DNA from: Eubacterium sp. An11
GTDB taxonomy: Bacteria; Bacillota; Clostridia; Lachnospirales; Lachnospiraceae
DNA: 64,000 nucleotides
Reading direction: 5' to 3'
Assembly (NCBI RefSeq): GCF_002161065.1
Contig: NZ_NFLV01000001.1
Location: 124,001 to 188,000 of the forward strand
In this document: positions 1-64,000 of the stretch, in pieces
Position numbering within the stretch: position 1 is the stretch's first letter
How the letters are laid out: each line of letters opens with the position of its first letter
Translations under genes and position numbers: made by a program
Notes under the pieces: generated by a model
The model's database searches: none
What the model was told of the DNA's origin: nothing
The model's input: only the letters and a program-made list of their open reading frames with translations

Positions 1-1
1 T

Positions 2-166
2 CTGGAAAAGGGATATAATCCGCAGTATGGCGCCAGACCGCTGCGCCGGACCATCCAGAATGAGCTGGAAGACTTCCTGGCTGATGAATTCCTGTTAGGA
101 CATATCAAGGCCGGAAGCCAGGTCACTCTGGGAATGAAAGACGGTAAAGTAGTGATAGAAGGATAG
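2..166 (+). CDS. clpC: ClpC ATPase, C-terminal end (partial)
   Basis: The window opens inside this gene; 54 residues and the TAG stop are visible. The segment GYNPQYGARPLRRTIQNELE is the classic C-terminal D2-small-domain signature of Hsp100/Clp ATPases (ClpC/ClpB), with the sensor-2 arginine in GARPLRR. ClpC unfolds proteins for ClpP in the cytoplasm. The position just upstream of radA matches the usual Firmicutes ctsR-mcsAB-clpC-radA order, which favours ClpC over ClpB. ClpB would also fit the few residues seen. Confidence 0.85.
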   Translation: MEKGYNPQYGARPLRRTIQNELEDFLADEFLLGHIKAGSQVTLGMKDGKVVIEG

Positions 167-263
167 AAGACCCGACGCATCCGGACCGGCGCGGAAGGAT
201 TGCCGGGAAGGGAAAATGAAGTCAGCGCGGCAAGGCCGAATGGAGCGGCGGAAATTATCTGTC

Positions 264-283
264 TGCCGGCTGACCGGCATTTT
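264..283 (+). terminator. weak intrinsic terminator after clpC
   Basis: TGCCGG-CTGA-CCGGCA forms a 6-bp hairpin followed directly by TTTT. The stem is short and the T-run brief, so termination may be partial. Confidence 0.4.
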
Positions 284-374
284 CCCTGATAATTCAGTGC
301 TGTGTTTCTGAAGGACAGTCCGGTGCAGGGGAACAGTATTTTCAGAATAGTGACATTCTTATGAAAATGAATAT

Positions 375-402
375 TTGCAAAAGTGTATAATTCCTGTATA
401 AT
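375..402 (+). promoter_or_regulatory. sigma-A-type promoter
   Basis: TTGCAA (375-380), a 16-bp spacer, then TATAAT (397-402). It lies about 70 bp ahead of the small protein gene at 475. Confidence 0.6.
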
Positions 403-474
403 AAGGATAACTGAAAGCTGTTGGATAAATGAGGCGGAGGGGATGTACCTTTCGCCGCAGGTAGGAGGATAATT

Positions 475-888
475 ATGGCTAACGTAAAAGAATTACTGAG
501 AACAGAAGAGAATGGCAGTATTAGTTTTGGTGACTACAGTCTGGAGGCTAAGACCAAGCTGGCAGATTTCAAGTTCCAGGATTCTGTATACAAGGTGAAG
601 ACATTTAAGGAGATTACCCGTCTGGAGAAGAATGGCGGGGTAGTGTATGAATCTGTTCCGGGTTCCGCTGTACATGATTTTAAGGAGACGGAACGTCAGC
701 TTACTTTCCAGGTGGAAGCGGCAGATGATATACATATCACTCTGGAGCTGGAGCCGGAGAAAGAGTACAAGGTGTTTGTGGATGACACGAACATCGGTAA
801 GATGAAGTCCAGTCTGGGAGGTAAGATCGACTTCAGTATTGAGATGAACGAAGGAGAGACCGCGAAGGTCAACGTAGTTAAATTATAA
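475..888 (+). CDS. small conserved protein of unknown function
   Basis: A 137-residue soluble protein with no signal peptide or membrane segment. It is rich in Glu/Lys and alternating hydrophobic residues typical of beta structure. The start ATG follows an AGGAGG box by a normal distance. I recognise it only as a protein common in Lachnospiraceae, sometimes automatically labelled endosialidase-like, for which I see no catalytic support. It sits between clpC and radA but has its own promoter and is closed by a perfect palindromic hairpin. Function is unknown. Confidence 0.8.
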   Translation: MANVKELLRTEENGSISFGDYSLEAKTKLADFKFQDSVYKVKTFKEITRLEKNGGVVYESVPGSAVHDFKETERQLTFQVEAADDIHITLELEPEKEYKVFVDDTNIGKMKSSLGGKIDFSIEMNEGETAKVNVVKL

Positions 889-898
889 AGCTGTTTCA

Positions 899-928
899 GG
901 AAAGAATCCCGGTACCGGGATTCTTTCC
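899..928 (+). terminator. perfect 30-bp palindromic terminator
   Basis: The 30 bases are fully self-complementary around a central GGTACC, with arms beginning GGAAAGAATCCC. They are followed by TTATGTTTATG, a poor T-run. The element most likely ends transcription of the gene at 475, probably in either direction. Confidence 0.6.
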
Positions 929-968
929 TTATGTTTATGGAAATCATAATAAATGGAGAATGGATTTT

Positions 969-2336
969 ATGGCAAAATCAAAAACAAAAACTGTTTTTTT
1001 CTGTAAAGAATGCGGCTATGAATCTGCCAAATGGATGGGGCAGTGTCCGGGGTGCCATCAGTGGAATACCCTGGTGGAAGAGCGGACGGTGCCTGCAGCC
1101 AGAGGCAGGTCTGCCAGAGCAGTGCCGCACCAGAAGCTGACCGGTTTATTTGAAGTTTCCATGGAGGAAGAGGAGCGGATGGATTCCGGAATCCCGGAAC
1201 TGAACCGGGTGCTGGGCGGAGGAATTGTGAAGGGGTCTCTCATCCTGGTGGGCGGAGATCCTGGCATCGGCAAATCCACCCTGCTTCTGCAGATCTGCCG
1301 GAATCTGGCCAACGCCGGGAAAGATGTGGTATATGTTTCCGGAGAGGAATCCTTAAAGCAGATCAAGATGCGGGCCGACCGGCTGGGAGGATTTGAGAAA
1401 GAGGTCTCCCTGCTCTGTGAGACAGACATTGATGTGGCGGCATCCGTGCTGCGGGAAAGGAAACCGGATATGGTGGTGGTGGACTCTGTGCAGACCATGT
1501 CCAGTGAGGAGATCACATCGGCAGCAGGAAGTGTCAGTCAGGTGCGGGAGGTAACCTCTATTTTGATGCAGCTGGCGAAAACAGAGGGAATCGCGGTATT
1601 TATCGTGGGCCATGTCACCAAGGAAGGCGTGGTAGCCGGACCAAAAACCCTGGAGCATATGGTGGATACGGTGCTGTATTTTGAGGGAGAGCAGAATGCG
1701 GTGTACCGGATTCTCCGTGGAGTCAAGAACCGGTTTGGCTCCACCAACGAAATCGGTGTCTTCGAGATGAAACAAAAAGGGCTGTATGAAGTATCCAACC
1801 CTTCAAAAGTGATGCTGGACGGAAGACCGCTGGATGCTTCCGGGTCAGTGGTGGTCTGTTCCATGGAGGGGACAAGACCTCTGCTTATCGAGATTCAGGC
1901 TCTTGTCTCGCCTACAAGTTTTAACATGCCGCGGCGGACCTCCGTGGGGATTGACTATAACAGAGTCAATCTGCTTCTGGCGGTGCTGGAAAAAAAGGCC
2001 GGTATGCAGCTGGGTGGTTGTGACGCCTACGTGAATCTGGCCGGCGGTATGCGGCTGGGAGAGCCGGCCATTGACCTGGGGATCATCTGCGCAGTCATTT
2101 CCAGTTACCGGAATCTTCCGGTTCATCCGGGAACAATGATTTTTGGAGAGGTGGGACTTACCGGTGAGGTCCGCGGCGTCAGTTTCGTGGAACAGCGTCT
2201 TACAGAAGCCATCAAGATGGGATTTACCCGCTGCATTATTCCAAAGACCAACGAGGAGTCTCTGGAGGATAGTTTCCGGGATAAAATCCAGATACTGGGA
2301 GTTTCCAATGTGCGGGAAGTGATTGAGATATTATAA
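969..2336 (+). CDS. radA: DNA repair protein RadA
   Basis: RadA/Sms is a RecA-like ATPase that drives branch migration of recombination intermediates. Seen in order: a four-cysteine zinc finger (C12, C15, C26, C29), Walker A GGDPGIGKST at residues 95-104, the RadA-specific KNRFG motif near residue 250, and a C-terminal Lon-protease-like domain. The length of 455 residues is normal. The start at 969 is chosen over an in-frame ATG at 960 because the GGAG box (955-958) leaves no room for the earlier codon. The zinc finger begins shortly after the chosen start, as in other RadA proteins. It follows clpC after one intervening gene. Confidence 0.96.
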   Translation: MAKSKTKTVFFCKECGYESAKWMGQCPGCHQWNTLVEERTVPAARGRSARAVPHQKLTGLFEVSMEEEERMDSGIPELNRVLGGGIVKGSLILVGGDPGIGKSTLLLQICRNLANAGKDVVYVSGEESLKQIKMRADRLGGFEKEVSLLCETDIDVAASVLRERKPDMVVVDSVQTMSSEEITSAAGSVSQVREVTSILMQLAKTEGIAVFIVGHVTKEGVVAGPKTLEHMVDTVLYFEGEQNAVYRILRGVKNRFGSTNEIGVFEMKQKGLYEVSNPSKVMLDGRPLDASGSVVVCSMEGTRPLLIEIQALVSPTSFNMPRRTSVGIDYNRVNLLLAVLEKKAGMQLGGCDAYVNLAGGMRLGEPAIDLGIICAVISSYRNLPVHPGTMIFGEVGLTGEVRGVSFVEQRLTEAIKMGFTRCIIPKTNEESLEDSFRDKIQILGVSNVREVIEIL

Positions 2337-2345
2337 AGGGAAAAC

Positions 2346-2374
2346 TTGCGTGTGCGCTTTCCCTATGCTATACT
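2346..2374 (+). promoter_or_regulatory. glyA promoter
   Basis: TTGCGT (2346-2351), a 17-bp spacer and TATACT (2369-2374). An inverted repeat AGGGAAA/TTTCCCT overlaps it and could serve as a weak radA terminator. Confidence 0.6.
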
Positions 2375-2429
2375 TGAAAGCGATTTTGTTAATGAAACTC
2401 GCTGATCTATCAGATACGGAGGAGAAAAA

Positions 2430-3674
2430 ATGTTTAGTTTTGATTATGTAAAAGCTGCTGATCCGGAAGTTGCCGCTGCGATGGAAGGAGAACTTGGCCG
2501 TCAGAGAGATAATCTGGAGCTGATCGCTTCCGAGAATCTCGTATCCGAGGCAGTGATGGCAGCCATGGGCAGCCATCTGACCAATAAATATGCGGAAGGA
2601 TATCCGGGAAAAAGATATTACGGCGGATGCCAGTATGTGGACGTGGTGGAGAATCTTGCCATCGAGAGAGCGAAAGAGCTGTTTGGCTGTGAGTATGCCA
2701 ATGTACAGCCGCACTCCGGCGCCCAGGCCAATATGGCGGTATTTTTTGCTGTGATGAACGTGGGAGACACCTACATGGGTATGAACCTTGACCACGGCGG
2801 ACATCTGACCCACGGAAGTCCTGTCAACATGTCCGGTAAGAACTATCACTGTGTACCGTACGGTGTCAACGACCAGGGCTTCATTGATTATGATAATGTG
2901 AGAGCGATCGCTCTGGAATGTAAGCCGAAAATGATCATTGCCGGCGCCAGCGCTTACGCAAGAAAGATCGACTTCAAAAAAATGCGTGAGATTGCCGATG
3001 AAGTGGGCGCAGTTCTCATGGTGGATATGGCCCACATTGCTGGTCTTGTGGCGGCAGGTCTTCACGAGAGCCCGATTCCATACGCGCATGTGACCACAAC
3101 TACCACACACAAGACGCTCCGCGGACCAAGGGGCGGCCTGATCTTATCCAGCGAAGAAGTAAATAAAAAATATAACTTCAACAAGGCGGTATTCCCGGGA
3201 ATCCAGGGCGGCCCGCTGATGCATGTGATCGCTGCCAAGGCAGTATGCTTCAAAGAAGCGCTGTCCCCGGAATTTAAAGAATACCAGAAACAGATCGTGA
3301 AGAACGCTTCCACCTTGGCTTCCGCTCTGATGGAGAGAGGATTTGACATTGTATCCGGCGGAACCGACAACCACCTGATGCTTGTGGACCTGCGCAAGAT
3401 GGATCTGACAGGAAAAGACATGGAAAAATTACTGGATTCTGTACACATTACCTGTAACAAAAACACCGTACCAAATGATCCGAAGTCTCCGTTCGTGACC
3501 AGCGGACTCCGCATCGGTACTCCGGCGGTAACTTCCCGCGGTCTCAAAGAAGATGACATGGTACAGATTGCCGAAGCCATCAAGCTGACCATCATCGATG
3601 GAAAACTGGATGAAGCGAAAGCCATCGTAAAAGGGCTGACGGAGAAATATCCGGTATATGCTTCAGTAAAATAG
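2430..3674 (+). CDS. glyA: serine hydroxymethyltransferase
   Basis: A PLP enzyme of fold type I that interconverts serine + tetrahydrofolate with glycine + methylene-tetrahydrofolate, the main one-carbon entry point. The PLP-binding lysine lies in the invariant [14 protein letters not shown] motif (K228). The substrate/folate motif YPGKRYYGG is near the N-terminus. The length of 414 residues is typical. The start is fixed by GGAGGAG (2418-2424) five bases upstream of ATG. It is monocistronic, with its own promoter and a strong terminator. Confidence 0.98.
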
Positions 3675-3717
3675 AGAAATATCGGTATACGTCTCAATAT
3701 AATATCAGAAGAAAAAC

Positions 3718-3787
3718 GCTGTCATACAAAATTGTGTGGCAGCATTTTTTTATTTCATAGGAAATTGTACTCCTATGAAATAAAAAA
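3718..3787 (+). terminator. double hairpin after glyA
   Basis: The first hairpin pairs GCTGTCATACA with TGTGTGGCAGC (3718-3743) and is followed by ATTTTTTTA, a good intrinsic terminator. A second inverted repeat, ATTTCATAGGA/TCCTATGAAAT (3752-3781), is flanked by T- and A-runs and could act in both directions. Confidence 0.85.
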
Positions 3788-3945
3788 CGCTCCGCGAGGA
3801 TCGCACTGCGGCGGATAGGAAGATGCCGCTTTCGCGACCCGCCGCAGGCGGAGAATTCTGCTTTGCAGGATTTTTTCTTATTAAATTGGGATTTGTCGCT
3901 TTGAATCTGTATGTTTTGAAATTATCCGGGTATGGATAGACAGAC

Positions 3946-4124
3946 GGGATTTGCGGCTTTGTATGTATCATAGAAAAACGCAGTCAGGGAAGTCTCCTCC
4001 TCCACTTCGGCAGGCTGGTAACCGGATTCCTTTTTGGTAATTACCATCGACGCCTGCGCTCACAGTCGTCGTCGATCTTCCCTGATTCGTTTTTCTATCA
4101 CGATTCTATCGTGCCGCAAATCCC
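3946..4124 (-). ncRNA. structured element A1: conserved core in covarying helices
   Basis: The outer helix pairs GGGATTTGCGGC (3946-3957) with GCCGCAAATCCC (4113-4124). The inner helix pairs ATAGAAAAACG-TCAGGGAAG (3970-3992) with CTTCCCTGA-CGTTTTTCTAT (4077-4098), about 20 pairs. A side hairpin is CACGAT-TCT-ATCGTG (4099-4113). The enclosed core (3993-4076) reads on the minus strand ACTGTGAGCGCAGGCGTC, a variable hairpin, then CTGCCGAAGTGGAGGAGG. The same core recurs at 28211-28302 inside helices of different sequence. The strand is unproven; minus is chosen only for the GC-rich, purine-rich core. I cannot assign it to a known RNA family. Confidence 0.5.
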
Positions 4125-4148
4125 TGTCTTCAACATCATCTGGATTAT

Positions 4149-4509
4149 AAATACCTGATTCAAACCGACAGAAGAGCTATCTGTGTGGTTTGCTCTGCAG
4201 GTTTATACCAGACAGATACAACCATAAATTTGGGTATCAGTTGATTCGTCTGTAACCATAACCTGCTGTTTTGTCAACGTAGCTCAGGATTTTTGTAAAG
4301 GTGGTACAGAGGCTTCTCAACAGGCAAATGACGTTTTGGACACATACGGCTTTCGACCGCGAGCTGTGAAGGAGGACTGAGATAGTCATTTTACAATAAT
4401 CCCCCTGGTCAGTCCGACTGAGGGTCGAGTCGGGCGAATCCGTATGTGCCCTTGCGTCATTGTCTGTCCGAGCGGATAGCTGCTACCACCTTTACAAATC
4501 CCAAATTTG
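4149..4509. repeat. dispersed repeat block, copy 1, with long nested hairpin
   Basis: About 360 bp closely similar to 28428-28790 in the same orientation. Its right part is a nested hairpin. GGATTTTTGTAAAGGTGGTA (4287-4306) pairs with TACCACCTTTACAAATCC (4484-4501), AAATGACG (4326-4333) with CGTCATT (4455-4461), and GGACACATACGG (4338-4349) with CCGTATGTGCCC (4440-4451). The terminal inverted repeats resemble those of a MITE, but no target duplication is obvious. Translations of it carry no family signature. Confidence 0.7.
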
Positions 4510-4627
4510 CAGAAAAAAAGTATAGTATTTTTTAATTTTTTATGATAATATAAAACTATAATCGATGCAGGAAGTCTTGTAAGGATTTCCTCCTGTTTTA
4601 CGAGGTATCTGGGAAGGGAGGGATATT

Positions 4628-5611
4628 ATGGGACAAAAAGATTTATCTGAAAAGATACTTGCAGATTACAATGATGTGTTTGCGGATATCGTTAATGTTC
4701 TTGTTCTGGAAGGAAGACAGCGGATCGATCCGGATGATCTGACGGCGGCAGCCGTTCATTCGCAGTATAAAGCGGATGATGGCGTTCTCCATGAGCAGGA
4801 AAGGGATGTCTCCAAATACTGGAAGAAACAAAAGATTCACATGGCTTTGTTTGGGATAGAGAACCAGACAGACATTGAAAAGAATATGCCGTTTCGTGTC
4901 ATCGGATATGACGGAGCAGCATACCGTCGGCAGCTGTTGCAAAAGAGGAAGCCTGTTCCGGTCATTACTTTGGTGCTGTATTTTGGAACGGAGAAAAGAT
5001 GGAACGAACCCTGTTCTGTCAAAGAACTTCTGGATATCCCGGAGGATCTGGACAAGTATGTCAGCGATTACAGCATGCACGTGTTTGATATCGCGTGGCT
5101 GACGGAAGAACAGCTGGCCATGTTTGAAAGTGATTTTGGCATTGTGGCGAATTTTTTCGTTCAAAAGAGAAAAAATGAAGATTATGTACCTGATGATAAG
5201 CGTATGATTCAACATGTGGATGAAGTACTGAAGCTGTTGTCTGTAATGACAGGAGATAACAGATATGCCAGTATTTTATCTTTTGAGAAAGAGGGGGTGA
5301 TGACTATGTGTGATGTCGCGGAAAGATTAGAGCAGAGAGGAATAAGGTGCGGCATAGAGCAAGGAATCGAGCAAGGGATAGAGCAGGGAATCGAGCAGGG
5401 GATAGAGCAGGGGATAGAGCAGGGAATCGAGCAGGGGATAGAGCGTGGTGTACAGATAGGAAAGATGCATTTGTATCGACTGGTTGCCGGCGGAAAGCTT
5501 GAGGTATTGGATGCTGCCCTGGAGCTTGGGCTGACGGAAGAAGAATTCATCAATGACATGAGGAAAGCCGGTTATGGGACAGAGACCGGTAAAGAAGGGC
5601 AGGATAAATAA
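4628..5611 (+). CDS. Rpn family PD-(D/E)XK nuclease
   Basis: A 327-residue member of the Rpn/transposase_31-like family, the recombination-promoting nucleases related to YhgA. The N-terminal region FADIVNVLVLEG and the FGIENQT...MPFRVIGYDGAAYRRQL block match the restriction-endonuclease-like core, where the E-x-Q replaces the usual E-x-K. The C-terminal third has eight near-perfect GIEQ tetrapeptides (codons at 5351-5446), a feature often seen in this family. RBS GGGAGGG precedes the ATG. It stands alone between a structured repeat region and a terminator. Its biological role is unproven. Confidence 0.8.
   Translation: MGQKDLSEKILADYNDVFADIVNVLVLEGRQRIDPDDLTAAAVHSQYKADDGVLHEQERDVSKYWKKQKIHMALFGIENQTDIEKNMPFRVIGYDGAAYRRQLLQKRKPVPVITLVLYFGTEKRWNEPCSVKELLDIPEDLDKYVSDYSMHVFDIAWLTEEQLAMFESDFGIVANFFVQKRKNEDYVPDDKRMIQHVDEVLKLLSVMTGDNRYASILSFEKEGVMTMCDVAERLEQRGIRCGIEQGIEQGIEQGIEQGIEQGIEQGIEQGIERGVQIGKMHLYRLVAGGKLEVLDAALELGLTEEEFINDMRKAGYGTETGKEGQDK
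5351..5446 (+). repeat. 12-bp tandem repeat coding for GIEQ
   Basis: Eight in-frame units alternating between GGAATCGAGCAG- and GGGATAGAGCAG-type variants, the last ending in GIER. Copy number changes would lengthen or shorten the protein without frameshift. Confidence 0.95.
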
Positions 5612-5620
5612 AATTATTGG

Positions 5621-5685
5621 CACCGGCTGTGGAGTGGCACCGGAAGAGAAATCTTTTGGAGTTTAATGCAGCCGGTGTTTTTTTT
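5621..5685 (+). terminator. terminator of the Rpn gene
   Basis: CACCGGCTG (5621-5629) pairs with CAGCCGGTG (5669-5677), followed by eight Ts. The loop is unusually long at about 39 bases. Confidence 0.8.
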
Positions 5686-5726
5686 AGGAATTTTCTGCAT
5701 TTATTAAAATGAAAAGTAAAAAGTTT

Positions 5727-5754
5727 TTGACATTTTTTGAAAGGATGATATAAT
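5727..5754 (+). promoter_or_regulatory. strong sigma-A promoter
   Basis: Consensus TTGACA (5727-5732), a 16-bp spacer and consensus TATAAT (5749-5754). It drives the three-gene cassette at 5796-7108. Confidence 0.85.
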
Positions 5755-5795
5755 CAAAATGTAAAGAACTTTTGTCATTTCAAGGAGGTGCTGTT

Positions 5796-6113
5796 ATGAG
5801 AAGAAGGAAGAATTTAGATGAGATGGAACAGGATATTTTAGTTCGGAGTATGGTTTGCGCTTACAAGTTTATGTTGATTGTGCTCTGTGTGTGGGTCATT
5901 GCAGGATTTTTTCTGAAGATTTCGGTGGTTCTGCCGGGATATATTCTTGTGGGGCAGGCGTTGGTACGTTTTATCTCAGAACAGATTTATAAACGAAGTG
6001 TGGATGATGAGCGATGGATACGCAATAGTATTGTTCTGTTATGTGGAATAGCTGTTGGTATTTTTATTATTCTGTTTATACCGCTGGCATATATTGGAAT
6101 GGGAGCATTGTGA
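5796..6113 (+). CDS. small three-helix membrane protein
   Basis: 105 residues. After a charged N-terminus (MRRRKNLDEMEQD) there are hydrophobic segments at about residues 18-35, 40-55 and 78-100. The start at 5796 is set by AAGGAGGTG (5782-5789); an in-frame ATG at 5772 lacks a site. The stop overlaps the next start (TGATG). Small membrane proteins translationally coupled to an XRE regulator are common in Firmicutes. I do not recognise a specific family, and the role may be sensing or anchoring. Confidence 0.75.
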   Translation: MRRRKNLDEMEQDILVRSMVCAYKFMLIVLCVWVIAGFFLKISVVLPGYILVGQALVRFISEQIYKRSVDDERWIRNSIVLLCGIAVGIFIILFIPLAYIGMGAL

Positions 6114-6307
6114 TGGAGAATAATATACGTAAACTGCGAAAAGAAAAGGGAATGCGACAGGAAGATTTGGCCAGATCCCTGGGGGTCTCCCGTCAGACCA
6201 TCAACGCCATAGAAAATAATAAATATAATCCCACACTGGAACTGGCCATGAGGCTGGCAAGGTTCTTAAATACCACAGTGGAAGAATTATTTATACTGGA
6301 GGACTGA
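6113..6307 (+). CDS. XRE-family helix-turn-helix regulator
   Basis: 64 residues, essentially only a Cro/CI-type HTH. RQEDLARSLGVSRQTINAIENNKYNPTL contains the recognition helix, and the protein ends with NTTVEELFILED, as in the YgzD/YozG-like mini-regulators. The start ATG overlaps the upstream stop. It probably regulates its own three-gene operon. No separate RBS is needed given coupling. Confidence 0.9.
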   Translation: MENNIRKLRKEKGMRQEDLARSLGVSRQTINAIENNKYNPTLELAMRLARFLNTTVEELFILED

Positions 6308-6313
6308 AGCACT

Positions 6314-7108
6314 ATGTCTGAATATAAGAATAGAAGAAAGATACTCTCTTGTCTGACCATTGCTGTAAGTTACGTGCTTGTGGCTAAAATATCAGGTGTG
6401 GCGCTGAAAAATTTGGCTGCTGTTTATAATATTCCATATCTGGAACTGATTCCTAAGATTATATGTGCAATATTTGCAATTCTGATCATGGGATATTTAC
6501 ACAGACAAAGCGTATTAAAGGGAACTCTGGAGTCCTTTTGGAAGGGGATTGCGACAGGAGGATTTTTAGGGGTTTATCTGCTGCTTATGATTATACTATT
6601 TTTCATATCAGATTTTTCAGCAGGCCAGTTAATTGAATCGTCCAGAGCGTTAGTTTTTATTTTCTCTATGTTCCTCACAGGATTTTCAGAGGAAATTATC
6701 TTTCGGGGCGTGATTTTGAATACATTGCGAGAGTCATTCAAAAAAGAAAGTAGAACAACTATTTATAAAGTGGTCATATTTTCCAGCTTAATTTTTGCGG
6801 TGATGCATCTGTCAAATATTTTTTCGGGAGTCCCTTTTAGTGCGGCGGTGATACAAATGGCTGGCGCATTTGGAGTAGGGTGTTATTTTGCGGCTATTTA
6901 TATGCGGTGTAATACAATCTGGGTGACGATTGTATATCATGCCATGATGAATTTTGTCAGTTTGATGGGAACAGAGTTGATGGGAGAAGGAGATGCGGTG
7001 TCGACAATCTCGGGCTATGGTCCGGAACGACTCATGGGGCTGATACTTTATCTGGGGCTGACTGTCTATCTGCTCCGGAAAACAAAAATGCAGGAGATGA
7101 TACATTGA
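6314..7108 (+). CDS. CPBP family intramembrane metalloprotease
   Basis: 264 residues with about seven or eight membrane segments. The CPBP (CAAX/Abi, Rce1-like) motifs are present: E126-E127-x3-R131 in SEEIIFRG, and H165 in FAVMHLSN, with a later N/H motif in VYHAMMNF. These residues line the active site in the membrane. Family roles include processing of prenylated or secreted peptides and self-immunity to bacteriocins. It lies 6 bases behind the HTH gene with a GGAGG site. The substrate is unknown, and no precursor peptide is visible here. Confidence 0.9.
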   Translation: MSEYKNRRKILSCLTIAVSYVLVAKISGVALKNLAAVYNIPYLELIPKIICAIFAILIMGYLHRQSVLKGTLESFWKGIATGGFLGVYLLLMIILFFISDFSAGQLIESSRALVFIFSMFLTGFSEEIIFRGVILNTLRESFKKESRTTIYKVVIFSSLIFAVMHLSNIFSGVPFSAAVIQMAGAFGVGCYFAAIYMRCNTIWVTIVYHAMMNFVSLMGTELMGEGDAVSTISGYGPERLMGLILYLGLTVYLLRKTKMQEMIH

Positions 7109-7148
7109 AAAAATGGCAGCGAAAGCTGTATCAGCCCGTCAAACACAA

Positions 7149-7192
7149 AAGCTCTGTTCTGTACAGGATATGCTCCTGACGAAACAGAGCTT
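7149..7192 (-). terminator. terminator between convergent genes
   Basis: AAGCTCTGTT/AACAGAGCTT with an inner CAGGA/TCCTG arm. Read on the minus strand it is followed by TTGTGTTT, so it best serves the serine hydrolase gene, while also lying after the CPBP gene. Confidence 0.6.
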
Positions 7193-7259
7193 AAATCATA
7201 ACAAAAATTATGACGATGATTACCGGAATTGCCGGCACTGCATACCGGCTGCAAATATT

Positions 7260-8123
7260 TTACAGCTGCGGACAGAGTTCTTCGTAGATGGCGTTCATCA
7301 GAGTTTTGCTGTCCCGGCATTCCGAGAGCATGGAAATGACGGCGTTTTGATCCGGAAAGACCATGGAATACTGGCAGTATTTTCCGTCGGCCCGGTACGA
7401 GTTATATTTGCCGCGCCAGAACAGATAGCCGTATGGGCCTGCGCCCTGCTGACTGGTACTTTCGTCGATCCATGCAGGGGAAAGAAGCTGACGGCCGTTC
7501 CATTTTCCCTTATTCAGATAAAACAGACCGAATTTGTGCAGCTCTGACAGGCTTAAAAACAATCCGCCGGCGCCGAAAGAATATCCGAGAGGGTCCATTT
7601 CCCAGGTGGGCTTCCGGATACCAAGGTGAGAAAAGAGTCTCGGCGTCAGGTAGGAAGTCAGGTCGCAGCCGGACCGGCGCTGCACAAGGACGCCGGCCAG
7701 ATATGGTCCCACGTTGCTGTAGAGAAAATGAGTTCCCGGTTCATGGGGCAGAGGAAAGGCCAGAGACATTTTGACCCAGTCGTCTTTTGGGCAGGTAACC
7801 CTCTGCTCCGCCATAAGCTGCGGCCTCTCCTCGCCGAGAGACATGGTCAGCAGGTCCCGGACGGTGGATTTGGCCAGATTCTCGCTGACCGTGTCCGGAA
7901 GGTCTTCCGGAAAGGCGTCCACCAGTTTTTCATCCAGAGAGAGAAGTCCCTCCTGAACGGCAAATCCCACGGCGCAGGAAGTGAAACTTTTGGTGGCGGA
8001 ATAAATGTTGCGTCGAATGTCCGGCTCGCTGTACCATTCGGCGGTCAGCCGGTCGTTTTGTGTGATTTTTACGCCCAGCACGCCCAGCGGGGCGGCAATG
8101 TCTGTAAAGGTTTCGATGTTCAA
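7260..8123 (-). CDS. serine hydrolase (class C beta-lactamase fold)
   Basis: 287 residues. The SxxK catalytic tetrad is SATK (S42, K45), and YxN is YSN (Y135, N137), defining the beta-lactamase/DD-peptidase superfamily. There is no signal peptide, so a cytoplasmic esterase or amidase-like role is more likely than antibiotic resistance. The start is TTG, with GAGG seven bases upstream; no in-frame ATG fits. It is close behind the LUD gene (97 bp) on the same strand. Confidence 0.85.
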   Translation of the reverse strand: MNIETFTDIAAPLGVLGVKITQNDRLTAEWYSEPDIRRNIYSATKSFTSCAVGFAVQEGLLSLDEKLVDAFPEDLPDTVSENLAKSTVRDLLTMSLGEERPQLMAEQRVTCPKDDWVKMSLAFPLPHEPGTHFLYSNVGPYLAGVLVQRRSGCDLTSYLTPRLFSHLGIRKPTWEMDPLGYSFGAGGLFLSLSELHKFGLFYLNKGKWNGRQLLSPAWIDESTSQQGAGPYGYLFWRGKYNSYRADGKYCQYSMVFPDQNAVISMLSECRDSKTLMNAIYEELCPQL

Positions 8124-8220
8124 TGCTGTTCCTCTTTTCCTGAAATAATAATCCTAAAATCCCGGGGCCTCCCGGGAAGATAATCCTTGAAATCCGATGG
8201 TTCCCCGCACAGAACGAATC

Positions 8221-8862
8221 TTAGAATCCCAGAGGTTCTCCCACAAGGATTACTTTGATCCTGTCCGGATAACGGGACATGCGGGTGGTGACAAAGGATG
8301 CGCAGATGGAAGAAGTAGAAGTACACTCTGCGCAGAACCCGGTTTTGGCACATGGAGTGTCAAGATTCAGCCGGATGGCGTTTGGCGGACAGGCGTGCTG
8401 GCGTATCCGGTCGCAGGCTTCTTCCACGGTAGCGCACATTTTATTCATACTCATCACGATGATCACATGTTTTGGGCCGTAACAGAGACAGCTGACGCGG
8501 TTGCCGTTTCCGTCAATATTGACGAGCTGTCCGTCGGCAGTAAACGCGTTGGAGCTCATGAGATAATAATCGGAAAGGATGTTTTTGGCGTGATATTCCC
8601 GTGCCTCCTGGTCATTTTTGGCCTGAGAACGGTCGATATATGTATAGTCCTCCGGATGGGACATCACGTAATCCAGCAGACCGATTTCTTTGATGGTAGC
8701 AGAGCCGCCGCTGCCCACTACGGAACCTTTTTCGATGAGGGAAATGGCCTTGGCGAGAGCATCCTCTTTGGTTGGACAGTAAAATGCCTCAAAATTTCTC
8801 CGTTTCATTTCTCCGATAATACGTTTGGCCTGAATAGCATAAGAAGATTCTTTTGGTGTCAT
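8221..8862 (-). CDS. LUD domain protein (LutC/YkgG-like)
   Basis: 213 residues of the LUD (DUF162) family. The GSVVGSGGSATIKEIGLLD segment is its conserved glycine-rich loop, and AECTSTSSICAS near the C-terminus supplies clustered cysteines. Family members assist L-lactate oxidation with iron-sulfur partners LutA/LutB, but no such partners are next to it, so it belongs to the stand-alone Clostridia group of unknown substrate. The start has an excellent AAAGGAGGT site. Confidence 0.88.
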   Translation of the reverse strand: MTPKESSYAIQAKRIIGEMKRRNFEAFYCPTKEDALAKAISLIEKGSVVGSGGSATIKEIGLLDYVMSHPEDYTYIDRSQAKNDQEAREYHAKNILSDYYLMSSNAFTADGQLVNIDGNGNRVSCLCYGPKHVIIVMSMNKMCATVEEACDRIRQHACPPNAIRLNLDTPCAKTGFCAECTSTSSICASFVTTRMSRYPDRIKVILVGEPLGF

Positions 8863-9020
8863 AAAATACCTCCTTTATTGATTTGGTATTTTTATTATAC
8901 GCACAAAAAAGAATTTCTGCAAATGATACCTGGATGAAAATGGTATCGTTTTTTACAATACATATGGCATAAGTCTTGCTAGAATAAGAGCGTGCTGAAC
9001 AAAATAAAGAAAAAGGCAAG

Positions 9021-9058
9021 GAAGTCTGTACAGAGTCGTACAGACTTCTTTCTATTTT
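9021..9058 (+). terminator. leader hairpin ahead of the catabolic operon
   Basis: GAAGTCTGTAC-AGAGTC-GTACAGACTTC, an 11-bp perfect stem followed by TTTCTATTTT, ending 20 bases before the first gene. A terminator at this point implies either attenuation of the operon or a boundary to upstream transcription. A TAGAAT -10-like hexamer lies upstream near 8978. Confidence 0.65.
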
Positions 9059-9078
9059 AAGGTGAAAAGAGGGAGTGT

Positions 9079-9417
9079 ATGGAAGCAAGGATTAAAAGAC
9101 ACCCCATTCTGGGAGAAATCAAAAAAGGAAGAACTGTTACATTTACCTATGATGGCAGGGAAATAGAAGGAAAGGAAGGAGAGCCGGTGGCCATGGCATT
9201 AAAGGCAGCCGGAGTGCAGATACACCGATACACGAAAAAGAAACATGAACCCCGGGGCATTTTCTGTGCGATTGGAAGGTGTACAGACTGCGTCATGGTA
9301 GTTGACGGTGTGCCGAATACAAGAACCTGCGTCACTCCGCTGCGGGAAGGGATGAAGGTGGAAACACAGTATGGTGTATCAGCACAACCTTATGAAGAAA
9401 GACAGACAGGGAGGTGA
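9079..9417 (+). CDS. (2Fe-2S)-binding small dehydrogenase subunit
   Basis: 112 residues. FTYDGREIEGKEGEPVAMAL plus the cysteine set GRCTDCVMVV...NTRTC matches the short ferredoxin-like small subunit (HcnA/SoxA-N/octopine oxidase gamma type) that passes electrons inside heteromeric amine or amino-acid dehydrogenases. It is the first gene of the operon, overlapping the spacer to the next by one GTG codon. Substrate identity is not revealed. Confidence 0.9.
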   Translation: MEARIKRHPILGEIKKGRTVTFTYDGREIEGKEGEPVAMALKAAGVQIHRYTKKKHEPRGIFCAIGRCTDCVMVVDGVPNTRTCVTPLREGMKVETQYGVSAQPYEERQTGR

Positions 9418-9422
9418 GCAGA

Positions 9423-11003
9423 ATGATCAAACGTTATGATTTGATCGTAATAGGAGCCGGTCCCTCGGGATTATCCGCTGCGATTGAAGCTGCAAAAAGA
9501 AAAATGTCTGTGATTGTTTTTGATGAAAATGAAAAACCGGGAGGCCAGTTATTTAAACAGATACATAAGTTTTTTGGTTCCAGGGAACATAAAGCGAGGA
9601 TCCGGGGATATGTCATTGGACAGGAATTGTTAAAAGAAGCTTCAGAAGCCGGCGTGGAAGTGGTACTTCATGCCACAGTGACCGGACTGTATATGGATAA
9701 AGAGATCGTCGTTCAGATCGGAGATGCAATGTATCATTATAAAGGAGACGCCATTATCGTTGCAACGGGCGCGGCGGAAAATATGGTACACTTCGATGGA
9801 TGGACATTGCCGGGAGTCATTGGAGCCGGGGCGGCACAGACAATGATGAATCTTCACGGAATCCGTCCGGGCAGCCGGATCCTGATGGTGGGAACCGGAA
9901 ATGTGGGCTTGGTGGTGAGTTATCAGCTTCTGCAGGCGGGATGTGAAGTGGCTGCTCTGGTTGACGCCGCTCCGCGTATCGGCGGGTATGGTGTTCACGC
10001 CGCTAAGGTGGCGAGAACCGGCGTTCCTTTCTGGCTCTCCCACACCGTTGTAAAGGCGGAGGGAACAGACAGGGTGACCGGAGCGGTGATCGCGAAAGTG
10101 GATGAGAAATTCCAGTTTATCCCGGGTACAGAGAAACATCTGGATGTTGATACCATCTGCCTGGCCGTGGGATTGTCACCGATGGCACAGCTTTTAAAAA
10201 TGGCCGGATGTAAAATGGATGACAGGCCGGGGCATGACGGGACAACGCCTCTTTGTAAAGAAAATGGAGAAACTTCTATTCCTGGTATTTATGCGGTGGG
10301 AGATGTCTCGGGCATTGAGGAGGCAAGCTCAGCCATGATAGAAGGAAGGATGGCTGGCATTGCCGCAGCTTCCTATCTGGGATATGAAGATGAAAAGAAA
10401 AGCGAAGAGGAGATCCAAGAACAGGAAGAATCGCTGGGGAGCCTTCGGAAAGGAATGTTTGCTCCGGAAAACAGAGGAAAAATACTGAAGACAACGGAAG
10501 AAGGCATTCCGCTTTCGGAAACTCTTCTGAAAAAGGGATATGTGGCTGATGAGGAAATCGAACGATTCCCGGGCGTCACACATAAAGTGGGTATTCACCC
10601 GGTGATGGAATGTACCCAGAATATTCCCTGCAACCCCTGTCAGGATGTCTGCCCGAAACACTGTATCCGTATCGGAGAAGATATCACAGCGCTGCCTCAG
10701 GTGGAAGAGGATGGAACATGCATTGGCTGTGGTCTCTGCGTGGCTTCCTGTTCCGGACAAGCGATTTTTCTCGTAGATGAAAATGCGGAAAACGGAATGG
10801 CAGAAGTGACGATTCCTTATGAATTTCTTCCATATCCGGAAGAAGGAGAAAAAGGAATCGGTCTCGGAAGAGATGGAAAAAAATTGTGCGTGGCGGAAAT
10901 CGTGCAGGTAAAAAAAGCAAAGGCATTTGATCATACAGCTCTTGTAACCATGCGGGTACCGGGGGACATGGCCATGAGAGTACGATTTTATAAAAAAGAT
11001 TAG
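9423..11003 (+). CDS. FAD/NAD-binding dehydrogenase subunit with ferredoxin domain
   Basis: 526 residues. It has an N-terminal FAD Rossmann motif GAGPSG, a second dinucleotide site ILMVGTGNVG near residue 155, and then two 4Fe-4S motifs in CNPCQDVCPKHC and CIGCGLCVASC, with a C-terminal tail. This resembles the alpha subunit of opine oxidase, hydrogen cyanide synthase HcnB and archaeal dye-linked proline dehydrogenase, here with an added ferredoxin module. The start at 9423 is chosen because GGGAGGTG ends six bases before it; the in-frame GTG at 9414 lies inside that site. Confidence 0.92.
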   Translation: MIKRYDLIVIGAGPSGLSAAIEAAKRKMSVIVFDENEKPGGQLFKQIHKFFGSREHKARIRGYVIGQELLKEASEAGVEVVLHATVTGLYMDKEIVVQIGDAMYHYKGDAIIVATGAAENMVHFDGWTLPGVIGAGAAQTMMNLHGIRPGSRILMVGTGNVGLVVSYQLLQAGCEVAALVDAAPRIGGYGVHAAKVARTGVPFWLSHTVVKAEGTDRVTGAVIAKVDEKFQFIPGTEKHLDVDTICLAVGLSPMAQLLKMAGCKMDDRPGHDGTTPLCKENGETSIPGIYAVGDVSGIEEASSAMIEGRMAGIAAASYLGYEDEKKSEEEIQEQEESLGSLRKGMFAPENRGKILKTTEEGIPLSETLLKKGYVADEEIERFPGVTHKVGIHPVMECTQNIPCNPCQDVCPKHCIRIGEDITALPQVEEDGTCIGCGLCVASCSGQAIFLVDENAENGMAEVTIPYEFLPYPEEGEKGIGLGRDGKKLCVAEIVQVKKAKAFDHTALVTMRVPGDMAMRVRFYKKD

Positions 11004-11058
11004 AGAACTTCCCGGCAAAGAAAGAGCTATTTGTGAAAAAGCAGGGAGGATGAAAATT

Positions 11059-11382
11059 ATGTCAGATCGAACAAGAAAACTGAGAGAATTTCGGCAGGAA
11101 GAAGATGACGACAGAATTATCTGCCGGTGTGAGGAGATCACAAAAGGAGAAATCCGGAAAGCGGTGCATGAAGGAATGTTTACACTCACAGAGATACGCC
11201 GGTATTTGAGAACGGGAATGGGGCTGTGTCAGGGACAGACCTGTTCAAAGATGGTCCGCCAGATTGTCGCAAAAGAGCTTCAGGTTTCGCCGGACACTTT
11301 GGAGCCGGCTACGGCGAGAGCGCCGATGCGACCGGTGGAAATGTGGGTGCTGGCAAGAGAAGGAGGTGAGGCAGATGTCTGA
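11059..11382 (+). CDS. BFD-like (2Fe-2S) protein
   Basis: 107 residues with the bacterioferritin-associated-ferredoxin-type [2Fe-2S] motif ICRCEE...GMGLCQGQTC. In opine and proline dehydrogenases this domain is usually fused to the FAD subunit; here it is a separate polypeptide. ATG 11059 is chosen over 11050 because GGGAGG (11044-11049) touches the earlier codon. Its end overlaps the next gene by 8 bp, indicating coupled translation. Confidence 0.9.
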   Translation: MSDRTRKLREFRQEEDDDRIICRCEEITKGEIRKAVHEGMFTLTEIRRYLRTGMGLCQGQTCSKMVRQIVAKELQVSPDTLEPATARAPMRPVEMWVLAREGGEADV

Positions 11383-12502
11383 ATGTTCAGATGTTATTAT
11401 TATCGGAGGAGGCGTCATTGGCTGCGCCGCAGCATATTATCTGAGAAAAAGCGGTGTGTCTGTCACTGTTTTGGAAAAAAGTCCTCATATCGGCAATGGA
11501 GGCTCCGGACGAAACGGCGGAGGTGTCAGGCAGTCCGGAAGAGATGTGAGGGAACTTCCCCTGGCCATGTATGCTGTGGAACACATGTGGCCGTTTTTAT
11601 CAGAAGAACTTGGTGTAAATGTGGAATATCACAAAGAAGGAAATCTTCGCCTGGGCAAGACAGAGAAGCATTTGGAAATTCTGCAGGGACTGACAGACCG
11701 CGCAGCGGCCTGCGGTCTGGGAGTCAGCATGCTGACCCGGGATGAGGTGAGAGAAATCAATCCGTATTTGTCAGAGGAAGTGATCGGGGCCAGCTGGTGT
11801 CCGACGGACGGACACGCCAATCCGCTGAAAACAACTCTGGGGTATTATAAAAAAGCCAGAGAAGCCGGGGCACGTTTTATCACAGAAGAAAATGTGCTGG
11901 CAATCCGGAAGATAAAAGGGAGAGCCAGACAGGTGGTAACGGAACGAACCGTCTATGAAGGAGAACATATTATTCTGGCTGCGGGCTATGAGAGCCGGGC
12001 GATTGCCGGGACTGTCGGAATAGATATTCCCATGAGCCACGTATTGATCGAGGCGCTGGTGACAGAAGCGCAGCCGCCGATGTTTGCGCAGATGCTTGGA
12101 ACGGCGGATGCGGACTTTTACGGCCATCAGACAGAACATGGGTCCTTTGTCTTTGGAGGAGACTCCGGATTTGAGGCGGTCAATAAGGATAACGGACATA
12201 TGGTGACATCCAGCATCACCGCATCCTGTACCTGCCGGGGGATCCTGAAATATATTCCGAAACTGGCTCATGCGAAAATTGTCCGTACCTGGGCCGGATA
12301 TGAGGACGTCAGTTATGATGGCGTTCCGGTTATCAGTCCGGTGGATGAAGTGCCGGGATTGATTCTGGCCTGTGCTTTTACCGGACATGGTTTTGGAATC
12401 GCGCCAGTGGTGGGGATGCTTCTTGCTCAGCTGGCGAGAGAGGAAAAGCCTTCTCTTGATCTGAGTGAATTTCGATATGATCGGTTTAAACCGGTTATAT
12501 GA
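11375..12502 (+). CDS. DAO-family FAD oxidoreductase subunit
   Basis: 375 residues of the D-amino-acid-oxidase/glycine-oxidase fold. The dinucleotide motif IIIGGGVIGCAAAYYLRK is at the N-terminus, and the C-terminal HGFGIAPVVG loop contacts FAD. This is the beta (catalytic) subunit in opine oxidase, sarcosine oxidase and HcnC-type complexes, so with the three preceding genes it should form one four-subunit dehydrogenase. AGGAGGTG sets ATG 11375, which overlaps the BFD gene. Confidence 0.92.
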   Translation: MSECSDVIIIGGGVIGCAAAYYLRKSGVSVTVLEKSPHIGNGGSGRNGGGVRQSGRDVRELPLAMYAVEHMWPFLSEELGVNVEYHKEGNLRLGKTEKHLEILQGLTDRAAACGLGVSMLTRDEVREINPYLSEEVIGASWCPTDGHANPLKTTLGYYKKAREAGARFITEENVLAIRKIKGRARQVVTERTVYEGEHIILAAGYESRAIAGTVGIDIPMSHVLIEALVTEAQPPMFAQMLGTADADFYGHQTEHGSFVFGGDSGFEAVNKDNGHMVTSSITASCTCRGILKYIPKLAHAKIVRTWAGYEDVSYDGVPVISPVDEVPGLILACAFTGHGFGIAPVVGMLLAQLAREEKPSLDLSEFRYDRFKPVI

Positions 12503-12550
12503 TACAAAATTCTTTACAAACGAAAATGAATATGATATGGTATGTGCGGC

Positions 12551-12581
12551 AATGGTGTCAGAATTTTTTTCTGGCACCATT
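12551..12581 (+). promoter_or_regulatory. intergenic hairpin inside the operon
   Basis: AATGGTGTCAG pairs with CTGGCACCATT around an AT-rich loop, 22 bases before the next start. It may be a weak terminator or an mRNA-stability element separating the dehydrogenase subunits from the cyclodeaminase-like gene. Confidence 0.45.
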
Positions 12582-12602
12582 TTCGTTTATGGAGGGATAA
12601 AC

Positions 12603-13721
12603 ATGAAATTTTTATATTTAAGTGAACCGGATATGATCAAAGCAGGAGTGAAAGATATGGCACACTGTGTGGATGTTATGGAGGATATGCTGCTTACGTT
12701 AAATCGCGGCGATTACGTCATGGGCGGTATGAATCATAATTCTCACGGAACACAGCTGATGTTTCCGGATCATCCGAAATTCCAGGGAATGCCTGAAAAT
12801 GCGGACGACCGCCGCTTTATGGCAATGCCGGCTTATCTGGGAGGCAACTATCAGATGGCAGGAATGAAATGGTATGGATCCAATGTGGAAAACAAAAAGA
12901 AAGGATTGCCGCGTTCCATCTTAATGATGATGCTCAATGATAAAGATACCGGAGCGCCTCTGGCGTTAATGTCCGCCAACCTTGTGAGCGCGTACCGTAC
13001 CGGAGCTGTTCCGGGAGTCGGAGCAAAATATCTGGCCCGGAAAAATGCGAAAACGGCAGCGGTCATTGGACCTGGCATCATGGGAAGAACGTCCCTCCAT
13101 GCGGTGCTTTGTTCCTGTCCGGGCATTGATACCGTGAAGGTGAAAGGAAGAGGTCAGAAATCTCTGGAGGATTTCAAAGAATATATCCGGAAAGAATGTC
13201 CGCAGGTAAAGGATATTCAGGTCTGTGATACCATCGAAGACGCCGTACGGGACAGCGATGTGATCATTATGACGACGACAGCGGGAACAAAGGAATCAGA
13301 ATATCCATATATTAATGGGGACTGGGTGAAAAAAGGAGCCCTCATCTGCATGCCGTCGGCCGGAAGATTTGATGAGAAATTTTTGACCGAACAGTGCAAA
13401 CTGGTGGTGGATAATTACAAATTATACGAAGCGTGGGCAGAAGAATTTCCATATCCAAGTTATGAGCTGGTGGGAATTATCGGTTCCAAATTTACCGATC
13501 TGCTGCATGAAGGCAAAATAAAACAAGAGGATATTGTGGATATTGCAGATGTGATCAGCGGGAAAAAACCGGGACGGGAGTCAGAGGACGATATTATCAT
13601 TTTCTCTGTGGGCGGAATGCCGGTGGAGGATATTGCCTGGGGAGAAACGGTTTATAAAAATGCTCTGAAAAAAGGAATCGGCCAGGAACTTCCGCTCTGG
13701 GATGTGCCGGATATGGCATAG
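12603..13721 (+). CDS. ornithine cyclodeaminase / mu-crystallin family enzyme
   Basis: 372 residues. The family core SANLVSAYRTGAVPGVGAKYLARK and the Rossmann motif GPGIMGRTSLHA mark the NAD(P)-dependent OCD/mu-crystallin fold, whose members include ornithine cyclodeaminase, opine dehydrogenases and imino-acid reductases. I recall that public annotation calls close relatives tyramine oxidase subunit B; I cannot verify that here. Location beside the FAD complex suggests it acts on the same amino, imino or amine substrate. GGAGGG precedes ATG 12603. Confidence 0.88.
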   Translation: MKFLYLSEPDMIKAGVKDMAHCVDVMEDMLLTLNRGDYVMGGMNHNSHGTQLMFPDHPKFQGMPENADDRRFMAMPAYLGGNYQMAGMKWYGSNVENKKKGLPRSILMMMLNDKDTGAPLALMSANLVSAYRTGAVPGVGAKYLARKNAKTAAVIGPGIMGRTSLHAVLCSCPGIDTVKVKGRGQKSLEDFKEYIRKECPQVKDIQVCDTIEDAVRDSDVIIMTTTAGTKESEYPYINGDWVKKGALICMPSAGRFDEKFLTEQCKLVVDNYKLYEAWAEEFPYPSYELVGIIGSKFTDLLHEGKIKQEDIVDIADVISGKKPGRESEDDIIIFSVGGMPVEDIAWGETVYKNALKKGIGQELPLWDVPDMA

Positions 13722-13758
13722 GCTGCGCTGACAGGTTTACGGAGAAAAGGGTGAGAAC

Positions 13759-14583
13759 ATGAAACAGGAAAATATACCGGTAATTAAGCCGAGACAGCCG
13801 TATATGGCGGTGCGCACGGATCATTTCAAAAAAATTGGATTTAAAACATTCGGAATTTCACAATTCTATGAATTCTTTCTGGGAAATGATTTGGAAAATT
13901 GCCTGCAGGCGGTTCCGGATGGAAGTGTGGATCTGCTGTTTGAGATAAGCGAGAGGGAGATCCACACCTACATAGGAGGAACAGTGCTCAAGGCAAAGCA
14001 GTGGCCAATGGAGGCAGGCAGCCGATATTTTGGTGTACGTTTCTTCCCGGGACAGTGTATTCTTCCGGAGGACTTGTCCATAAAAGAGCTGATCAATGCC
14101 GATATCGAAATCGATGGAAATTATCTGGGAAACAGGCTGACGGACAGGATTCAGGAGGGACATACACTGGAAGATTGGGCCCGGATATTTCTTACATATT
14201 ATGGAGAGAAGGCTTTGAAAAAGCAGGAGGATAAGGGCTGGAACAGACTGGAAGAGTATGTCCGCAACAGGATTTATGAGAGCGGCGGTTCCGTGGATAT
14301 GAGCACCCTGGAAAAAGAAACCGGATACAGCGCCTGCTATATCCGAAGAAGTTTTGAGCGGGTCCACGGTGTTTCTCCGAAAACCTTTGAAAAATTTATT
14401 CGATTTCAGAATACTTTGCATCATGTAAATTATAAAAAAGAAAAGACTTATGAAGAAATTGCGCTGGAATGTGGATATTATGACCAGGCGCACATGATCC
14501 GGGAATTTAAATTGTTTTCCGGTTTTACCCCGGAAGATTACCGGAAATTTATTGCCGGAACCCCGGTTCAGATGCTGGAATAG
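13759..14583 (+). CDS. AraC-family transcriptional regulator
   Basis: 274 residues. The C-terminal 100 carry two HTH motifs (STLEKETGYSACYIRRSFERVHGVSPK and EIALECGYYDQAHMIREFKLFSGFTPEDY in part), the AraC/XylS DNA-binding domain. The N-terminal half fits the DUF6597-type ligand domain (PDGSVDLLFEI...GVRFFPGQ). It is embedded in the catabolic operon on the same strand, so it is probably its substrate-responsive activator. Confidence 0.92.
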   Translation: MKQENIPVIKPRQPYMAVRTDHFKKIGFKTFGISQFYEFFLGNDLENCLQAVPDGSVDLLFEISEREIHTYIGGTVLKAKQWPMEAGSRYFGVRFFPGQCILPEDLSIKELINADIEIDGNYLGNRLTDRIQEGHTLEDWARIFLTYYGEKALKKQEDKGWNRLEEYVRNRIYESGGSVDMSTLEKETGYSACYIRRSFERVHGVSPKTFEKFIRFQNTLHHVNYKKEKTYEEIALECGYYDQAHMIREFKLFSGFTPEDYRKFIAGTPVQMLE

Positions 14584-14600
14584 AAGAGGAGGAAACGATC

Positions 14601-14948
14601 ATGAGTGAATTATCAAAAGTTGAAATTATTACAGGAATGTCTAAATTTACCAATCTGAAAGCTGCGTTGAGCCGTGCCGGAGTCCGTGGGATCACGGTGA
14701 CTCAGGTACTGGGCTGCGGTATTGAAAAAGGAACCCGGGAATATGAAGTGGAGGAAGGATATGAGATGGAATTACTTCCGAAGCAGCAGATTTCCATTGT
14801 GGTGGAGAGTGATAAGGTGGATGAGATCGTGGAATTGGTAAAACAGGAGTTGTACACGGGCCATATCGGTGACGGTAAGATCTTCGTTTACAAGATCGAT
14901 AACGTGATCCGGGTAAGGACCGGGGATGAGGGAGCAGAAGCCCTGTAG
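14601..14948 (+). CDS. P-II family nitrogen regulatory protein
   Basis: 115 residues. The C-terminal signature TGHIGDGKIFVYKIDNVIRVRTGDEG is canonical for GlnB/GlnK proteins, trimeric 2-oxoglutarate/ATP sensors. The T-loop has the usual length, and the tyrosine equivalent to GlnB Tyr51 is present (Y54). It sits 33 bp before a permease rather than amtB, which suggests that it gates amino acid or amine uptake, by analogy with GlnK-AmtB. GAGGAGG precedes the start. Confidence 0.93.
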   Translation: MSELSKVEIITGMSKFTNLKAALSRAGVRGITVTQVLGCGIEKGTREYEVEEGYEMELLPKQQISIVVESDKVDEIVELVKQELYTGHIGDGKIFVYKIDNVIRVRTGDEGAEAL

Positions 14949-14980
14949 AAATCGGCGGACAAAAAAGAGGTGAAAACGAT

Positions 14981-16384
14981 ATGGAAGAAAAGAAACTGGG
15001 ACTGGGAAGTGTGATATCTGTATCAGTGGGACTGGTAATTGCCACCAGCTGTCTGGTCTCTCTTGGACAGGGAGCCGGCACAGTGGGCGTTATTTTTATC
15101 GTGGCTATGATCGTGGCCTGCCTGTTGAATATGACAACCATCGCTTCCCTGTCGGAATTGAATGCGCTGATGCCTAACACAACAGGAGGATTGGCGCAGT
15201 ATACGCTGGCAGCTCTTGGACCGTTCCCGACGCTGATTTCCATGGTAGGAGGATATTTATTCTGCAACGTTTTATCCTGCGGTGTGGAGGCATCTATCTT
15301 CGCTTACGCGCTGGGGGAAGTGATCCCGCTGCCGATTCCGACCATAACCTATACGATCATTGTCACAGTGGTGCTGCTGATCGCAAACTTAAATGGTGTC
15401 GATATGTTTGCCAAAGTACAGGATGCGGTAACCTATCTCATGATTGCATCTATGGTTATCATGGGGATTATCGGTGTCCTGGGTCTGGGAACCGGAGAAA
15501 AAGTCAATCAGCCGATGAATATGACGACGGATATCCCGACCATTGTGTCCATGACAGCGGTGGCATTCTGGCTTTTTATCGGCGCGGAATATGTGATTCC
15601 GGTATCAAAAGAAGTCAGAAACGCAAAACGGAATGTTCCCCTTGGAATGTTTCTGGGACTTGGAATCATCTGTGTGGTCCAGTCCATCCTTGTGCTGGGA
15701 TTTCACAATTACACTCCGTGGGCGGAATTGGCCAATTCCGCAGCGCCGCATATGCTCTATGGCGAAAATCTTTTGGGAAACGCAGGAAGATTGTGGATGG
15801 TCTTTGTGGCAGCGCTGGCGTTGATCAGCAGCCAGAATTCCGGAATTAACGGGCTGGCAAGCATCTGTCAGGGAATGGCCAAGATGAATATGATGCCCCA
15901 GTGCTTTGCCAAAACAAATAAGAAAAAAGTGCCTTATGTCGGCGTATGGTTTGTGAGTATCCTTATTTTGATTTTTGCTTTTTTGAGTAATAATTCTTCC
16001 GATGCCATCAGCTTTTTCATACTGGTGGCTTCGGTATTCTGGATGGTTTCCTATATATTCGCGCATATTGATGTGCTGATTTTAAGAAAACGACTGCCTA
16101 AAGCGCCGCGTTCTTTTAAAGTACCGCTGGGACCCCTGTTTCCATGTATCGGCATTATTGGAACTGCCTATATGATTCTGAATATTTCCACAGATCCGGC
16201 GGAAAGAAACGCCATATGGCTGATCACGATCCTGGTATTTTTGATTCTCGGAATTTATTCTGTTTTCTGGATTAAATTCAAAATGAAGATGCCGGTATTC
16301 AAAAGTGTGCCGGTTCCCAAAGTACTGGCAATGGAGAATGATATGTATTATCTGATTCGCAAAAGAAGAGGAATCTGTAAATAA
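14981..16384 (+). CDS. APC-family amino acid/amine permease
   Basis: 467 residues, about 12 transmembrane helices. The start GSVISVSVGLVIATSCLVSLGQGAG resembles TM1 with the unwound glycine loop of the APC superfamily, and the AFWLFIGAEYVIPVSKEVRNAKRNVPLG segment after TM6 is a family hallmark. It is the last gene of the operon, so it is the likely importer of the substrate of the dehydrogenase complex. A strong terminator follows. Confidence 0.92.
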   Translation: MEEKKLGLGSVISVSVGLVIATSCLVSLGQGAGTVGVIFIVAMIVACLLNMTTIASLSELNALMPNTTGGLAQYTLAALGPFPTLISMVGGYLFCNVLSCGVEASIFAYALGEVIPLPIPTITYTIIVTVVLLIANLNGVDMFAKVQDAVTYLMIASMVIMGIIGVLGLGTGEKVNQPMNMTTDIPTIVSMTAVAFWLFIGAEYVIPVSKEVRNAKRNVPLGMFLGLGIICVVQSILVLGFHNYTPWAELANSAAPHMLYGENLLGNAGRLWMVFVAALALISSQNSGINGLASICQGMAKMNMMPQCFAKTNKKKVPYVGVWFVSILILIFAFLSNNSSDAISFFILVASVFWMVSYIFAHIDVLILRKRLPKAPRSFKVPLGPLFPCIGIIGTAYMILNISTDPAERNAIWLITILVFLILGIYSVFWIKFKMKMPVFKSVPVPKVLAMENDMYYLIRKRRGICK

Positions 16385-16391
16385 ATTATGT

Positions 16392-16423
16392 GGGCTGCCG
16401 CTATGCGGCAGCTCATTTTTTTA
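16392..16423 (+). terminator. operon terminator
   Basis: GGGCTGCCGC-TAT-GCGGCAGCTC followed by ATTTTTTTA, a strong intrinsic terminator closing the 9.1-16.4 kb operon. Confidence 0.9.
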
Positions 16424-16452
16424 CGGTATATTCCGTTGGATTTCAATGCCAT

Positions 16453-16480
16453 TTGCCTTCAAAATGTGATATAGTATACA
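16453..16480 (+). promoter_or_regulatory. topB promoter
   Basis: TTGCCT (16453-16458), a 16-bp spacer and TATACA (16475-16480), 24 bases before the start. Confidence 0.5.
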
Positions 16481-16503
16481 CTTACAGACCAGGAGGTGTG
16501 TGA

Positions 16504-18783
16504 ATGAAGAAATTAATACTTGCAGAAAAACCGTCTGTGGCCAAAAATATTGCCGATGCCACGGATGCCGTTCGCAAAAACGGATATTTTGAGGGACAGG
16601 ATTATATAATCACCTGGGCTTTCGGGCATCTGTTGCAGCTTTACGACGCAAAGGATTACGACCCGGAAATGAAATCATGGAAGATGGAAAAGTTTCCTTA
16701 CATACCGGGGGAGTTTCATTATAAATTAAAAACCGACGGTAAACACAAAGATCAGCCGGACGCCGGCGTAGTCCGCCAGATGAATATTATCAGATCACTG
16801 GCCATGCGGCAGGATGTGGAGAGCATTATTTCCGCCACAGACGACGACCGGGAGGGGCAGATCATCGCCGATGAGATCCTGGATTATTTACATACCGGGA
16901 AACCGGTGGAGCGGATCCTCTTAAATGAATGGACGGCGGCGGAAGTACAGAGGGGGCTTGGAAGTCTGAAACCCAACGAAGAAATGCAGCCGCTGCAGGA
17001 TGCAGGATTCGGAAGACAGATTGCCGACTGGCTCATCGGTATCAATCTCACATCGGTGGCGACCCTCAAATGCCGCAGCGGCAAAAACAGCCGTCTTCTG
17101 AATATCGGACGGGTGCTGATGCCGACGTTGAAGATCATTTATGACAGAGATAAAGAAATCCGTGATTTTAAGGTAACAAAATATTATAAGTTAAAAGGGA
17201 TTTTTGAAACTGATGCTAAGAAAAGGTTCGAGGGCATATATTATGTAAAGAAGAATGAAAAATTTGATTCTCCGGAGGAGCTGGAACAGATCCGCAGACA
17301 GATAGAAGGACATCCGGCGGAGATTACGGATAAAAAGGTGACAAAAAAGAAAGAATATGCTCCATATCTGTTTAATCTCTCCAATCTGCAGGGATTTATC
17401 ACCAGTAAATATAAGGGTTGGACTTCGGACCGGGTCCTGAAGACCGCCCAGGACTTATATGAGAAAAAGCTGATCACTTACCCGCGAACCGCCAGCGTGG
17501 TGCTGGATGAAAGTCTTGTGGGAAAGGCCAAAAAAGTGCTGGAGATTCACAGGCAGACAAGCCCGTATCAGGAACAGATGAAGTTCCATACTTCAAAGCG
17601 GATTTTTGACAGCAAGAAGGTGGAGAGCCATTCCGCTATTATCCCCACTTATATGGTGCCGAAAAATCTCAGTGACTCAGAGCGTATTGTCTATGAGGCG
17701 GTCCGTACCCGGTTCCTGGCCCAGTTTATGCCGGTGGCCGTGGCGGAGGACACGGTGCTCACCCTCCATATGCTGGAGAAGACCGGCGGGACGGCCGGTG
17801 AATGGCAGCCGGAAAAAAATCCGGAGACGGCGGATGCAGGGACGTCCCGGTCAACAGCTTCTGCCAGTTCTGAAAGAGGCAGGACGCAGCCCGGGAGAGC
17901 CAGAATGGACCTGCCGGGGCATTTTATCGCGAAGGGAAAGATCCAGCTGGAGCCGGGCTGGAAGCTTCTGGAGGGAATCGACGCAAAGGAGGTGCTGCTT
18001 CCTGAGGTAAACAAAGGAGATGTGGTCACCCTGGTCAAGGCGGAGGTGAACGAGGTGGAGAGAAAGCCTCCGAAACCTCACACAGAAAAAACGCTGCTCC
18101 GGGTCATGGAGACCTGCGGCAGGAAGTATGAGGAAAAAGATGACCAGGAAATGATGATGGCGATCTTAAGCGGTTTCAGCATCGGAACGCCGGCCACCCG
18201 GGCGGAGACCATTAAAAAATTAAAGGACGCCGGATATATCCAGGCAAAGGGGAAAAGTCTTTCCTGCACCGAACTTGGGACAAAGCTTGTGGAAACGTTT
18301 CCGGTGAGGGAGTTGTTTGATCTGGAGTATACCGGCAGGCTGGAAAAGACACTTTCTGACATCGAGAAGAAAAAACACACCAAGAAAGAGTTTCTGGATT
18401 TTGTCACGGAATTTGTGAAAACTTCCGTGGAGGAAATTAAAAACGACAAGAATTTCGGCTCAGCCGCCGGAACCACGCCCCTTCATGAAGGACCGGTGGG
18501 AAAATGTCCGGAATGCGGGGCGGATGTCATTGAGACAGAAAAAGCCTTTGGCTGCTCCCGCTGGCGGGAGGGCTGCAAATTTGCCATCTGGAAAAATGAC
18601 TCTCTCATTACCTCTCTGGGAAAAAAGGTGTCGTACGAGATGGTAAAAATCCTTCTGGAACACGGCAAAGTCGGCTTCCGGGGATGCATAAGCAAAAAAG
18701 GAAACAAGTTCTCCGCTTATTTCTTTTATGAAAAGGATGAAAAGACAGGAAGATACCGGTGGAGGCTGGAATTTATTGATTGA
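16504..18783 (+). CDS. topB: DNA topoisomerase III (type IA)
   Basis: 759 residues. The TOPRIM acidic motif TDDDREGQ is at residues 112-119, and the active-site tyrosine lies in LITYPRTAS (Y326). A low-complexity insert around residues 435-480 (Pro/Ser/Arg-rich) enlarges the protein compared with E. coli TopB (653). The C-terminus has a zinc-ribbon-like repeat CPECG...FGCSRWREGC. The enzyme decatenates and relaxes negatively supercoiled DNA. AGGAGGTG precedes the ATG. It has its own promoter. Confidence 0.95.
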   Translation: MKKLILAEKPSVAKNIADATDAVRKNGYFEGQDYIITWAFGHLLQLYDAKDYDPEMKSWKMEKFPYIPGEFHYKLKTDGKHKDQPDAGVVRQMNIIRSLAMRQDVESIISATDDDREGQIIADEILDYLHTGKPVERILLNEWTAAEVQRGLGSLKPNEEMQPLQDAGFGRQIADWLIGINLTSVATLKCRSGKNSRLLNIGRVLMPTLKIIYDRDKEIRDFKVTKYYKLKGIFETDAKKRFEGIYYVKKNEKFDSPEELEQIRRQIEGHPAEITDKKVTKKKEYAPYLFNLSNLQGFITSKYKGWTSDRVLKTAQDLYEKKLITYPRTASVVLDESLVGKAKKVLEIHRQTSPYQEQMKFHTSKRIFDSKKVESHSAIIPTYMVPKNLSDSERIVYEAVRTRFLAQFMPVAVAEDTVLTLHMLEKTGGTAGEWQPEKNPETADAGTSRSTASASSERGRTQPGRARMDLPGHFIAKGKIQLEPGWKLLEGIDAKEVLLPEVNKGDVVTLVKAEVNEVERKPPKPHTEKTLLRVMETCGRKYEEKDDQEMMMAILSGFSIGTPATRAETIKKLKDAGYIQAKGKSLSCTELGTKLVETFPVRELFDLEYTGRLEKTLSDIEKKKHTKKEFLDFVTEFVKTSVEEIKNDKNFGSAAGTTPLHEGPVGKCPECGADVIETEKAFGCSRWREGCKFAIWKNDSLITSLGKKVSYEMVKILLEHGKVGFRGCISKKGNKFSAYFFYEKDEKTGRYRWRLEFID

Positions 18784-18834
18784 TTCCCGCCAGAACCTTT
18801 GTTAGAATAGAGTTGTTAAGTTTTATGTGGGAAA

Positions 18835-18864
18835 GGAGAGACTGGTCACCAGTCAGTAAAAAGT
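18835..18864 (+). promoter_or_regulatory. displaced RBS with intervening hairpin
   Basis: The only good Shine-Dalgarno, GGAGAG (18835-18840), lies 24 bases from the ATG at 18865. Between them GACTGG-TCA-CCAGTC can fold into a 6-bp hairpin that would bring the site within about 10 bases. No in-frame start lies closer. Confidence 0.4.
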
Positions 18865-19539
18865 ATGCAGAGAGTAACTAATCAGGCGTTATTTCAACAT
18901 TTAGATAAAACGATTGCTTCCGTATTATTTGAGGAGAATACGTATCCGTGGGAGATTCTGCCAAAGATCCATGATTTTATCCTGGAGGTGGGAATGCTCC
19001 TTTCGAAGGACGAGTATGACGAGATCAAAGAGCATGTGTGGGTGGCAAAGTCCGCGACGGTGGCACCGACGGCGTTTATAGGCGGACCAGCCATCATTGG
19101 ACCGGAAGCAGAGATCCGGCACTGTGCATTCATCCGCGGCAACGCCATCGTCGGCGAGAAAGCGGTGGTGGGGAATTCCACCGAGTTAAAAAATGTGATT
19201 CTTTTTGACCGGGTGCAGGTGCCGCATTATAACTATGTGGGAGATTCCATTTTAGGATATAAGTCCCACATGGGAGCAGGTTCTATCACCTCCAATGTGA
19301 AGTCTGACAAAAAACTGGTGGAAATCCGTATCGGCGATTACAAAATTGAGACCCGCATGAAAAAAGTAGGCGCCATGCTCGGAGACTATGTGGAGGTGGG
19401 CTGCGGTTCCATCCTGAATCCGGGTTCTGTTGTGGGACGTCACACCAATATCTACCCGCTTTCCAGTGTGCGGGGATATGTGGAGGCAAATTCCATTTAC
19501 AAAAAACGCAATGAGATCGTGCCGAAAGACGAATATTAA
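18865..19539 (+). CDS. left-handed beta-helix (hexapeptide repeat) transferase-like protein
   Basis: 224 residues. After a helical N-terminal 60 residues, hexapeptide repeats of the [LIV]-G-x4 type (VAPTAFIGGPAIIGPEAEI, NAIVGEKAVVG, GAMLGDYVEVGCGSIL) build a left-handed beta-helix as in the C-terminal half of GlmU. The extra beta-arm segment VPHYNYVGDSILGYKSHMGAGSIT strongly resembles the acetyl-CoA site of GlmU-type acetyltransferases. No pyrophosphorylase domain is present. It is probably a sugar-nucleotide acyltransferase of unknown substrate. Translation initiation is unusual. Confidence 0.85.
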   Translation: MQRVTNQALFQHLDKTIASVLFEENTYPWEILPKIHDFILEVGMLLSKDEYDEIKEHVWVAKSATVAPTAFIGGPAIIGPEAEIRHCAFIRGNAIVGEKAVVGNSTELKNVILFDRVQVPHYNYVGDSILGYKSHMGAGSITSNVKSDKKLVEIRIGDYKIETRMKKVGAMLGDYVEVGCGSILNPGSVVGRHTNIYPLSSVRGYVEANSIYKKRNEIVPKDEY

Positions 19540-19599
19540 TGGACAGATCATGGATGGATCATATATTTGCCGGTAAATAAGACAAAACAGGAGATGGAC

Positions 19600-20634
19600 A
19601 TGAGAATTTCTTTTAGAAAAACAATAATGTTTGCGGCGTTTGGCGCTTTCACTCTCTGTCTGCTCACCGGCTGTGAGCCCTCAGAGAGGAAAGTTGTCTC
19701 CTCCTCCTATTACAAAGAACTGCAGGAGGAGAACGAGAAACTGGAGCGGCAGATCGAAGAGCTGCAGGAGGAAGCCGCTGATAACGAACCGACAGTGGAT
19801 GAAGAGCGTGCAGCGGATTATCTGGACAAAATTGCCAGAGACAGTCTGGTGCGGCTGGAAGTGGGCTATGCGGATAACATGGATGGCAGCGAATTTGTGG
19901 ACAATGAGGCGGCCTTCACCTTTGCGACCCTTCTGGCAAAACGGGCAGATCTGACCCGAAAGTACACTCCGGAAGAAGTGGAGGAAAAATACGGTCCGGG
20001 TTATGAATACATTTTATATGACGAGGACAATGCCGTTTATGAAGTGTATGTATATGGCGGAAATTATGTGGTGTTCACCGACCTGCCAAATAATGTGTAC
20101 TATGTTTATAATGCTTCGGCTCTGGGCGACGCGTTTCTTCATTACAGAAACGGTTATCCGAATTCCAGCCTGCTGCACCGTCTGGCAGATTCCGCTCTGA
20201 TCATTGATAAGAACGGGATGTTTTATGAGAATGAGACGGCGTTTTCCGCAGCGAATCTCATTGATCAGATGGAAAAAGAAAGCTCCAGCCGGAAAGAGGC
20301 ACGAAGAACCTGGCGGCAGGAGGAAAAGGAAGAGAAGGGCTCCGGAAAACCGACCCCGGTAGTCTATACCTTTTATCATCATGGCAATACCATGGTGCTC
20401 ACCATTTTTGACAGTTTCTATAATATCCAGAATATGGATGGAAAGAAGACCTGGTACAAAGCTTCAGAGGAAGATGTGAATCAGCTAAAAGACGTCTTTG
20501 ATCAGGCGGCAAAAGAAATGCAGGAGGAAATCGGGGAAAAACAGCAGGACAGTGAGAAAGAGACGGAAGAACCATCCCATTCCAGCGAGATAGAAGAGGA
20601 GAGCGATGTGAGCGCTCTGGACGAAGAAGAATAA
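19600..20634 (+). CDS. lipoprotein with coiled coil, unknown function
   Basis: 344 residues. The signal peptide ends in a lipobox LLTGC (C around residue 25), so the protein is lipid-anchored on the outer face of the membrane. Residues about 40-68 are a coiled coil (YYKELQEENEKLERQIEELQEE). The middle is an alpha/beta domain I do not recognise, and the tail is acidic and low-complexity. The start at 19600 is preceded by AGGAG; upstream TTG/ATG codons are less well placed. It is terminated by a hairpin. Confidence 0.8.
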   Translation: MRISFRKTIMFAAFGAFTLCLLTGCEPSERKVVSSSYYKELQEENEKLERQIEELQEEAADNEPTVDEERAADYLDKIARDSLVRLEVGYADNMDGSEFVDNEAAFTFATLLAKRADLTRKYTPEEVEEKYGPGYEYILYDEDNAVYEVYVYGGNYVVFTDLPNNVYYVYNASALGDAFLHYRNGYPNSSLLHRLADSALIIDKNGMFYENETAFSAANLIDQMEKESSSRKEARRTWRQEEKEEKGSGKPTPVVYTFYHHGNTMVLTIFDSFYNIQNMDGKKTWYKASEEDVNQLKDVFDQAAKEMQEEIGEKQQDSEKETEEPSHSSEIEEESDVSALDEEE

Positions 20635-20648
20635 AAATTGAGAAGAAG

Positions 20649-20682
20649 ACCGGCGCGGATAAAGATCTGCAGCCGGTTTTTT
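20649..20682 (+). terminator. terminator after lipoprotein gene
   Basis: ACCGGC/GCCGGT stem with a 17-base loop followed by TTTTTT. Confidence 0.8.
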
Positions 20683-20791
20683 CTGCGAAAGGTATTCATA
20701 TTTGACGGGAGAGTTCCCATAGGAGAACAATATTTTGACAAAATAAAAACAAAAATGTTCCTCAAATCAAAAAAAACTATGGACGAATTGC

Positions 20792-20815
20792 GTAATTTAT
20801 GAGAAAATAAATTAC
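20792..20815. promoter_or_regulatory. perfect inverted repeat, candidate operator
   Basis: GTAATTTAT-GAGAAA-ATAAATTAC, nine-base perfect arms, about 90 bases upstream of the NifU-like gene. A candidate promoter (TTGTCT, 16 bp, TACATA at about 20828-20855) lies just downstream, and another inverted repeat GACTTA/TAAGTC overlaps it. Confidence 0.5.
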
Positions 20816-20901
20816 ATGTGAGGACGTTTGTCTTGACTTAGGGATTACATACATAAGTCGATCACAAAAACAAATCAATTAAAACCGAAAGGAGTAATAA
20901 C

Positions 20902-21606
20902 ATGATTATTTCACAAGAAGTCGAAAATATGTGTCCAGTAGCTCAGGGCGTACATCACGGAGCCGCTCCTATTCCAGAAGAAGCAAAATGGGTGAAAGCC
21001 AAAGAAGTAAAAGACATTTCCGGTTTTACACACGGCATTGGCTGGTGTGCTCCTCAGCAGGGTGCCTGTAAGTTAACTCTTAATGTCAAAGAAGGTATCA
21101 TCCAGGAAGCACTGGTGGAGACCATCGGATGTTCCGGTATGACACACTCCGCAGCTATGGCTTCCGAGATCCTTCCGGGTCTTACCGTTATGGAAGCTCT
21201 GAACACAGACCTTGTCTGTGATGCGATCAACACAGCAATGCGTGAATTATTCTTACAGATTGTTTACGGCCGTTCTCAGTCTGCATTCTCCGAAGACGGA
21301 CTTCAGGTTGGCGCTGGTCTTGAAGACCTTGGAAAGGGCCTTCGTTCTCAGGTTGGTACTATGTATGGTACTCTTCAGAAAGGACCTCGTTACCTTGAGA
21401 TGGCAGAAGGTTATGTAACAGGAATCGCCTTAGACGAAGACGATCTGATTATCGGTTACAAGTTTGTAAATCTTGGAAAGATGACTGATTTCATCAAAAA
21501 AGGAGACGACCCTAACACAGCTTGGGAAAAGGCTGCAGGACAGTACGGACGTGTGGAAGATGCTGCCAAGATTATTGACCCTAGAACAGACGAAGTAATT
21601 GGTTAA
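20902..21606 (+). CDS. NifU-like iron-sulfur cluster scaffold family protein
   Basis: 234 residues. The NifU_N/IscU-like fold is indicated by IQEALVETIGCSGMTHSAAMASEILPGLTVMEAL, with cysteines at about 49, 56 and 77 corresponding to cluster ligands. It is longer than IscU. The pairing with a GGGtGRT protein 18 bp downstream is characteristic of anaerobic Clostridia; the joint function is unknown. Codon choice (many C-ending and preferred codons) suggests high expression. The RBS is AAAGGAG. Confidence 0.88.
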   Translation: MIISQEVENMCPVAQGVHHGAAPIPEEAKWVKAKEVKDISGFTHGIGWCAPQQGACKLTLNVKEGIIQEALVETIGCSGMTHSAAMASEILPGLTVMEALNTDLVCDAINTAMRELFLQIVYGRSQSAFSEDGLQVGAGLEDLGKGLRSQVGTMYGTLQKGPRYLEMAEGYVTGIALDEDDLIIGYKFVNLGKMTDFIKKGDDPNTAWEKAAGQYGRVEDAAKIIDPRTDEVIG

Positions 21607-21623
21607 GCAGGAGGTAAAGAATA

Positions 21624-22634
21624 ATGGCATTATTTGAATCATATGAAAGAAGAATTGATAAGATTAATTCTGTATTAAACAGCTACGGCATCGCTTCCCT
21701 GGAAGAAGCTGAAAAGATTACAAAAGATGCTGGTCTTGACGTTTACGGCATGGTAAAAGGCATCCAGCCGATCTGTTTTGAGAATGCATGCTGGGCTTAC
21801 ACTGTAGGTGCAGCCATCGCTATCAAAAAGGGCGCAAAAAAGGCTTCCGAGGCAGCAGCAGCCATCGGTGAAGGTCTTCAGGCTTTCTGTATTCCTGGAT
21901 CCGTTGCCGAGAACAGAAAAGTTGGTCTTGGACATGGTAACCTTGGTAAAATGCTTCTGGAAGAAGATACAGAATGTTTCGCATTCCTGGCTGGTCATGA
22001 GTCCTTCGCAGCTGCAGAGGGTGCCATCGGTATCGCAGAGAAAGCGAACAAAGTACGTCAGAAACCGCTCCGTGTTATCTTAAACGGTCTCGGAAAAGAC
22101 GCTGCTCAGATCATTTCCCGTATCAACGGTTTCACATTTGTTGAGACAGAATATGATCCATACACAAACACTGTAAAAGAAGTATTCCGCAAATCTTACT
22201 CCGATGGTTTACGTGCAAAAGTTAACTGCTACGGCGCGAACGACGTATGTGAAGGTGTTGCTATCATGTGGAAAGAGAACGTTGACGTTTCCATCACAGG
22301 TAACTCCACTAACCCTACTCGTTTCCAGCATCCGGTAGCAGGTACTTACAAGAAAGAAAGACTGGAAGCAGGAAAGAAATACTTCTCCGTAGCATCCGGC
22401 GGTGGTACAGGACGTACCCTTCATCCGGATAACATGGCAGCAGGTCCTGCATCCTACGGTATGACAGATACCATGGGACGTATGCACTCCGACGCACAGT
22501 TCGCAGGTTCCTCCTCCGTACCGGCTCACGTTGAGATGATGGGCTTGATCGGAATGGGTAACAACCCTATGGTAGGTGCTACTGTTGCTGTTGCCGTTTC
22601 CGTAGAAGAAGCTGCTAAGGCTGGTAAGTTCTAA
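21624..22634 (+). CDS. GGGtGRT family protein
   Basis: 336 residues of the family named after its motif, seen here as GGGTGRT at residues 259-265. It is rich in Gly and Ala with conserved histidines (HGN, GHESF). It has no signal peptide or membrane segment. The function of the family is not established; co-occurrence with a NifU-like protein suggests cluster or metal handling. AGGAGG-type RBS; spacing of 18 bp to the upstream gene shows one operon. Confidence 0.9.
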   Translation: MALFESYERRIDKINSVLNSYGIASLEEAEKITKDAGLDVYGMVKGIQPICFENACWAYTVGAAIAIKKGAKKASEAAAAIGEGLQAFCIPGSVAENRKVGLGHGNLGKMLLEEDTECFAFLAGHESFAAAEGAIGIAEKANKVRQKPLRVILNGLGKDAAQIISRINGFTFVETEYDPYTNTVKEVFRKSYSDGLRAKVNCYGANDVCEGVAIMWKENVDVSITGNSTNPTRFQHPVAGTYKKERLEAGKKYFSVASGGGTGRTLHPDNMAAGPASYGMTDTMGRMHSDAQFAGSSSVPAHVEMMGLIGMGNNPMVGATVAVAVSVEEAAKAGKF

Positions 22635-22693
22635 GAAAACGTATAAGTCATACAAACTGTCAGTTGAGATGGCAGATAAATATTTAGTACGAA

Positions 22694-22730
22694 AAAAACC
22701 GCATTGGTCCCTGGGACCGATGCGGTTTTT
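22694..22730 (+). terminator. strong bidirectional-looking terminator
   Basis: CCGCATTGGTCCC/GGGACCGATGCGG stem flanked by an A-run on the left and TTTTT on the right. Confidence 0.9.
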
Positions 22731-22815
22731 GAATATAATAGAAAAAATAACGCAGAAAAGAAAAATAGAAAGATGCCTGAGTTTAAAAGACTTAAAAAAT
22801 ATGACGGTATACAGC

Positions 22816-22845
22816 AAAAAAACCGGCCCCTCGGGCCGGTTTTTA
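22816..22845 (+). terminator. second intrinsic terminator
   Basis: ACCGGCCC-CTC-GGGCCGGT with flanking A-run and TTTT, 90 bases after the first. It could terminate a short independent RNA made from this gap. Confidence 0.8.
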
Positions 22846-22862
22846 TAAAAAGAGAGAAAAGT

Positions 22863-22940
22863 ATGAAAAAAATCTATCAAATAATTGCTTCCTGTTATTT
22901 GATGGTTTTATTCTACAGCAGGTTTGTGAACAGGCTGTGA
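22863..22940 (+). CDS. possible 25-residue hydrophobic peptide
   Basis: MKKIYQIIASCYLMVLFYSR is followed by five more residues and TGA. It has a basic N-terminus and hydrophobic middle, as in small membrane peptides or truncated signal peptides. AGAGAG is eight bases upstream. It could equally be a truncated gene; no homology is recognised. Confidence 0.25.
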   Translation: MKKIYQIIASCYLMVLFYSRFVNRL

Positions 22941-23163
22941 GCGAAGAATGACGATTATCTGAAGAAAACTTACGGAAATGTGACGAAGCAGCCACAAAAA
23001 AAGAGTAAAAATGCTGTGATGACGGTAAATAAGACATATCTTACATCCTCGGATACGCTCAAATGTGGTATTTTATAATTATATCCGGAAAAAGAGGAAG
23101 CGGTTATACATGCGGATGACAGAGAGGCGAAGCTGACGGTACTAAAGAGAGGGGAACGAGGAA

Positions 23164-23391
23164 ATGAAAGACTTATATGCGGTTATGGATAAAATGCTGA
23201 TGGTGGAATCGGAATTGCAGGCGTTGGAAACCGTGACGGCAATTATGAAAGAAGGATGCAGGACAAAAGAAAGTCAGGAGATGGAAGACATGTTATATGT
23301 AATTGAAACATATCTTTTGGGTGTCACAAAACACCTGAGGAGCAGTATTCACAGCCTGGATGAATTTTTGGCAGAACAAAAAAGGGATTAA
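23164..23391 (+). CDS. small helical protein, unknown
   Basis: 75 residues, predicted all-helical with heptad-like leucines (MDKMLMVESELQALETVTAI) and one cysteine. GAGG precedes the ATG. It faces a convergent XRE regulator across a shared terminator. No family recognised. Confidence 0.6.
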   Translation: MKDLYAVMDKMLMVESELQALETVTAIMKEGCRTKESQEMEDMLYVIETYLLGVTKHLRSSIHSLDEFLAEQKRD

Positions 23392-23440
23392 AAATAAGCA
23401 GTATCTTTCATATAAATTAAAAAATACTGCTTATTTTTTT
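23391..23440. terminator. shared bidirectional terminator
   Basis: AAATAAGCAGTAT pairs with ATACTGCTTATTT, flanked by A- and T-runs. It overlaps the stop codon of the minus-strand regulator. Confidence 0.85.
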
Positions 23441-23664
23441 GGATATTCTTTTTTTATGCTGCTGACACCGGTAATATAATCCATAGATACGTTGTAGAAT
23501 TCGGCCAGAATGATAAGACTGTCCACAGGAATCCGTGTTTTTCCACTCTCATAGTCTGAGTAGGTTCTCTGCCCGATGTGGAGAAGATCAGCAATTTTCT
23601 GTTGTGTCAGGAAATGATCCTCTCTGATTTCGCGAATACGTTCATTATATTTGATAGCTCTCAC
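23431..23664 (-). CDS. XRE-family HTH regulator
   Basis: 77 residues with a Cro/CI-type HTH: LTQQKIADLLHIGQRTYSDYESGKTRIP, then the usual amphipathic helices (LIILAEFYNVSMDYITG). The most upstream start is GTG 23664, but that codon is the end of the GGGAGGTG box itself, so true initiation may be at a nearby non-standard codon (for example ATC nine bases on). The DNA-binding part is unaffected. Confidence 0.88.
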   Translation of the reverse strand: MRAIKYNERIREIREDHFLTQQKIADLLHIGQRTYSDYESGKTRIPVDSLIILAEFYNVSMDYITGVSSIKKEYPKK

Positions 23665-23839
23665 CTCCCTGCCTGAGTAATAATAATATTTTTACAGAAA
23701 AATCTTTCTTTTTTATGTTGAACAAAAAAGAATTCTTTAAAACAGTATAAATAGAAAACAGTTTAGAATTGACAAATAGAGTTATAAACTCTAAGATATA
23801 TGTACAAAATCTTGGATGAGGTAAAGGAAAGAATCATTG

Positions 23840-24295
23840 ATGTTCATATGGTGTATACTGTCCGGAATGTTTATACTGTTTTTGGCAGCTTTGTGTTTGA
23901 TGACAGGTTTTAAAAAAGGAATAGATGAGAAGAATACAGAAAATGCAGCGGTAAAACTGGGCTGCATCCGCGGAATAGATGGGGAGTACAGGGGGAGAGA
24001 GTTTTCGATCCATGCCGGAGATGAGATACGAATCGGAAGAAATGGAAGGGAAAATGATCTGGTTCTTGACAGTTACGGGATTGAAGAGAAACATTGCGTT
24101 ATTGTTTATGAAGAGAATACAGAAAAATATTTGGTAAAGAATGTATCGGAACGGGGAGTCTGCCGGCTGGCGTCCGGTATCCTTTTAAAGAAGGAGGAGA
24201 GCGCTGTTCTGGAAGAAGGAGATCTTATTGATCTGGGAGAAAGTCAAATTTTTCAGGTGGGCGAAAGGAAAGTGGATGAAAATCACATCAGATAA
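23840..24295 (+). CDS. membrane-anchored FHA domain protein
   Basis: 151 residues. One N-terminal membrane helix (FIWCILSGMFILFLAALCLM) is followed by an FHA phosphothreonine-binding domain. IRIGRNGRENDLVLDSYGIEEKHCVI supplies the GR and K-H positions (the usual S-x-x-H is E-x-x-H-like), and VKNVSERGVC supplies the N. It probably reads Ser/Thr kinase signals at the membrane. TTG 23837 is an alternative start; the upstream AAAGG fits either. Confidence 0.82.
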   Translation: MFIWCILSGMFILFLAALCLMTGFKKGIDEKNTENAAVKLGCIRGIDGEYRGREFSIHAGDEIRIGRNGRENDLVLDSYGIEEKHCVIVYEENTEKYLVKNVSERGVCRLASGILLKKEESAVLEEGDLIDLGESQIFQVGERKVDENHIR

Positions 24296-24510
24296 AGAAG
24301 AAAGTAATTTACATATTTTTATAATTTTTTCTTTGTATTCTTGTAAAAAGTAGTGACATTTTGATTGTGATATACTATGATGATTTCAAATAGCATGTTC
24401 TGTATGAATACGCATCAGGGCGCGCCATACATGGATGGATCCTGGCGGCTGTTAAGTTTATAAAGTGGCTGGCAGAGAAACAGAATGAACGGAGGATAAA
24501 AGGTATCGTC

Positions 24511-26538
24511 ATGAAAATTCCAGCGTTTTTCAATCAATGCACATCATCATATAAAAAATACCGCACCTGGAAACTTGCTTCCCGCCAGACTATCTGGTAC
24601 AGAATCTGGAATCTGTTTCTGGATCTTTTCCTGGCCCTGGTGTCTGTTCTTCCGCTTTTGATGGTCATCTGCCGCAGCGTGCCGTTTTCTTATGAGGTCA
24701 ATGACGACGCCACCATCGTGCAGATCCTCGATGGCTCTTATACGGGCACGCCGGACGGACACAGTATTTTTGTGCGATATCCCCTTTCGTGGATCATAAA
24801 AACCCTCTATGAAAAGAATCCGGCACTGCATCTGGGCAGAGAGACCTTTCAGAATGTAAACTGGTATGTGGCGGTTATCGTGATGCTGGAAGTGTTCGCG
24901 CTGACGGCTGTGCTGTTCCGGTTGCTGCAGTATTTTACATATAACCGCATCCTGCTCTGCATCCTTTATGATATAGGATTTGTATTTCTCTGGCTGCCGT
25001 GCTTTTCCAATATGACTTTTTCCACAGCGGCGGCCTTTATGGGCTGCATGGGCGTGCTGTTTTTCGGGCTCATGCGCCGGGAGGAGGCATGGCGGCCGTG
25101 GAATCTTCTGATCCTGGGCACATTGCTGCTGTCGGCCTGGTGTCTGCGGAAGCAGTGTTTTCTCATGGTGCTGCCATTTCTCTGTCTGGAACTTATTTTT
25201 AAATATCATATCCATTTTTTCCGTTCGGTAAAGCCGTGGTTTATCGGCGCATTTCTTGCCGCCTTCCTGGGTGTCGCCTTCTTTTGGGATGGTCAGATGT
25301 ATTCTTCCCGGGAGTGGAAGGACTATCTCCAATATAATCAGGACCGGGCGTATCTCCAGGATTACGTGGGATTTCCCAAATATAATCAAAAACATAAAGC
25401 GTTTTATGACGCCGCCGGTATCAGCGAAAACGGCAGAGACGCCATGGCGAAATATACTTACTGCCTGGTGGACGGATTCAGCACCGACTGGGTGGAACAG
25501 ACATGGCTTTATGTGAAAGGACAGAAAGGAGAACTGCCGCTGGCAGAGCGCATGGAGAAAGCGGTGCCCAGGGCAGGAAAGTACCTGCTGGAGGGAAGAC
25601 AGACGGAGGAAAGTCTGAAAAAGGCGTCGTTCTATCCGTTTCTGCTGCTGATGCCGCTGTCCGTTCTGACTGCCCTATATCTGACGGTGAAAATGCTGCA
25701 GGAGCCAACGAAGAAGGTATCCCAGGATACAACATTGCCGGAGAAAAAAGGAAGAACGTTGCAGTCAGAAGCGATGGAAGAGTCGTCCATAACGAAGACT
25801 TTTCCTTTCTCAAATCGTTGGAACGTAATTCTTTCCTGTATCAAGGGTGCTGGCGGTTATCTGTGGACACTGTTGTCCATTGCCGCCATGAGCATTATTT
25901 TGTGGCTGGAATGGGTGTATCTTGCCATGAATGGAAGATTTCCGCAGCGGGTAGAGGAGACGATTCGGCTGCTGACCTTATGTGCGGGCGTGTTGTTTGT
26001 CTGTAAACTGCTGCATTTCTGGAAACGAAACCGGATGACGCATATTCCTGTAATCCTGCAGGTGGCAGTGCTGGTTCTGTTTTTAAACAGCGGTCTTGTG
26101 ACGGCCCGGCTGACAAAGATACAGGGAGTACAGCAGTATCACCTGCAGTACGCGGCAGAGAAAGCCGAAGTGCTTGAATATTGCGGAGCCCATAAGGACA
26201 GCTGGTTTATTCTGGATACGAGAAGTTTCACGAAAATGTCCCGGCCGGAGGACGATCTCCATCAGGGCAACTGGTTCATGTCCGGGAGCTGGACGGCCTA
26301 TTCGCCGCTCTATACAAAGAAGCTGGCGGCCGCGGGAACGGACAGCCTTGGTTCAGAGTTCCTTCTCAGAGATAATGTGTTCCTGATAACAAAGGGAAAG
26401 AAAAACATGTCGGCTCTTCTTGGTCTGCCGGAGAATCGACAGGCGGAGAGCGAGATTGTGGATGAGATCATGAGCAGCGGCAATAATTTCTATATGGTGT
26501 ATAAGATTACAGGGATAACGGAGCGGAAAGAGCAATGA
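24511..26538 (+). CDS. large polytopic membrane protein, GT-C glycosyltransferase-like
   Basis: 675 residues with about 10-12 membrane helices. The first large extracytoplasmic loop after TM1 contains NDDATIVQILDGSYTG, reminiscent of the DD/DE motif in GT-C glycosyltransferases that use lipid-linked sugars, and the C-terminal 150 residues form a soluble outer domain. This assignment is by architecture only. The stop overlaps the next start (ATGA), so it works with the SH3 protein. GGAGG lies upstream. Confidence 0.7.
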   Translation: MKIPAFFNQCTSSYKKYRTWKLASRQTIWYRIWNLFLDLFLALVSVLPLLMVICRSVPFSYEVNDDATIVQILDGSYTGTPDGHSIFVRYPLSWIIKTLYEKNPALHLGRETFQNVNWYVAVIVMLEVFALTAVLFRLLQYFTYNRILLCILYDIGFVFLWLPCFSNMTFSTAAAFMGCMGVLFFGLMRREEAWRPWNLLILGTLLLSAWCLRKQCFLMVLPFLCLELIFKYHIHFFRSVKPWFIGAFLAAFLGVAFFWDGQMYSSREWKDYLQYNQDRAYLQDYVGFPKYNQKHKAFYDAAGISENGRDAMAKYTYCLVDGFSTDWVEQTWLYVKGQKGELPLAERMEKAVPRAGKYLLEGRQTEESLKKASFYPFLLLMPLSVLTALYLTVKMLQEPTKKVSQDTTLPEKKGRTLQSEAMEESSITKTFPFSNRWNVILSCIKGAGGYLWTLLSIAAMSIILWLEWVYLAMNGRFPQRVEETIRLLTLCAGVLFVCKLLHFWKRNRMTHIPVILQVAVLVLFLNSGLVTARLTKIQGVQQYHLQYAAEKAEVLEYCGAHKDSWFILDTRSFTKMSRPEDDLHQGNWFMSGSWTAYSPLYTKKLAAAGTDSLGSEFLLRDNVFLITKGKKNMSALLGLPENRQAESEIVDEIMSSGNNFYMVYKITGITERKEQ

Positions 26539-27419
26539 GGAACGAGAAGAAAACAGGGGAAAAAGTTTTTGGAATCCTGATGGACCTGTGCGCGGTTGTT
26601 GTTTTGGTCGTTGTGGCGGCAGGAACCTTCCGGTATATGAAGAGAGAATATTTTCCGAGGGAAACAGGCAGTGATTATGTGGACAAGATGGAGCGGGACG
26701 GACAGAGCGAAACCGGAGATTCCGGCAGGGAGGAAACAGACCTGTCCCAGCCTGCGTCCGCTCAGGTCCGTTCCGGCACCTGGTGTACCTTAAAGAGTAA
26801 TTCTCTGGACGGGGTGCCTGTCTATCCGGAGGCGGGCGGAACTTTTTCGTCCGGCCTTCTGCCAGAGGGAAAATGCTGTGAACTGACAGGGACGCAGGAG
26901 TATGAAGGGGATGTCTGGGCGCGGGTGTCCTACTGCGGTCAGAGCGGATGGCTGAAACTGGAAGAGCTTCATTATATTTCCGGGGATGCGTGTTATATCC
27001 GGCCGGGAGATACGGTCTATGTAAATGCGCTGACAGAAAAAGGAATCAAAGGGTATAAGGCTCCGTCGTCCTCCTCGGAAATTGCAGAGGAAGGTATTGT
27101 TTACGGCACAGAATTTACGGTACAGGAATTCAAAAACGGCTGGGGGCTGGTGCAGACAGACAATAGTAAGTTCTGGCTTAATATGTATCATATGGGCAGC
27201 TATCCGGTAAAAAGCTGGAGAGTGGAGACTTTAAGCAGTGCAGCGGAGATCAATCTCAGGGAGGACCCCGATGAAGGAGCCGGAAGTCTTTGCAAAGTGC
27301 CGGAAGACACTGTGGTGACAGTGGAAAGATTCAAAAACGGCTGGGGAAAAATCCGATATGAAGGGCAGGAGGGCTGGGTGATGCTTCATTACCTGACGCC
27401 GGTGGAAGAGAATCACTAA
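26535..27419 (+). CDS. membrane-anchored protein with three SH3-like domains
   Basis: 294 residues. A TM helix at about 14-30 anchors an extracellular part: a linker rich in Ser/Glu, then three bacterial SH3-like segments (about 85-145, 150-225 and 233-290), the last with INLREDPDEGAG...GWGKIRYEGQEGWV typical of SH3_3. Such domains bind peptidoglycan peptides. Overlap of 4 bp with the GT-C-like gene suggests a shared cell-envelope function. Confidence 0.82.
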   Translation: MRNEKKTGEKVFGILMDLCAVVVLVVVAAGTFRYMKREYFPRETGSDYVDKMERDGQSETGDSGREETDLSQPASAQVRSGTWCTLKSNSLDGVPVYPEAGGTFSSGLLPEGKCCELTGTQEYEGDVWARVSYCGQSGWLKLEELHYISGDACYIRPGDTVYVNALTEKGIKGYKAPSSSSEIAEEGIVYGTEFTVQEFKNGWGLVQTDNSKFWLNMYHMGSYPVKSWRVETLSSAAEINLREDPDEGAGSLCKVPEDTVVTVERFKNGWGKIRYEGQEGWVMLHYLTPVEENH

Positions 27420-27455
27420 AAATGCAGGAAATCATGAAAAAGGCAAAAAACAAAC

Positions 27456-27562
27456 AGAGGCTGTGACAAAGGACTCGCTGTCTTTGGTGCGCTGCGAATA
27501 TTTTCAGAGAAAATATATGTATGTTGCACCGGCAGAAGATCTTTGCCGCAGCCTCTCGTTTT
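27456..27562. terminator. cloverleaf-like structured terminator between convergent genes
   Basis: The outer stem AGAGGCTG (27456-27463)/CAGCCTCT (27549-27556) encloses three arms. Arm 1 is CAAAG/CTTTG (27467-27486). Arm 2 is GGTGC/GCACC (27486-27530) with an inner ATATTTTC/GAAAATAT hairpin. Arm 3 is CGGCA/TGCCG (27530-27548). TTTTTT follows on the plus strand and GTTTGTTTTTT on the minus strand, so it should terminate both convergent genes. The layout recalls a dispersed Lachnospiraceae intergenic repeat, which I cannot confirm here. Confidence 0.65.
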
Positions 27563-27589
27563 TTAGAGAAAAGTAAAACTGTGTATTTC

Positions 27590-28009
27590 TTATGAGGAAG
27601 GAGTACTGAGTTTTTCCAGAGATTTTTTCAAAATATCCTGTTCCTCAGGGGAAAAAGCAGTCATCACGTCATCGTTGAACTGTTCCACTGTGCGAAGAAC
27701 ATCATCTTTCAGGGAAGCCCCCTTATCGGTGAGAACTACTTCAATGTAGCGGCGGTCTTTTTTACTGACCTGACGTTCGATCAGATTTTTTTTCTCCATT
27801 CTTTCAAGAACGCCGGAAATAGTGGAATTCTCCAGCTGAAGTCTGTCTGCGATTTCTCTTGGAGTATGAATATCTGTCTCCCAGAGATAATATAAAACTC
27901 CATACTGAACCGGTGTGACATCATAAGGTTCCAGACGGGCGCTCATGGCCTGAAAGACTCTGCGCTGCGCCGTTGTCAATAAATAGTTAATACAATGTGT
28001 TAATTCCAC
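27590..28009 (-). CDS. MarR-family transcriptional regulator
   Basis: 139 residues with the winged-helix fold. QYGVLYYLWETDIHTPREIADRLQLENSTISGVLERMEKKNLIERQ spans the HTH, and KDRRYIEVVLTDKGASL is the wing with its D-x-R motif. It binds DNA as a dimer, typically as a repressor relieved by an acid or CoA ligand. Palindromes at the acd, crt and etfB promoters suggest that it controls the surrounding acyl-CoA genes. It is separated from acd by the repeat region. Confidence 0.92.
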   Translation of the reverse strand: MELTHCINYLLTTAQRRVFQAMSARLEPYDVTPVQYGVLYYLWETDIHTPREIADRLQLENSTISGVLERMEKKNLIERQVSKKDRRYIEVVLTDKGASLKDDVLRTVEQFNDDVMTAFSPEEQDILKKSLEKLSTPSS

Positions 28010-28092
28010 GATGCTTCTCCTTATCCCGTTAGTCTGCCGTCCGCAGTATGTCGTTCTTTATTATATCGAGAGAACACAGAATTCGGACAGCT

Positions 28093-28112
28093 AATAATTT
28101 GTATACTATTTA
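28093..28112. promoter_or_regulatory. degenerate MarR-type site upstream of marR
   Basis: ATAATTTGTATACTATTTAT shares its left half exactly with the etfB operator (35617-35636) but its right half is diverged. It lies upstream of a TATAAT (minus strand, 28060-28065). Autoregulation is possible. Confidence 0.35.
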
Positions 28113-28149
28113 TTATAAACAGGATTTTGGAACTGTCAAGGGCAGGTGA

Positions 28150-28361
28150 GGATTTGTAAATCTCTTTGCAGCCCACAGAAGGCTGCTTTACCGAAGACAA
28201 GGCATTGATAAAAGTTTTCCTCCTCCACTTCGGCAGACTGGTACCTGACTGTATTTCATCAATATAAATCAGACGCCTGCGCTCACAGTCGTCGTCAAAC
28301 CATATCAATACCTCGTCTTCTCCAAATGCAGTCTGCGTGCATAGAGATTTACAAAGAATCC
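28150..28361 (-). ncRNA. structured element B1: second copy of the conserved core
   Basis: The outer helix pairs GGATTTGTAAATCTCT (28150-28165) with AGAGATTTACAA-AGA-ATCC (28343-28361). A side hairpin is GCAGCC/GGCTGC (28168-28186). The inner helix pairs GAAGAC-AGG-ATTGATA (28193-28210) with TATCAAT-CCT-GTCTTC (28303-28320). The core 28211-28302 repeats the element A1 core almost exactly apart from a variable inner hairpin, which is CTGA/TCAG here and GGTAA/TTACC in A1. Helix sequences differ from A1 yet pairing is kept. Strand unproven. Confidence 0.5.
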
Positions 28362-28427
28362 TGGCTACCCTGGCGAAACAACAGATTGTGGCAGTTTTTG
28401 ACTATTAAACGGTCCATCAATGATAAC

Positions 28428-28790
28428 AAAAATACCTGATTCAAACCGATACAAGAGCTAGCTGTGCGGCCTGCTCGGCAGGTGCATTCATGCCAGACAG
28501 ACATGACCGTAAATTTTGGTATCCGCTGATTCATCTGTAGCCATAACCGGCTGTTTTGTCAGCGTAGTACAGGATTTTTGTAAAGGTGGAACAGAGGTTT
28601 CTCAACAGGCAGATGGCGTTTTGGACACATACGGTTTTCGGCCGCGAGCTGTGAAGGAGGACTGGGGAAGACATCTCACAAAGATATCCCTGGTCAGTCC
28701 GACTGAGGGTCGAGCCGGGCGGATCCGTATGTGTCCTTGCGTCATTGTCTGTTTGATCAGAGAATGGTTGCCACTTTTACAAATCCCAAT
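28428..28790. repeat. dispersed repeat block, copy 2, with long nested hairpin
   Basis: Counterpart of 4149-4509, same orientation. GGATTTTTGTAAAGGTGG (28572-28589) pairs with CCACTTTTACAAATCC (28771-28786), and GGACACATACGG (28623-28634) pairs perfectly with CCGTATGTGTCC (28725-28736). The block ends exactly at the stop codon of acd. Short open frames across it are not conserved as proteins. Confidence 0.7.
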
Positions 28791-29933
28791 TTAACGGAAC
28801 AACGCGCCGCTGACGATCAGTTTCTGGATTTCGTTGGTTCCTTCATAAATCTGTGTGATCTTGGCGTCACGCATCATCCGCTCCACATGATATTCCTTCA
28901 TGTAGCCGTTGCCGCCGAGCATTTGCACCGCTTCGGTGGTCACATGCATTGCTGCGTTGGTGCAGAGATATTTTGCTTTGGCAGCGGACTGGGTGTAGGA
29001 TTTGCCGCTGTCTTTGTCAGTGGCCGCTTTATAGAGCATCCATTTGGCAGATTCGATTTCCATGGCAAGTTCGGCCATTTTGAAGGCCAGATACTGGTTT
29101 TTATATAATGGTTTGCCGAACTGTTCTCTTGTTTTCAGATATTCTTTCGCGATTTCAAAAGCGCCTTCCGCAATGCCGAGACCCTGTGCGGCAACGCCGA
29201 TTCGTCCGCCGTCCAGTGTTTTCATGGCAAGTTTGAAACCGTCGCCGGAAGCGGTGATCATGTTCTCGGCCGGAACACGTACATTTTCCAGAATCATTTC
29301 AGAAACCTGTGCGCAGCGGATTCCCATCTTATTTTCTACTTTTCCAACGGTAAAACCAGGAGTTCCCTTCTTTACAACAAAGCAGGAGAGTCCTTTGGAT
29401 TTTTTCTCCGGTTCGGTCAGGGCATAAACCGCGGTATATTCTGCAAGAGGTCCATTGGTATTGAAGCATTTCAGTCCATTTAAGATATAGCTGTCGCCGT
29501 CTTTCTCGGCAACAGTGATACATCCGCCGGCATCAGATCCGGCATTTGGTTCAGTAAGACCGAAAGAGCCCATGCATTTTCCGGAAAGTACATCCTGGAG
29601 AACTTCTCTTTTCTTTTCCACCGGTGCAGCGGAATTCATGATACTTCCGCCGTAAAGAGAAGTGCAGACGGAGTAGGCAATACCCATGGAGGCGTCCACT
29701 TTGGAAATCTCCTCCACAGCCAGTGCGTATCCGAGATAGTCACCGCCCTGTCCTCCTACTTCTTCCGGATAAGGAAGACCGATGAGACCCAGATCCCCCA
29801 TTTTATGGAAGAGATCCATGGAAAATTCGCCGGCTTCATCTCTTTCTACAACGCCCGGTAAAAGTTCGTTGGTGGCAAATGTTCGGGCTGTCTCCTGAAT
29901 GGCAAGATGTTCTTTGGATAATTCAAAATTCAT
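28791..29933 (-). CDS. acyl-CoA dehydrogenase (short-chain type)
   Basis: 380 residues, the normal length. Three ACAD domains are visible: N-terminal helices, the FAD-binding LTEPNAGSDAGG region and the C-terminal helical domain ending in YEGTNEIQ, where E364 is the catalytic base position of butyryl-/short-chain enzymes. It reduces or oxidises a short acyl-CoA with electrons through EtfAB, encoded at 33.6-35.6 kb. The promoter at 30019-30047 is overlapped by a MarR-type operator. The RBS is GAAAGGAG. Confidence 0.96.
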   Translation of the reverse strand: MNFELSKEHLAIQETARTFATNELLPGVVERDEAGEFSMDLFHKMGDLGLIGLPYPEEVGGQGGDYLGYALAVEEISKVDASMGIAYSVCTSLYGGSIMNSAAPVEKKREVLQDVLSGKCMGSFGLTEPNAGSDAGGCITVAEKDGDSYILNGLKCFNTNGPLAEYTAVYALTEPEKKSKGLSCFVVKKGTPGFTVGKVENKMGIRCAQVSEMILENVRVPAENMITASGDGFKLAMKTLDGGRIGVAAQGLGIAEGAFEIAKEYLKTREQFGKPLYKNQYLAFKMAELAMEIESAKWMLYKAATDKDSGKSYTQSAAKAKYLCTNAAMHVTTEAVQMLGGNGYMKEYHVERMMRDAKITQIYEGTNEIQKLIVSGALFR

Positions 29934-30003
29934 AATACATTTCTCCTTTCAAATGTGTGATTGTGATAGTGCTTAACAACATGCATTTCATTTAGTATGT
30001 ATA

Positions 30004-30047
30004 ATAGTTTGCACGCAAACTATATAACAGACAAATAGTTTTGTCAA
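30004..30047 (-). promoter_or_regulatory. acd promoter with MarR-type operator
   Basis: On the minus strand TTGACA (30047-30042), a 17-bp spacer and TATAGT (30024-30019). The palindrome ATAGTTTGCACGCAAACTAT (30004-30023) covers the -10 box, a repressor position. Confidence 0.75.
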
Positions 30048-30098
30048 CCCTTTTTATAAAAAAGTTCGTTTTTTTGATGAAAAAAAATCAAAATATTG

Positions 30099-30160
30099 TT
30101 GACAAATTGTTAATTATGATGCATATTATATGTAAAGTCAATTATTTGTACGCTAATTAT
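30099..30160 (+). promoter_or_regulatory. crt promoter with MarR-type operator
   Basis: TTGACA (30099-30104) and TATTAT (30124-30129, 19-bp spacer) or CATATT at 17 bp. The site ATTATTTGTACGCTAATTAT (30141-30160) lies over the expected transcription start and matches the acd operator at 14 of 20 positions. Confidence 0.55.
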
Positions 30161-30358
30161 TTAAAGAATAAAATATTTAATGCATTAATATTTTTATATA
30201 AAATCTATATGTTAAAAATCTATAACATCTTTCAGACATATTCCCGGACATCTTTGGAATGACAGAAATTTTCCCGGCGGATAAGATACCGGCCGGATAC
30301 ATAAAAAAGATAAAAAACAATTCTAAATAAAAGAACCAAAAGGAAGGAGAATTTTATA

Positions 30359-31135
30359 ATGAAAAATATTATCGTCGAGGTAGAAAATGAAATCGCAGTG
30401 GTTACCATCAGCAGAGAGAAGTCTCTGAACGCTTTGAACAGTGAGACCCTCGCAGAGCTCAAAGAATGTTTTGAGAACATTGCGGCGAGAAAAGATGTGC
30501 GGGTGCTGATCCTGACAGGAGCCGGAAAGAAAGCGTTTGTGGCAGGCGCCGATATTTCCGAGATGGTCAATGCGACTCCGGCAGAAGGACGCAAAATGGG
30601 TATGCTGGCTAAAGAGGCGTTTATGCTTCTGGAGACCATGCCGCAGGTGACGATTGCCGCAGTGAATGGATATGCTCTCGGCGGCGGCTGTGAGATTTCC
30701 ATGGCCTGCGATATCCGTATCGCTTCCGATAATGCAAAGTTTGGTCAGCCGGAAGTGGGACTTGGCATTCTTCCGGGATTTGGAGGAACCCAGCGTCTGG
30801 CCCGTCTGGTAGGAAAAGGAAGAGCGAAGGAGATTATTTTTACCTGTGATCAGATTGACGCCCAGGAAGCATACAGAATTGGCCTTGCCAATAAAGTTGT
30901 GCCGCAGGATGAACTGCTTGATACGTGTAAGTCCATGGCAGAGAAGATTATGAGTAAGGGAAGTTATGCGATTTCTCTGGCTAAAGAAGCGATCAATACC
31001 GGTCTGGAAACAGATTTGGCCAGCGGTCTGACTCTGGAGGCGGATTTATTTGGCCTTTCCTTCTCCACCGCAGATAAAAAAGAAGGAATGACAGCGTTCC
31101 TTGAAAAGAGAAAGGCGAACCTGACAGATTTTTGA
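30359..31135 (+). CDS. crt: enoyl-CoA hydratase / 3-hydroxybutyryl-CoA dehydratase
   Basis: 258 residues of the crotonase family. The oxyanion-hole region AFVAGADI and GYALGGGCE are present. Both catalytic glutamates are there (E112 and E132, 20 residues apart as in rat crotonase), followed by GLGILPGFGGTQRL. It interconverts 3-hydroxyacyl-CoA and 2-enoyl-CoA. It is followed after 98 bp by a CoA-transferase gene. AAGGAGG is the RBS. The exact chain length of the substrate is not shown by the sequence. Confidence 0.95.
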   Translation: MKNIIVEVENEIAVVTISREKSLNALNSETLAELKECFENIAARKDVRVLILTGAGKKAFVAGADISEMVNATPAEGRKMGMLAKEAFMLLETMPQVTIAAVNGYALGGGCEISMACDIRIASDNAKFGQPEVGLGILPGFGGTQRLARLVGKGRAKEIIFTCDQIDAQEAYRIGLANKVVPQDELLDTCKSMAEKIMSKGSYAISLAKEAINTGLETDLASGLTLEADLFGLSFSTADKKEGMTAFLEKRKANLTDF

Positions 31136-31233
31136 TCCGGAAGAAATCCATGTGAAAAGAACAGAATTGCTGCCGGACAGGAAGCCCGGATGGGCAGCCG
31201 GAAAATGAATGGAAATGTGCGGGAGGAGATAGG

Positions 31234-32781
31234 ATGAGAAAAGTAAAGATAATAAGTGCAAAAGAAGCAGCCATGATGGTGGAAGACGGCATGACCGTCT
31301 CCACCAACGGATTTGTGGCCTGTGATCTGCCGGAAGAACTGACTTCGGCTTTGGAGCAGAGATTTCTGGAAACCGGGTCGCCAAAGAATCTGACGTATCT
31401 TTATGCGGCAGGGCAGGGAAATCAGGATGGCAGCGGTGCGGACCATTTCGCCCATGAGGGAATGATTTCAACAGTCATTGCAGGGCACTATAATATGGCT
31501 CCCAAACTGGGAAAGATGATTATTGCCAATCAGGTGAAAGCATACAATCTGCCGCAGGGCACATTGTCTCAGCTTTACAGAGATATTGCGGCAAAAAAAT
31601 TAGGTACACTCACCCATGTGGGATTGTATACTTTTGCAGATCCTCGGGTAGAGGGTGGAAAATTAAATGAGGTCACCACAGAAGACATTGTGGAAGTGGT
31701 CAATGTCTGTGGGGAAGAACGTCTGTTATATAAGGCGATGCCTGTTGATATGGTGTTTATCCGCGGAACCTATGCGGATGTTCACGGTAATATCACCATG
31801 GAGCGGGAGTGCTGTGTGGCGGAAGCCACAGCCATTGCCCAGGCGGCTAAAAACAGCGGCGGAAAAGTAATCGTGCAGGTAGAAAAAGTGGTGGATGATG
31901 TGGATCCAAAGCTGGTGAAAGTTCCTGGCATTTATGTGGACGCCGTGGTTATCACAAAAAATAAGGAAAATCATACGCAGTGTGTGGGAACAGAGTATGA
32001 TGGTTCCATGGCGGGAGAGTACCGGGTGCCAAAAGACAGCCTTGCTTATCCGCAGTTATCTCCAAAAAAAATCATCGGCCGGCGTGCGGCCATGGAATTA
32101 AAGGAAGATACGGTGGTCAATCTTGGCATAGGAATTCCGGAATATATTTCCATGGTTGCCTGTGAAGAAGGCATTGATGATAAATTTACCCTGACTGTGG
32201 AAGCGGGTCCGGTGGGCGGTATTCCGCAGAGCGGCCCGAAATTCGGCGGTTCTGTCAACGCGTCAGCGATACTGGATCAGCCGGTACAGTTTGATTTCTA
32301 TGATGGCGGCGGCATTGACGACGCATTTCTTGGCCTGGCGGAAGCCGATGAGGAAGGAAATATCAATGTGAGCAAATTCGGCCCTCGTATCGCAGGCTGT
32401 GGCGGTTTTGTCAATATCACACAGAACGCCAAACGGGTGTATTTCTGTGGAACTTTCACGGCCGGCGGTTTGAAATGTTCCACCGGCGATGGAAAACTGG
32501 TCATTGACCAGGAAGGCCGGGCGGATAAGTTTGTAAAAAATGTGGAGCAGATCACTTTCAGTGGAAAATACGCCAAAAAAGTGGGTCAGCCGGTGATGTA
32601 TATCACAGAACGGGCGGTGTTTGAACTGCGGGAAGACGGTGTCTATCTGACAGAAGTGGCGCCGGGAATCGACATACAGACACAGATTCTTGACCATATG
32701 GGCTTTGTGCCGAAGATGGACGGGGAACCGAAACTGATGGATGCCCGCATTTTCACGGACGAGCCGATGGGGCTGGAATAG
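31234..32781 (+). CDS. acyl-CoA:carboxylate CoA-transferase (Pct-like)
   Basis: 515 residues, alpha and beta halves fused as in propionate CoA-transferase. The catalytic glutamate is E323 in TVEAGPVGGIPQSG, matching Glu324 of the Clostridium propionicum enzyme. The glycine loop GIGIPE is at 298-303. It would activate a carboxylic acid with CoA from acetyl- or propionyl-CoA. It lies in the same transcription direction as crt and probably forms an operon with it, although a GC-rich hairpin occurs in the gap. Confidence 0.93.
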   Translation: MRKVKIISAKEAAMMVEDGMTVSTNGFVACDLPEELTSALEQRFLETGSPKNLTYLYAAGQGNQDGSGADHFAHEGMISTVIAGHYNMAPKLGKMIIANQVKAYNLPQGTLSQLYRDIAAKKLGTLTHVGLYTFADPRVEGGKLNEVTTEDIVEVVNVCGEERLLYKAMPVDMVFIRGTYADVHGNITMERECCVAEATAIAQAAKNSGGKVIVQVEKVVDDVDPKLVKVPGIYVDAVVITKNKENHTQCVGTEYDGSMAGEYRVPKDSLAYPQLSPKKIIGRRAAMELKEDTVVNLGIGIPEYISMVACEEGIDDKFTLTVEAGPVGGIPQSGPKFGGSVNASAILDQPVQFDFYDGGGIDDAFLGLAEADEEGNINVSKFGPRIAGCGGFVNITQNAKRVYFCGTFTAGGLKCSTGDGKLVIDQEGRADKFVKNVEQITFSGKYAKKVGQPVMYITERAVFELREDGVYLTEVAPGIDIQTQILDHMGFVPKMDGEPKLMDARIFTDEPMGLE

Positions 32782-32807
32782 GAGACGCCTGCAAGCGTTC
32801 TTAATAT

Positions 32808-32906
32808 AAAAATCTCTGTTTTCTTAACAGAAGAGAATATCTTTTCGGAAGGGTCGGGTGTGACCAGTGCGGGAGATGCGCTCTCAGAAGAAAACAGGGA
32901 TTTTTT
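32808..32906 (+). terminator. multi-arm structured terminator after the CoA-transferase
   Basis: The outer stem AAATCTCTGTTTTCT pairs with AGAAAACAGGGATTT and ends in a T-run (32901-32906). Inside are three short arms: GAAGAG/CTTTTC, GGTC/GACC and GTGC/GCGC. The outer stem plus T-run is a good terminator; the inner arms are weaker. Confidence 0.6.
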
Positions 32907-33078
32907 CTGTATGTGGACAAAAGTGATACAGAGAAACAATTCTTCTGTCAATTTATTTCTCATAATGATACAATAATGGAAAATGATAAAAGAATAAAAA
33001 ATAATACATTCATAGGAACGTGTGGGAAAACGGGCAAAACCGGATATTTTGCCTGCCAATGTATGAGGAGGGAAATCT

Positions 33079-33612
33079 ATGCAGAATATCAGCCATTATT
33101 TGTCTCCGCTGGGAAAAATTCTGCTGGCGGCTGACGAAGAGGGAATCACTGGCCTCTGGTTTGAAAATCAAAAATATTACGCGTACCGGCTGGATCAAGA
33201 ACACAGGGAACAGGAGACGCCGATTCTCATTCAGGCAAAGCAGTGGCTCTCTGTTTATTTTTCCGGCAGGGAGCCGGACTTTATGCCTCCGCTGCACCCT
33301 GTGGGGACAGATTTTCAGATGACGGTGTGGAATATTTTAAGGGAAATTCCGTATGGGAAAACCATGACTTATGGAGAGATTGCCAGAAAGGTGGCGGAAA
33401 GACGGGGACTTTCACATATGTCCGCCCAGGCGGTGGGCGGTGCGGTCAGTCACAATCCAATCTCAGTTCTGATACCCTGCCACCGGGTGGTGGGAAGTAA
33501 TGGAAATCTGACCGGTTATGCCGGAGGAATCGAAAAGAAAAAAAGACTGTTGTCTCTGGAAAATGTATCGCTGGAACATTTCTTTGTACCGGGGGAAGGG
33601 ACGGCGCTGTAA
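33079..33612 (+). CDS. ogt: methylated-DNA-protein-cysteine methyltransferase
   Basis: 177 residues. It removes alkyl groups from O6-alkylguanine onto its own cysteine, here in the PCHRVVGSNG motif. FQMTVWNILREIPYGKTMTYGEIA is the recognition HTH, and LTGYAGGIEKKKRLL completes the C-terminal domain. GAGGAGGG lies just upstream. The last codons form one arm of a terminator. Confidence 0.95.
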   Translation: MQNISHYLSPLGKILLAADEEGITGLWFENQKYYAYRLDQEHREQETPILIQAKQWLSVYFSGREPDFMPPLHPVGTDFQMTVWNILREIPYGKTMTYGEIARKVAERRGLSHMSAQAVGGAVSHNPISVLIPCHRVVGSNGNLTGYAGGIEKKKRLLSLENVSLEHFFVPGEGTAL

Positions 33613-33636
33613 AAAGGCGGCCGTCCCTTCCCCCGG
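33589..33636. terminator. bidirectional terminator overlapping ogt end
   Basis: CCGGGGGAAGGGACGG (33589-33604) and its exact complement (33621-33636) form a perfect 16-bp stem, with TTTT on the plus side. The left arm is inside ogt coding sequence; the right arm ends two bases from the etfA stop. Confidence 0.85.
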
Positions 33637-33638
33637 TT

Positions 33639-34715
33639 TTACAGTTTTTCTAAAAGACAGCGGATGATGTTTTCTGCATCTCCTACGATTCCATAATCAC
33701 TGTACTGAAAAACAGGGGCGTCGGCGCGGTTATTGACGGCGATGAGGCGGTCGGCCTTTACACCGGTCATATGCTGCACGGCACCTGAAATTCCAAAGGC
33801 GAGATAGAGTTTGGGATGAACCGTAATACCGGACTGTCCGATCTGGTGGGATTTTTCCTGCCAGCCTGCGTCCGCGCAGGGACGGCTGCAGCCGGAAACG
33901 CCGTGGAGCTTTTCGCATAACTTCTGCAGAAGAGCCGCCCCTTCTTTGCCGGGAAGTCCCCGACCCTGAGCGAGAATGATTTTGGCTTCTGAGATGGGAA
34001 CAGAAAAAGAACGCTTGTGGCGATGCACCAGAGTGACAGAGTCTCTTCCGGAGCTGTCGTTTCCACAGCGAGGTTCCATTGGGACGGACAGTTCCCGGAA
34101 AAGAGGTTCCGGCAGAGAAAATGGTCCGGAAATTGCCGACGGAGAAACGTTGTCGGTGCCGGTCAGACAGGCATTGGGAGAAAAGCTGTCGGTCAGACAG
34201 GTATCAGGAGAAGAACTGCCGGCCAGGCAAGTATCGGGCGAAGAATGGACAGATAAAACACCCTGCCGGACAGATACGAGGATGGGCCGTGGTTTCTCCC
34301 TGTTTTTGATGCTGGCAGAAGTATAATCTGCCAGATGCCTGCCGTCCGGAGAAGATTTTGTGATAAGGAATCTGTCTGTGTCGGAATCATAGCGGAGTGC
34401 AGAGGCGTCCATAATGATTTCTGCGTCCAGGGAAGCAGACAAGGAAGAGCCAAGAATCCGTCCAAAGGTAGTGGAACCAAGAAGAATCAGAGGGGGCTGT
34501 TCTTCTTCAAGAATGGGGAGAAGAATTTTTGCTGCAGAAAAAGGGGCAGCGTCGCTGCAAATCAGCACGGAAACAGATTGACCGGACCGGGCCGCGAGAA
34601 TCTGTCCGGCTTTTATCAGTTCTTTTGTGACAGGGTGGAGCTGTTCGCTCTGTTTTTCTCCGATAATGACGATTCCCTGGCGAGAATCCCGTTCGGTCTG
34701 ATTATTTTTCTTCAT
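33639..34715 (-). CDS. etfA: electron transfer flavoprotein alpha subunit
   Basis: 358 residues. The C-terminal FAD domain is clear: DAGW...QIGQSGITVHPKLYLAFGISGAVQHMTGVKADRLIAVNNRADAPVFQYSDYGIVGD. The N-terminal domain follows the alpha-subunit pattern. Between them, around residues 157-190, is an insert made of three 10-residue repeats (SSPDTCLAG-like) not expected in the family. With EtfB it shuttles electrons to or from the acyl-CoA dehydrogenase. It lies 98 bp behind etfB on the same strand. Confidence 0.92.
   Translation of the reverse strand: MKKNNQTERDSRQGIVIIGEKQSEQLHPVTKELIKAGQILAARSGQSVSVLICSDAAPFSAAKILLPILEEEQPPLILLGSTTFGRILGSSLSASLDAEIIMDASALRYDSDTDRFLITKSSPDGRHLADYTSASIKNREKPRPILVSVRQGVLSVHSSPDTCLAGSSSPDTCLTDSFSPNACLTGTDNVSPSAISGPFSLPEPLFRELSVPMEPRCGNDSSGRDSVTLVHRHKRSFSVPISEAKIILAQGRGLPGKEGAALLQKLCEKLHGVSGCSRPCADAGWQEKSHQIGQSGITVHPKLYLAFGISGAVQHMTGVKADRLIAVNNRADAPVFQYSDYGIVGDAENIIRCLLEKL
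34158..34247 (-). repeat. 3 x 30-bp in-frame minisatellite in etfA
   Basis: Units begin at 34158, 34188 and 34218, each like GTCGGTCAGACAGGTATCAG followed by a purine-rich part. They encode repeats of the SPDTCL(A/T)(G/D)S type on the minus strand. Confidence 0.85.
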
Positions 34716-34813
34716 GATAATATCGACTCCTTTTATATGGGGAATGGTTGTTGTGTCTGGATGACAGAGTATTTTTTCTGGTTCTTATCCGGGAATGAAT
34801 GGCTCCCCTTTTG

Positions 34814-35581
34814 TCAGAGGCAGCAGCCCATGGAGCGCAGAAGAGCCAGCAGCTGTTCCGCTTTTTCCTGGTCATTGGAGCCGGACAGAAAAATGGTGTC
34901 TGTATTGGATTCTGGCTCCGGGGAATATTCCTGAAGCAGCGTCAGAGTGCCGGTGGCTTTCGTCTGCCCGGATAGATACCGGGTGTTGCATCGTCCGCCG
35001 TAGGCTTTTCTGATATCGGCCATGCGCGGATAGCGGGGCGGCACGTTATCGTTATGAGCAACAACAACAGCCGGAAGGGAGACATTTACCGTATAAGAGA
35101 AATGATCATCGATACAGACTGCTTCCAGCTTCTGGTCAGAAATCCGGGAGATATCCCGGGTATAGGGCAGCAGCGGGAGATCCAGATAATGGCTGACGAG
35201 GGAGGCCATGTGGATGCTGTCCCCGTCTACGGCCTGTCTGCCCAATAAGATCAGATCAAAAGCTCCGATCTGCCGGACAGCAGAGGCCAGAGCCTGCGCA
35301 GTGGGAATCAGATTCACGCTGCCTTCACAGGCGGCATCCCGACCGGGTATATTTTTGGGCAGCATGAAGACCTGGTCGGGGGCGTAGGACCAGATTTCTG
35401 ATAAAATATCTTCGCGGTCCATGGAACCGTGGGCGAGGACCGTCACCTGTCCGGAAATCTCATCGCGGAGATGAAGGGCCTCGATCAGTACCTGTTTATC
35501 ACTTTCGCACAAATGTGTGCGTTCTTCCTGGCCGGTCAGAAAGTCCGGAAGGAATTCTTTTAAAATAACGAGAATAGTCAT
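34814..35581 (-). CDS. etfB: electron transfer flavoprotein beta subunit
   Basis: 255 residues. FDLILLGRQAVDGDSIHMASLVSHYLDLPLLPY is the nucleotide-binding signature of EtfB, and the PAVVVAHNDNVPPRYPRMADIRKA stretch is the typical recognition-loop region. Divergence from canonical EtfB (no ADGDTAQVGP) places it in a specialised subgroup. It precedes etfA; its promoter carries a MarR-type operator. Confidence 0.9.
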   Translation of the reverse strand: MTILVILKEFLPDFLTGQEERTHLCESDKQVLIEALHLRDEISGQVTVLAHGSMDREDILSEIWSYAPDQVFMLPKNIPGRDAACEGSVNLIPTAQALASAVRQIGAFDLILLGRQAVDGDSIHMASLVSHYLDLPLLPYTRDISRISDQKLEAVCIDDHFSYTVNVSLPAVVVAHNDNVPPRYPRMADIRKAYGGRCNTRYLSGQTKATGTLTLLQEYSPEPESNTDTIFLSGSNDQEKAEQLLALLRSMGCCL

Positions 35582-35602
35582 AGTTTTTCACCTCTTTTTT
35601 CA

Positions 35603-35636
35603 ATAATAGCACAACAATAATTTGTATGCAAACTAT
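35603..35636 (-). promoter_or_regulatory. etfB promoter with MarR-type operator
   Basis: On the minus strand TTGCAT (35631-35626), a 17-bp spacer and TATTAT (35608-35603). The operator ATAATTTGTATGCAAACTAT (35617-35636) covers the -35 box and matches the acd operator at 17 of 20 positions. Confidence 0.7.
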
Positions 35637-35863
35637 TTATGCGATAAAATAAAATGGGATCACTTCGATCATATTGAAAGAAGAGAGCAGCAATCCAAAA
35701 ATAGTTTGACAGAGAAAACAAAAACAGAAAAAAACAGGAAGAAAAATGCATTTGGCCGTCAAAAACCTTGTAAAGAAAGATTCGCCGGATAAAAACATGG
35801 CAGGAAAAGGTATCAGAAAAAAAGGATTTGTGCTATGATAGGGAACGGTGAAAGGAGAGAAAT

Positions 35864-36367
35864 ATGGACTATGAATTTAAGCCGGGAGAGCTGACAGATC
35901 TCCCGCAGGTATACGATATTATAGATGAAAGAATCCACTGGATGGATCAGGTGGGTATAAAGCAGTGGAACGTGACGGATTACTGGGACTGTTACCCGGA
36001 ATCCTACTATAAAAAAGCGGTCAGCAACGGCAATCTTTATGTTTTAAAACGAAAAGACACAGGACTGGTGGCGAGCGTGGCTGTTCTTTATGAAGAGGAT
36101 GCCCGCTGGCAGGCAAAGCAGGGGCCGGCAGCCTACTATGTCCATCATCTGGCCACAAGACTCGGAGAAAAGGGCGCCGGAAAAGTGATGGTTGACTGCT
36201 GTGAGAAGCTGGCGGCTGCCAGAGGAAAAGAGTATCTGCGGCTGGACTGCGCCATCGATAATCCGAAGATCAACGCCTACTATGACGGGCTGCGCTACGA
36301 CTATGCGGGAACCTGCGTGGACGGGAAATATGAGGGAAATCTTCGTGAGAAGAGAGTGGAGCAGTAA
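35864..36367 (+). CDS. GNAT family N-acetyltransferase
   Basis: 167 residues. The acetyl-CoA-binding region is VHHLATRLGEKGAGKVMVDCCEKLAAARGKEYLRLDCAIDNPKINAYYDGLRYDYAG, the GNAT motif A/B pattern ending in the characteristic N-x-x-x-x-x-Y-Y-x-x-x-G. The substrate is not predictable. GAAAGGAG lies upstream. It is monocistronic and convergent with pyc. Confidence 0.88.
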   Translation: MDYEFKPGELTDLPQVYDIIDERIHWMDQVGIKQWNVTDYWDCYPESYYKKAVSNGNLYVLKRKDTGLVASVAVLYEEDARWQAKQGPAAYYVHHLATRLGEKGAGKVMVDCCEKLAAARGKEYLRLDCAIDNPKINAYYDGLRYDYAGTCVDGKYEGNLREKRVEQ

Positions 36368-36390
36368 GAAGTGGTGTAACTTAAAATACC

Positions 36391-36557
36391 ATGTCCCGGG
36401 CAGACCAACAACTTTCAGCTGGGGATTGTCACCCGCTGCTGAAAGCTGCGCCTCTGGCGGATCGCAGAGGCGCACAGAGGAAAACTCTTTCGGAGCGCGC
36501 ACTTTGCGGCAGATACGCCGGAGGCGCGCTTGAATTATAGTGGTCTGCCCGGGGCAT
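36391..36557. ncRNA. cloverleaf-shaped intergenic element
   Basis: The outer helix ATGTCCCGGGCAGACCA (36391-36407)/TGGTCTGCCCGGGGCAT (36541-36557) has 17 pairs including one G-U. It encloses arm 1 CTTTCAGC/GCTGAAAG (36412-36445), arm 2 TGCGCCTCTG/CAGAGGCGCA (36447-36474) and arm 3 AGCGCGC/GCGCGCT (36494-36540) with an inner CGGC/GCCG. No T-run follows on either strand, so it is not a standard terminator. Whether it is transcribed is unknown. Confidence 0.5.
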
Positions 36558-36650
36558 TTGTCATGTGCGTCTGCGGTTGGCGCGGGAATTCTGCCTGGCA
36601 GAACTCTTTATTTAGGGGGCAAGTCCCGGATCCATCCGGCAGCGGGAAGA

Positions 36651-39600
36651 TTATTCCCGCTCTTCTCCGGCATCCAGCGGAAGGAAGCTGATGAGCAGAT
36701 CTTCGGAATTGACCTGTTCGCCGATGGAGACGTAGATCTTGTCGACGATGGCGTCCATGGTCGCCACCACGGTGGTCTCCATTTTCATGGCCTCGACGGT
36801 CATGAGAGGGGTATTCTCGGAGACGCGGTCGCCTTCTTTCACGAGAATCTTGTCCACGGTGCCCGGGATGGAAGAACCAAGGTGAAGAGGATTGTTTTTG
36901 TCAGCCTTCAGTTTACGGTCGGCTTTGACTTCTTCGTTGTGGTCCACGATCTTGACTTCACGCATGGAGCCGTTGACTTCGAAGGTCAGGGTGCGGACGC
37001 CCTGCTCGTCCGGATCGGACATGTCGATGAATTTGAGCAGGAGTTCTTTTCCCTCACCGATTTTCAGGGTGGTTTCTTCGCCTTTGGCAAGGCCGTAGAA
37101 ATATACATGACTTTCCAGGCGGGAAACGTCGTTGTACGCCTCAAAGTGTTCGCAGTAGTCCTCATATACTTTCGGATAGAGGGCATAGCTGATGGCCTTC
37201 TGTTCCATTTCATAGTCTGTGAAAGCGGACATATCAAACTTTTCTTTCAGGTGTTCTTTGATGGCTTCAAAATCCACCGGTGGAAGAAGAGTACCAGGGC
37301 GGACGGTGATCGGCTCCTGTCCTTTTAAGACAATGGACTGGAGTTCTTTTGGAAAACCGCCGTCCGGCTGCCCCATCATGCCTTTAAAATAATCCACAAC
37401 GGAATCCGGATAGGAGAGATTCTTTCCCTTTTCCAGAATATTGTCTTTGTTGAGACCATTTTTCAGCATGAAGATGGCAAAGTCGCCGACCGCTTTGGAA
37501 GACGGTGTCACTTTGACAATGTTGCCAAGGAGGTCATTGGCTTCTTTGTAAAGCTGCTTGATTTCCTCGAAGCTGTCGGCGGCGCCCATCTCCGTAACCT
37601 GCGCCAGCAGGTTGGAATACTGGCCGCCCGGAATTTCGTATTTGTATATTTCTGTGTTCGGTGCGTCCATCTCGCTCTCAAAAGTTTTGTAGAGCTTGCG
37701 AATGCGGCCGTAATAACGGCTTAATTCGTTCAATTCATCAAAGTCAAGGCCGGTATCCCTTTCCCGTCCCCGGAGGGCTTCCACCACAGCGTTCATAGAA
37801 GGCTGGCTGGTTAAGGAACTCATGGATTCAATGGCAAGGTCGGCAATATCCACGCCCGCCTCAGCAGCCATCAGTACGGTGCTGACGCCATTTCCGGTGG
37901 AATCATGGGTGTGGATGTTGACCGGAATGTGCAGTTCGGATTTCAATGTGGAAAAGAGTTCCTTTGCCGCGTATGGTTTCAAAAGTCCGGCCATGTCCTT
38001 GATGGTAAAGATATGACAGCCCAGCGCCTCCAGCTCTTTTGCCTTATCCACATAATAATCCAAAGTATATTTGGTCTCGGAAGGACTGGACATATCACCG
38101 GTGTAACAGATGGCGCCCTCGACGATTTTGCCGGTTTTCAGCGCCTCTTCGATCGGCATTTTCATATTTTCCACCCAGTTTAAGCTGTCGAAAATACGGA
38201 AAACATCAATGCCTTTTTCCGCGGAAATGCGGATAAATTCCCTGACCACATTGTCCGGGTAGTTGCTGTAGCCCACCGCGTTGGACGCCCGGAGGAGCAT
38301 CTGGATCAGCGTGTTTGGCATCCGCTCGCGCAGAAGCTCCAGCCTTCTCCATGGAGATTCTTTTAGGAAGCGATAAGCGGTGTCGTAGGTGGCCCCGCCC
38401 CAGGCTTCCACGGAAAATGCATTGGCAAGAAATGCGTTGGCGGCTCTGGAAGCGCCGGCCAGGTCTTTGGTCCGCATCCTGGTGGCCATCAGCGACTGCT
38501 GAGCGTCCCGCATGGTTGTATCAGTGATATATAATTTTTTCTCTTTTAAAATCTTCTGGGTAAAGTCTCTGGCACCCAGTTTTAAAAATTCATCCCTGGC
38601 GCCGTACACTGGTTTCGATGCGTCGTATTTCGGCAGGATCCGATTCTCAAAAAACGGCTTTTCCTGCCGGGAAACGTTGACCATCTTGTTGCCCAGGAAC
38701 TCAAGAATCTTTGTGGCCCGGTCCTGGCTGACTCTGAGATCAAACAGTTCCGGCGTATCCTCGATGAAGTTGGTGTAACATTTTCCTTCCTGAAAAACTT
38801 CGTGATTGAGCACGTTGATCAGGAAAGGAATATTGGTCTTTACGCCGCGGATACGGATTTCTTTCAGGGCGCGGATGGATTTTCGGATGGCTCCTTTGAA
38901 CGTTCGGTCATGGGAGATGACCTTAACCAGCAGACTGTCATAATACGGAAGAATCGTCGCGCCTGTGTAGGAGGTGCCGCCGTCCAGACGGACGCCGTAG
39001 CCGGAGCCGGAACGGTAAACGGTTATCTTGCCGGTGTCAGGAAGGAAGTTGTTGGCCGGGTCCTCGGTGGTCACACGGGTCTGGATAGAATAACCGCTGC
39101 AGGTGACAGATTCCTGGGAATCAATACCGATATCCGGGGAATTCAGCGGAAATCCCTCTGCGATCATGATCTGCGCCTGCACGATATCGACGCCGGTCAC
39201 CATTTCCGTCACGGTATGTTCCACCTGGATTCTCGGATTCATTTCAATGAAATATGGATGATTATCCTTATCCACCAGGAACTCCAGTGTGCCGGCGTTG
39301 CGGTAGCCCACTTTTCCGGCAAGACGCACTGCGCTGTCAAAAATGATCCGTCTGGTGCTTTCCGGCACGGTGAAGGCCGGTGCGAATTCCACCACCTTCT
39401 GGTGACGGCGCTGTACGGAACAGTCACGGTCAAAAAGATGCACCACATTTCCATAATTGTCGGCGAGAATCTGTACTTCGATATGCTTCGGCTGTTCCAG
39501 ATACTTCTCCAGGAAGATCTTGTCGTCACCGAAGGCTTTCTTGGATTCCTCCCGGGCTTCCCTGTATTCTTTGATCAACTGCTCTTCATCACGGACAATG

Positions 39601-40130
39601 CGCATACCGCGGCCGCCGCCTCCGTTGGAAGCTTTGAGCATGACCGGATAACCGATTTTGTGGGCCGCTTCCACCACAGCTTTCTCGCTCTTTAAAGCGT
39701 AATCCACGCCCGGGATGATCGGAACGTCGCACTCGATGGCCATCTGCTTGGAAGAGATCTTATCGCCCATACGTTCCATCAGCTCTTTGGACGGGCCGAT
39801 AAACGTAATGCCGTTTTCTTCACAGGCTTCCACAAACTCCGGATTTTCCGACAGGAATCCGTATCCCGGATGGATGGCATCCACATTTTTTGCCTTGGCG
39901 ATCTTGATGATCTGCTTGATATCAAGATATGCGTCGATGGGCCCCTTTTCCGGGTCCAGCTCATAGGACTCGTCGGCCTTGGTGCGGAAGAGAGCATATT
40001 TATCTTCTTTGGAAAAGATGGCAACGGTGGTGATGCCCAGCTCATTCAACGCGCGGAAAATGCGGATGGCGATCTCACCGCGGTTGGCAACCATGACTTT
40101 TCTGAATTTTCGTATTGAATACTGCGCCAT
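36651..40130 (-). CDS. pyc: pyruvate carboxylase
   Basis: 1159 residues, full length for the single-chain enzyme. In order: biotin carboxylase with ATP-grasp (about 1-460, containing KASNGGGGRGMR and the EMNPRIQVEHTVTE active site), the carboxyltransferase TIM barrel (about 540-830, DTTMRDAQQSL and HTHDSTG metal/substrate motifs), the PYC tetramerisation domain, and the C-terminal biotinyl domain with K1116 in EAMKMETT. It makes oxaloacetate from pyruvate and bicarbonate, feeding anaplerosis and gluconeogenesis. The start has AAAGGAG. Confidence 0.98.
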   Translation of the reverse strand: MAQYSIRKFRKVMVANRGEIAIRIFRALNELGITTVAIFSKEDKYALFRTKADESYELDPEKGPIDAYLDIKQIIKIAKAKNVDAIHPGYGFLSENPEFVEACEENGITFIGPSKELMERMGDKISSKQMAIECDVPIIPGVDYALKSEKAVVEAAHKIGYPVMLKASNGGGGRGMRIVRDEEQLIKEYREAREESKKAFGDDKIFLEKYLEQPKHIEVQILADNYGNVVHLFDRDCSVQRRHQKVVEFAPAFTVPESTRRIIFDSAVRLAGKVGYRNAGTLEFLVDKDNHPYFIEMNPRIQVEHTVTEMVTGVDIVQAQIMIAEGFPLNSPDIGIDSQESVTCSGYSIQTRVTTEDPANNFLPDTGKITVYRSGSGYGVRLDGGTSYTGATILPYYDSLLVKVISHDRTFKGAIRKSIRALKEIRIRGVKTNIPFLINVLNHEVFQEGKCYTNFIEDTPELFDLRVSQDRATKILEFLGNKMVNVSRQEKPFFENRILPKYDASKPVYGARDEFLKLGARDFTQKILKEKKLYITDTTMRDAQQSLMATRMRTKDLAGASRAANAFLANAFSVEAWGGATYDTAYRFLKESPWRRLELLRERMPNTLIQMLLRASNAVGYSNYPDNVVREFIRISAEKGIDVFRIFDSLNWVENMKMPIEEALKTGKIVEGAICYTGDMSSPSETKYTLDYYVDKAKELEALGCHIFTIKDMAGLLKPYAAKELFSTLKSELHIPVNIHTHDSTGNGVSTVLMAAEAGVDIADLAIESMSSLTSQPSMNAVVEALRGRERDTGLDFDELNELSRYYGRIRKLYKTFESEMDAPNTEIYKYEIPGGQYSNLLAQVTEMGAADSFEEIKQLYKEANDLLGNIVKVTPSSKAVGDFAIFMLKNGLNKDNILEKGKNLSYPDSVVDYFKGMMGQPDGGFPKELQSIVLKGQEPITVRPGTLLPPVDFEAIKEHLKEKFDMSAFTDYEMEQKAISYALYPKVYEDYCEHFEAYNDVSRLESHVYFYGLAKGEETTLKIGEGKELLLKFIDMSDPDEQGVRTLTFEVNGSMREVKIVDHNEEVKADRKLKADKNNPLHLGSSIPGTVDKILVKEGDRVSENTPLMTVEAMKMETTVVATMDAIVDKIYVSIGEQVNSEDLLISFLPLDAGEERE

Positions 40131-40743
40131 AACTGTTTCTCCTTTTCTAATGATTTCTGTTGTTTTTTGCTATTTTTCTATTATGATATCTTTTGATTTC
40201 TGTCCTTTTATTATGTGACGTTTTCTGTGCATTTACCGTCCGTTCCGATCATTGAAGAAAATCCTTCGTAAAAATGAGAAGTCACTCACAAGAGACTTCA
40301 TAAATGCAGGAAAATGCTCTGAATCATTCATATTGTAAAGAAAAACCTGCGTAAAACCTGCTAAAAGAAAGTAAATTTCGTATTGTCGTGTTGGGACCAG
40401 TATATATGGCGCACAGAGAAAAAGCAAGTGTAAAACAAAAATATGCAGTATAATTATAAAAGAATATCATTTGAAACATAAAATGAGATAAAATGAAACT
40501 AATAATCAGCGAATAAGATAAAAATGAAGCGTTGAATATAAAATAATTCAAAAAATTACTCCTGTATCCGGAAATATACAGGAAAGTGAAGAAATAAAGA
40601 ATATATAATTCTTAAAGAAATAGCAGGAAATGAAAGAGGGGATGCCGGTGAGAAAAGAAAACTTTGGCACGCCGTCTTTGTTGGTGTATATCTGATTTTC
40701 GGTTTCTTTACCAAAAGCGCCATTATCGATTCATGCAGATGCC
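40131..40743. other. AT-rich stretch without a recognisable gene
   Basis: Contains the pyc upstream region, a small hairpin GAAGTC/GACTTC near 40276-40297, and, from about 40640, degenerate plus-strand sequence leading into an antitoxin fragment. No functional element can be assigned. Confidence 0.4.
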
Positions 40744-40854
40744 ATGACAGAAGAAGAAGTCCATCAAAAATTGGAAAGAGGTTACAATGATATAGCTGCA
40801 GGAAGAGTACAAAATGCAGAGGAAGCGTTTGCAAAATTTAGAGAGAATCATTGA
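40744..40854 (+). pseudogene. type II antitoxin C-terminal remnant
   Basis: MTEEEVHQKLERGYNDIAAG and 16 further residues ending KFRENH resemble the C-terminal half of RelB/DinJ-type or similar small antitoxins (the E-x-x-x-KLE-x-GY-x-DI-x-x-GR pattern). The stop is one base before the next ATG, as in antitoxin-toxin operons. The upstream DNA-binding half is missing or decayed. Confidence 0.5.
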
Positions 40855-40855
40855 T

Positions 40856-40917
40856 ATGAAACAATATATGGTTGAGATTACAAATGAAGCATTGGCTGAT
40901 ATGGATCAATTATATAA
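40856..40917 (+). pseudogene. RelE/ParE-type toxin, 5' fragment
   Basis: MKQYMVEITNEALADMDQLY matches the start of RelE/ParE-superfamily toxins (Y-x-V-x-I-T-x-x-A-x-x-D-M). After about residue 21 the frame runs into sequence that is the antisense of a truncated LRR gene, so the toxin is destroyed. Confidence 0.55.
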
Positions 40918-41216
40918 TCCAAAGTATCCTCCGGAGGATCACATTCAAAGTTGGTCACTTTGTACGTTTTCCCGTTATAAACAATCTGATTATGGACAGT
41001 GACTTCTGAATAATCGGTGCCAGATGGAATGTCTTCTGTTGTTACCATGTCAATGGAAGCCTCTGCCGTTCCATAATCCTCCAGATAATACTTCGCACCG
41101 TCGATCATTACCTCTTTCTGTGCATTTACCTTCAAAGAAAATGACAGGCACAGGCCAAGAAGCACCGCTGCAAAAAATGTGCGGCTGAAAAATGTTGTGA
41201 TTCCTTTTTTGTTCAT
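40878..41216 (-). pseudogene. secreted LRR-type protein, truncated
   Basis: The start MNKKGITTFFSRTFFAAVLL has GGGGAGG eight bases upstream and is a good signal peptide (cleavage near VNAQK). NGKTYKVTNFE is the start of an LRR_5-type repeat, but the frame then runs into the antisense of the toxin fragment and stops (last residues IDPYQPMLHL). About 100 residues remain of what is normally a protein of several hundred. Confidence 0.6.
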
Positions 41217-41285
41217 TGTAATGCCTCCCCTCGTGTACAAAGCGGGCACACCTGGCGTTCGGCCAGATGTACCCGCAACAACTGG

Positions 41286-42560
41286 CTACTTGGCATAGAT
41301 AACCGTAACATCCGGGTCACATTCCAGAGCGGATGGCTTTTTGATCTTCGTTTTGGATAAATCCAGCTTACGGATATTTGTCTCTGGGCAGACCAGCTTT
41401 TTCAGTTTTTTGTTATTTTTAAGATTCAGTTTACTGATTCCCGTATTGTCACAGCGAAGGCTCTGCAGATTTGTATTCTTCTTTACATCTAACTTGGTCA
41501 GAGGCGTATTTTCACAGCGCAGATTCCGCAGGTCTGTGTTCGTCTTCACATTGATTTTTTTCACTTTAGTGTTGTCAAAGCGGAGACTTCTTAATTTTTT
41601 ACATCCTTTTACATTGATCGATGCGATATTTTTATTGTTATGGCAATCTACCTTCACCAGATTTTTATTATGGCTGAAATCCAGCGCCGTGAGCGCTGTC
41701 TGGTAACATCCCATGGTCTCCAGCCTTGCATTGTGGCTGAGATCAAGGGAAGTCACCTTCGTTCCACGACCAAGATGCAAATCTTTCAATTGGGTATTGC
41801 TGGTGAGATCTAAATGAGTGAGTGAAGCAGCTGTCACGTTCAGACTCTCCAGCTTCCCATCTCCTTTTAATTTTAATTTTGTTAAATGGTCACTCCATAC
41901 CGAAACAGTTTTCAAGTTGGAACACTTTTTTAAATTGAGAGTTTCTAATTTTTCTTTGAAATCATCGCCTATATATACTTCTGTTAAATGCTTAAAACCA
42001 GAGAGATTCAATTTCGTTATAAAAAGCGATGACAGTTCAATGCTGCGCAGATTGGTACAGCCGTCCAGATTCAGGGTATCGACACAGCCGTCGCGCCTCC
42101 CTTCGATCCTTACCTCCCTCAGATTGGTGCAGCCCTGAAGGTTGACCGTCCTCAGATGGTCTGTGTCGCTGCGAATATATACACTCTTTAATTTTTTAAA
42201 ACCGCTTAAATCGACCACAGGCGCCGTACTTTCCTCATAGACGATGTAATCGTTACTTTCTTCATCCACGATATTTGCCTTATAAACAAACTTTTCTACG
42301 TCAGTGAAATACTCGATTCCTTTAAAGGATTCGACATTAAAGGCTGGGTTAAACCAAAGTTTTTTGACCTTTGAAGCCTCTTTTTCAGACAGATATCCGT
42401 CCTTATTAGTATCCGCTTCCTCTGCACAATCCTTTACCACCCAGGCAAAGTTCTCGTCATTGATCGCCACCTTCGACGCCGCCCGTGCGGACATGCCTGC
42501 TCCCAGCAGAAACGTGCAGGCCAGCGTGGTAAAAATAAAGTTTTTTATATGTTTCCTCAT
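41286..42560 (-). CDS. secreted leucine-rich repeat protein with EF-hand-like motif
   Basis: 424 residues. A signal peptide (cleavage near ARAAS) is followed by an EF-hand-like loop DTNKDGYLSEKEA at about residues 50-62, then about 15 LRRs with the L-x-x-L-x-x-x-x-x-x-x-L-x-x-L-x-C/N pattern (LTHLDLTSNTQLKDLHLGRG and so on). It ends in a short beta tail. There is no LPxTG or membrane anchor, so it is released or loosely bound. RBS AAGGAGGG. Probably adhesion or interaction with host or other bacteria. Confidence 0.88.
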   Translation of the reverse strand: MRKHIKNFIFTTLACTFLLGAGMSARAASKVAINDENFAWVVKDCAEEADTNKDGYLSEKEASKVKKLWFNPAFNVESFKGIEYFTDVEKFVYKANIVDEESNDYIVYEESTAPVVDLSGFKKLKSVYIRSDTDHLRTVNLQGCTNLREVRIEGRRDGCVDTLNLDGCTNLRSIELSSLFITKLNLSGFKHLTEVYIGDDFKEKLETLNLKKCSNLKTVSVWSDHLTKLKLKGDGKLESLNVTAASLTHLDLTSNTQLKDLHLGRGTKVTSLDLSHNARLETMGCYQTALTALDFSHNKNLVKVDCHNNKNIASINVKGCKKLRSLRFDNTKVKKINVKTNTDLRNLRCENTPLTKLDVKKNTNLQSLRCDNTGISKLNLKNNKKLKKLVCPETNIRKLDLSKTKIKKPSALECDPDVTVIYAK

Positions 42561-42712
42561 AAAAATCCCTCCTTGTTCTTATCTCCCGAAATTTTTATTA
42601 TGATAATTTCAATATTTAATAATAATATTTATCTAACATTTTATGTCTCTAAATTCAATAACGTTGGCTGTTACCCGTGTTTTACATTTGGACCAGTCAG
42701 TAAAATCACCTT

Positions 42713-43045
42713 TTACTTATCTTTATTACTTGGCTGTGTACTGGTTGCGCCCTTTGCTGCTTCATATAAAAAATGTAGATTTGCCACATAATTATAGACA
42801 CCATGAAGCGGGCGACATTCGTATCCGTCAACTGTTTTTGTTGAACCATAGTATGCATCTGTTTTACTTGCAGCTAAAGCAGCAACCCTCATTTCGGCTG
42901 AACTGCCAAGAACTGATACTGTATTCTTATGGTTGCCGCTGCCCCAGCTTCCTGAAACAATCCCATCTGTATCATAGGTAATCCCTGCTGGCGCCTGCGG
43001 TTCGATTTTGGCATTGGCTTCCTGTGTCTGGAATCCATCGGCCAT
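42713..43045 (-). CDS. hypothetical protein, possibly a fragment
   Basis: 110 residues. No recognised family, no signal peptide, no convincing RBS before the ATG. The frame is open for about 21 codons upstream of the ATG without a start, suggesting loss of an N-terminus. It is rich in Ala, Ser and Thr (VSGSWGSGNHKNTVSVLG). It lies in a low-GC region between the LRR gene and the sigma/anti-sigma pair. Confidence 0.35.
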   Translation of the reverse strand: MADGFQTQEANAKIEPQAPAGITYDTDGIVSGSWGSGNHKNTVSVLGSSAEMRVAALAASKTDAYYGSTKTVDGYECRPLHGVYNYVANLHFLYEAAKGATSTQPSNKDK

Positions 43046-43312
43046 GGAGAGAGCGTCCCCGATTTTGACAGTTTTTTTGTTATAAATCGTGTTATACTTA
43101 AAATATCCTCATAATTCCGGCTGCCGTTTCCGGCAGAAGAGTGGTGTCTTTTGGTTTTATGGGGATTTTTTATTTAGCCCAATGGAATCACCGCCTTCCC
43201 ATTATAGGTATTCGTGTATGGACAACCTGTCTTTTCAGGCTGTTTTAGCTGGAGTTTTACCGGTTACCGTCTCGCTTCCTACGGTGACGGTGTATAAAAT
43301 GATCAGGATGAT

Positions 43313-44137
43313 CTAATATTCGTATTCTAAAATGCCGGAAATATCTATATAATCTAAAATCATTTCTTCTGGCTGATCGGACATAAACTCGAATAAATAT
43401 CCGTTCTTTTCATAAAAGATAGTATTATTTCTGCCGTCTGATATAGAATAAGCTTCTAATCCATTATTTAGTTCAATAATTTGCTTATATCCTTTTTTCG
43501 CATCGTAAGATATTGTTGTTTGCCATGTTTGAGCATCACTTTGTACATAGTGGATGAATCCGCCGGAACTATTTTCGTAGTCAACTTGATATATTTTAAA
43601 TTCCGTATCTTCCTCCTCATACACCACTTCATACCCCTCCGGCACCTCCTTCCATTTATACGCATGGAATTCTCCCGTGGCGGTGGATTTCGTCTGTCCG
43701 TCGGCGGTCTGGCCGGCGTCAGTCTCCGGCGCTGCCTCCACGGTGACATTGTCGGAGAAAAACTGGAGGCGCAGCTGGCGGAGGCCGTTTCGTACCGTCT
43801 CGCTGGCAAGGGCTGCGGCGGAGACAAAGATCATGAGGAGGGAGGCGACGGCGAGGTAGCGGCGGCGCAGGTGGAGAGAGCTGGCTCGCGGTTTTCGGGC
43901 GTGCAGCTGCCGCAGGAAAGAGTTGGACTGTCCGCCGCTCCGGGAGCTGCGTCCGGTGTCCGTATGTCCGGTGAAAAGAGCAGTTTCCTTTAAGAGCGGA
44001 CGCATCTTTTTGTGGAAGTCCGGACGGAAGGTATGCGGATGAAGCCGGGCGTCTTCCACAGCATCCTGATAATTTTTTTCGGCGGCCATGCGGACGGCCT
44101 GCCGCAGGATTTCATCTGTCAATAATTCTTTACTCAT
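43313..44137 (-). CDS. membrane anti-sigma factor (DUF4367-like)
   Basis: 274 residues. A cytoplasmic N-terminal 88 residues (probable sigma-binding part) precede one TM helix (YLAVASLLMIFVSAAALA) and an extracellular domain of the DUF4367 type (EVPEGYEVVYEEEDTEFKIYQVDYENSSG...). The start ATG immediately follows the sigma factor stop. It should hold the ECF sigma factor inactive until an envelope signal. Confidence 0.85.
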   Translation of the reverse strand: MSKELLTDEILRQAVRMAAEKNYQDAVEDARLHPHTFRPDFHKKMRPLLKETALFTGHTDTGRSSRSGGQSNSFLRQLHARKPRASSLHLRRRYLAVASLLMIFVSAAALASETVRNGLRQLRLQFFSDNVTVEAAPETDAGQTADGQTKSTATGEFHAYKWKEVPEGYEVVYEEEDTEFKIYQVDYENSSGGFIHYVQSDAQTWQTTISYDAKKGYKQIIELNNGLEAYSISDGRNNTIFYEKNGYLFEFMSDQPEEMILDYIDISGILEYEY

Positions 44138-44683
44138 TTATACGTATCCCCTTTCGGTCAGTTTCTTCCTGAGCTGTTCTCTGGCCCGCCGGGCGATCTG
44201 GCGCACATTTTCAGGTTTCAGATGCAAGGCGTCGCCGATCTCTCTGCTGTTCATGTTATGAAAATACTGCAGAAAGATAACGTCCTGATACGGGTAGTCC
44301 ATCTCCAGGATGAGATCCCGGAGAAGCGCCCCCAGTTCCTGCTTCATGTAGTCGTTCTCGATATCTGCGTCGGAGGCAGTCCGCGCATGGTCTGTCTCCA
44401 TATTGGAAGGCAGTTCCGGACTTTTTTCATTGCGTGCGTCAAAGCAGAGATGGCGCAGGATGGTCAGCAGGTAATTCCAGGTCTTTACAGGATTCCTGTG
44501 TGTGACCCGGTCTATGTGATCGATAAGAGTCAGAAAGGTTTCCTGTACCATATCCTCTGCGGCGGCGCTGTCCTTTAAGATGGCGAGGGCGGCGCGGTAC
44601 AGAGGCTGCGAATACATTTCGTAGAGTGATACGAAGAAATCTCTTTCTTCCGCTGTATCCAGTAATTGTATGTAATTTATCAT
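44138..44683 (-). CDS. ECF-type RNA polymerase sigma factor
   Basis: 181 residues. Region 2 is YRAALAILKDSAAAEDMVQETFLTLIDHI and region 4 is DVIFLQYFHNMNSREIGDALHLKPENVRQIARRAREQLRKKL. Region 3 is absent, as in sigma-70 family group IV. ATG 44683 follows AAAGGAGC; an upstream in-frame TTG would place that RBS inside the gene. It is coupled to its anti-sigma gene. Confidence 0.93.
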   Translation of the reverse strand: MINYIQLLDTAEERDFFVSLYEMYSQPLYRAALAILKDSAAAEDMVQETFLTLIDHIDRVTHRNPVKTWNYLLTILRHLCFDARNEKSPELPSNMETDHARTASDADIENDYMKQELGALLRDLILEMDYPYQDVIFLQYFHNMNSREIGDALHLKPENVRQIARRAREQLRKKLTERGYV

Positions 44684-44772
44684 TAGAGCTCCTTTATGAT
44701 TCAAGTCGTGTGTAAGTGTAAAACAGCGCTGTTGACGGATAGAATCCTCTAAATAATTCCCTTTATATATAT

Positions 44773-44800
44773 AAACCGAAAAAAGGGGCGAAGTGTGACA
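44773..44800 (-). promoter_or_regulatory. possible ECF-type autoregulated promoter
   Basis: On the minus strand TGTCAC (44800-44795), 16 bases, then CGGTTT (44778-44773). The layout resembles ECF promoters (TGAAAC-N16-CGT), suggesting self-control of the sigma operon. Assigned by analogy only. Confidence 0.3.
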
Positions 44801-44951
44801 AATTTTTTTAATAAATTTTATTTTTTATAATGAGAGAGACTTTCAGAAGTGCATTTGCCGGGTGAAATGGCGGAAGGGGATCTTTATGAGATATTTTTCC
44901 AGTTTTCTGGAAATCCCATGTGTTCCAATAATTCATTTTCTGTAATATGTA

Positions 44952-45668
44952 TCAGTTTTTTGTTACATTTGTAATTTCTATAGTCAGCTTTTGTTTAAAT
45001 GCAGAAAAGTCTTCTGTGGACAGAAGATAGCGAAAGGCAATCACAACGGCAAAAAGATCATTTTTGCCATACACATATTGAATTCCCCGTTTTGGAATTG
45101 ACATCTTCTGGTGTAATGGAAGATCGGATATGTTGTCAATTGTACGGTAGGTAAAAAGGCGTTCGCCATGAGCGCATACGTTTCTGAATTTTGTCAGGAC
45201 GGATAGAAATTGCTCCATCTGGCGCTGATTGACATAGTCAAAGTTTTTACAAATTTTAGAACGTAGGGTTTGAGGAAAAACCTTATACATTTTTGGCAGA
45301 TTTCCAAAAGTAAGTACATTGCTTAACACCCACAAAGGGATATTGTTGTAGTTTGAACGGTAATAATTTATATATACATAGTCTGTTGTATTTACTGCTC
45401 GTTGCAAAGTAGAAATTAAACGGGAAATGATTCTATGATTTCGTTGGCTGTTATTATAATTATGTGCATTTAGGTATGCATCTTGTGTTTCACCGTATTT
45501 TTCTGAAAAGTAATAAGACATTAAAGAACGCATATGACGTTCGATTTGTAAAAGATATTTAAAAAACAGTTCTCGTAAATTAGAATCAAATTCATAAAGA
45601 GCTACAATTTCGTTAAATGTAGTACCTTCTTTATATTTTTTGGTTAATGGAACACGAAATAGTGAACA
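44952..45668 (-). pseudogene. Abi family protein, 5'-truncated
   Basis: The intact part, from KKYKEGTTFNEIVALYEFDSNLRELFFKYLLQIE onward, with FLSVLTKFRNVCAHGERLF (the R-N-x-C-A-H-x-x-R motif), matches Abi_2/AbiD-type abortive infection proteins of about 300 residues. The usual N-terminal 50-60 residues are missing; the frame instead continues into antisense copper-ATPase sequence. It may still be expressed as a chimera up to 45752, but no RBS is seen. Confidence 0.65.
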
Positions 45669-45673
45669 GGAAG

Positions 45674-47835
45674 TATTATACCAAAGGGTTTCAGACACTA
45701 TTTCATCTGGCGCCGAACATGGACAGCCTGATCGCCATTGGTTCCTCCGCATCGCTCATATACGGGGTATCTTTGCCATTTACCGGATGAGTTACGGACT
45801 GGGACAGGGCGATATGGAGCTGGTACATCGGTATTATCATGACCTGTATTTTGAGTCGGCGGCCATGATTCTCGCCCTCATTACCGTGGGTAAATATCTG
45901 GAGACCCGCTCCAAGGGAAAGACCAGCGAGGCCATCACTAAGCTTCTTGATCTGGCGCCGAAGACCGCCTTTGTGGAGAGAGACGGAAAAGAGGTGGAGG
46001 TCCCGGTGGAGGAAGTGCGTACCGGCGACATCCTGGCGGTGCGTCCGGGCGCAAGCATCCCGGTGGACGGCTTCATCATTGAGGGAAGTACCAGTATTGA
46101 CGAGGCGGCCATCACCGGAGAAAGTATTCCGGTGCACAAGCAGGTGAACGATACGGTCATCGCCGCCACCATGAATAAAACGGGATTTATTCGGTTTAAG
46201 GCGACCAGAGTGGGAGAGGATACGACATTTTCTCAGATTATCCGGCTGGTGGAGGAAGCCAGCTCAAGTAAGGCGCCGATCGCGAAGATTGCCGACAAGA
46301 TTTCCGGTATCTTTGTGCCGGCGGTCATCGCCATTGCCATCCTGACGGCGGCGGCATGGATGATTTCCGGAGCGACGTTTGAATTTGCGCTGTCCTGCGC
46401 CATCAGCGTGCTGGTGATCTCCTGTCCGTGTGCGCTGGGACTGGCGACGCCGGTGGCGATCATGATGGGAACCGGAAAAGGCGCGGAAAATGGTATTCTG
46501 TTAAAGTCCGGCGAGGCGCTGGAGACCGCCCACAATATTCAGTGCGTGGTCATGGATAAGACCGGCACCATCACCCAGGGCAAGCCGGTGGTGACGAACG
46601 TGGAGACCAACATGGCTCTTGATAAGTTTCTGGCCGTGGCGGCGGGACTTGAGATGGGAAGCGAGCATCCGCTGGCGGAGGCCATCATGGAGTTTACCGG
46701 AAAACAGCAGGCGCAGCCGGCGAAGGTGGAGGATTTCCGTTCCATACCTGGCAAAGGTGTGGAAGGCCGGATTGGCGGGCGTATGTATTATGCCGGTAAT
46801 CAGCGGCTCATGGAGGAAAAACAGATCCCTCTCGGATATTATGAGAAACGTCTTGATAAGCTGGCGGATGAGGGCAAGACGCCGATGCTTTTTGCCGAAG
46901 AGAAGGAGATTCTTGGCATTATCTCCGTGGCCGACGTGGTGAAGCCGACCAGCCATGCGGCGGTAAAAGAATTAAAAGCCATGGGTATTGAGGTTGTCAT
47001 GCTCACCGGAGACAACCGGAGAACTGCCGAGGCCATTCGCCGGCAGCTGGATATCGACAAGGTGATCGCGGAAGTTCTGCCGCAGGATAAAGAAAGAGAG
47101 ATCGCCGCTCTCCAGCAGGAGGGAAAGACGGTTGCCATGATCGGCGACGGTATCAACGACGCACCGGCTCTCGCGCGGGCGGATGTGGGTCTTGCTATCG
47201 GGGCAGGAACTGACGTGGCCATCGAGAGTGCGGACGTGGTGCTCATGAAGAACGATCTGCTTGATGTGGTGACGGCCATCCGGCTCAGCAAGGCGGTCAT
47301 CCGCAATATTAAGCAGAACCTGTTCTGGGCGTTTTTCTATAATACACTGGGTATTCCGGTGGCGGTCGGCGTGTTCTACACAGCTTTCGGTTTGAAGCTG
47401 AACCCGATGATCGGGGCGGCGGCCATGAGCTTAAGCAGCGTATTTGTGGTGACCAACGCCCTGCGGCTCCGCAGATTTAAAGCGTCCGCCGCGGCAGAGA
47501 CCGCGCAGGACGTGACAGTTCTCCCGGAAGCGGAGATCACAGTGAGAGAAGACGGCCAAGCGGACATCGACCGGGCGCAAGATACCCGTCCGGCAGATGA
47601 TAATCATCAAAAAGACGGCACCCTGACGCAGGAAAATCAGAGTGCATCTAATAAAAATCATAAGGAGGATAACATAATGTTGACAATGAAAATCGAAGGA
47701 ATGGCATGCGGACACTGTAAAGCAGCGGTTGAGAAGGCGTTAAACGCCATCGACGGCGTAAAGGCAGACATGGATAAAGAAGTTCTGAGAAAGGCAGTGG
47801 AAGACGCCGGCTACGAAGTAGTGGGAATCGAATAA
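45674..47835 (+). pseudogene. copA: copper-type P1B ATPase, 5'-truncated and frameshifted
   Basis: Homology starts abruptly at YYTKGF (45674), with PNMDSLIAIGSSASLIYG in one frame; a frameshift near 45764 moves the rest into another frame (GIFAIYRMSYG on). Downstream all catalytic motifs are intact: TGES actuator, SCPCALG in the membrane, DKTGT phosphorylation, HP-type SEHPLAEA, and GDGINDAPAL. The N-terminal metal domain and first three or so membrane helices are absent. The frame ends in a fused, shortened HMA domain. An ATG at 45787 could start a truncated product of doubtful activity. Confidence 0.75.
47677..47835 (+). CDS. copZ: CopZ-like HMA protein, in frame with the ATPase
   Basis: 52 residues with the GMACGHC copper-binding motif, starting at an ATG in frame with the ATPase but preceded by its own AAGGAGG (47662-47668, eight bases). 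It could therefore be made both as the ATPase tail and as a free chaperone. The domain lacks about 18-20 residues that normally form strands 2 and 3 (the sequence runs GVKADMDKEVLRKAVEDAGYEV), so it is probably damaged. Confidence 0.6.
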   Translation: MLTMKIEGMACGHCKAAVEKALNAIDGVKADMDKEVLRKAVEDAGYEVVGIE

Positions 47836-47938
47836 AGGCTGTGGCTGCGGCTCATATCCAAAAGAAATGAGAACCCCGAAAAAGGGACGCGGCTGGGTCA
47901 CGTGGAAGCAGTGAATGACATATCAAAATGAACAAAAA

Positions 47939-47978
47939 GATGCCATGCATGAAACTATCAACATGCATGGCATCTTTT
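47939..47978. terminator. bidirectional terminator
   Basis: GATGCCATGCATG/CATGCATGGCATC, 13 perfect pairs, with TTTTGTT to the right and TTTTTGTT on the minus strand. It separates the convergent ATPase and AI-2E-family genes. Confidence 0.9.
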
Positions 47979-47995
47979 GTTGGTATCGATTCGTT

Positions 47996-49180
47996 TTATT
48001 TGGCTTCTGCATCTGCCTTTGTTTCTTTTGACGCGGCCGAAGCTGCCGCAGCGGTCTGCTGCAATGCCTGTTTTTTGTTAGTGTACTCTTTTACAAGCTG
48101 GTAAAGAACAGCCACCAGAGGGATGAAGAATACCATGCCGAGAACACCGAAGAGATTGCCGCCGATCAGGACAGCCACCAGTGTCCACAGGGGAGCAAGT
48201 CCCACAGAACCGCCCACCACGTGAGGGTAGATGAACTGGTTCTCAATGAACTGTACCACCTGGTAAACAATGATGCTCAAAAGCGCCTGCAGCGGATTGA
48301 CCATCAGAACCAGAAGCGCGCCGATGAAGCAGGCGCAGAAGGCGCCGATGTAAGGGATGAATGAAAGTACTCCCGTCAGTACGGCAATCAGGATGGCATA
48401 TGGAATCCTGAAAATGGAAAAAGAAATAAAAATCAAAACTCCGAGAATGATTGCTTCAATACACTGTCCTGACAGAAAACGGGAATAGGTTTTGCTGATC
48501 AGGCTGGCTACGTAATAGATTTTGTCGGCAATGGGTGTGCTCAGGTGGACATAGAGAAGCTTCTTGCACTGTCTTCCCAGAGTCTTTTTGCTCAGTAATA
48601 TGTAAAGAGCGATTACCAGAGCAAAGAAACAATTGATGATCACGCTGATGGTGGAGGAAGCGATTCCCAGGGCAGAATTTAAGAAGTTCCCCGCGCCGGC
48701 CAGCACACTCTGCACGATGTGTTCAATGTTGATCTGGCTTAAGCTGAAAGAGGAAAGCTGCTGGGTGATCCAGGTGGTATCGATGCCGTATTCCGATAAA
48801 AAGGCCAGCCACTGCGGACTCCTTGCCTGTATGGTCAGATACACGCTCCGGACAGAGGTGATCAGCTGAGGGATCACCATGGTGGAAACCAGCATCACGA
48901 TAAGCACGATACAGGCCAGCGTGGACAACAGACTGAGCATGACCAGGGGACCGTTTTTGGGCTTTACATTGAATTTTTTAAAAAGCCGGGTATAAAGCTT
49001 CTCGAATCCTCTCACCGGAACGTTGAGCACAAAGGCAACGACCATGCCTCCGATGATGGGAAGAAGAAGTCCGCCGACATTTTGAAAAAAGCCGATGACG
49101 CTTCCAAGATTGTTGAGACAGGCATAGAGAGCCACGCCGAAAGCGATCAAAAGCATACAATTTTTCATTCTTTTACTCAT
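47996..49180 (-). CDS. AI-2E family transporter
   Basis: 394 residues with about eight membrane helices. The family motif near the C-terminal half is seen ([63 protein letters not shown]). Family members (TqsA/PerM/YdbI) export small molecules or ions; the substrate is unknown. ATG 49180 is preceded by AAAGGATG at nine bases; upstream TTG codons lack a site. The C-terminus is Ala/Lys rich. Confidence 0.9.
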
Positions 49181-49265
49181 AACGCACATCCTTTTATTTA
49201 TGTATTTGTTGAATAAGCCTACTGTACCATTTTGCCATACCAAAGTCAAATCAGAAAAATTCCTT

Positions 49266-49294
49266 TTGACACTCCTACCAGAGTATACTACAAT
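49266..49294 (+). promoter_or_regulatory. trpS promoter
   Basis: TTGACA (49266-49271), a 17-bp spacer and TACAAT (49289-49294). No T-box is seen between it and the gene. Confidence 0.75.
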
Positions 49295-49334
49295 AGGACA
49301 AGAGAAAATTTACAGAAAAGGATGTTTCAATACA

Positions 49335-50420
49335 ATGGAAAAGATTATTTTGACAGGAGACCGGCCGACGGGAAGACTGCATGTCGGCCATTATGTGGGC
49401 TCGCTGAGACGAAGAGTAGAGTTACAGGAGTCCGGAGAGTACGATAAGATTTTTATTATGATCGCGGACGCTCAGGCGCTCACGGATAATGCGGATCACC
49501 CGGAGAAGGTGCGCCAGAATATCATGGAAGTGGCTCTTGACTACTTATCCTGCGGTCTGGACCCGGCGAAGTCCACGCTCTTTATCCAGTCTATGGTGCC
49601 GGAGCTTACCGAGCTTACCTTTTATTATGCCAATCTGGTGACAGTTTCCCGCCTTCAGAGGAATCCGACGGTGAAGTCCGAGATCAAGATGCGTAACTTT
49701 GAGGCCAGCATTCCGGTGGGATTCTTCACTTATCCGATCAGCCAGGCGGCGGATATCACGGCCTTTAAGGCAACCACCGTGCCGGTGGGCGAGGATCAGA
49801 TGCCGATGCTGGAGCAGTGCAAAGAGATCGTGCACAAGTTTAATTCGGTTTACGGGGAGACACTGGTGGATCCGAAGATCCTTCTGCCGGATAATAAAGC
49901 GTGTCTGCGTCTGCCGGGTATCGACGGCAAGGCGAAGATGAGCAAATCCCTTGGCAACTGCATCTACTTATCCGATACCGAGCAGGAAGTAAAGAAAAAG
50001 GTAATGTCCATGTTTACGGATCCGAACCACTTAAGGATCGAAGATCCGGGACAGGTGGAAGGCAATCCGGTATTTATCTATCTGGACGCCTTCAGCAAAC
50101 AGGAACATTTCGATGAATTCCTGCCGGAGTACGCGAACCTGCAGGAATTAAAGGACCACTACACCAGAGGCGGCCTTGGCGACGTGAAGGTGAAGAAGTT
50201 CTTAAATAAGGTGCTTCAGGCGGAACTGGAACCGATCCGCAAGAGAAGAAAAGAGTGGGAGAAGGATATCCCGGCTGTTTATGAGATCCTCAAAGAGGGC
50301 AGCATCAAGGCGGAGGCTGTGGCAGCGGAGACCTTAAAAGAGGTGAAGGCAGCCATGCGGATCAATTACTTCGATAACGACGACATGATCCGGGAACAGG
50401 AAGCGAAATATCAGAAATAA
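49335..50420 (+). CDS. trpS: tryptophanyl-tRNA synthetase
   Basis: 361 residues, class I synthetase. The HIGH motif appears as HVGH (H16-H19) in [12 protein letters not shown] and KMSKS as KMSKSLGN near residue 200. It charges tRNA-Trp. The start at 49335 is chosen because homology begins there ([13 protein letters not shown]) and AAAGGATG lies upstream; longer in-frame N-terminal extensions are non-conserved. Confidence 0.97.
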
Positions 50421-50463
50421 TCAAAGGAAACGGCCGGTTTACCTGTCGTTTCTGTAAGAATCA

Positions 50464-50505
50464 GACGGGCGAGAGCATCATTACAGTGCTTTTCGCCCGT
50501 CTTTT
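50464..50505 (+). terminator. trpS terminator
   Basis: GACGGGCGA/TCGCCCGTC with an inner AGCA/TGCT helix and TTTT. Confidence 0.9.
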
Positions 50506-50572
50506 GTCATGGGGAAAATGGTTCGGTTGCATCGCATGATACATTTATGGAGAAAGATTCTCAACAGCAATA

Positions 50573-50624
50573 TTGACGAATGCAGGATGGTTAGATATAC
50601 TAAATGTAAGTTAGTTACAACTAA
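50573..50624 (+). promoter_or_regulatory. promoter with palindromic operator
   Basis: TTGACG (50573-50578), 17 bp, TATACT (50596-50601). The palindrome TTAGTTACAACTAA (50611-50624) covers the expected start site, within a longer imperfect symmetry TAAG...ATTA. The AT-rich TTAG...CTAA form resembles metal-regulator (DtxR/MntR-type) sites; this is inference. Confidence 0.6.
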
Positions 50625-50680
50625 TTAATACATAGTGATTTTGTGTTTGGTTTGTTATTATAGAGAACGGAGGTATATCC

Positions 50681-50965
50681 ATGAGTGTAGTGATCGTAGG
50701 AGGACATGACCGGATGGTGTCCCAGTACAAAAAAATCTGTAAGGCACATCAGTGTAAGGCCAAGGTATTTACACAGATGAGAGGCAATTTAAGTACCCAG
50801 ATCGGGCGTCCGGATCTGCTGATCTTATTTACCAATACCGTATCCCATAAAATGGTGCGCTGCGCGGTGGCGGAAGCGGAAAAATGCAACGCGGATATTG
50901 TCCGCTGTCATACCAGCAGCGGCAGCGCTCTTCATGAGATTCTGGATAATGCCTGTCAGGCATGA
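50681..50965 (+). CDS. DUF2325 protein
   Basis: 94 residues matching DUF2325: VVIVGGHDRM at the start, DLLILFTNTVSHKM in the middle and CHTSSGSALHEIL at the end. Conserved Cys/His residues hint at metal or redox binding. Relatives often lie near iron transport genes, but none is adjacent here. The RBS is GGAGG; the stop is eight bases from the convergent MocR gene. Confidence 0.88.
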   Translation: MSVVIVGGHDRMVSQYKKICKAHQCKAKVFTQMRGNLSTQIGRPDLLILFTNTVSHKMVRCAVAEAEKCNADIVRCHTSSGSALHEILDNACQA

Positions 50966-50973
50966 CCGGATTT

Positions 50974-52377
50974 TTATTGATCCTCCAGACATTCATATAA
51001 AAGTCTCACCGCTTCGGAAATGTGGTCCGTCTCCAGATAGGAGTAATTGATAATGAAAATATGTTCCACATTTTCCGGAGGCTGGTGATAGTACTGAGAC
51101 AGGCAGGTCAGGCGCAGTCCCCGGGCCAGCGCCCGTTCCATGATGACTGAGTCAGAAATATTTGTATCAACCCGCATGAGAAAATGAAGGCCGGCGTCCT
51201 CCTCCGTGATGGTGACAAGGGAGGAGAGCGGGCTTTTTTTGATGGCCGATAAAAGACAGTCCCGTTTCTTGTGATAGGCGTTGCGCATCCGGTTGATATG
51301 TTTCTCAAAAAATCCCTCCCGGATAAAGCGCATCAGGGCGTACTGTTCGAAGTTGGACACGGTACAGGAATAGAAACTCATCTTCCTGAGGAAACGGGCG
51401 GCCAGGGAAGGCGGCAGCACCATGTAACTGATACGCAGGGTGGAAGAAAGACTCTTGGAAAACGTGTTGATGTAGATGACTTTTTCCATGATATCAATGC
51501 TCTGGAGCGCGGGAATCGGCCGTCCGGTCATCCGGAATTCACTGTCGTAATCGTCCTCAATGATGTAACGGGAGTCGGATTTTGCCGCCCAGCTGAGAAG
51601 TTCGTAGCGCCGGCTCACCGGCGTGATGATTCCTGTGGGGAAATGGTGAGAAGGAGAAATATGCACCACATCGGCGCCGCTTTCTTCCAGCCGGTCAATA
51701 CGTATACCCTGGGTATCCATGTCAATAAACCGATAGTCCACCTGATAGCTGTCGTAAATCTGCGCGATTTTCTCGTAGCCCGGATTTTCGATGGCATATA
51801 TTTTGTCAAATCCCAGGAATTGTACCAGGAGACCATAAAGGTACTCGGTTCCGGCACCTACAAAAATCTGTTCCGGCTCAACGTGGATATCCCGGAATTG
51901 GCGCAGATAACCGGCAATGGCTTCCCGGAGCTCGCGGATGCCCCCGCAGGGGGATTTGGTCATAAGTTCCGTGTTTCTTTCCTGCATGGTTTCCCGGATC
52001 AGTTTGGCCCAGACAGAAAAGGGAAAATGTTCCGGCCGGGTCTGGTTGCTGGAAAAGTCTGCAAAAAACTGCGGCCGGTTTTCCGGCGGGGCAGCCGGTG
52101 CCTCAGAGAAGGCCGGCCGGGCCATGAGTTCCGGTGAGAAATCTGCAACGTAATATCCTTTTTTTGCAACAGAATAGATGTAACCTTCTGATAAAAGCTG
52201 GGCGTAGGCATTTTCCACGGTGATGGGGCTGACGCCCAGATTTTTGGCAAAGCTGCGCTTGGAGGGCAGTTTTGCTCCGGCGCGGAGCGTTCCGTTGACA
52301 ATATCATTTTTGATACATTTATATAAATGTTCATAAAGAGGCGTTGTTCCGATATCATGAAATGAATAGGTAAGCAT
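50974..52377 (-). CDS. MocR/GabR-type regulator (GntR HTH + aminotransferase)
   Basis: 467 residues. The N-terminal GntR winged helix spans about residues 8-78 (NGTLRAGAKLPSKRSFAKNLGVSPITVENAYAQLLSEGYI). A fold-type I aminotransferase domain follows, with the PLP lysine in NTFSKSLSSTLRISYM. Such proteins regulate vitamin B6 or amino-acid genes and are usually not catalytic. The start at 52377 is set by GGAG seven bases upstream. The divergent NUDIX gene could be its target. Confidence 0.92.
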   Translation of the reverse strand: MLTYSFHDIGTTPLYEHLYKCIKNDIVNGTLRAGAKLPSKRSFAKNLGVSPITVENAYAQLLSEGYIYSVAKKGYYVADFSPELMARPAFSEAPAAPPENRPQFFADFSSNQTRPEHFPFSVWAKLIRETMQERNTELMTKSPCGGIRELREAIAGYLRQFRDIHVEPEQIFVGAGTEYLYGLLVQFLGFDKIYAIENPGYEKIAQIYDSYQVDYRFIDMDTQGIRIDRLEESGADVVHISPSHHFPTGIITPVSRRYELLSWAAKSDSRYIIEDDYDSEFRMTGRPIPALQSIDIMEKVIYINTFSKSLSSTLRISYMVLPPSLAARFLRKMSFYSCTVSNFEQYALMRFIREGFFEKHINRMRNAYHKKRDCLLSAIKKSPLSSLVTITEEDAGLHFLMRVDTNISDSVIMERALARGLRLTCLSQYYHQPPENVEHIFIINYSYLETDHISEAVRLLYECLEDQ

Positions 52378-52452
52378 GGCGGTACTCCAATCTGTCTGTG
52401 CCGGTACGGACGCCATGTCCGCCGCCGGCGTGTCAAAATAAGTAATACCCTG

Positions 52453-52480
52453 ATTATACCTGTTCTGTAAAAAAATTCAA
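52453..52480 (-). promoter_or_regulatory. promoter of the MocR-type gene
   Basis: On the minus strand TTGAAT (52480-52475), 16 bp, TATAAT (52458-52453). Confidence 0.65.
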
Positions 52481-52577
52481 TGGGACAGGAAGTGCTTTTT
52501 CGAAGGTTTTATGATATGATACACACAGGAAAAATGCATAATAAAATAAAGATGCCATGGCAGAATTTGGAGGATTT

Positions 52578-53228
52578 ATGAAAAAAGAACAGATTAAAAA
52601 GCTATATGATTCAAAGTTTATGAAAATGTATGACCTGCAATATAAGGAAGGCAAGCATTATTACTGTGCCAGCCGGAGAGAAGAAGACCGTCTGCAGGCG
52701 GTGCTGCCCAAAGAGAAGTACGGGAGTCTGCCGCCGGACGGCGTCAGCTGCGTGGTGGTTCTCCGGGTGAAAGGAGAGGAGCCGAAGCTGCTTCTCAACT
52801 GGGAGTACCGTTATCCGGCAGGACAGTATCTTTTGAGTGTGCCGGCGGGGCTTGTGGAGGCGGAAGCCTGGAACAGCACCGAGGAAGCCATAAAAAATAC
52901 GGCCGTCCGGGAGCTGAAAGAAGAAACAGGTATTGCCGTGGGGGAAAAGGATGAGGTCAGCATCATCAATCCTTTTGTTTTTTCCTCGCCGGGAATGACC
53001 GATGAGGCCAACGCGCTGGTATACATGTCCATCAACCGCGATACCATGCCGGAACTGTCTCAGAGTGGAGCGGAAGGCTCGGAGAAGTTTGAAGGATGCC
53101 GGCTGGTGAGTCTGGCAGAAGCCAGAAAATATCTGGTGGACGGCAAAGATGAACACGGCATCTATTATCCGGTGTATACCTGGGCGGCACTCATGTTTTT
53201 TGTCACCTGTGAGTTTCTGAAATTGTAG
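52578..53228 (+). CDS. NUDIX hydrolase (ADP-ribose pyrophosphatase-like)
   Basis: 216 residues. The catalytic part of the Nudix box is E-x7-RELKEETG in NSTEEAIKNTAVRELKEETG; the usual leading glycine of the box is shifted by a short insertion (PAGLVEAEAWNSTE). WEYRYPAGQYLLSVPAG resembles the ADP-ribose pyrophosphatase subgroup. GGAGG is placed correctly for ATG 52578. It is divergent from the MocR gene. Confidence 0.88.
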   Translation: MKKEQIKKLYDSKFMKMYDLQYKEGKHYYCASRREEDRLQAVLPKEKYGSLPPDGVSCVVVLRVKGEEPKLLLNWEYRYPAGQYLLSVPAGLVEAEAWNSTEEAIKNTAVRELKEETGIAVGEKDEVSIINPFVFSSPGMTDEANALVYMSINRDTMPELSQSGAEGSEKFEGCRLVSLAEARKYLVDGKDEHGIYYPVYTWAALMFFVTCEFLKL

Positions 53229-53255
53229 ATGCAGCGGCAGGCCAGCCTGTTTTGC

Positions 53256-54320
53256 TTACTGCCCGGCGTCATAGCAGTAGGCAGCAGCGTTGCATCCGTA
53301 TTCCCAGTAGGAGCTGTCACTGCCGTAAGAGGAGATTTTTACAGTTCCCGCTTTCTGGGAAGCATGGAGCACCTGTCCGTTGCCCAGATAGATGCCGGTG
53401 TGATGTTCGCCGGAAAGATGATACAGAAGATCGCCCGGCGCGGCGTCAGTGATCTGACTGACAGAGTAAAAATAATGATCCATGGTGTCAGCCTGGGTGT
53501 AAGTCGTGTCGCCGATGGAGACGCCGGCGGCATGCTGGAAGGCGTCGCGGACGAGGCTGGAACAGTCGGCGTAGCCGTCGCTGTCCCGGAATTCCTGGCT
53601 GTAAGTGTCTCCCAGCCTGCCTTCGGCGTAGGAGATGGCGGCGGAGCGGAAGGATTCGATGCAGTCCTCCCGGGAAAGTACGGTACTCTGCGATCCGGAG
53701 TCGGAGTTCTCCGGTTTATTATCGCCCAGATAGATGGAATATACATAACCTTCCTGTCCGTTTTCCCGGCGGATACGGCTCCAGTTTCCGTCCACAGACA
53801 ACACCGAAACCGGTTCATTTACTGCAAGGACCGCCAGAACTTTGCAATGGCTGTTGGATTTTTTGCGCAGATTTACTTCTGTACTGTTGATGCAGGAGTC
53901 TCCTGACGCAGACGAAGAACGATCTGAAGGACTGTCTGACTCTGAAACAGAGCTGTCCGAAGGGGATCCGGAATCTGAAGTGTTTCCGGAAAGATAACTG
54001 TTATAAATGTAGCCCTGGACTCCGTCGATATTGACGGCGATCCAGTTGCCGGTCTGTCCGGTCCTGGTGACTTCTGTGCCTGCCGGCACCGCAAAATAAA
54101 TGGAAGAATCCGAAGAAGGACCGCTTCTTACATTGACGCCGTCCGTGGTGAACAGCTGATCAGCTGACACAGCGGAGGGAAGAAGACAGAGAGAAAGAAA
54201 ACAGACGGACAGCGCTCGGCTGATATGTCTGCGGGCGAATCGGCACCTTGGCGCACGGCGTTTCCGGTGATAGCGCGGCGCTTCGGGTGCGGAATGGGTG
54301 GGTGCTGTTTCATAATTCAT
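53256..54320 (-). CDS. secreted NlpC/P60 peptidase with two SH3 domains
   Basis: 354 residues. After an unusually long basic N-terminus (about 35 residues), a signal segment ends near SAVSAD. SH3_3 domain 1 is at about 56-110 and domain 2 at about 142-200, separated by a Ser/Asp-rich linker. The C40 catalytic domain spans about 220-354 with C253 (YADCSSL), H307 and H319. It cleaves peptidoglycan stem peptides. AGGAGAG precedes ATG 54320. Confidence 0.93.
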   Translation of the reverse strand: MNYETAPTHSAPEAPRYHRKRRAPRCRFARRHISRALSVCFLSLCLLPSAVSADQLFTTDGVNVRSGPSSDSSIYFAVPAGTEVTRTGQTGNWIAVNIDGVQGYIYNSYLSGNTSDSGSPSDSSVSESDSPSDRSSSASGDSCINSTEVNLRKKSNSHCKVLAVLAVNEPVSVLSVDGNWSRIRRENGQEGYVYSIYLGDNKPENSDSGSQSTVLSREDCIESFRSAAISYAEGRLGDTYSQEFRDSDGYADCSSLVRDAFQHAAGVSIGDTTYTQADTMDHYFYSVSQITDAAPGDLLYHLSGEHHTGIYLGNGQVLHASQKAGTVKISSYGSDSSYWEYGCNAAAYCYDAGQ

Positions 54321-54523
54321 ACGTATCACTCTCCTGTTGTTTTTGTCCGGCCAGTACGTCATTTTACTGGCGTTTCCTGTGCAGTGTTGTCATAGATATT
54401 TATACTATAGCACGGGTTTTTGGTAAAAACCAGCATATTTGAACAAATAACATGTTTTTATTTGTGAAAAAAAGAAAAAGAAGAGGAAGATCTTCCACAT
54501 AAGAAAGGATTTTATAGTATAGA

Positions 54524-55633
54524 ATGAAAAAAGAATGGTATCAGAAAAGGAAAAAAAGAATGGTTTTATGGGCTGCGATTTTTGTGGCGGGTATTTTCTG
54601 GCTGGGATTTTCCGGAAAAACCTGCCGGGCAGCGGCGTTGTCGGCGCCGGAAGGGCTGCTTGCCAGCGGAGTGAATGATTCAGTGGTTCTTTCCTGGGAA
54701 CCGGTGAAGGGCGCCGATGGGTATGAAGTGTATGAAAAAGCCGATGGTCAGGACAGCTGGACCATGGTGAAAGCCACTGCCAAAAAGAAGGCCATACTTT
54801 CAGACAGAAAAAGCGGGACCAGGTACATTTACCGGGTCAGAGCTTATAAAGTGAAAAAAACGAAAATCAAATACGGAGTTTACAGCAAAAAAAGCGATAC
54901 CACGGTACCTGTACAGGCGACCACAACCCTGCGGAATTTCCTGAAAGTTTCTCTGGCTCCGGTGGGATCCACCATGTACATCTGGGGAGGCGGATGGAAC
55001 AAAGCGGATAACGGCGCCGGAAAGGATGCTCTGCGTATCGGCCTGAATCCTCAGTGGAGGACTTTTGCCTCAAAACAGAGAGCTTCCTATAATTACCGCA
55101 ATTACCGGTATAAAAGGGGATACGGGCTGGACTGTTCAGGTTTTGTGGGCTGGACGGTTTACAACTCTCTGCATACTTCCAGGGGAAAAGAGGGAGAGGG
55201 CTATGTGGATAAGGCGAAAAATCTGGCAAAAAATTATGCGGAAAATGGATGGGGAACTTTCCGGAAAGCGTCCGCTGTCAAAGACTATAAGGCCGGAGAT
55301 ATTATGTCCGGTTCCGGTCATGTCTATATTGTGATCGGTTCCTGTGCGGATGGCAGTGTGGTGCTCGTTCATTCCAGCCCTGCCGGTGTGCAGCTTTCCG
55401 GCACAGAGGCGCCGTCCGGAAAGAAGAATTCTAAAGCGGTGAAGCTGGCGGATAAATATATGAAAAAATATTTTCCATCCTGGCACCGCCGTTTTCCGGA
55501 CAACGCCAGAGGTGCTTCCTATCTGCATTACAGTCGGTTCCGCTGGGATGTCAGCGGCAGTGCGGTCATGGAAGATCCGGATCATTACAGGGATCAGTCA
55601 GCAAAAGAAGTTCTGAAAGATCTGTTTTCCTGA
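54524..55633 (+). CDS. secreted NlpC/P60-like protein with fibronectin III domain
   Basis: 369 residues. A signal anchor at about 12-36 (cleavage near CRAAA) leads to an Fn3-like domain at about 40-130 (VVLSWEPVKGADGYEVYEKADG...YIYRVRAYK). A C40-like domain follows with C204 in YGLDCSGFVGW, H266 in GSGHVYIVIG and H283. It is a likely cell-wall hydrolase or amidase. It is divergent from the other NlpC/P60 gene; the RBS AAAGGA is rather distant (about 14 bases). Confidence 0.85.
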   Translation: MKKEWYQKRKKRMVLWAAIFVAGIFWLGFSGKTCRAAALSAPEGLLASGVNDSVVLSWEPVKGADGYEVYEKADGQDSWTMVKATAKKKAILSDRKSGTRYIYRVRAYKVKKTKIKYGVYSKKSDTTVPVQATTTLRNFLKVSLAPVGSTMYIWGGGWNKADNGAGKDALRIGLNPQWRTFASKQRASYNYRNYRYKRGYGLDCSGFVGWTVYNSLHTSRGKEGEGYVDKAKNLAKNYAENGWGTFRKASAVKDYKAGDIMSGSGHVYIVIGSCADGSVVLVHSSPAGVQLSGTEAPSGKKNSKAVKLADKYMKKYFPSWHRRFPDNARGASYLHYSRFRWDVSGSAVMEDPDHYRDQSAKEVLKDLFS

Positions 55634-55783
55634 AAGAGGATTGCATTTGAAGAGAGAGGCTTTCCCTGAGAAAGCAGCTGTGGTATACTATCAGTAATCT
55701 TGCCGGCCTGCGCGTAAATATGTCGTCGCTGCCGCGGGCAGGCAGAAAAGAGCGGAAGTTTTCTGCAAAAATCAGGAGGAGAA

Positions 55784-56440
55784 ATGAAACGAAGAGTGCA
55801 GTCGCAGGTGACTATGCAGAAGGTGGTTCCCAATGTCACGGATGCCTACCGGGCGCTGTGGGATATCCCGGAGGATCACGGGAGCGTTGGCTTTATTGCC
55901 TGTGATAATGAAGATGTAATGTGGCTCGCCCTGGACGACGCCACCAAGAAAGCCAAAATAGAGATTGTCCACGCAGAGACCGTGTATGGCGGCGTGGACT
56001 ATTCCTGGAGCAGATACGGCGGAGAGATCACCGCTGTTCTCTCCGGAGAGAATGTCTCTGATGTGCAGAGCGGTATCCGCTACGTGAAGGATTATATTGA
56101 GAACCGGTCTGCCTGTTATATGCTGGACGAGGAAGGAACCCTTGGTTATTACGCCGACTGGATACCGAGGGCCGGACGCTTTTATCAGAAGAAACTGGGG
56201 ATACCGGAAGGAATGTCTCTTGCTTATCTGGTCAGTACCCCGGTGGAGAGCACTTATGCGCTGGATAAAGCGCTGAAGGCCAGCGATACGAAAGTATCGG
56301 AACTGTTCCGCCCGCCGACCAGAGTCAACACCGGCGGGGGTGTTCTTACAGGGACGGAGTCAGCCTGCCGGGCGGCGGTGCAGGCTTTTGCCGAGGCAGT
56401 AGAATACTGTGCATTTCATCCAATGGAGGTAGAAAGATGA
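55784..56440 (+). CDS. eutL: EutL-like microcompartment shell protein 1
   Basis: 218 residues, the size of EutL (219), with two BMC domains in one chain. The segments STPVESTYALDKALKASDTKV and PTRVNTGGGVLTGTESACRAAVQAFAEAV align closely with the C-terminal half of EutL (G-I-D-A-A-L-K-S-A-D and L-T-G-S-x-x-A-C). EutL forms trimeric gated shell tiles. No other eut or pdu structural or enzyme genes adjoin it. RBS AGGAGG. It overlaps the paralogue by 4 bp. Confidence 0.85.
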   Translation: MKRRVQSQVTMQKVVPNVTDAYRALWDIPEDHGSVGFIACDNEDVMWLALDDATKKAKIEIVHAETVYGGVDYSWSRYGGEITAVLSGENVSDVQSGIRYVKDYIENRSACYMLDEEGTLGYYADWIPRAGRFYQKKLGIPEGMSLAYLVSTPVESTYALDKALKASDTKVSELFRPPTRVNTGGGVLTGTESACRAAVQAFAEAVEYCAFHPMEVER

Positions 56441-57090
56441 AAGTAATCAGAATGCAGACCAAAATGCTCAGCCAGAAGATCATTGCGAATGTATCGGATG
56501 AATTTGCCAGAGTGTACCAGCTGCCGGAAGGGCATCAGAGTGTGGGCTTTTTCTCGGTGGACAACGATGACGCCGGGTATCTGGCTGTGGATGACGCCAC
56601 CAAAAAGGCGGATATCAAAGTGATTCATGCGGAGACCTTCTATGGAGGTTCCACCTGTTCCTGGAGCCGGTACGGCGGCAGCGTTTTTGTTATGTTTTCC
56701 GGTCCGAAGGTGGCGGATGTGAAGAGTGGTCTTGCTTACGTCAAAGATTTCATTGATAACCGGACGGAGCTCTGTAATTTTGACGGGGACAGAGGAACGG
56801 CCTTTTATGCCCAGTGTGTGCCTCGTTCCGGGAAGTTTTTTAAAGATTTTTGCGGTATCGAGGAGGGAACGGCTTACGCCTATCTGGTGGGAGGCCCCAT
56901 CGAGACCAATTACGCTTTGGACAAAGCCTTAAAAGCCGGAGAGACCCGGATTGCCAGATACTGGTATCCGCCGTCTCACGCGAACTCCAGTGGAGCGGTC
57001 CTTGCGGGAACAGAATCCGCCTGCCGGGCGGCAGCCAGAGCTTTTGTGGATGGCCTTCAGCATGCCATCGCACATCCGCTGGAGATTTAA
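56437..57090 (+). CDS. eutL: EutL-like microcompartment shell protein 2
   Basis: 217 residues, a tandem paralogue of the preceding gene with clear similarity along its length (VDDATKKADIKVIHAETFYGG versus LDDATKKAKIEIVHAETVYGG in part; GTESACRAAARAFVDGL at the end). Translation is coupled through ATGA. Two EutL-type proteins together without hexameric BMC-H partners suggests a mixed trimer or a role outside a classical microcompartment. Confidence 0.85.
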   Translation: MKVIRMQTKMLSQKIIANVSDEFARVYQLPEGHQSVGFFSVDNDDAGYLAVDDATKKADIKVIHAETFYGGSTCSWSRYGGSVFVMFSGPKVADVKSGLAYVKDFIDNRTELCNFDGDRGTAFYAQCVPRSGKFFKDFCGIEEGTAYAYLVGGPIETNYALDKALKAGETRIARYWYPPSHANSSGAVLAGTESACRAAARAFVDGLQHAIAHPLEI

Positions 57091-57455
57091 CTTTATATTC
57101 AGACTATAGAAAGAACTGTCAGACGAAATGTTTTCGCCGGGCGGTTCTTTTTCATATAAATCCCATATCCAGATCTACAGAGGAAAAGTCTTTTGAAAAA
57201 TCAGGAATAAATCCAGAAAAAAATGGAAAAATAAAAATAGAACGTCTTGTGCCGGGATAAAGTAATAGTGTGACAGAAACAAAATCTGATATATCTTATG
57301 GGAAAAATATACAAAAAAACTAAAAAAATAAATTATAAAGTGGATAAAAGGTAAAAAATAAAAAAAATCTTGCAAAAACACGAAAAAAACTGATAAATTA
57401 TATATAAAGGCAATAAATAACTGCATTTTGTTCATGAGAAAGAGGGCTGATAGAA
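57091..57455. other. intergenic region before carD
   Basis: Starts with a terminator, continues with about 250 bases of AT-rich sequence without a gene, and may hold a promoter (TTGCAA at about 57372, 18 bp, TAAATT). Nothing else recognised. Confidence 0.5.
57109..57153 (+). terminator. terminator of the eutL-like pair
   Basis: AAAGAACTGTC pairs with GGCGGTTCTTT (with G-U), with an inner CGAAA/TTTCG arm, followed by TTC. Confidence 0.7.
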
Positions 57456-57953
57456 ATGTTTGAAAAAGGTGAATATATTATTTACGGCAGCAACGGCGTT
57501 TGTGAAGTCCAGGACTATATGAATGCAGCAGGAGAAGGGGACAACAGAATTTATTATGTTTTGGCGCCGATGCGTTCCAAGGGAAGCACGATTTTTTCAC
57601 CTGTAGACAACCAGAAAGTTTTTATGCGTAAAGTCATGACGAAAGAAGAAGCCAGAGAGCTGCTGAGGGGCATTCCGGAGTATGAAGATATGGAAATCCG
57701 GGATTCCAGAACACAGGAACAGCAATATAAAGAAATTTTGCAAAGTGGGAATTCCACAGAATCGCTCCGGCTTTTGAAAGCATTGTATGAGCGGAAAAGA
57801 AAAAGAGAAGCGGCTGGCCGGAGGATTACGGCGGTGGACGAGAAGTACCTGTTTCTGGCAAAAGATTGTCTGCTCAATGAGCTGTCCATTGCGCTGGATA
57901 TGGATGTGGAGGATGTGGACAAGATTCTGGCAGATAAAATCAGAGAAGAATGA
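57456..57953 (+). CDS. CarD family transcriptional regulator
   Basis: 165 residues. The N-terminal CarD/TRCF RNA-polymerase-interacting domain is FEKGEYIIYGSNGVCEVQDYM...YYVLAPMRSKGSTIFSPVDN. The C-terminal part is helical and binds promoter DNA in homologues. CarD proteins stabilise open promoter complexes. AGAGGG is a modest RBS. It is followed by the aspS unit. Confidence 0.92.
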   Translation: MFEKGEYIIYGSNGVCEVQDYMNAAGEGDNRIYYVLAPMRSKGSTIFSPVDNQKVFMRKVMTKEEARELLRGIPEYEDMEIRDSRTQEQQYKEILQSGNSTESLRLLKALYERKRKREAAGRRITAVDEKYLFLAKDCLLNELSIALDMDVEDVDKILADKIREE

Positions 57954-58079
57954 CAACGATATGACATTTTCGGCGGTATTATGTTCCGGAAGAAGGGAAA
58001 ATCACGGCTGAAAGAAGAATTGTTCGAAAATTTTGAAAGAAATGCAAAGAAAAACTGCAGAAATTTAAAAAAATAAGTC

Positions 58080-58108
58080 TGGACAATTAAAAAAAATTAT
58101 GATATGAT
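58080..58108 (+). promoter_or_regulatory. aspS promoter
   Basis: TGGACA (58080-58085), 17 bp, TATGAT (58103-58108), just ahead of the T-box leader. Confidence 0.65.
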
Positions 58109-58111
58109 AGT

Positions 58112-58397
58112 CACGATAATTTGATAAAGCAATGCGATGACAAAGAGAAGTAGCGCAGATTATCGCTCCCAGTGAGCGGAGGACAGTGGGAACTCCGCAG
58201 AATGAATCCGCGTGAATAACACTTTACCAGCAGCAATCTGAAAGCAGAGGAATCCGTCTTCTGTCAGTAGGTGCGCCGTAGCTGTGCGATAAACAGCAGC
58301 AGTGAAATTTGAGTGACTGCAGCAACGGGGCTGCGGTAATTCGGGTGGTACCACGGTCATATTCCGTCCTGAACGTTTAGTTCAGGGCGGTTTTTTT
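58112..58397 (+). ncRNA. T-box riboswitch leader of aspS
   Basis: The T-box bulge sequence TGGTACCACGG is at 58346-58356. The leader begins with the typical ACAAAGAGAAGTAG at the base of stem I, contains the AGTGAG and GGGAACTCC stem I elements, and ends in a terminator CCGTCCTGAAC/GTTCAGGGCGG (58364-58390) with seven Ts. Uncharged tRNA, presumably tRNA-Asp from the downstream gene, would stabilise the antiterminator. I did not fix the specifier codon. Confidence 0.92.
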
Positions 58398-58430
58398 GTT
58401 TTTCTGCCAAGCCATGCACAGAAATCACGG

Positions 58431-58729
58431 CAGCTGCATGAAGAAAGCTTGCTTTCGAAAAGCAGTGATGTGATTTCTGTATAGGGCGCGCAGCGACATC
58501 GAGAAGAAGCGGAGCGGATTCGAGATGGATGGCGAAGGCAGAAAAACAAGGGCAAGCCAGGAAGAAAGAAGCAGCTGCATGAAGAAAGCCTGCTTTCGGA
58601 AAGCAGTGACGTGATTTCTGTATAAGGCGCGCAGCGACATCGAGAAGAAGCGGAGCGGATTCGAGATGATGGCGAAGGCAGAAAAACAAAGGCAAGCCAG
58701 GAAGAAAGAAGCAGCTGCATGAAGAAAGC
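58431..58729 (+). repeat. 141-bp tandem repeat between T-box and aspS
   Basis: CAGCTGCATGAAGAAAGC recurs at 58431, 58572 and 58712, giving two nearly identical units of 141 and 140 bp (one GAT triplet slip) plus an 18-bp partial third. Each unit contains ATTTCTGTAT, GGCGCGCAGCGACATCGAG and small inverted repeats such as TGCTTT/AAAGCA. It occupies the leader mRNA between terminator and start. No coding potential is credible. Confidence 0.9.
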
Positions 58730-58750
58730 CCCGGAAAGAAAGGAGAAAAT

Positions 58751-60502
58751 ATGAGTACATCAAACATTTACAGAGACGTTACTTTAGATAAAATCAGTGA
58801 GCAGGATGTGGGAAAGACCCTGCGGGCCGCCGGATGGGTGGAAAATATCCGCGACCACGGCGGCGTGTCTTTTATTGATCTGAGAGATATGTACGGCGTG
58901 CTCCAGGTGGTTATGAGAGATACCTCTCTTCTTGAAGGAATTAATAAAGAAGACTGCATTTCAGTGGAAGGTGTCATGGAGCACCGGGATGAGGAGACTT
59001 ATAATCCAAAGATTCCGACGGGAACCATTGAACTGGAAGCACATAAAGTGGATATGCTGGGAAAGGTATATAAACCGCTGCCATTTGAGATTGTGACTTC
59101 AAAGGAAAATCATGAAAATACCCGTCTGAAATACCGCTATCTGGATCTCAGAAACCGGAAAGTCAAAGACAATATGATCTTCCGTTCCAAAGTTATCAGT
59201 TATCTGCGTGAGAAGATGACGGAGATGGGATTCCTGGAGATCCAGACTCCGATTCTGTGCGCTTCCTCTCCGGAGGGGGCCAGAGATTACATTGTGCCGT
59301 CCCGGAAGTTTAAAGGTAAATTTTACGCACTGCCGCAGGCACCACAGCAGTATAAGCAGCTGCTCATGGTTTCTGGCTTTGATAAATATTTCCAGATCGC
59401 CCCTTGCTTCCGTGATGAGGACGCGAGAGCGGACCGGTCGCCGGGAGAGTTCTATCAGCTGGATTTTGAGATGAGTTTTGCCACACAGGAAGATGTGTTC
59501 CGTGTGGGAGAAGAGGTGCTGGCGGACACATTTAAGAAGTTTGCGCCGGAAGGGTATGCGGTGACAGAGGCGCCGTTTCCGGTGATCAGCTACGCCGAGG
59601 CCATGCTTTCGTTTGGTACGGATAAACCGGATCTTCGTAATCCTCTCCGCATCATCGACGTGACAGAATTCTTCCAGCGGTGCAGTTTTAAGCCGTTCCA
59701 CGGTCAGACTGTACGTGCCATCAAGGTGTCTGAGAAAATGTCCAAAGGTTTCCATGAAAAACTGCTGAAGTTCGCGCAGTCCATCGGAATGGGAGGACTC
59801 GGTTATCTGGAAGTGCTGGAAGACGGCAGCTATAAGGGACCAATTGATAAATTTATACCGGAAGATATAAAAAAAGAGATGGCCGAGCTGGGCGGCCTGG
59901 TGCCGGGAGATACCATTTTCTTTATCGCGGACAAAGAGAAACAGGCATCCCTCTATGCCGGACAGATCCGGACGGAACTTGGAGAACGGCTGGATCTTCT
60001 GGAAAAGAACGCATACCGTTTCTGTTATATCAATGACTTCCCGATGTATGAATACGATGAAGAGCAGAAGAAAATCATCTTCACCCACAACCCGTTTTCC
60101 ATGCCGCAGGGCGGCCTGGAAGCGCTCAACACAAAGAATCCGCTGGATATTCTGGCATATCAGTATGATATTGTCTGCAACGGTGTGGAATTATCCTCCG
60201 GAGCTGTGCGGAACCATAATCTGGATATTATGGTCAAAGCCTTTGAGATTGCCGGCTATACGGAAGAAGATCTGCAGACCAAATTCGGAGCACTGTACAA
60301 TGCGTTCCAGTACGGAGCCCCGCCGCATGCGGGTATGGCGCCGGGCGTGGACCGCATGATCATGCTTCTTCGCAACGAAGAAAATATCCGCGAGGTCATC
60401 CCGTTCCCGATGAACGGAAACGCGCAGGATGTCATGTGCGGAGCGCCAAACGAAGTGTCCGAGATGCAGCTTCGTGAGGTACACATCAAGATCAGAAAAT
60501 AG
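58751..60502 (+). CDS. aspS: aspartyl-tRNA synthetase
   Basis: 583 residues, bacterial-type class II AspRS. An N-terminal OB-fold (GWVENIRDHGGVSFIDLRD) precedes motif 2 (FRDEDARADRSPGEFYQLDFEMSF) and the GAD insert; motif 3 is GAPPHAGMAPGVDRMIMLL near the end. It charges tRNA-Asp (whether also tRNA-Asn cannot be told). RBS AAAGGAG. It is controlled by the upstream T-box. Confidence 0.97.
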   Translation: MSTSNIYRDVTLDKISEQDVGKTLRAAGWVENIRDHGGVSFIDLRDMYGVLQVVMRDTSLLEGINKEDCISVEGVMEHRDEETYNPKIPTGTIELEAHKVDMLGKVYKPLPFEIVTSKENHENTRLKYRYLDLRNRKVKDNMIFRSKVISYLREKMTEMGFLEIQTPILCASSPEGARDYIVPSRKFKGKFYALPQAPQQYKQLLMVSGFDKYFQIAPCFRDEDARADRSPGEFYQLDFEMSFATQEDVFRVGEEVLADTFKKFAPEGYAVTEAPFPVISYAEAMLSFGTDKPDLRNPLRIIDVTEFFQRCSFKPFHGQTVRAIKVSEKMSKGFHEKLLKFAQSIGMGGLGYLEVLEDGSYKGPIDKFIPEDIKKEMAELGGLVPGDTIFFIADKEKQASLYAGQIRTELGERLDLLEKNAYRFCYINDFPMYEYDEEQKKIIFTHNPFSMPQGGLEALNTKNPLDILAYQYDIVCNGVELSSGAVRNHNLDIMVKAFEIAGYTEEDLQTKFGALYNAFQYGAPPHAGMAPGVDRMIMLLRNEENIREVIPFPMNGNAQDVMCGAPNEVSEMQLREVHIKIRK

Positions 60503-60537
60503 TCCGGAATACATTTTTAGATTTTAAAAGATATTAT

Positions 60538-60606
60538 GTTAAAATGCATTATAGTTAAAATGCATTATAATAGGAAGGGAGTCATCCGGAACCGGGGCTC
60601 CCTTCC
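60538..60606 (+). promoter_or_regulatory. direct repeats and hairpin after aspS
   Basis: TTAAAATGCATTATA occurs twice in tandem (60539-60553, 60556-60570), the second running into TATAAT. They are followed by a hairpin GGAAGGGAG/CTCCCTTCC (60573-60606) with no T-run. It could be a processed 3' end or a small transcribed unit. The same AAAATGCATTATAATA word recurs at about 63579. Confidence 0.4.
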
Positions 60607-60664
60607 GGTATTGTGTAAAGATAAAATATCGGCAGCCATGCAAAAATGCAATCCAACCTCTCCA

Positions 60665-60693
60665 TTGACAAGGAGCCTTTTCATGGGTAGAAT
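60665..60693 (+). promoter_or_regulatory. promoter of the lysozyme gene
   Basis: TTGACA (60665-60670), 17 bp, TAGAAT (60688-60693). Confidence 0.75.
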
Positions 60694-60747
60694 ATAAAAA
60701 GAAATTTACAGATTCTGAGAATGGTATAGAAAGTTGGGAGGAATATT

Positions 60748-61848
60748 ATGCAGAATGGCGTTTTAAAGAAAATCGGTATATCCTTCATGCTGCTTCTGGC
60801 GGCATTTTTTTACCTGCATACCGGAGTGCAGGCAGGAGAGAAAGGTGATCAGGCAGACAGCTTCCGGTATGGAAAGAGCGCTCTGGAGGAATCCGGTCTG
60901 TCATTTGGTCTTCTGAATGCCGGCGCATGGACCAGATCCGGCAACGCTTATTACAGCAGCAACGGAAAAGTGATCAACGGGGCTTACGCCAGAGGAATTG
61001 ATGTCAGCGGCAATAATGGGGCCATTGACTGGAATGCGGTGAAGGCCGACGGTGTGGATTTCGCCATTATCCGCTGTGGTTACGGTATGAATCAGACCAA
61101 TCAGGACGATCCCCAGTGGCTTGCAAATGTGACGGGCTGTGAGGCGGCTGGTATTCCGTATGGCGTATACATTTATTCCTATGCTGACTCGGTCAGCCGG
61201 GCGGTCAGCGAAGCGGATCATGTTCTGCGTCTCATCAACGGACGAAGGCTTGCCTATCCGGTCTATTTTGATATGGAGGATCAGTCCATTTTCAGTACGA
61301 CAACTGCAAAGCAGCGCAGCCAGATTGCGAAGGCTTTCTGCCAGAGAATCGAGGCGGCCGGATATGAAGCTGCCATATACGCCAGCAATTATTCTTTTAC
61401 CAATGAACTTCCGGAAAAGACTTTCAATAAATGGGGCAGATGGGTGGCCCATTACAGTGCCAAATGCGGCTACAAAGGTACATATCAGATGTGGCAGGCC
61501 ACCAATCAGGGCCGTGTGGCCGGCGTTCAGGGTCCGGTGGATATCAATTTTCTGATCTCCGATCAGATTTTTGTAAAACCGACCGTTAAAGTGACCACAG
61601 CCGGAAAGAAAAAAGTGAAAGTATCCTGGAAGCCGAAGAAAAAAGGCAGCACTGTTCAGATTTATTATTCCAGATCCAAAAAAGGAAAGTATAAATTGCT
61701 GACAAAGAATGCCAAAAAAGGTTCTGCGAAGATTAAGAAGCTTAAGTCCGGAAAGAAATATTATTTTAAAGTGCGGCTCAGCCGCCAGCTGAACGGAGTG
61801 ACTGTCTGTTCCAGGTATTCAAAGACAGTGTCCGTGCGAGTTCGATAA
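60748..61848 (+). CDS. GH25 muramidase, secreted
   Basis: 366 residues. Signal peptide (cleavage near VQAGE). The GH25 catalytic domain is at about 82-275, with D85 in RGIDVSG and the YFDMED motif (D175, E177) that forms the active site. The C-terminal 85 residues are a very basic Fn3-like module (Lys-rich, KKVKVSWKPKKKGSTVQIYYSR) that probably binds wall polymers. It cleaves peptidoglycan between MurNAc and GlcNAc. GGGAGG lies upstream. Confidence 0.93.
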   Translation: MQNGVLKKIGISFMLLLAAFFYLHTGVQAGEKGDQADSFRYGKSALEESGLSFGLLNAGAWTRSGNAYYSSNGKVINGAYARGIDVSGNNGAIDWNAVKADGVDFAIIRCGYGMNQTNQDDPQWLANVTGCEAAGIPYGVYIYSYADSVSRAVSEADHVLRLINGRRLAYPVYFDMEDQSIFSTTTAKQRSQIAKAFCQRIEAAGYEAAIYASNYSFTNELPEKTFNKWGRWVAHYSAKCGYKGTYQMWQATNQGRVAGVQGPVDINFLISDQIFVKPTVKVTTAGKKKVKVSWKPKKKGSTVQIYYSRSKKGKYKLLTKNAKKGSAKIKKLKSGKKYYFKVRLSRQLNGVTVCSRYSKTVSVRVR

Positions 61849-61878
61849 AATATTTATAAATGACAGGAGGCAATCATT

Positions 61879-62172
61879 GTGGACAATGAGAAGAATAAAA
61901 TAAATCAGGAAGATGCCGCTGCCGCCAGCCCGGGAGGGAATGTGGCGGGCATTATCAAGCAGCTGATGGGCATCGATTCTATGTTTCAGGATTTTATAGA
62001 TGCGGAGACAGAAGGCATGATCATATGCGAGAACTGCTACGATAACGTATTTGATGATGATGAAAATATATGCACCTGGGAGGAAGACGGGATCGAGCAT
62101 AAGTTCTGCTGTAAAGAATGCATGGAAGAGTGGAAAGAATGGAAAGAACGGGAGACGGTGCCTCATGCGTAA
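61879..62172 (+). CDS. small zinc-ribbon-like protein coupled to EutP
   Basis: 97 residues. An N-terminal acidic/helical part precedes CENC (residues 51-54) and FCCKEC (74-79), a likely metal-binding pair. The start is GTG with AGGAGG eight bases upstream. Its end overlaps the EutP-like gene by 8 bp, so the two are co-translated. I recognise no family. It may modulate the GTPase. Confidence 0.75.
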   Translation: MDNEKNKINQEDAAAASPGGNVAGIIKQLMGIDSMFQDFIDAETEGMIICENCYDNVFDDDENICTWEEDGIEHKFCCKECMEEWKEWKERETVPHA

Positions 62173-62692
62173 GATCATGTTCATCGGCCGCAGTGAAGCC
62201 GGAAAGACAACCTTATCCCAGGCAATGAAAGGTGACACCATCACCTATCACAAGACACAGTATGTCAATCATTATGATGCGATCATTGATACACCGGGGG
62301 AATATCTTCAGTCCAAGAACCTGATTTCCGCGCTGGCGGTCTTTACAGCGGAGGCTGATGTCATCGGACTGCTGATGGATGCCACAGAGCCGTTTTCTCT
62401 CTATTCCCCGAATCTGACACCGGTCTGCAACCGGGAAGTTGTCGGAGTCGTGACAAAGATCGACCACTGGGCAGCTCAGCCGGAACAGGCGGCGGCGTGG
62501 CTGACTCTGGCGGGCTGCCATAAGATTTTTTACACCAGCGCCTATACCGGAGAAGGAATTGCCGATATCCTCTCTTATCTGAAAGAAGAGAGAGATGTAC
62601 TTCCATGGGAGGAGGTAAAGGCACAGTACGATGAGCTGGGCTTCGGAAAAGGCGAGAATGAAAAAGATGAGAGCCGCCATCAGATCATATAA
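62165..62692 (+). CDS. eutP: EutP/PduV-like GTPase
   Basis: 175 residues of the small Ras-like EutP/PduV family. Walker A GRSEAGKT is at residues 8-15, switch motif DTPGEY at about 40-45 and TKID (G4) in VGVVTKIDHWA. In enteric bacteria EutP belongs to the ethanolamine operon, where it has been linked to acetate kinase activity. Here there is no eut operon, only the EutL-like pair 5 kb away. The start at 62165 lies inside the previous gene; longer in-frame extensions have no RBS. Confidence 0.88.
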   Translation: MRKIMFIGRSEAGKTTLSQAMKGDTITYHKTQYVNHYDAIIDTPGEYLQSKNLISALAVFTAEADVIGLLMDATEPFSLYSPNLTPVCNREVVGVVTKIDHWAAQPEQAAAWLTLAGCHKIFYTSAYTGEGIADILSYLKEERDVLPWEEVKAQYDELGFGKGENEKDESRHQII

Positions 62693-62734
62693 CATGTAAA
62701 GAGGACTATTCGAAACGGGTGAAGAAAAGAGAAG

Positions 62735-63550
62735 ATGTCTGGGTATGTGAAGAAATTTATCAAAAGAATATGTATTATTTTTTGTGTGTCCTTTGCCGGA
62801 ATGTTTGCGCTGCTCTGCTTTTTTGTAAGTATCCGGGGACGCAATCCTTTTAAGGAGCCCGATTATGATGCGGAGCTTACGTCCGACACAGAGGACATGA
62901 CACAGCAGCGGGACAGCTCAGAAAATGTGGATGATACCACAGAGGAAGAGCAATTGAGCGAAGGAGAGAAGCTGGCACAGGAGTGGGGACTTCGTATTTC
63001 ATCCAGGGAGAAGATGGACTTCCACCGGGTGCTGCTGGAGGATGATTACCGGCAGTTTAACGGGCATGACGCCAATGAAAATCTTGATGAGAGTTTCTCT
63101 TTTGCCTACCCGAAGAATCTGTATTGTTCGGTGGAAGCGGAGGCGGATGAGGATGCCGGAAAGTACAGCGTTTCTTTTCGGGGAAAAGATAACAGCGCGC
63201 TGCTTTCTTACAGTCAGGAGAGGCATGGCGAGGATGAGGAAGAGACTCCGATGGAAGAAATGTACAGGGAAGATATGGAATCTCTCACAGATGCCGAAAC
63301 TCTGCTTTATCTGGATACCGTTTATGTGGTGACGGGCTATGAAGAGAACAAAAGTCTGGAAATTTATAAAGTAGTCAAAGTAGATGAAGAGAATCTTTAT
63401 ACCATGGTCATCAAGACGCCGGTGCCGGAAAAAGAAGACGCCCGCACCCTGCTTTCTTTCTATACAGAATATCTGTATCGCTCCTGCGGATTCTCCGGAA
63501 GCACCAAAGAACCCCGCTCTTATGTGGAGTTCCTGCGCGGTGATGAGTGA
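62735..63550 (+). CDS. membrane-anchored acidic protein, unknown
   Basis: 271 residues. One TM helix at about 12-34 is followed by a highly acidic, Ser/Thr/Asp/Glu-rich linker (about 40-80) and a folded outer domain with aromatic strand patterns (SFAYPKNLYCSVEAEADE). A single extracytoplasmic domain on a charged stalk is typical of envelope sensors, but no family is recognised. It is 42 bp after eutP. Confidence 0.7.
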   Translation: MSGYVKKFIKRICIIFCVSFAGMFALLCFFVSIRGRNPFKEPDYDAELTSDTEDMTQQRDSSENVDDTTEEEQLSEGEKLAQEWGLRISSREKMDFHRVLLEDDYRQFNGHDANENLDESFSFAYPKNLYCSVEAEADEDAGKYSVSFRGKDNSALLSYSQERHGEDEEETPMEEMYREDMESLTDAETLLYLDTVYVVTGYEENKSLEIYKVVKVDEENLYTMVIKTPVPEKEDARTLLSFYTEYLYRSCGFSGSTKEPRSYVEFLRGDE

Positions 63551-63643
63551 TAGGGAATAAAACAGTAGATTATTCGTAAAAAATGCATTATAATAATAAC
63601 GGTAACTGAGCGATCAATGAGGATAAAATGGGAGGTAGTAGAA

Positions 63644-63826
63644 ATGAGAGGTTACGAAGCAGCAAAACTTTTAAAAGAAAAAGGAATTACCATTGACGAT
63701 GTCAATGCGGAGATTGCATACCGGAAAGAAACCAACGCATTCAGCAATCAGCCGCAGAACGAGGCATTTATGAATATGACCCTGAATGAAGTGATGCGGG
63801 TAAAAGAAATGTGGAACATCGATTAG
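63644..63826 (+). CDS. small conserved protein, unknown
   Basis: 60 residues, mostly helical (GYEAAKLLKEKGITIDDVNAEIAYRKE in part). GGGAGG precedes ATG 63644. A TATAAT -10 within the word AAAATGCATTATAATA lies about 50 bases upstream. No family recognised. Confidence 0.65.
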   Translation: MRGYEAAKLLKEKGITIDDVNAEIAYRKETNAFSNQPQNEAFMNMTLNEVMRVKEMWNID

Positions 63827-63862
63827 GTCAATGGATTCCGTACTGACAGCAGGAGGAAATCT

Positions 63863-64000
63863 ATGAAGTTGACATCAGCGGAATACAAGGAGATTGCAAG
63901 AGATGCTCTGAAGGGAAACTGGGGAAGGGCCATCGGGGCCATGCTCATAGCAGCCTGCCTGAGCGCGTTCTTTACCTCCTTGTATTTCATCAGCCACTTT
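63863..64000 (+). CDS. DUF975-type membrane protein, N-terminal part
   Basis: 46 residues before the window ends. MKLTSAEYKEIARDALKGNW followed by a hydrophobic helix (IGAMLIAACLSAFF) matches the start of DUF975 integral membrane proteins, which begin with a conserved A-x-x-A-L-x-G-x-W. AGGAGG sets the start. Confidence 0.75.
   Translation, partial: MKLTSAEYKEIARDALKGNWGRAIGAMLIAACLSAFFTSLYFISHF

Follow-up and report, generated by a model that had tools for sequence, protein, structure and literature searches.

Two loci in the window, the 64-kb stretch of DNA analysed here, are the hairpin modules A and B of two larger elements of about 615–640 nt, which probably belong to a new family of non-autonomous, structure-dependent, MITE-like mobile repeats present in few genomes of one genus. 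Each element consists of two large hairpins placed head to head with a spacer in the middle, and has short inverted ends, GGATTTGT...ACAAATCC. In the family as a whole the elements are about 500–750 nt long, mostly 615–647 nt. A conserved core, 5'-GACGACGACTGTG/5'-GTGGAGGAGG, lies inside the hairpins and is nearly invariant, while the helices that flank it are of at least five different kinds across four genomes.

Organization and copies of the elements

The features of the two elements are listed in Table 1. Both are found on the minus strand, in agreement with the preliminary description, which had taken the two loci as whole units of a discrete non-coding RNA; each of them is instead a single hairpin module within a larger element (3888–4502 and 28150–28787) and forms an end hairpin of a MITE-like repeat that is dispersed in the genome. 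On the opposite strand (plus), module C has a divergent sequence, CTGTGAAGGAGGACTG...CAGTCCGACTGAGGGTC, which was judged by eye to resemble the core of A and B. Positions 28430 to 28792 of element 2 show 84% identity to module C and the spacer of element 1. No open reading frame of 100 or more amino acids is located inside either element of the window, and one (28731–29108) overlaps an end.

Table 1. Features of the two elements in the window.
Feature	Position	Strand	Remarks
Element 1 (type C-A)	3888..4502	-	ends GGGATTTGT and ACAAATCCC; order on minus strand C, spacer, A
Hairpin module A (first locus)	3946..4124	-	outer helix GGGATTTGCGGC/GCCGCAAATCCC, side hairpin, helix ATAGAAAAACG/CGTTTTTCTAT
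Core of A	3996..4073	-	5' half 4073-4052, variable loop 4051-4016, 3' half 4015-3996
Outer shell of module A	3888..4170	-	TGTCGGTTTGAATC.../...GATTCAAAGCGACAAATCCC; boundary approximate
Spacer C to A, element 1	4171..4287	-	predicted hairpin of its own; boundaries approximate
Hairpin module C, element 1	4288..4502	-	helix GGGATTTGTAAAGGTGG/CCACCTTTACAAA
Element 2 (type C-B)	28150..28787	-	ends GGATTTGT and ACAAATCCC
Hairpin module B (second locus)	28150..28361	-	helix GAAGACGAGGTATTGATA/TATCAATGCCTTGTCTTC, outer helix TTTGTAAATCTC/GAGATTTACAAA, side hairpin
Core of B	28219..28296	-	5' half 28296-28275, variable loop 28274-28239, 3' half 28238-28219
Spacer of element 2	28362..28571	-	boundaries approximate
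Module C of element 2	28572..28787	-	by likeness to element 1

The core had been reported as present in two copies, but the 3.9-Mb genome, a draft of 104 contigs, contains its exact pattern 42 times, against 0 for a reversed-pattern control, and model R1 gives 43 matches there. Module A has 47 matches in the same genome and module B 51, and a 625-nt query (3886–4510) has 49, several of them near full length with 80–86% identity. Most of the near-full-length matches to element 2 start at the equivalent of window position 28150 and stop at 28786–28795. Among the 41 listed A and B matches 33 elements were mapped. The modules are found in the pairings C-A, B(-)-A(+) and C-B(+); L017/L059 is a chimera of B and A with its junction at the core, and L023 and L025 are deletion derivatives.

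The core and its loop

The core is 78 nt long in both window copies, with a short stem as its cap and a hypervariable loop between its halves. Divergence among the copies of the genome (bin means) is 0–5% in the core, 2–25% in the rest of the module and 6–49% in the loop. The halves had been described as conserved single strands, and are better read as a helix in which C-G pairs would alternate with tandem G-A/A-G mismatches. Three of the four GA/AG tandem blocks are intact in all 37 aligned copies and the fourth in 35 of 37. L059, which lies where L017 does, was excluded from this alignment, as were L040, L041 and L046, in which core and arms are incomplete. Re-pairing of the inner variable hairpin, also part of the preliminary description, can be seen by eye in some copies only, and in general this part is a hypervariable loop.

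Helices and covariation

As had been noted, the arms of A and B are unrelated in sequence although each has a partner in its own copy; this partner is also the one with which it pairs best. Over 17 representatives the own arm was the top-ranked partner in 12 and the second-ranked in 2, and was outside the best two in the remaining three (E_L119b, rank 3; E_L119a, rank 11; X23_L116, rank 17). The covariation score of all 37 copies was 0.362 against 0.180 for shuffled alignments, with none of 500 shuffles as good, and slid structures scored 0.101 at most. Ten pairs showed double changes when all copies were taken together, a count that was reached by 37 of 500 shuffles. Within single modules the counts were 9 against 2.5 in shuffles for A and 5 against 1.9 for B, neither being reached in 500 shuffles. 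The compensatory helices around a conserved core are therefore borne out by covariation inside A and inside B, and the other types use different helices. These controls do not model phylogeny, and the structures were derived from the same sequences, those for the A-only and B-only counts being written by hand from the window folds. The A-only set comprised 12 of the 17 A rows of the genome, together with 8 from G001 and G023 (L002, L008, L009, L012 and L017 were left out, and from other genomes L110, L112, L113 and L116), and the B-only set 17 of the 20 B rows of the genome in alignment A1 together with L103. Alignment A2 was kept out of all counts because it had been fitted to the model.

The stems have been rewritten several times and still match, so it is apparently the fold that counts. 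Because the helices are part of the repeat and covary inside it, they cannot be explained as mere junctions of an insertion with its flanks. The predicted RNA fold of copy A has an energy of -75.2 kcal/mol, compared with -43.4 ± 3.6 for 200 shuffled sequences, none of which was as good.

No Rfam family accounts for the two loci, in line with the preliminary description, which could not place them in a known class. Rfam 15 gave 0 matches at curated score in the 64-kb window, and a loose search of both loci returned eukaryotic families only, with E-values of 1.8–6.6. In L119, L120, L114, L102, L105, L108 and L116 the only Rfam match was a skipping-rope RNA at 9360–9444 of L119, away from the units. 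A tRNA/tmRNA search found none.

Insertion sites, mobility and distribution

A gene 3' end is located 15 nt or less from 21 of the 33 mapped elements and a gene 5' end from 2 of them, according to a script using a simple ORF caller with the frames inside elements masked; 20 of the 3'-end cases stand once C61, a doubtful frame, is removed. The insertion places are unrelated to each other. Matches to 119 Pfam families were found among 54 neighbouring proteins (of 59, five spurious-looking frames being left out), and no family was matched by more than two of the 54.

The genome contains 49 exact ends GGATTTGTAAA; the reversed control gives 2. The terminal inverted repeats and the many short copies, without an ORF of 100 or more amino acids in the window elements, are both traits of MITEs. 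No target-site duplication was seen in the 21 elements with both ends, where the mean junction repeat was 1.95 nt, compared with 2.14 ± 0.19 nt after permutation. Four GGATTTGTAAA sites of the 104-contig draft were judged to lie outside known copies, namely one module-C fragment and three unrelated sequences, and none is an autonomous element. None of the four genomes with elements has the PF13808 transposase. When the sister genomes were searched for empty sites with element 2 and its flanks, the best flank match was 68% identical, and these genomes are too distant for a strain-level comparison.

In a survey of the genus, matches were present in 4 of 24 genomes and in none of the other 20; G022 has type F units. 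Model R1, run over 299 genomes of the family with stricter filters and with 11 candidates per genome scored, matched only the genome studied here, which was included. The exact core pattern had no occurrence in 396 other family genomes and 397 phylum genomes, four being common to both (789 in all), a search that diverged cores would escape. Phages and plasmids gave no match at an E-value of 1e-5, and viral contigs no exact core match.

Proposed function and alternative explanations

Small bacterial repeats are usually recognized by their ends. Here the centre of the hairpin is fixed, and the stems are wholly different between types and nevertheless paired, which suggests that a non-Watson-Crick fold is what is recognized. 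A trans factor, which could be a transposase or a protein that binds RNA or ssDNA, would recognize the folded core, and for this reason selection would keep the core and the pairing and not the sequence of the helices. Copies may accumulate directly behind gene ends because insertions are tolerated there, and, transcribed together with the gene, would form very stable hairpins in 3'-UTRs or between cistrons. Tentatively, the GACGACGACTGTG/GTGGAGGAGG hairpin might represent a new functional nucleic-acid class, with a repeated tandem G-A helix and a hypervariable loop, that is read as a folded strand by a dedicated trans factor and serves the spread of mobile elements, perhaps by way of an intermediate of RNA or ssDNA, and that, once captured, functions between the genes of pilus operons. 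The five helix types and the dozens of loops form a natural mutagenesis series for finding the reading protein. The case also illustrates that mobile repeats can produce a pattern resembling a riboswitch in two copies.

Selection for folding alone does not imply RNA, because single-stranded DNA would leave the same pattern. Of the structured RNA proposed earlier, the structure is supported, with a fold that covaries beyond shuffled and slid controls, but the folded strand could be RNA or single-stranded DNA. It is rather doubtful that the repeats primarily carry a cis- or trans-acting structured RNA (a 3'-UTR stabilizer, processing signal or protein-binding site) with a core selected in the interest of the host. 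Such a role would fit the four type E copies that lie in sense orientation between pilin-like and sortase-like genes of pilus operons, upstream of the latter gene, two in tandem in L119 and one each in L120 and L114 (the Pfam check of pilus neighbours covered the L119 proteins), but these copies are homologous and perhaps go back to one event, and the orthologous pilus operon of G011 is without the unit. The tandem G-A helix is given by RNA parameters, whereas DNA parameters fold the 5' half of the core on itself. G-U cells exceed A-C cells in module A (43 against 16) and, on the strand with the core-like sequence, in module C (89 against 56), but module B has no asymmetry (36 against 33), so that the modules are not consistent; L015 and L017 (A) and L040, L041, L046, L057 and L059 (B), being partial or chimeric, were left out of this count, as were C matches that were identical or shorter than about 200 nt. 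Also against a host function are the many different families of the neighbouring genes and the type F unit L108, antisense to its surrounding frames, which by eye are hypD- and hypE-like.

That the core is instead recognized by a transposase or recombinase working on a folded DNA strand, as the TnpA of IS200/IS605 does, appears a possible but not a probable explanation. The ends of the elements are long hairpins, the core or core-like sequence is on opposite strands at the two ends, and the lack of target-site duplication agrees with such a mechanism. However, of the two transposase families tested, Y1 (PF01797) and PF13808, Y1 does not track the elements, since it is present in 13 of 20 element-free genomes, is not found in G022, has a single match each in G001 and G023 and one, incomplete, in the genome studied here. 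Gene conversion between copies, homogenizing the core with no selection on structure, is very improbable. The L017/L059 chimera and the A-like loops of some B copies (by eye) suggest recombination through the core, but variability is highest in the loop between the conserved halves, though a tract across both halves would homogenize it too, and the same core is maintained in other genomes with other helices. Least credible is a conserved peptide, GACGACGACTGTGAGCGC being DDDCER in one frame: the B copy of the window is open through the core in this frame, but in A copies it meets a stop within the loop (L001, CGA TGG TAA; L006, CGA TGA) and the helix pairing is maintained by double changes.

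Comparison with known systems

A literature search, with most subscription journals outside its coverage, found no description of these repeats or of the core. Tandem G-A mismatches beside C-G pairs are known from the kink-turn and other tandem G-A RNA motifs and are shared by the core, but its GA blocks recur every three bases and, unlike in the kink-turn, no three-base bulge is evident by eye. IS200/IS605 and REP/RAYT elements likewise have hairpins at their ends and make no target duplication; the present hairpins differ in their length of about 180–280 nt and their tandem G-A core, and the distribution of the Y1 transposase does not match. With bacterial MITEs and small interspersed repeats (reviewed in PMC2229807) the elements have in common that they are short, carry no gene, have inverted ends and strong secondary structure, and occur in many intergenic copies. 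The present elements differ in that they are best conserved in the middle of the hairpin, have type-specific and covarying arms, show no duplication and have no known parent. According to PMC3049150, BOX of Streptococcus pneumoniae is a modular composite repeat varying in the number of boxB modules, SPRITE is found near gene 3' ends, and both are overrepresented between convergent genes and almost absent from most relatives. The elements described here thus share modular composition with BOX, nearness to gene 3' ends with SPRITE and near-absence from most relatives with both, and differ from BOX in having two different hairpins head to head and a nearly invariant non-Watson-Crick core.

Architecture of the elements

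The two hairpins of the preliminary description, modules A and B, are each the right-hand hairpin of a longer element, in which a second module, the long hairpin C, faces the first across a spacer, and C with the spacer is 84% identical between the two window elements. Over all elements the module pairings are C-A, B(-)-A(+) and C-B(+), and from their sequence the elements read as two hairpin units head to head, which for C was judged by eye from a core-like sequence. The RNA fold of element 1 has -230 kcal/mol against -163 ± 4.8 for shuffled sequences, and that of element 2 -227 against -178 ± 8.7 (n = 20, with a few extra bases past the ends). The plus strand of element 1 gives -243 against -174 ± 6.0, about equal to the minus strand, as expected of near-palindromes.

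Features in the window and in two other loci
Feature	Sequence	Positions	Strand	Description
Element 1	window	4502-3888	minus	ends GGATTTGT...ACAAATCC
Element 2	window	28787-28150	minus	ends GGATTTGT...ACAAATCC
Module A	window	4124-3946	minus	right-hand hairpin of element 1; first copy of the preliminary description
Module B	window	28361-28150	minus	right-hand hairpin of element 2; second copy
Second palindromic repeat	window	3745-3886		GC-rich (ATTTCATAGGAAATTG...CTCCTATGAAATAAAAAACGCTCCGCG...), adjoins element 1
ORF	window	4628-5611	plus	beside element 1; PF04754 (Transposase_31, YhgA-like), 1e-9
Type D hairpins	L101, Candidatus Anaerobutyricum avicola (G001)	1084-2039	minus	three in tandem, ~420-460 nt spacing
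Skipping-rope RNA (RF02924)	L119	9360-9444	plus	62 bits; few kb from the pilus-operon units

Mosaic forms occur: L017/L059 is a chimera with the 5' half of B and the 3' half of A joined at the core, and in L023 and L025 the 5' half of A is gone. Among the loci compared, a 134-nt copy of the GC-rich repeat, 96% identical, lies beside the deletion derivative in L025. No target duplication was found: where 21 elements meet their flanks, the longest direct repeat averages 1.95 nt, against 2.14 ± 0.19 with right ends permuted.

A conserved core in changing helices

In the alignment of 37 A and B copies from the An11 genome both core halves are nearly unchanged, and they pair through C-G, U-A or G-C pairs with two-base mismatches in between. 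Three of the tandem GA/AG blocks are intact in all 37 copies and the fourth in 35, and the single UG/UG block is intact in all. RNA parameters predict a tandem G-A helix, whereas DNA parameters prefer other core folds, with the outer helix still closed on both strands, so there are good grounds for the predicted helix, short of proof. The loop of ~36 nt between the halves diverges faster than the remainder, with 42% difference between L003 and L006 against 5.5% outside it.

Over all 37 copies 98.2% of the cells are paired (87.6 when shuffled), and the covariation score is 0.362 against 0.180, a value reached in 0/500 shuffles, which ignore phylogeny; the ten double-change pairs are equalled by 37/500. 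Much of this signal is the difference between A and B. Within B (18 sequences, two genomes) there are 5 double-change pairs against 1.9, and within A (20 sequences, three genomes) 9 against 2.5, both at 0/500 with phylogeny ignored, while further pair types are equalled by 62/500 shuffles in B and 7/500 in A. When the partner is slid by 1-3 columns, a control that likewise ignores phylogeny, the paired cells fall to 33-58% in all three sets.

Divergent hits revealed further helix types. Type D occurs in G001, type E in the pilus operons of An11 and Eubacteriaceae bacterium CHKCI004 (G023), and type F in genome G022. For 12 of the 17 representatives the own arm partner ranked first and for 2 it ranked second; these are not 17 independent tests, since members of one type are alike; the exceptions are E_L119b (rank 3), E_L119a (11) and X23_L116 (17). 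For the inner stem the result is weaker, with the own partner on top in 6/17, as expected of a stem common to A and B. By eye, A and D have the outermost stretch CAGGGATTTGC in common. The core varies slightly between types, with two GAC units in some, the innermost GA block absent from type F, and the reading GTGGAAGAG in E_L119a. The central point of the preliminary description, a constant core in re-paired helices, applies to at least five helices.

Copy number and spread

The 3.9-Mb An11 assembly (104 contigs) contains 47 matches to module A, 17 of which span at least 127 of 179 bases, and 51 to module B. Exact matches to the core pattern number 42, of which 22 are forward and 20 reverse, and the reversed control has none, so that the initial count of two copies does not stand. 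Several contigs of this assembly end inside B copies 97-100% identical to that of the window, as expected of recent spread. Within the genus, most likely Anaerobutyricum, model R1 has 43 hits in An11, seven each in G001 and G023, and three in G022, the last three being weak (E 5e-5 to 9e-4); the remaining 20 of the 24 genomes have no hit. Outside the genus nothing was found: among 299 family genomes R1, with stricter filters and 11 candidates scored per genome, detected An11 alone, and the exact pattern, which diverged cores would escape, is absent from 789 wider genomes of family and phylum samples. Phages and plasmids gave no match at E 1e-5, and viral contigs no exact core. The tandem D hairpins of L101 comprise two strong-enough hits and one weak, on a contig common to L087, of which 1-1900 was read.

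Genomic placement

Thirty-three elements were mapped, some cut by contig ends, and gene ends were assigned by script. A gene 3' end lies within 15 nt of 21 elements (one of these, C61, by a doubtful frame overlapping the element) and a 5' end of two; the flanking genes are convergent at 11, tandem at 13, divergent at 2 and undetermined at 7. According to the ORF caller, the stop codon of the host gene falls 9-12 nt within the element at nine ends, six of which read GGATTTGTAA by eye. The 54 neighbour proteins belong to many different families; five Pfam families have two members among them, PF04754 not being one of the five, and no association is claimed. By eye, a B element in L044 (An11) lies directly upstream of a frame resembling hypE, and a type F unit in L108 (G022) between frames resembling hypD and hypE, i.e. 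different unit types in the same interval.

Two type E units of L119 occupy, in sense orientation, the interval that separates a sortase gene from the gene of a SpaA-type protein whose anchor is of the LPXTG type, and L120 and L114 have one each, with similar frames on either side by eye. The orthologous operon of genome G011 (sortase 72% identical, with two stops within the matched stretch) has no unit in this interval, which is short and holds a simple hairpin and a ribosome-binding region. From this single comparison, either a gain of the unit in one lineage or its loss in G011 is possible.

Proposed mode of action and relation to known repeats

The unit is repeated and exchanged in mosaics, and its pairing and core are conserved. 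The folded strand, either RNA or single-stranded DNA, is inferred to be read by a factor acting in trans. The sense position in the pilus operons and the core helix predicted with RNA parameters argue for RNA, as do the G-U cells, which outnumber A-C cells on the core strand of modules A and C but not of module B; the hairpin ends and the absent target duplication point to single-stranded DNA. In the host the elements would most likely act directly as stable hairpins in 3'-UTRs or between cistrons.

No matching Rfam family was found, in agreement with the novelty first proposed, and a literature search gave no recognised description of these repeats or of the core. The BOX and SPRITE repeats of pneumococcus resemble these elements in placement, and BOX also in modularity; we regard the elements as a novel form of a known kind of repeat, with a distinctly unusual core.
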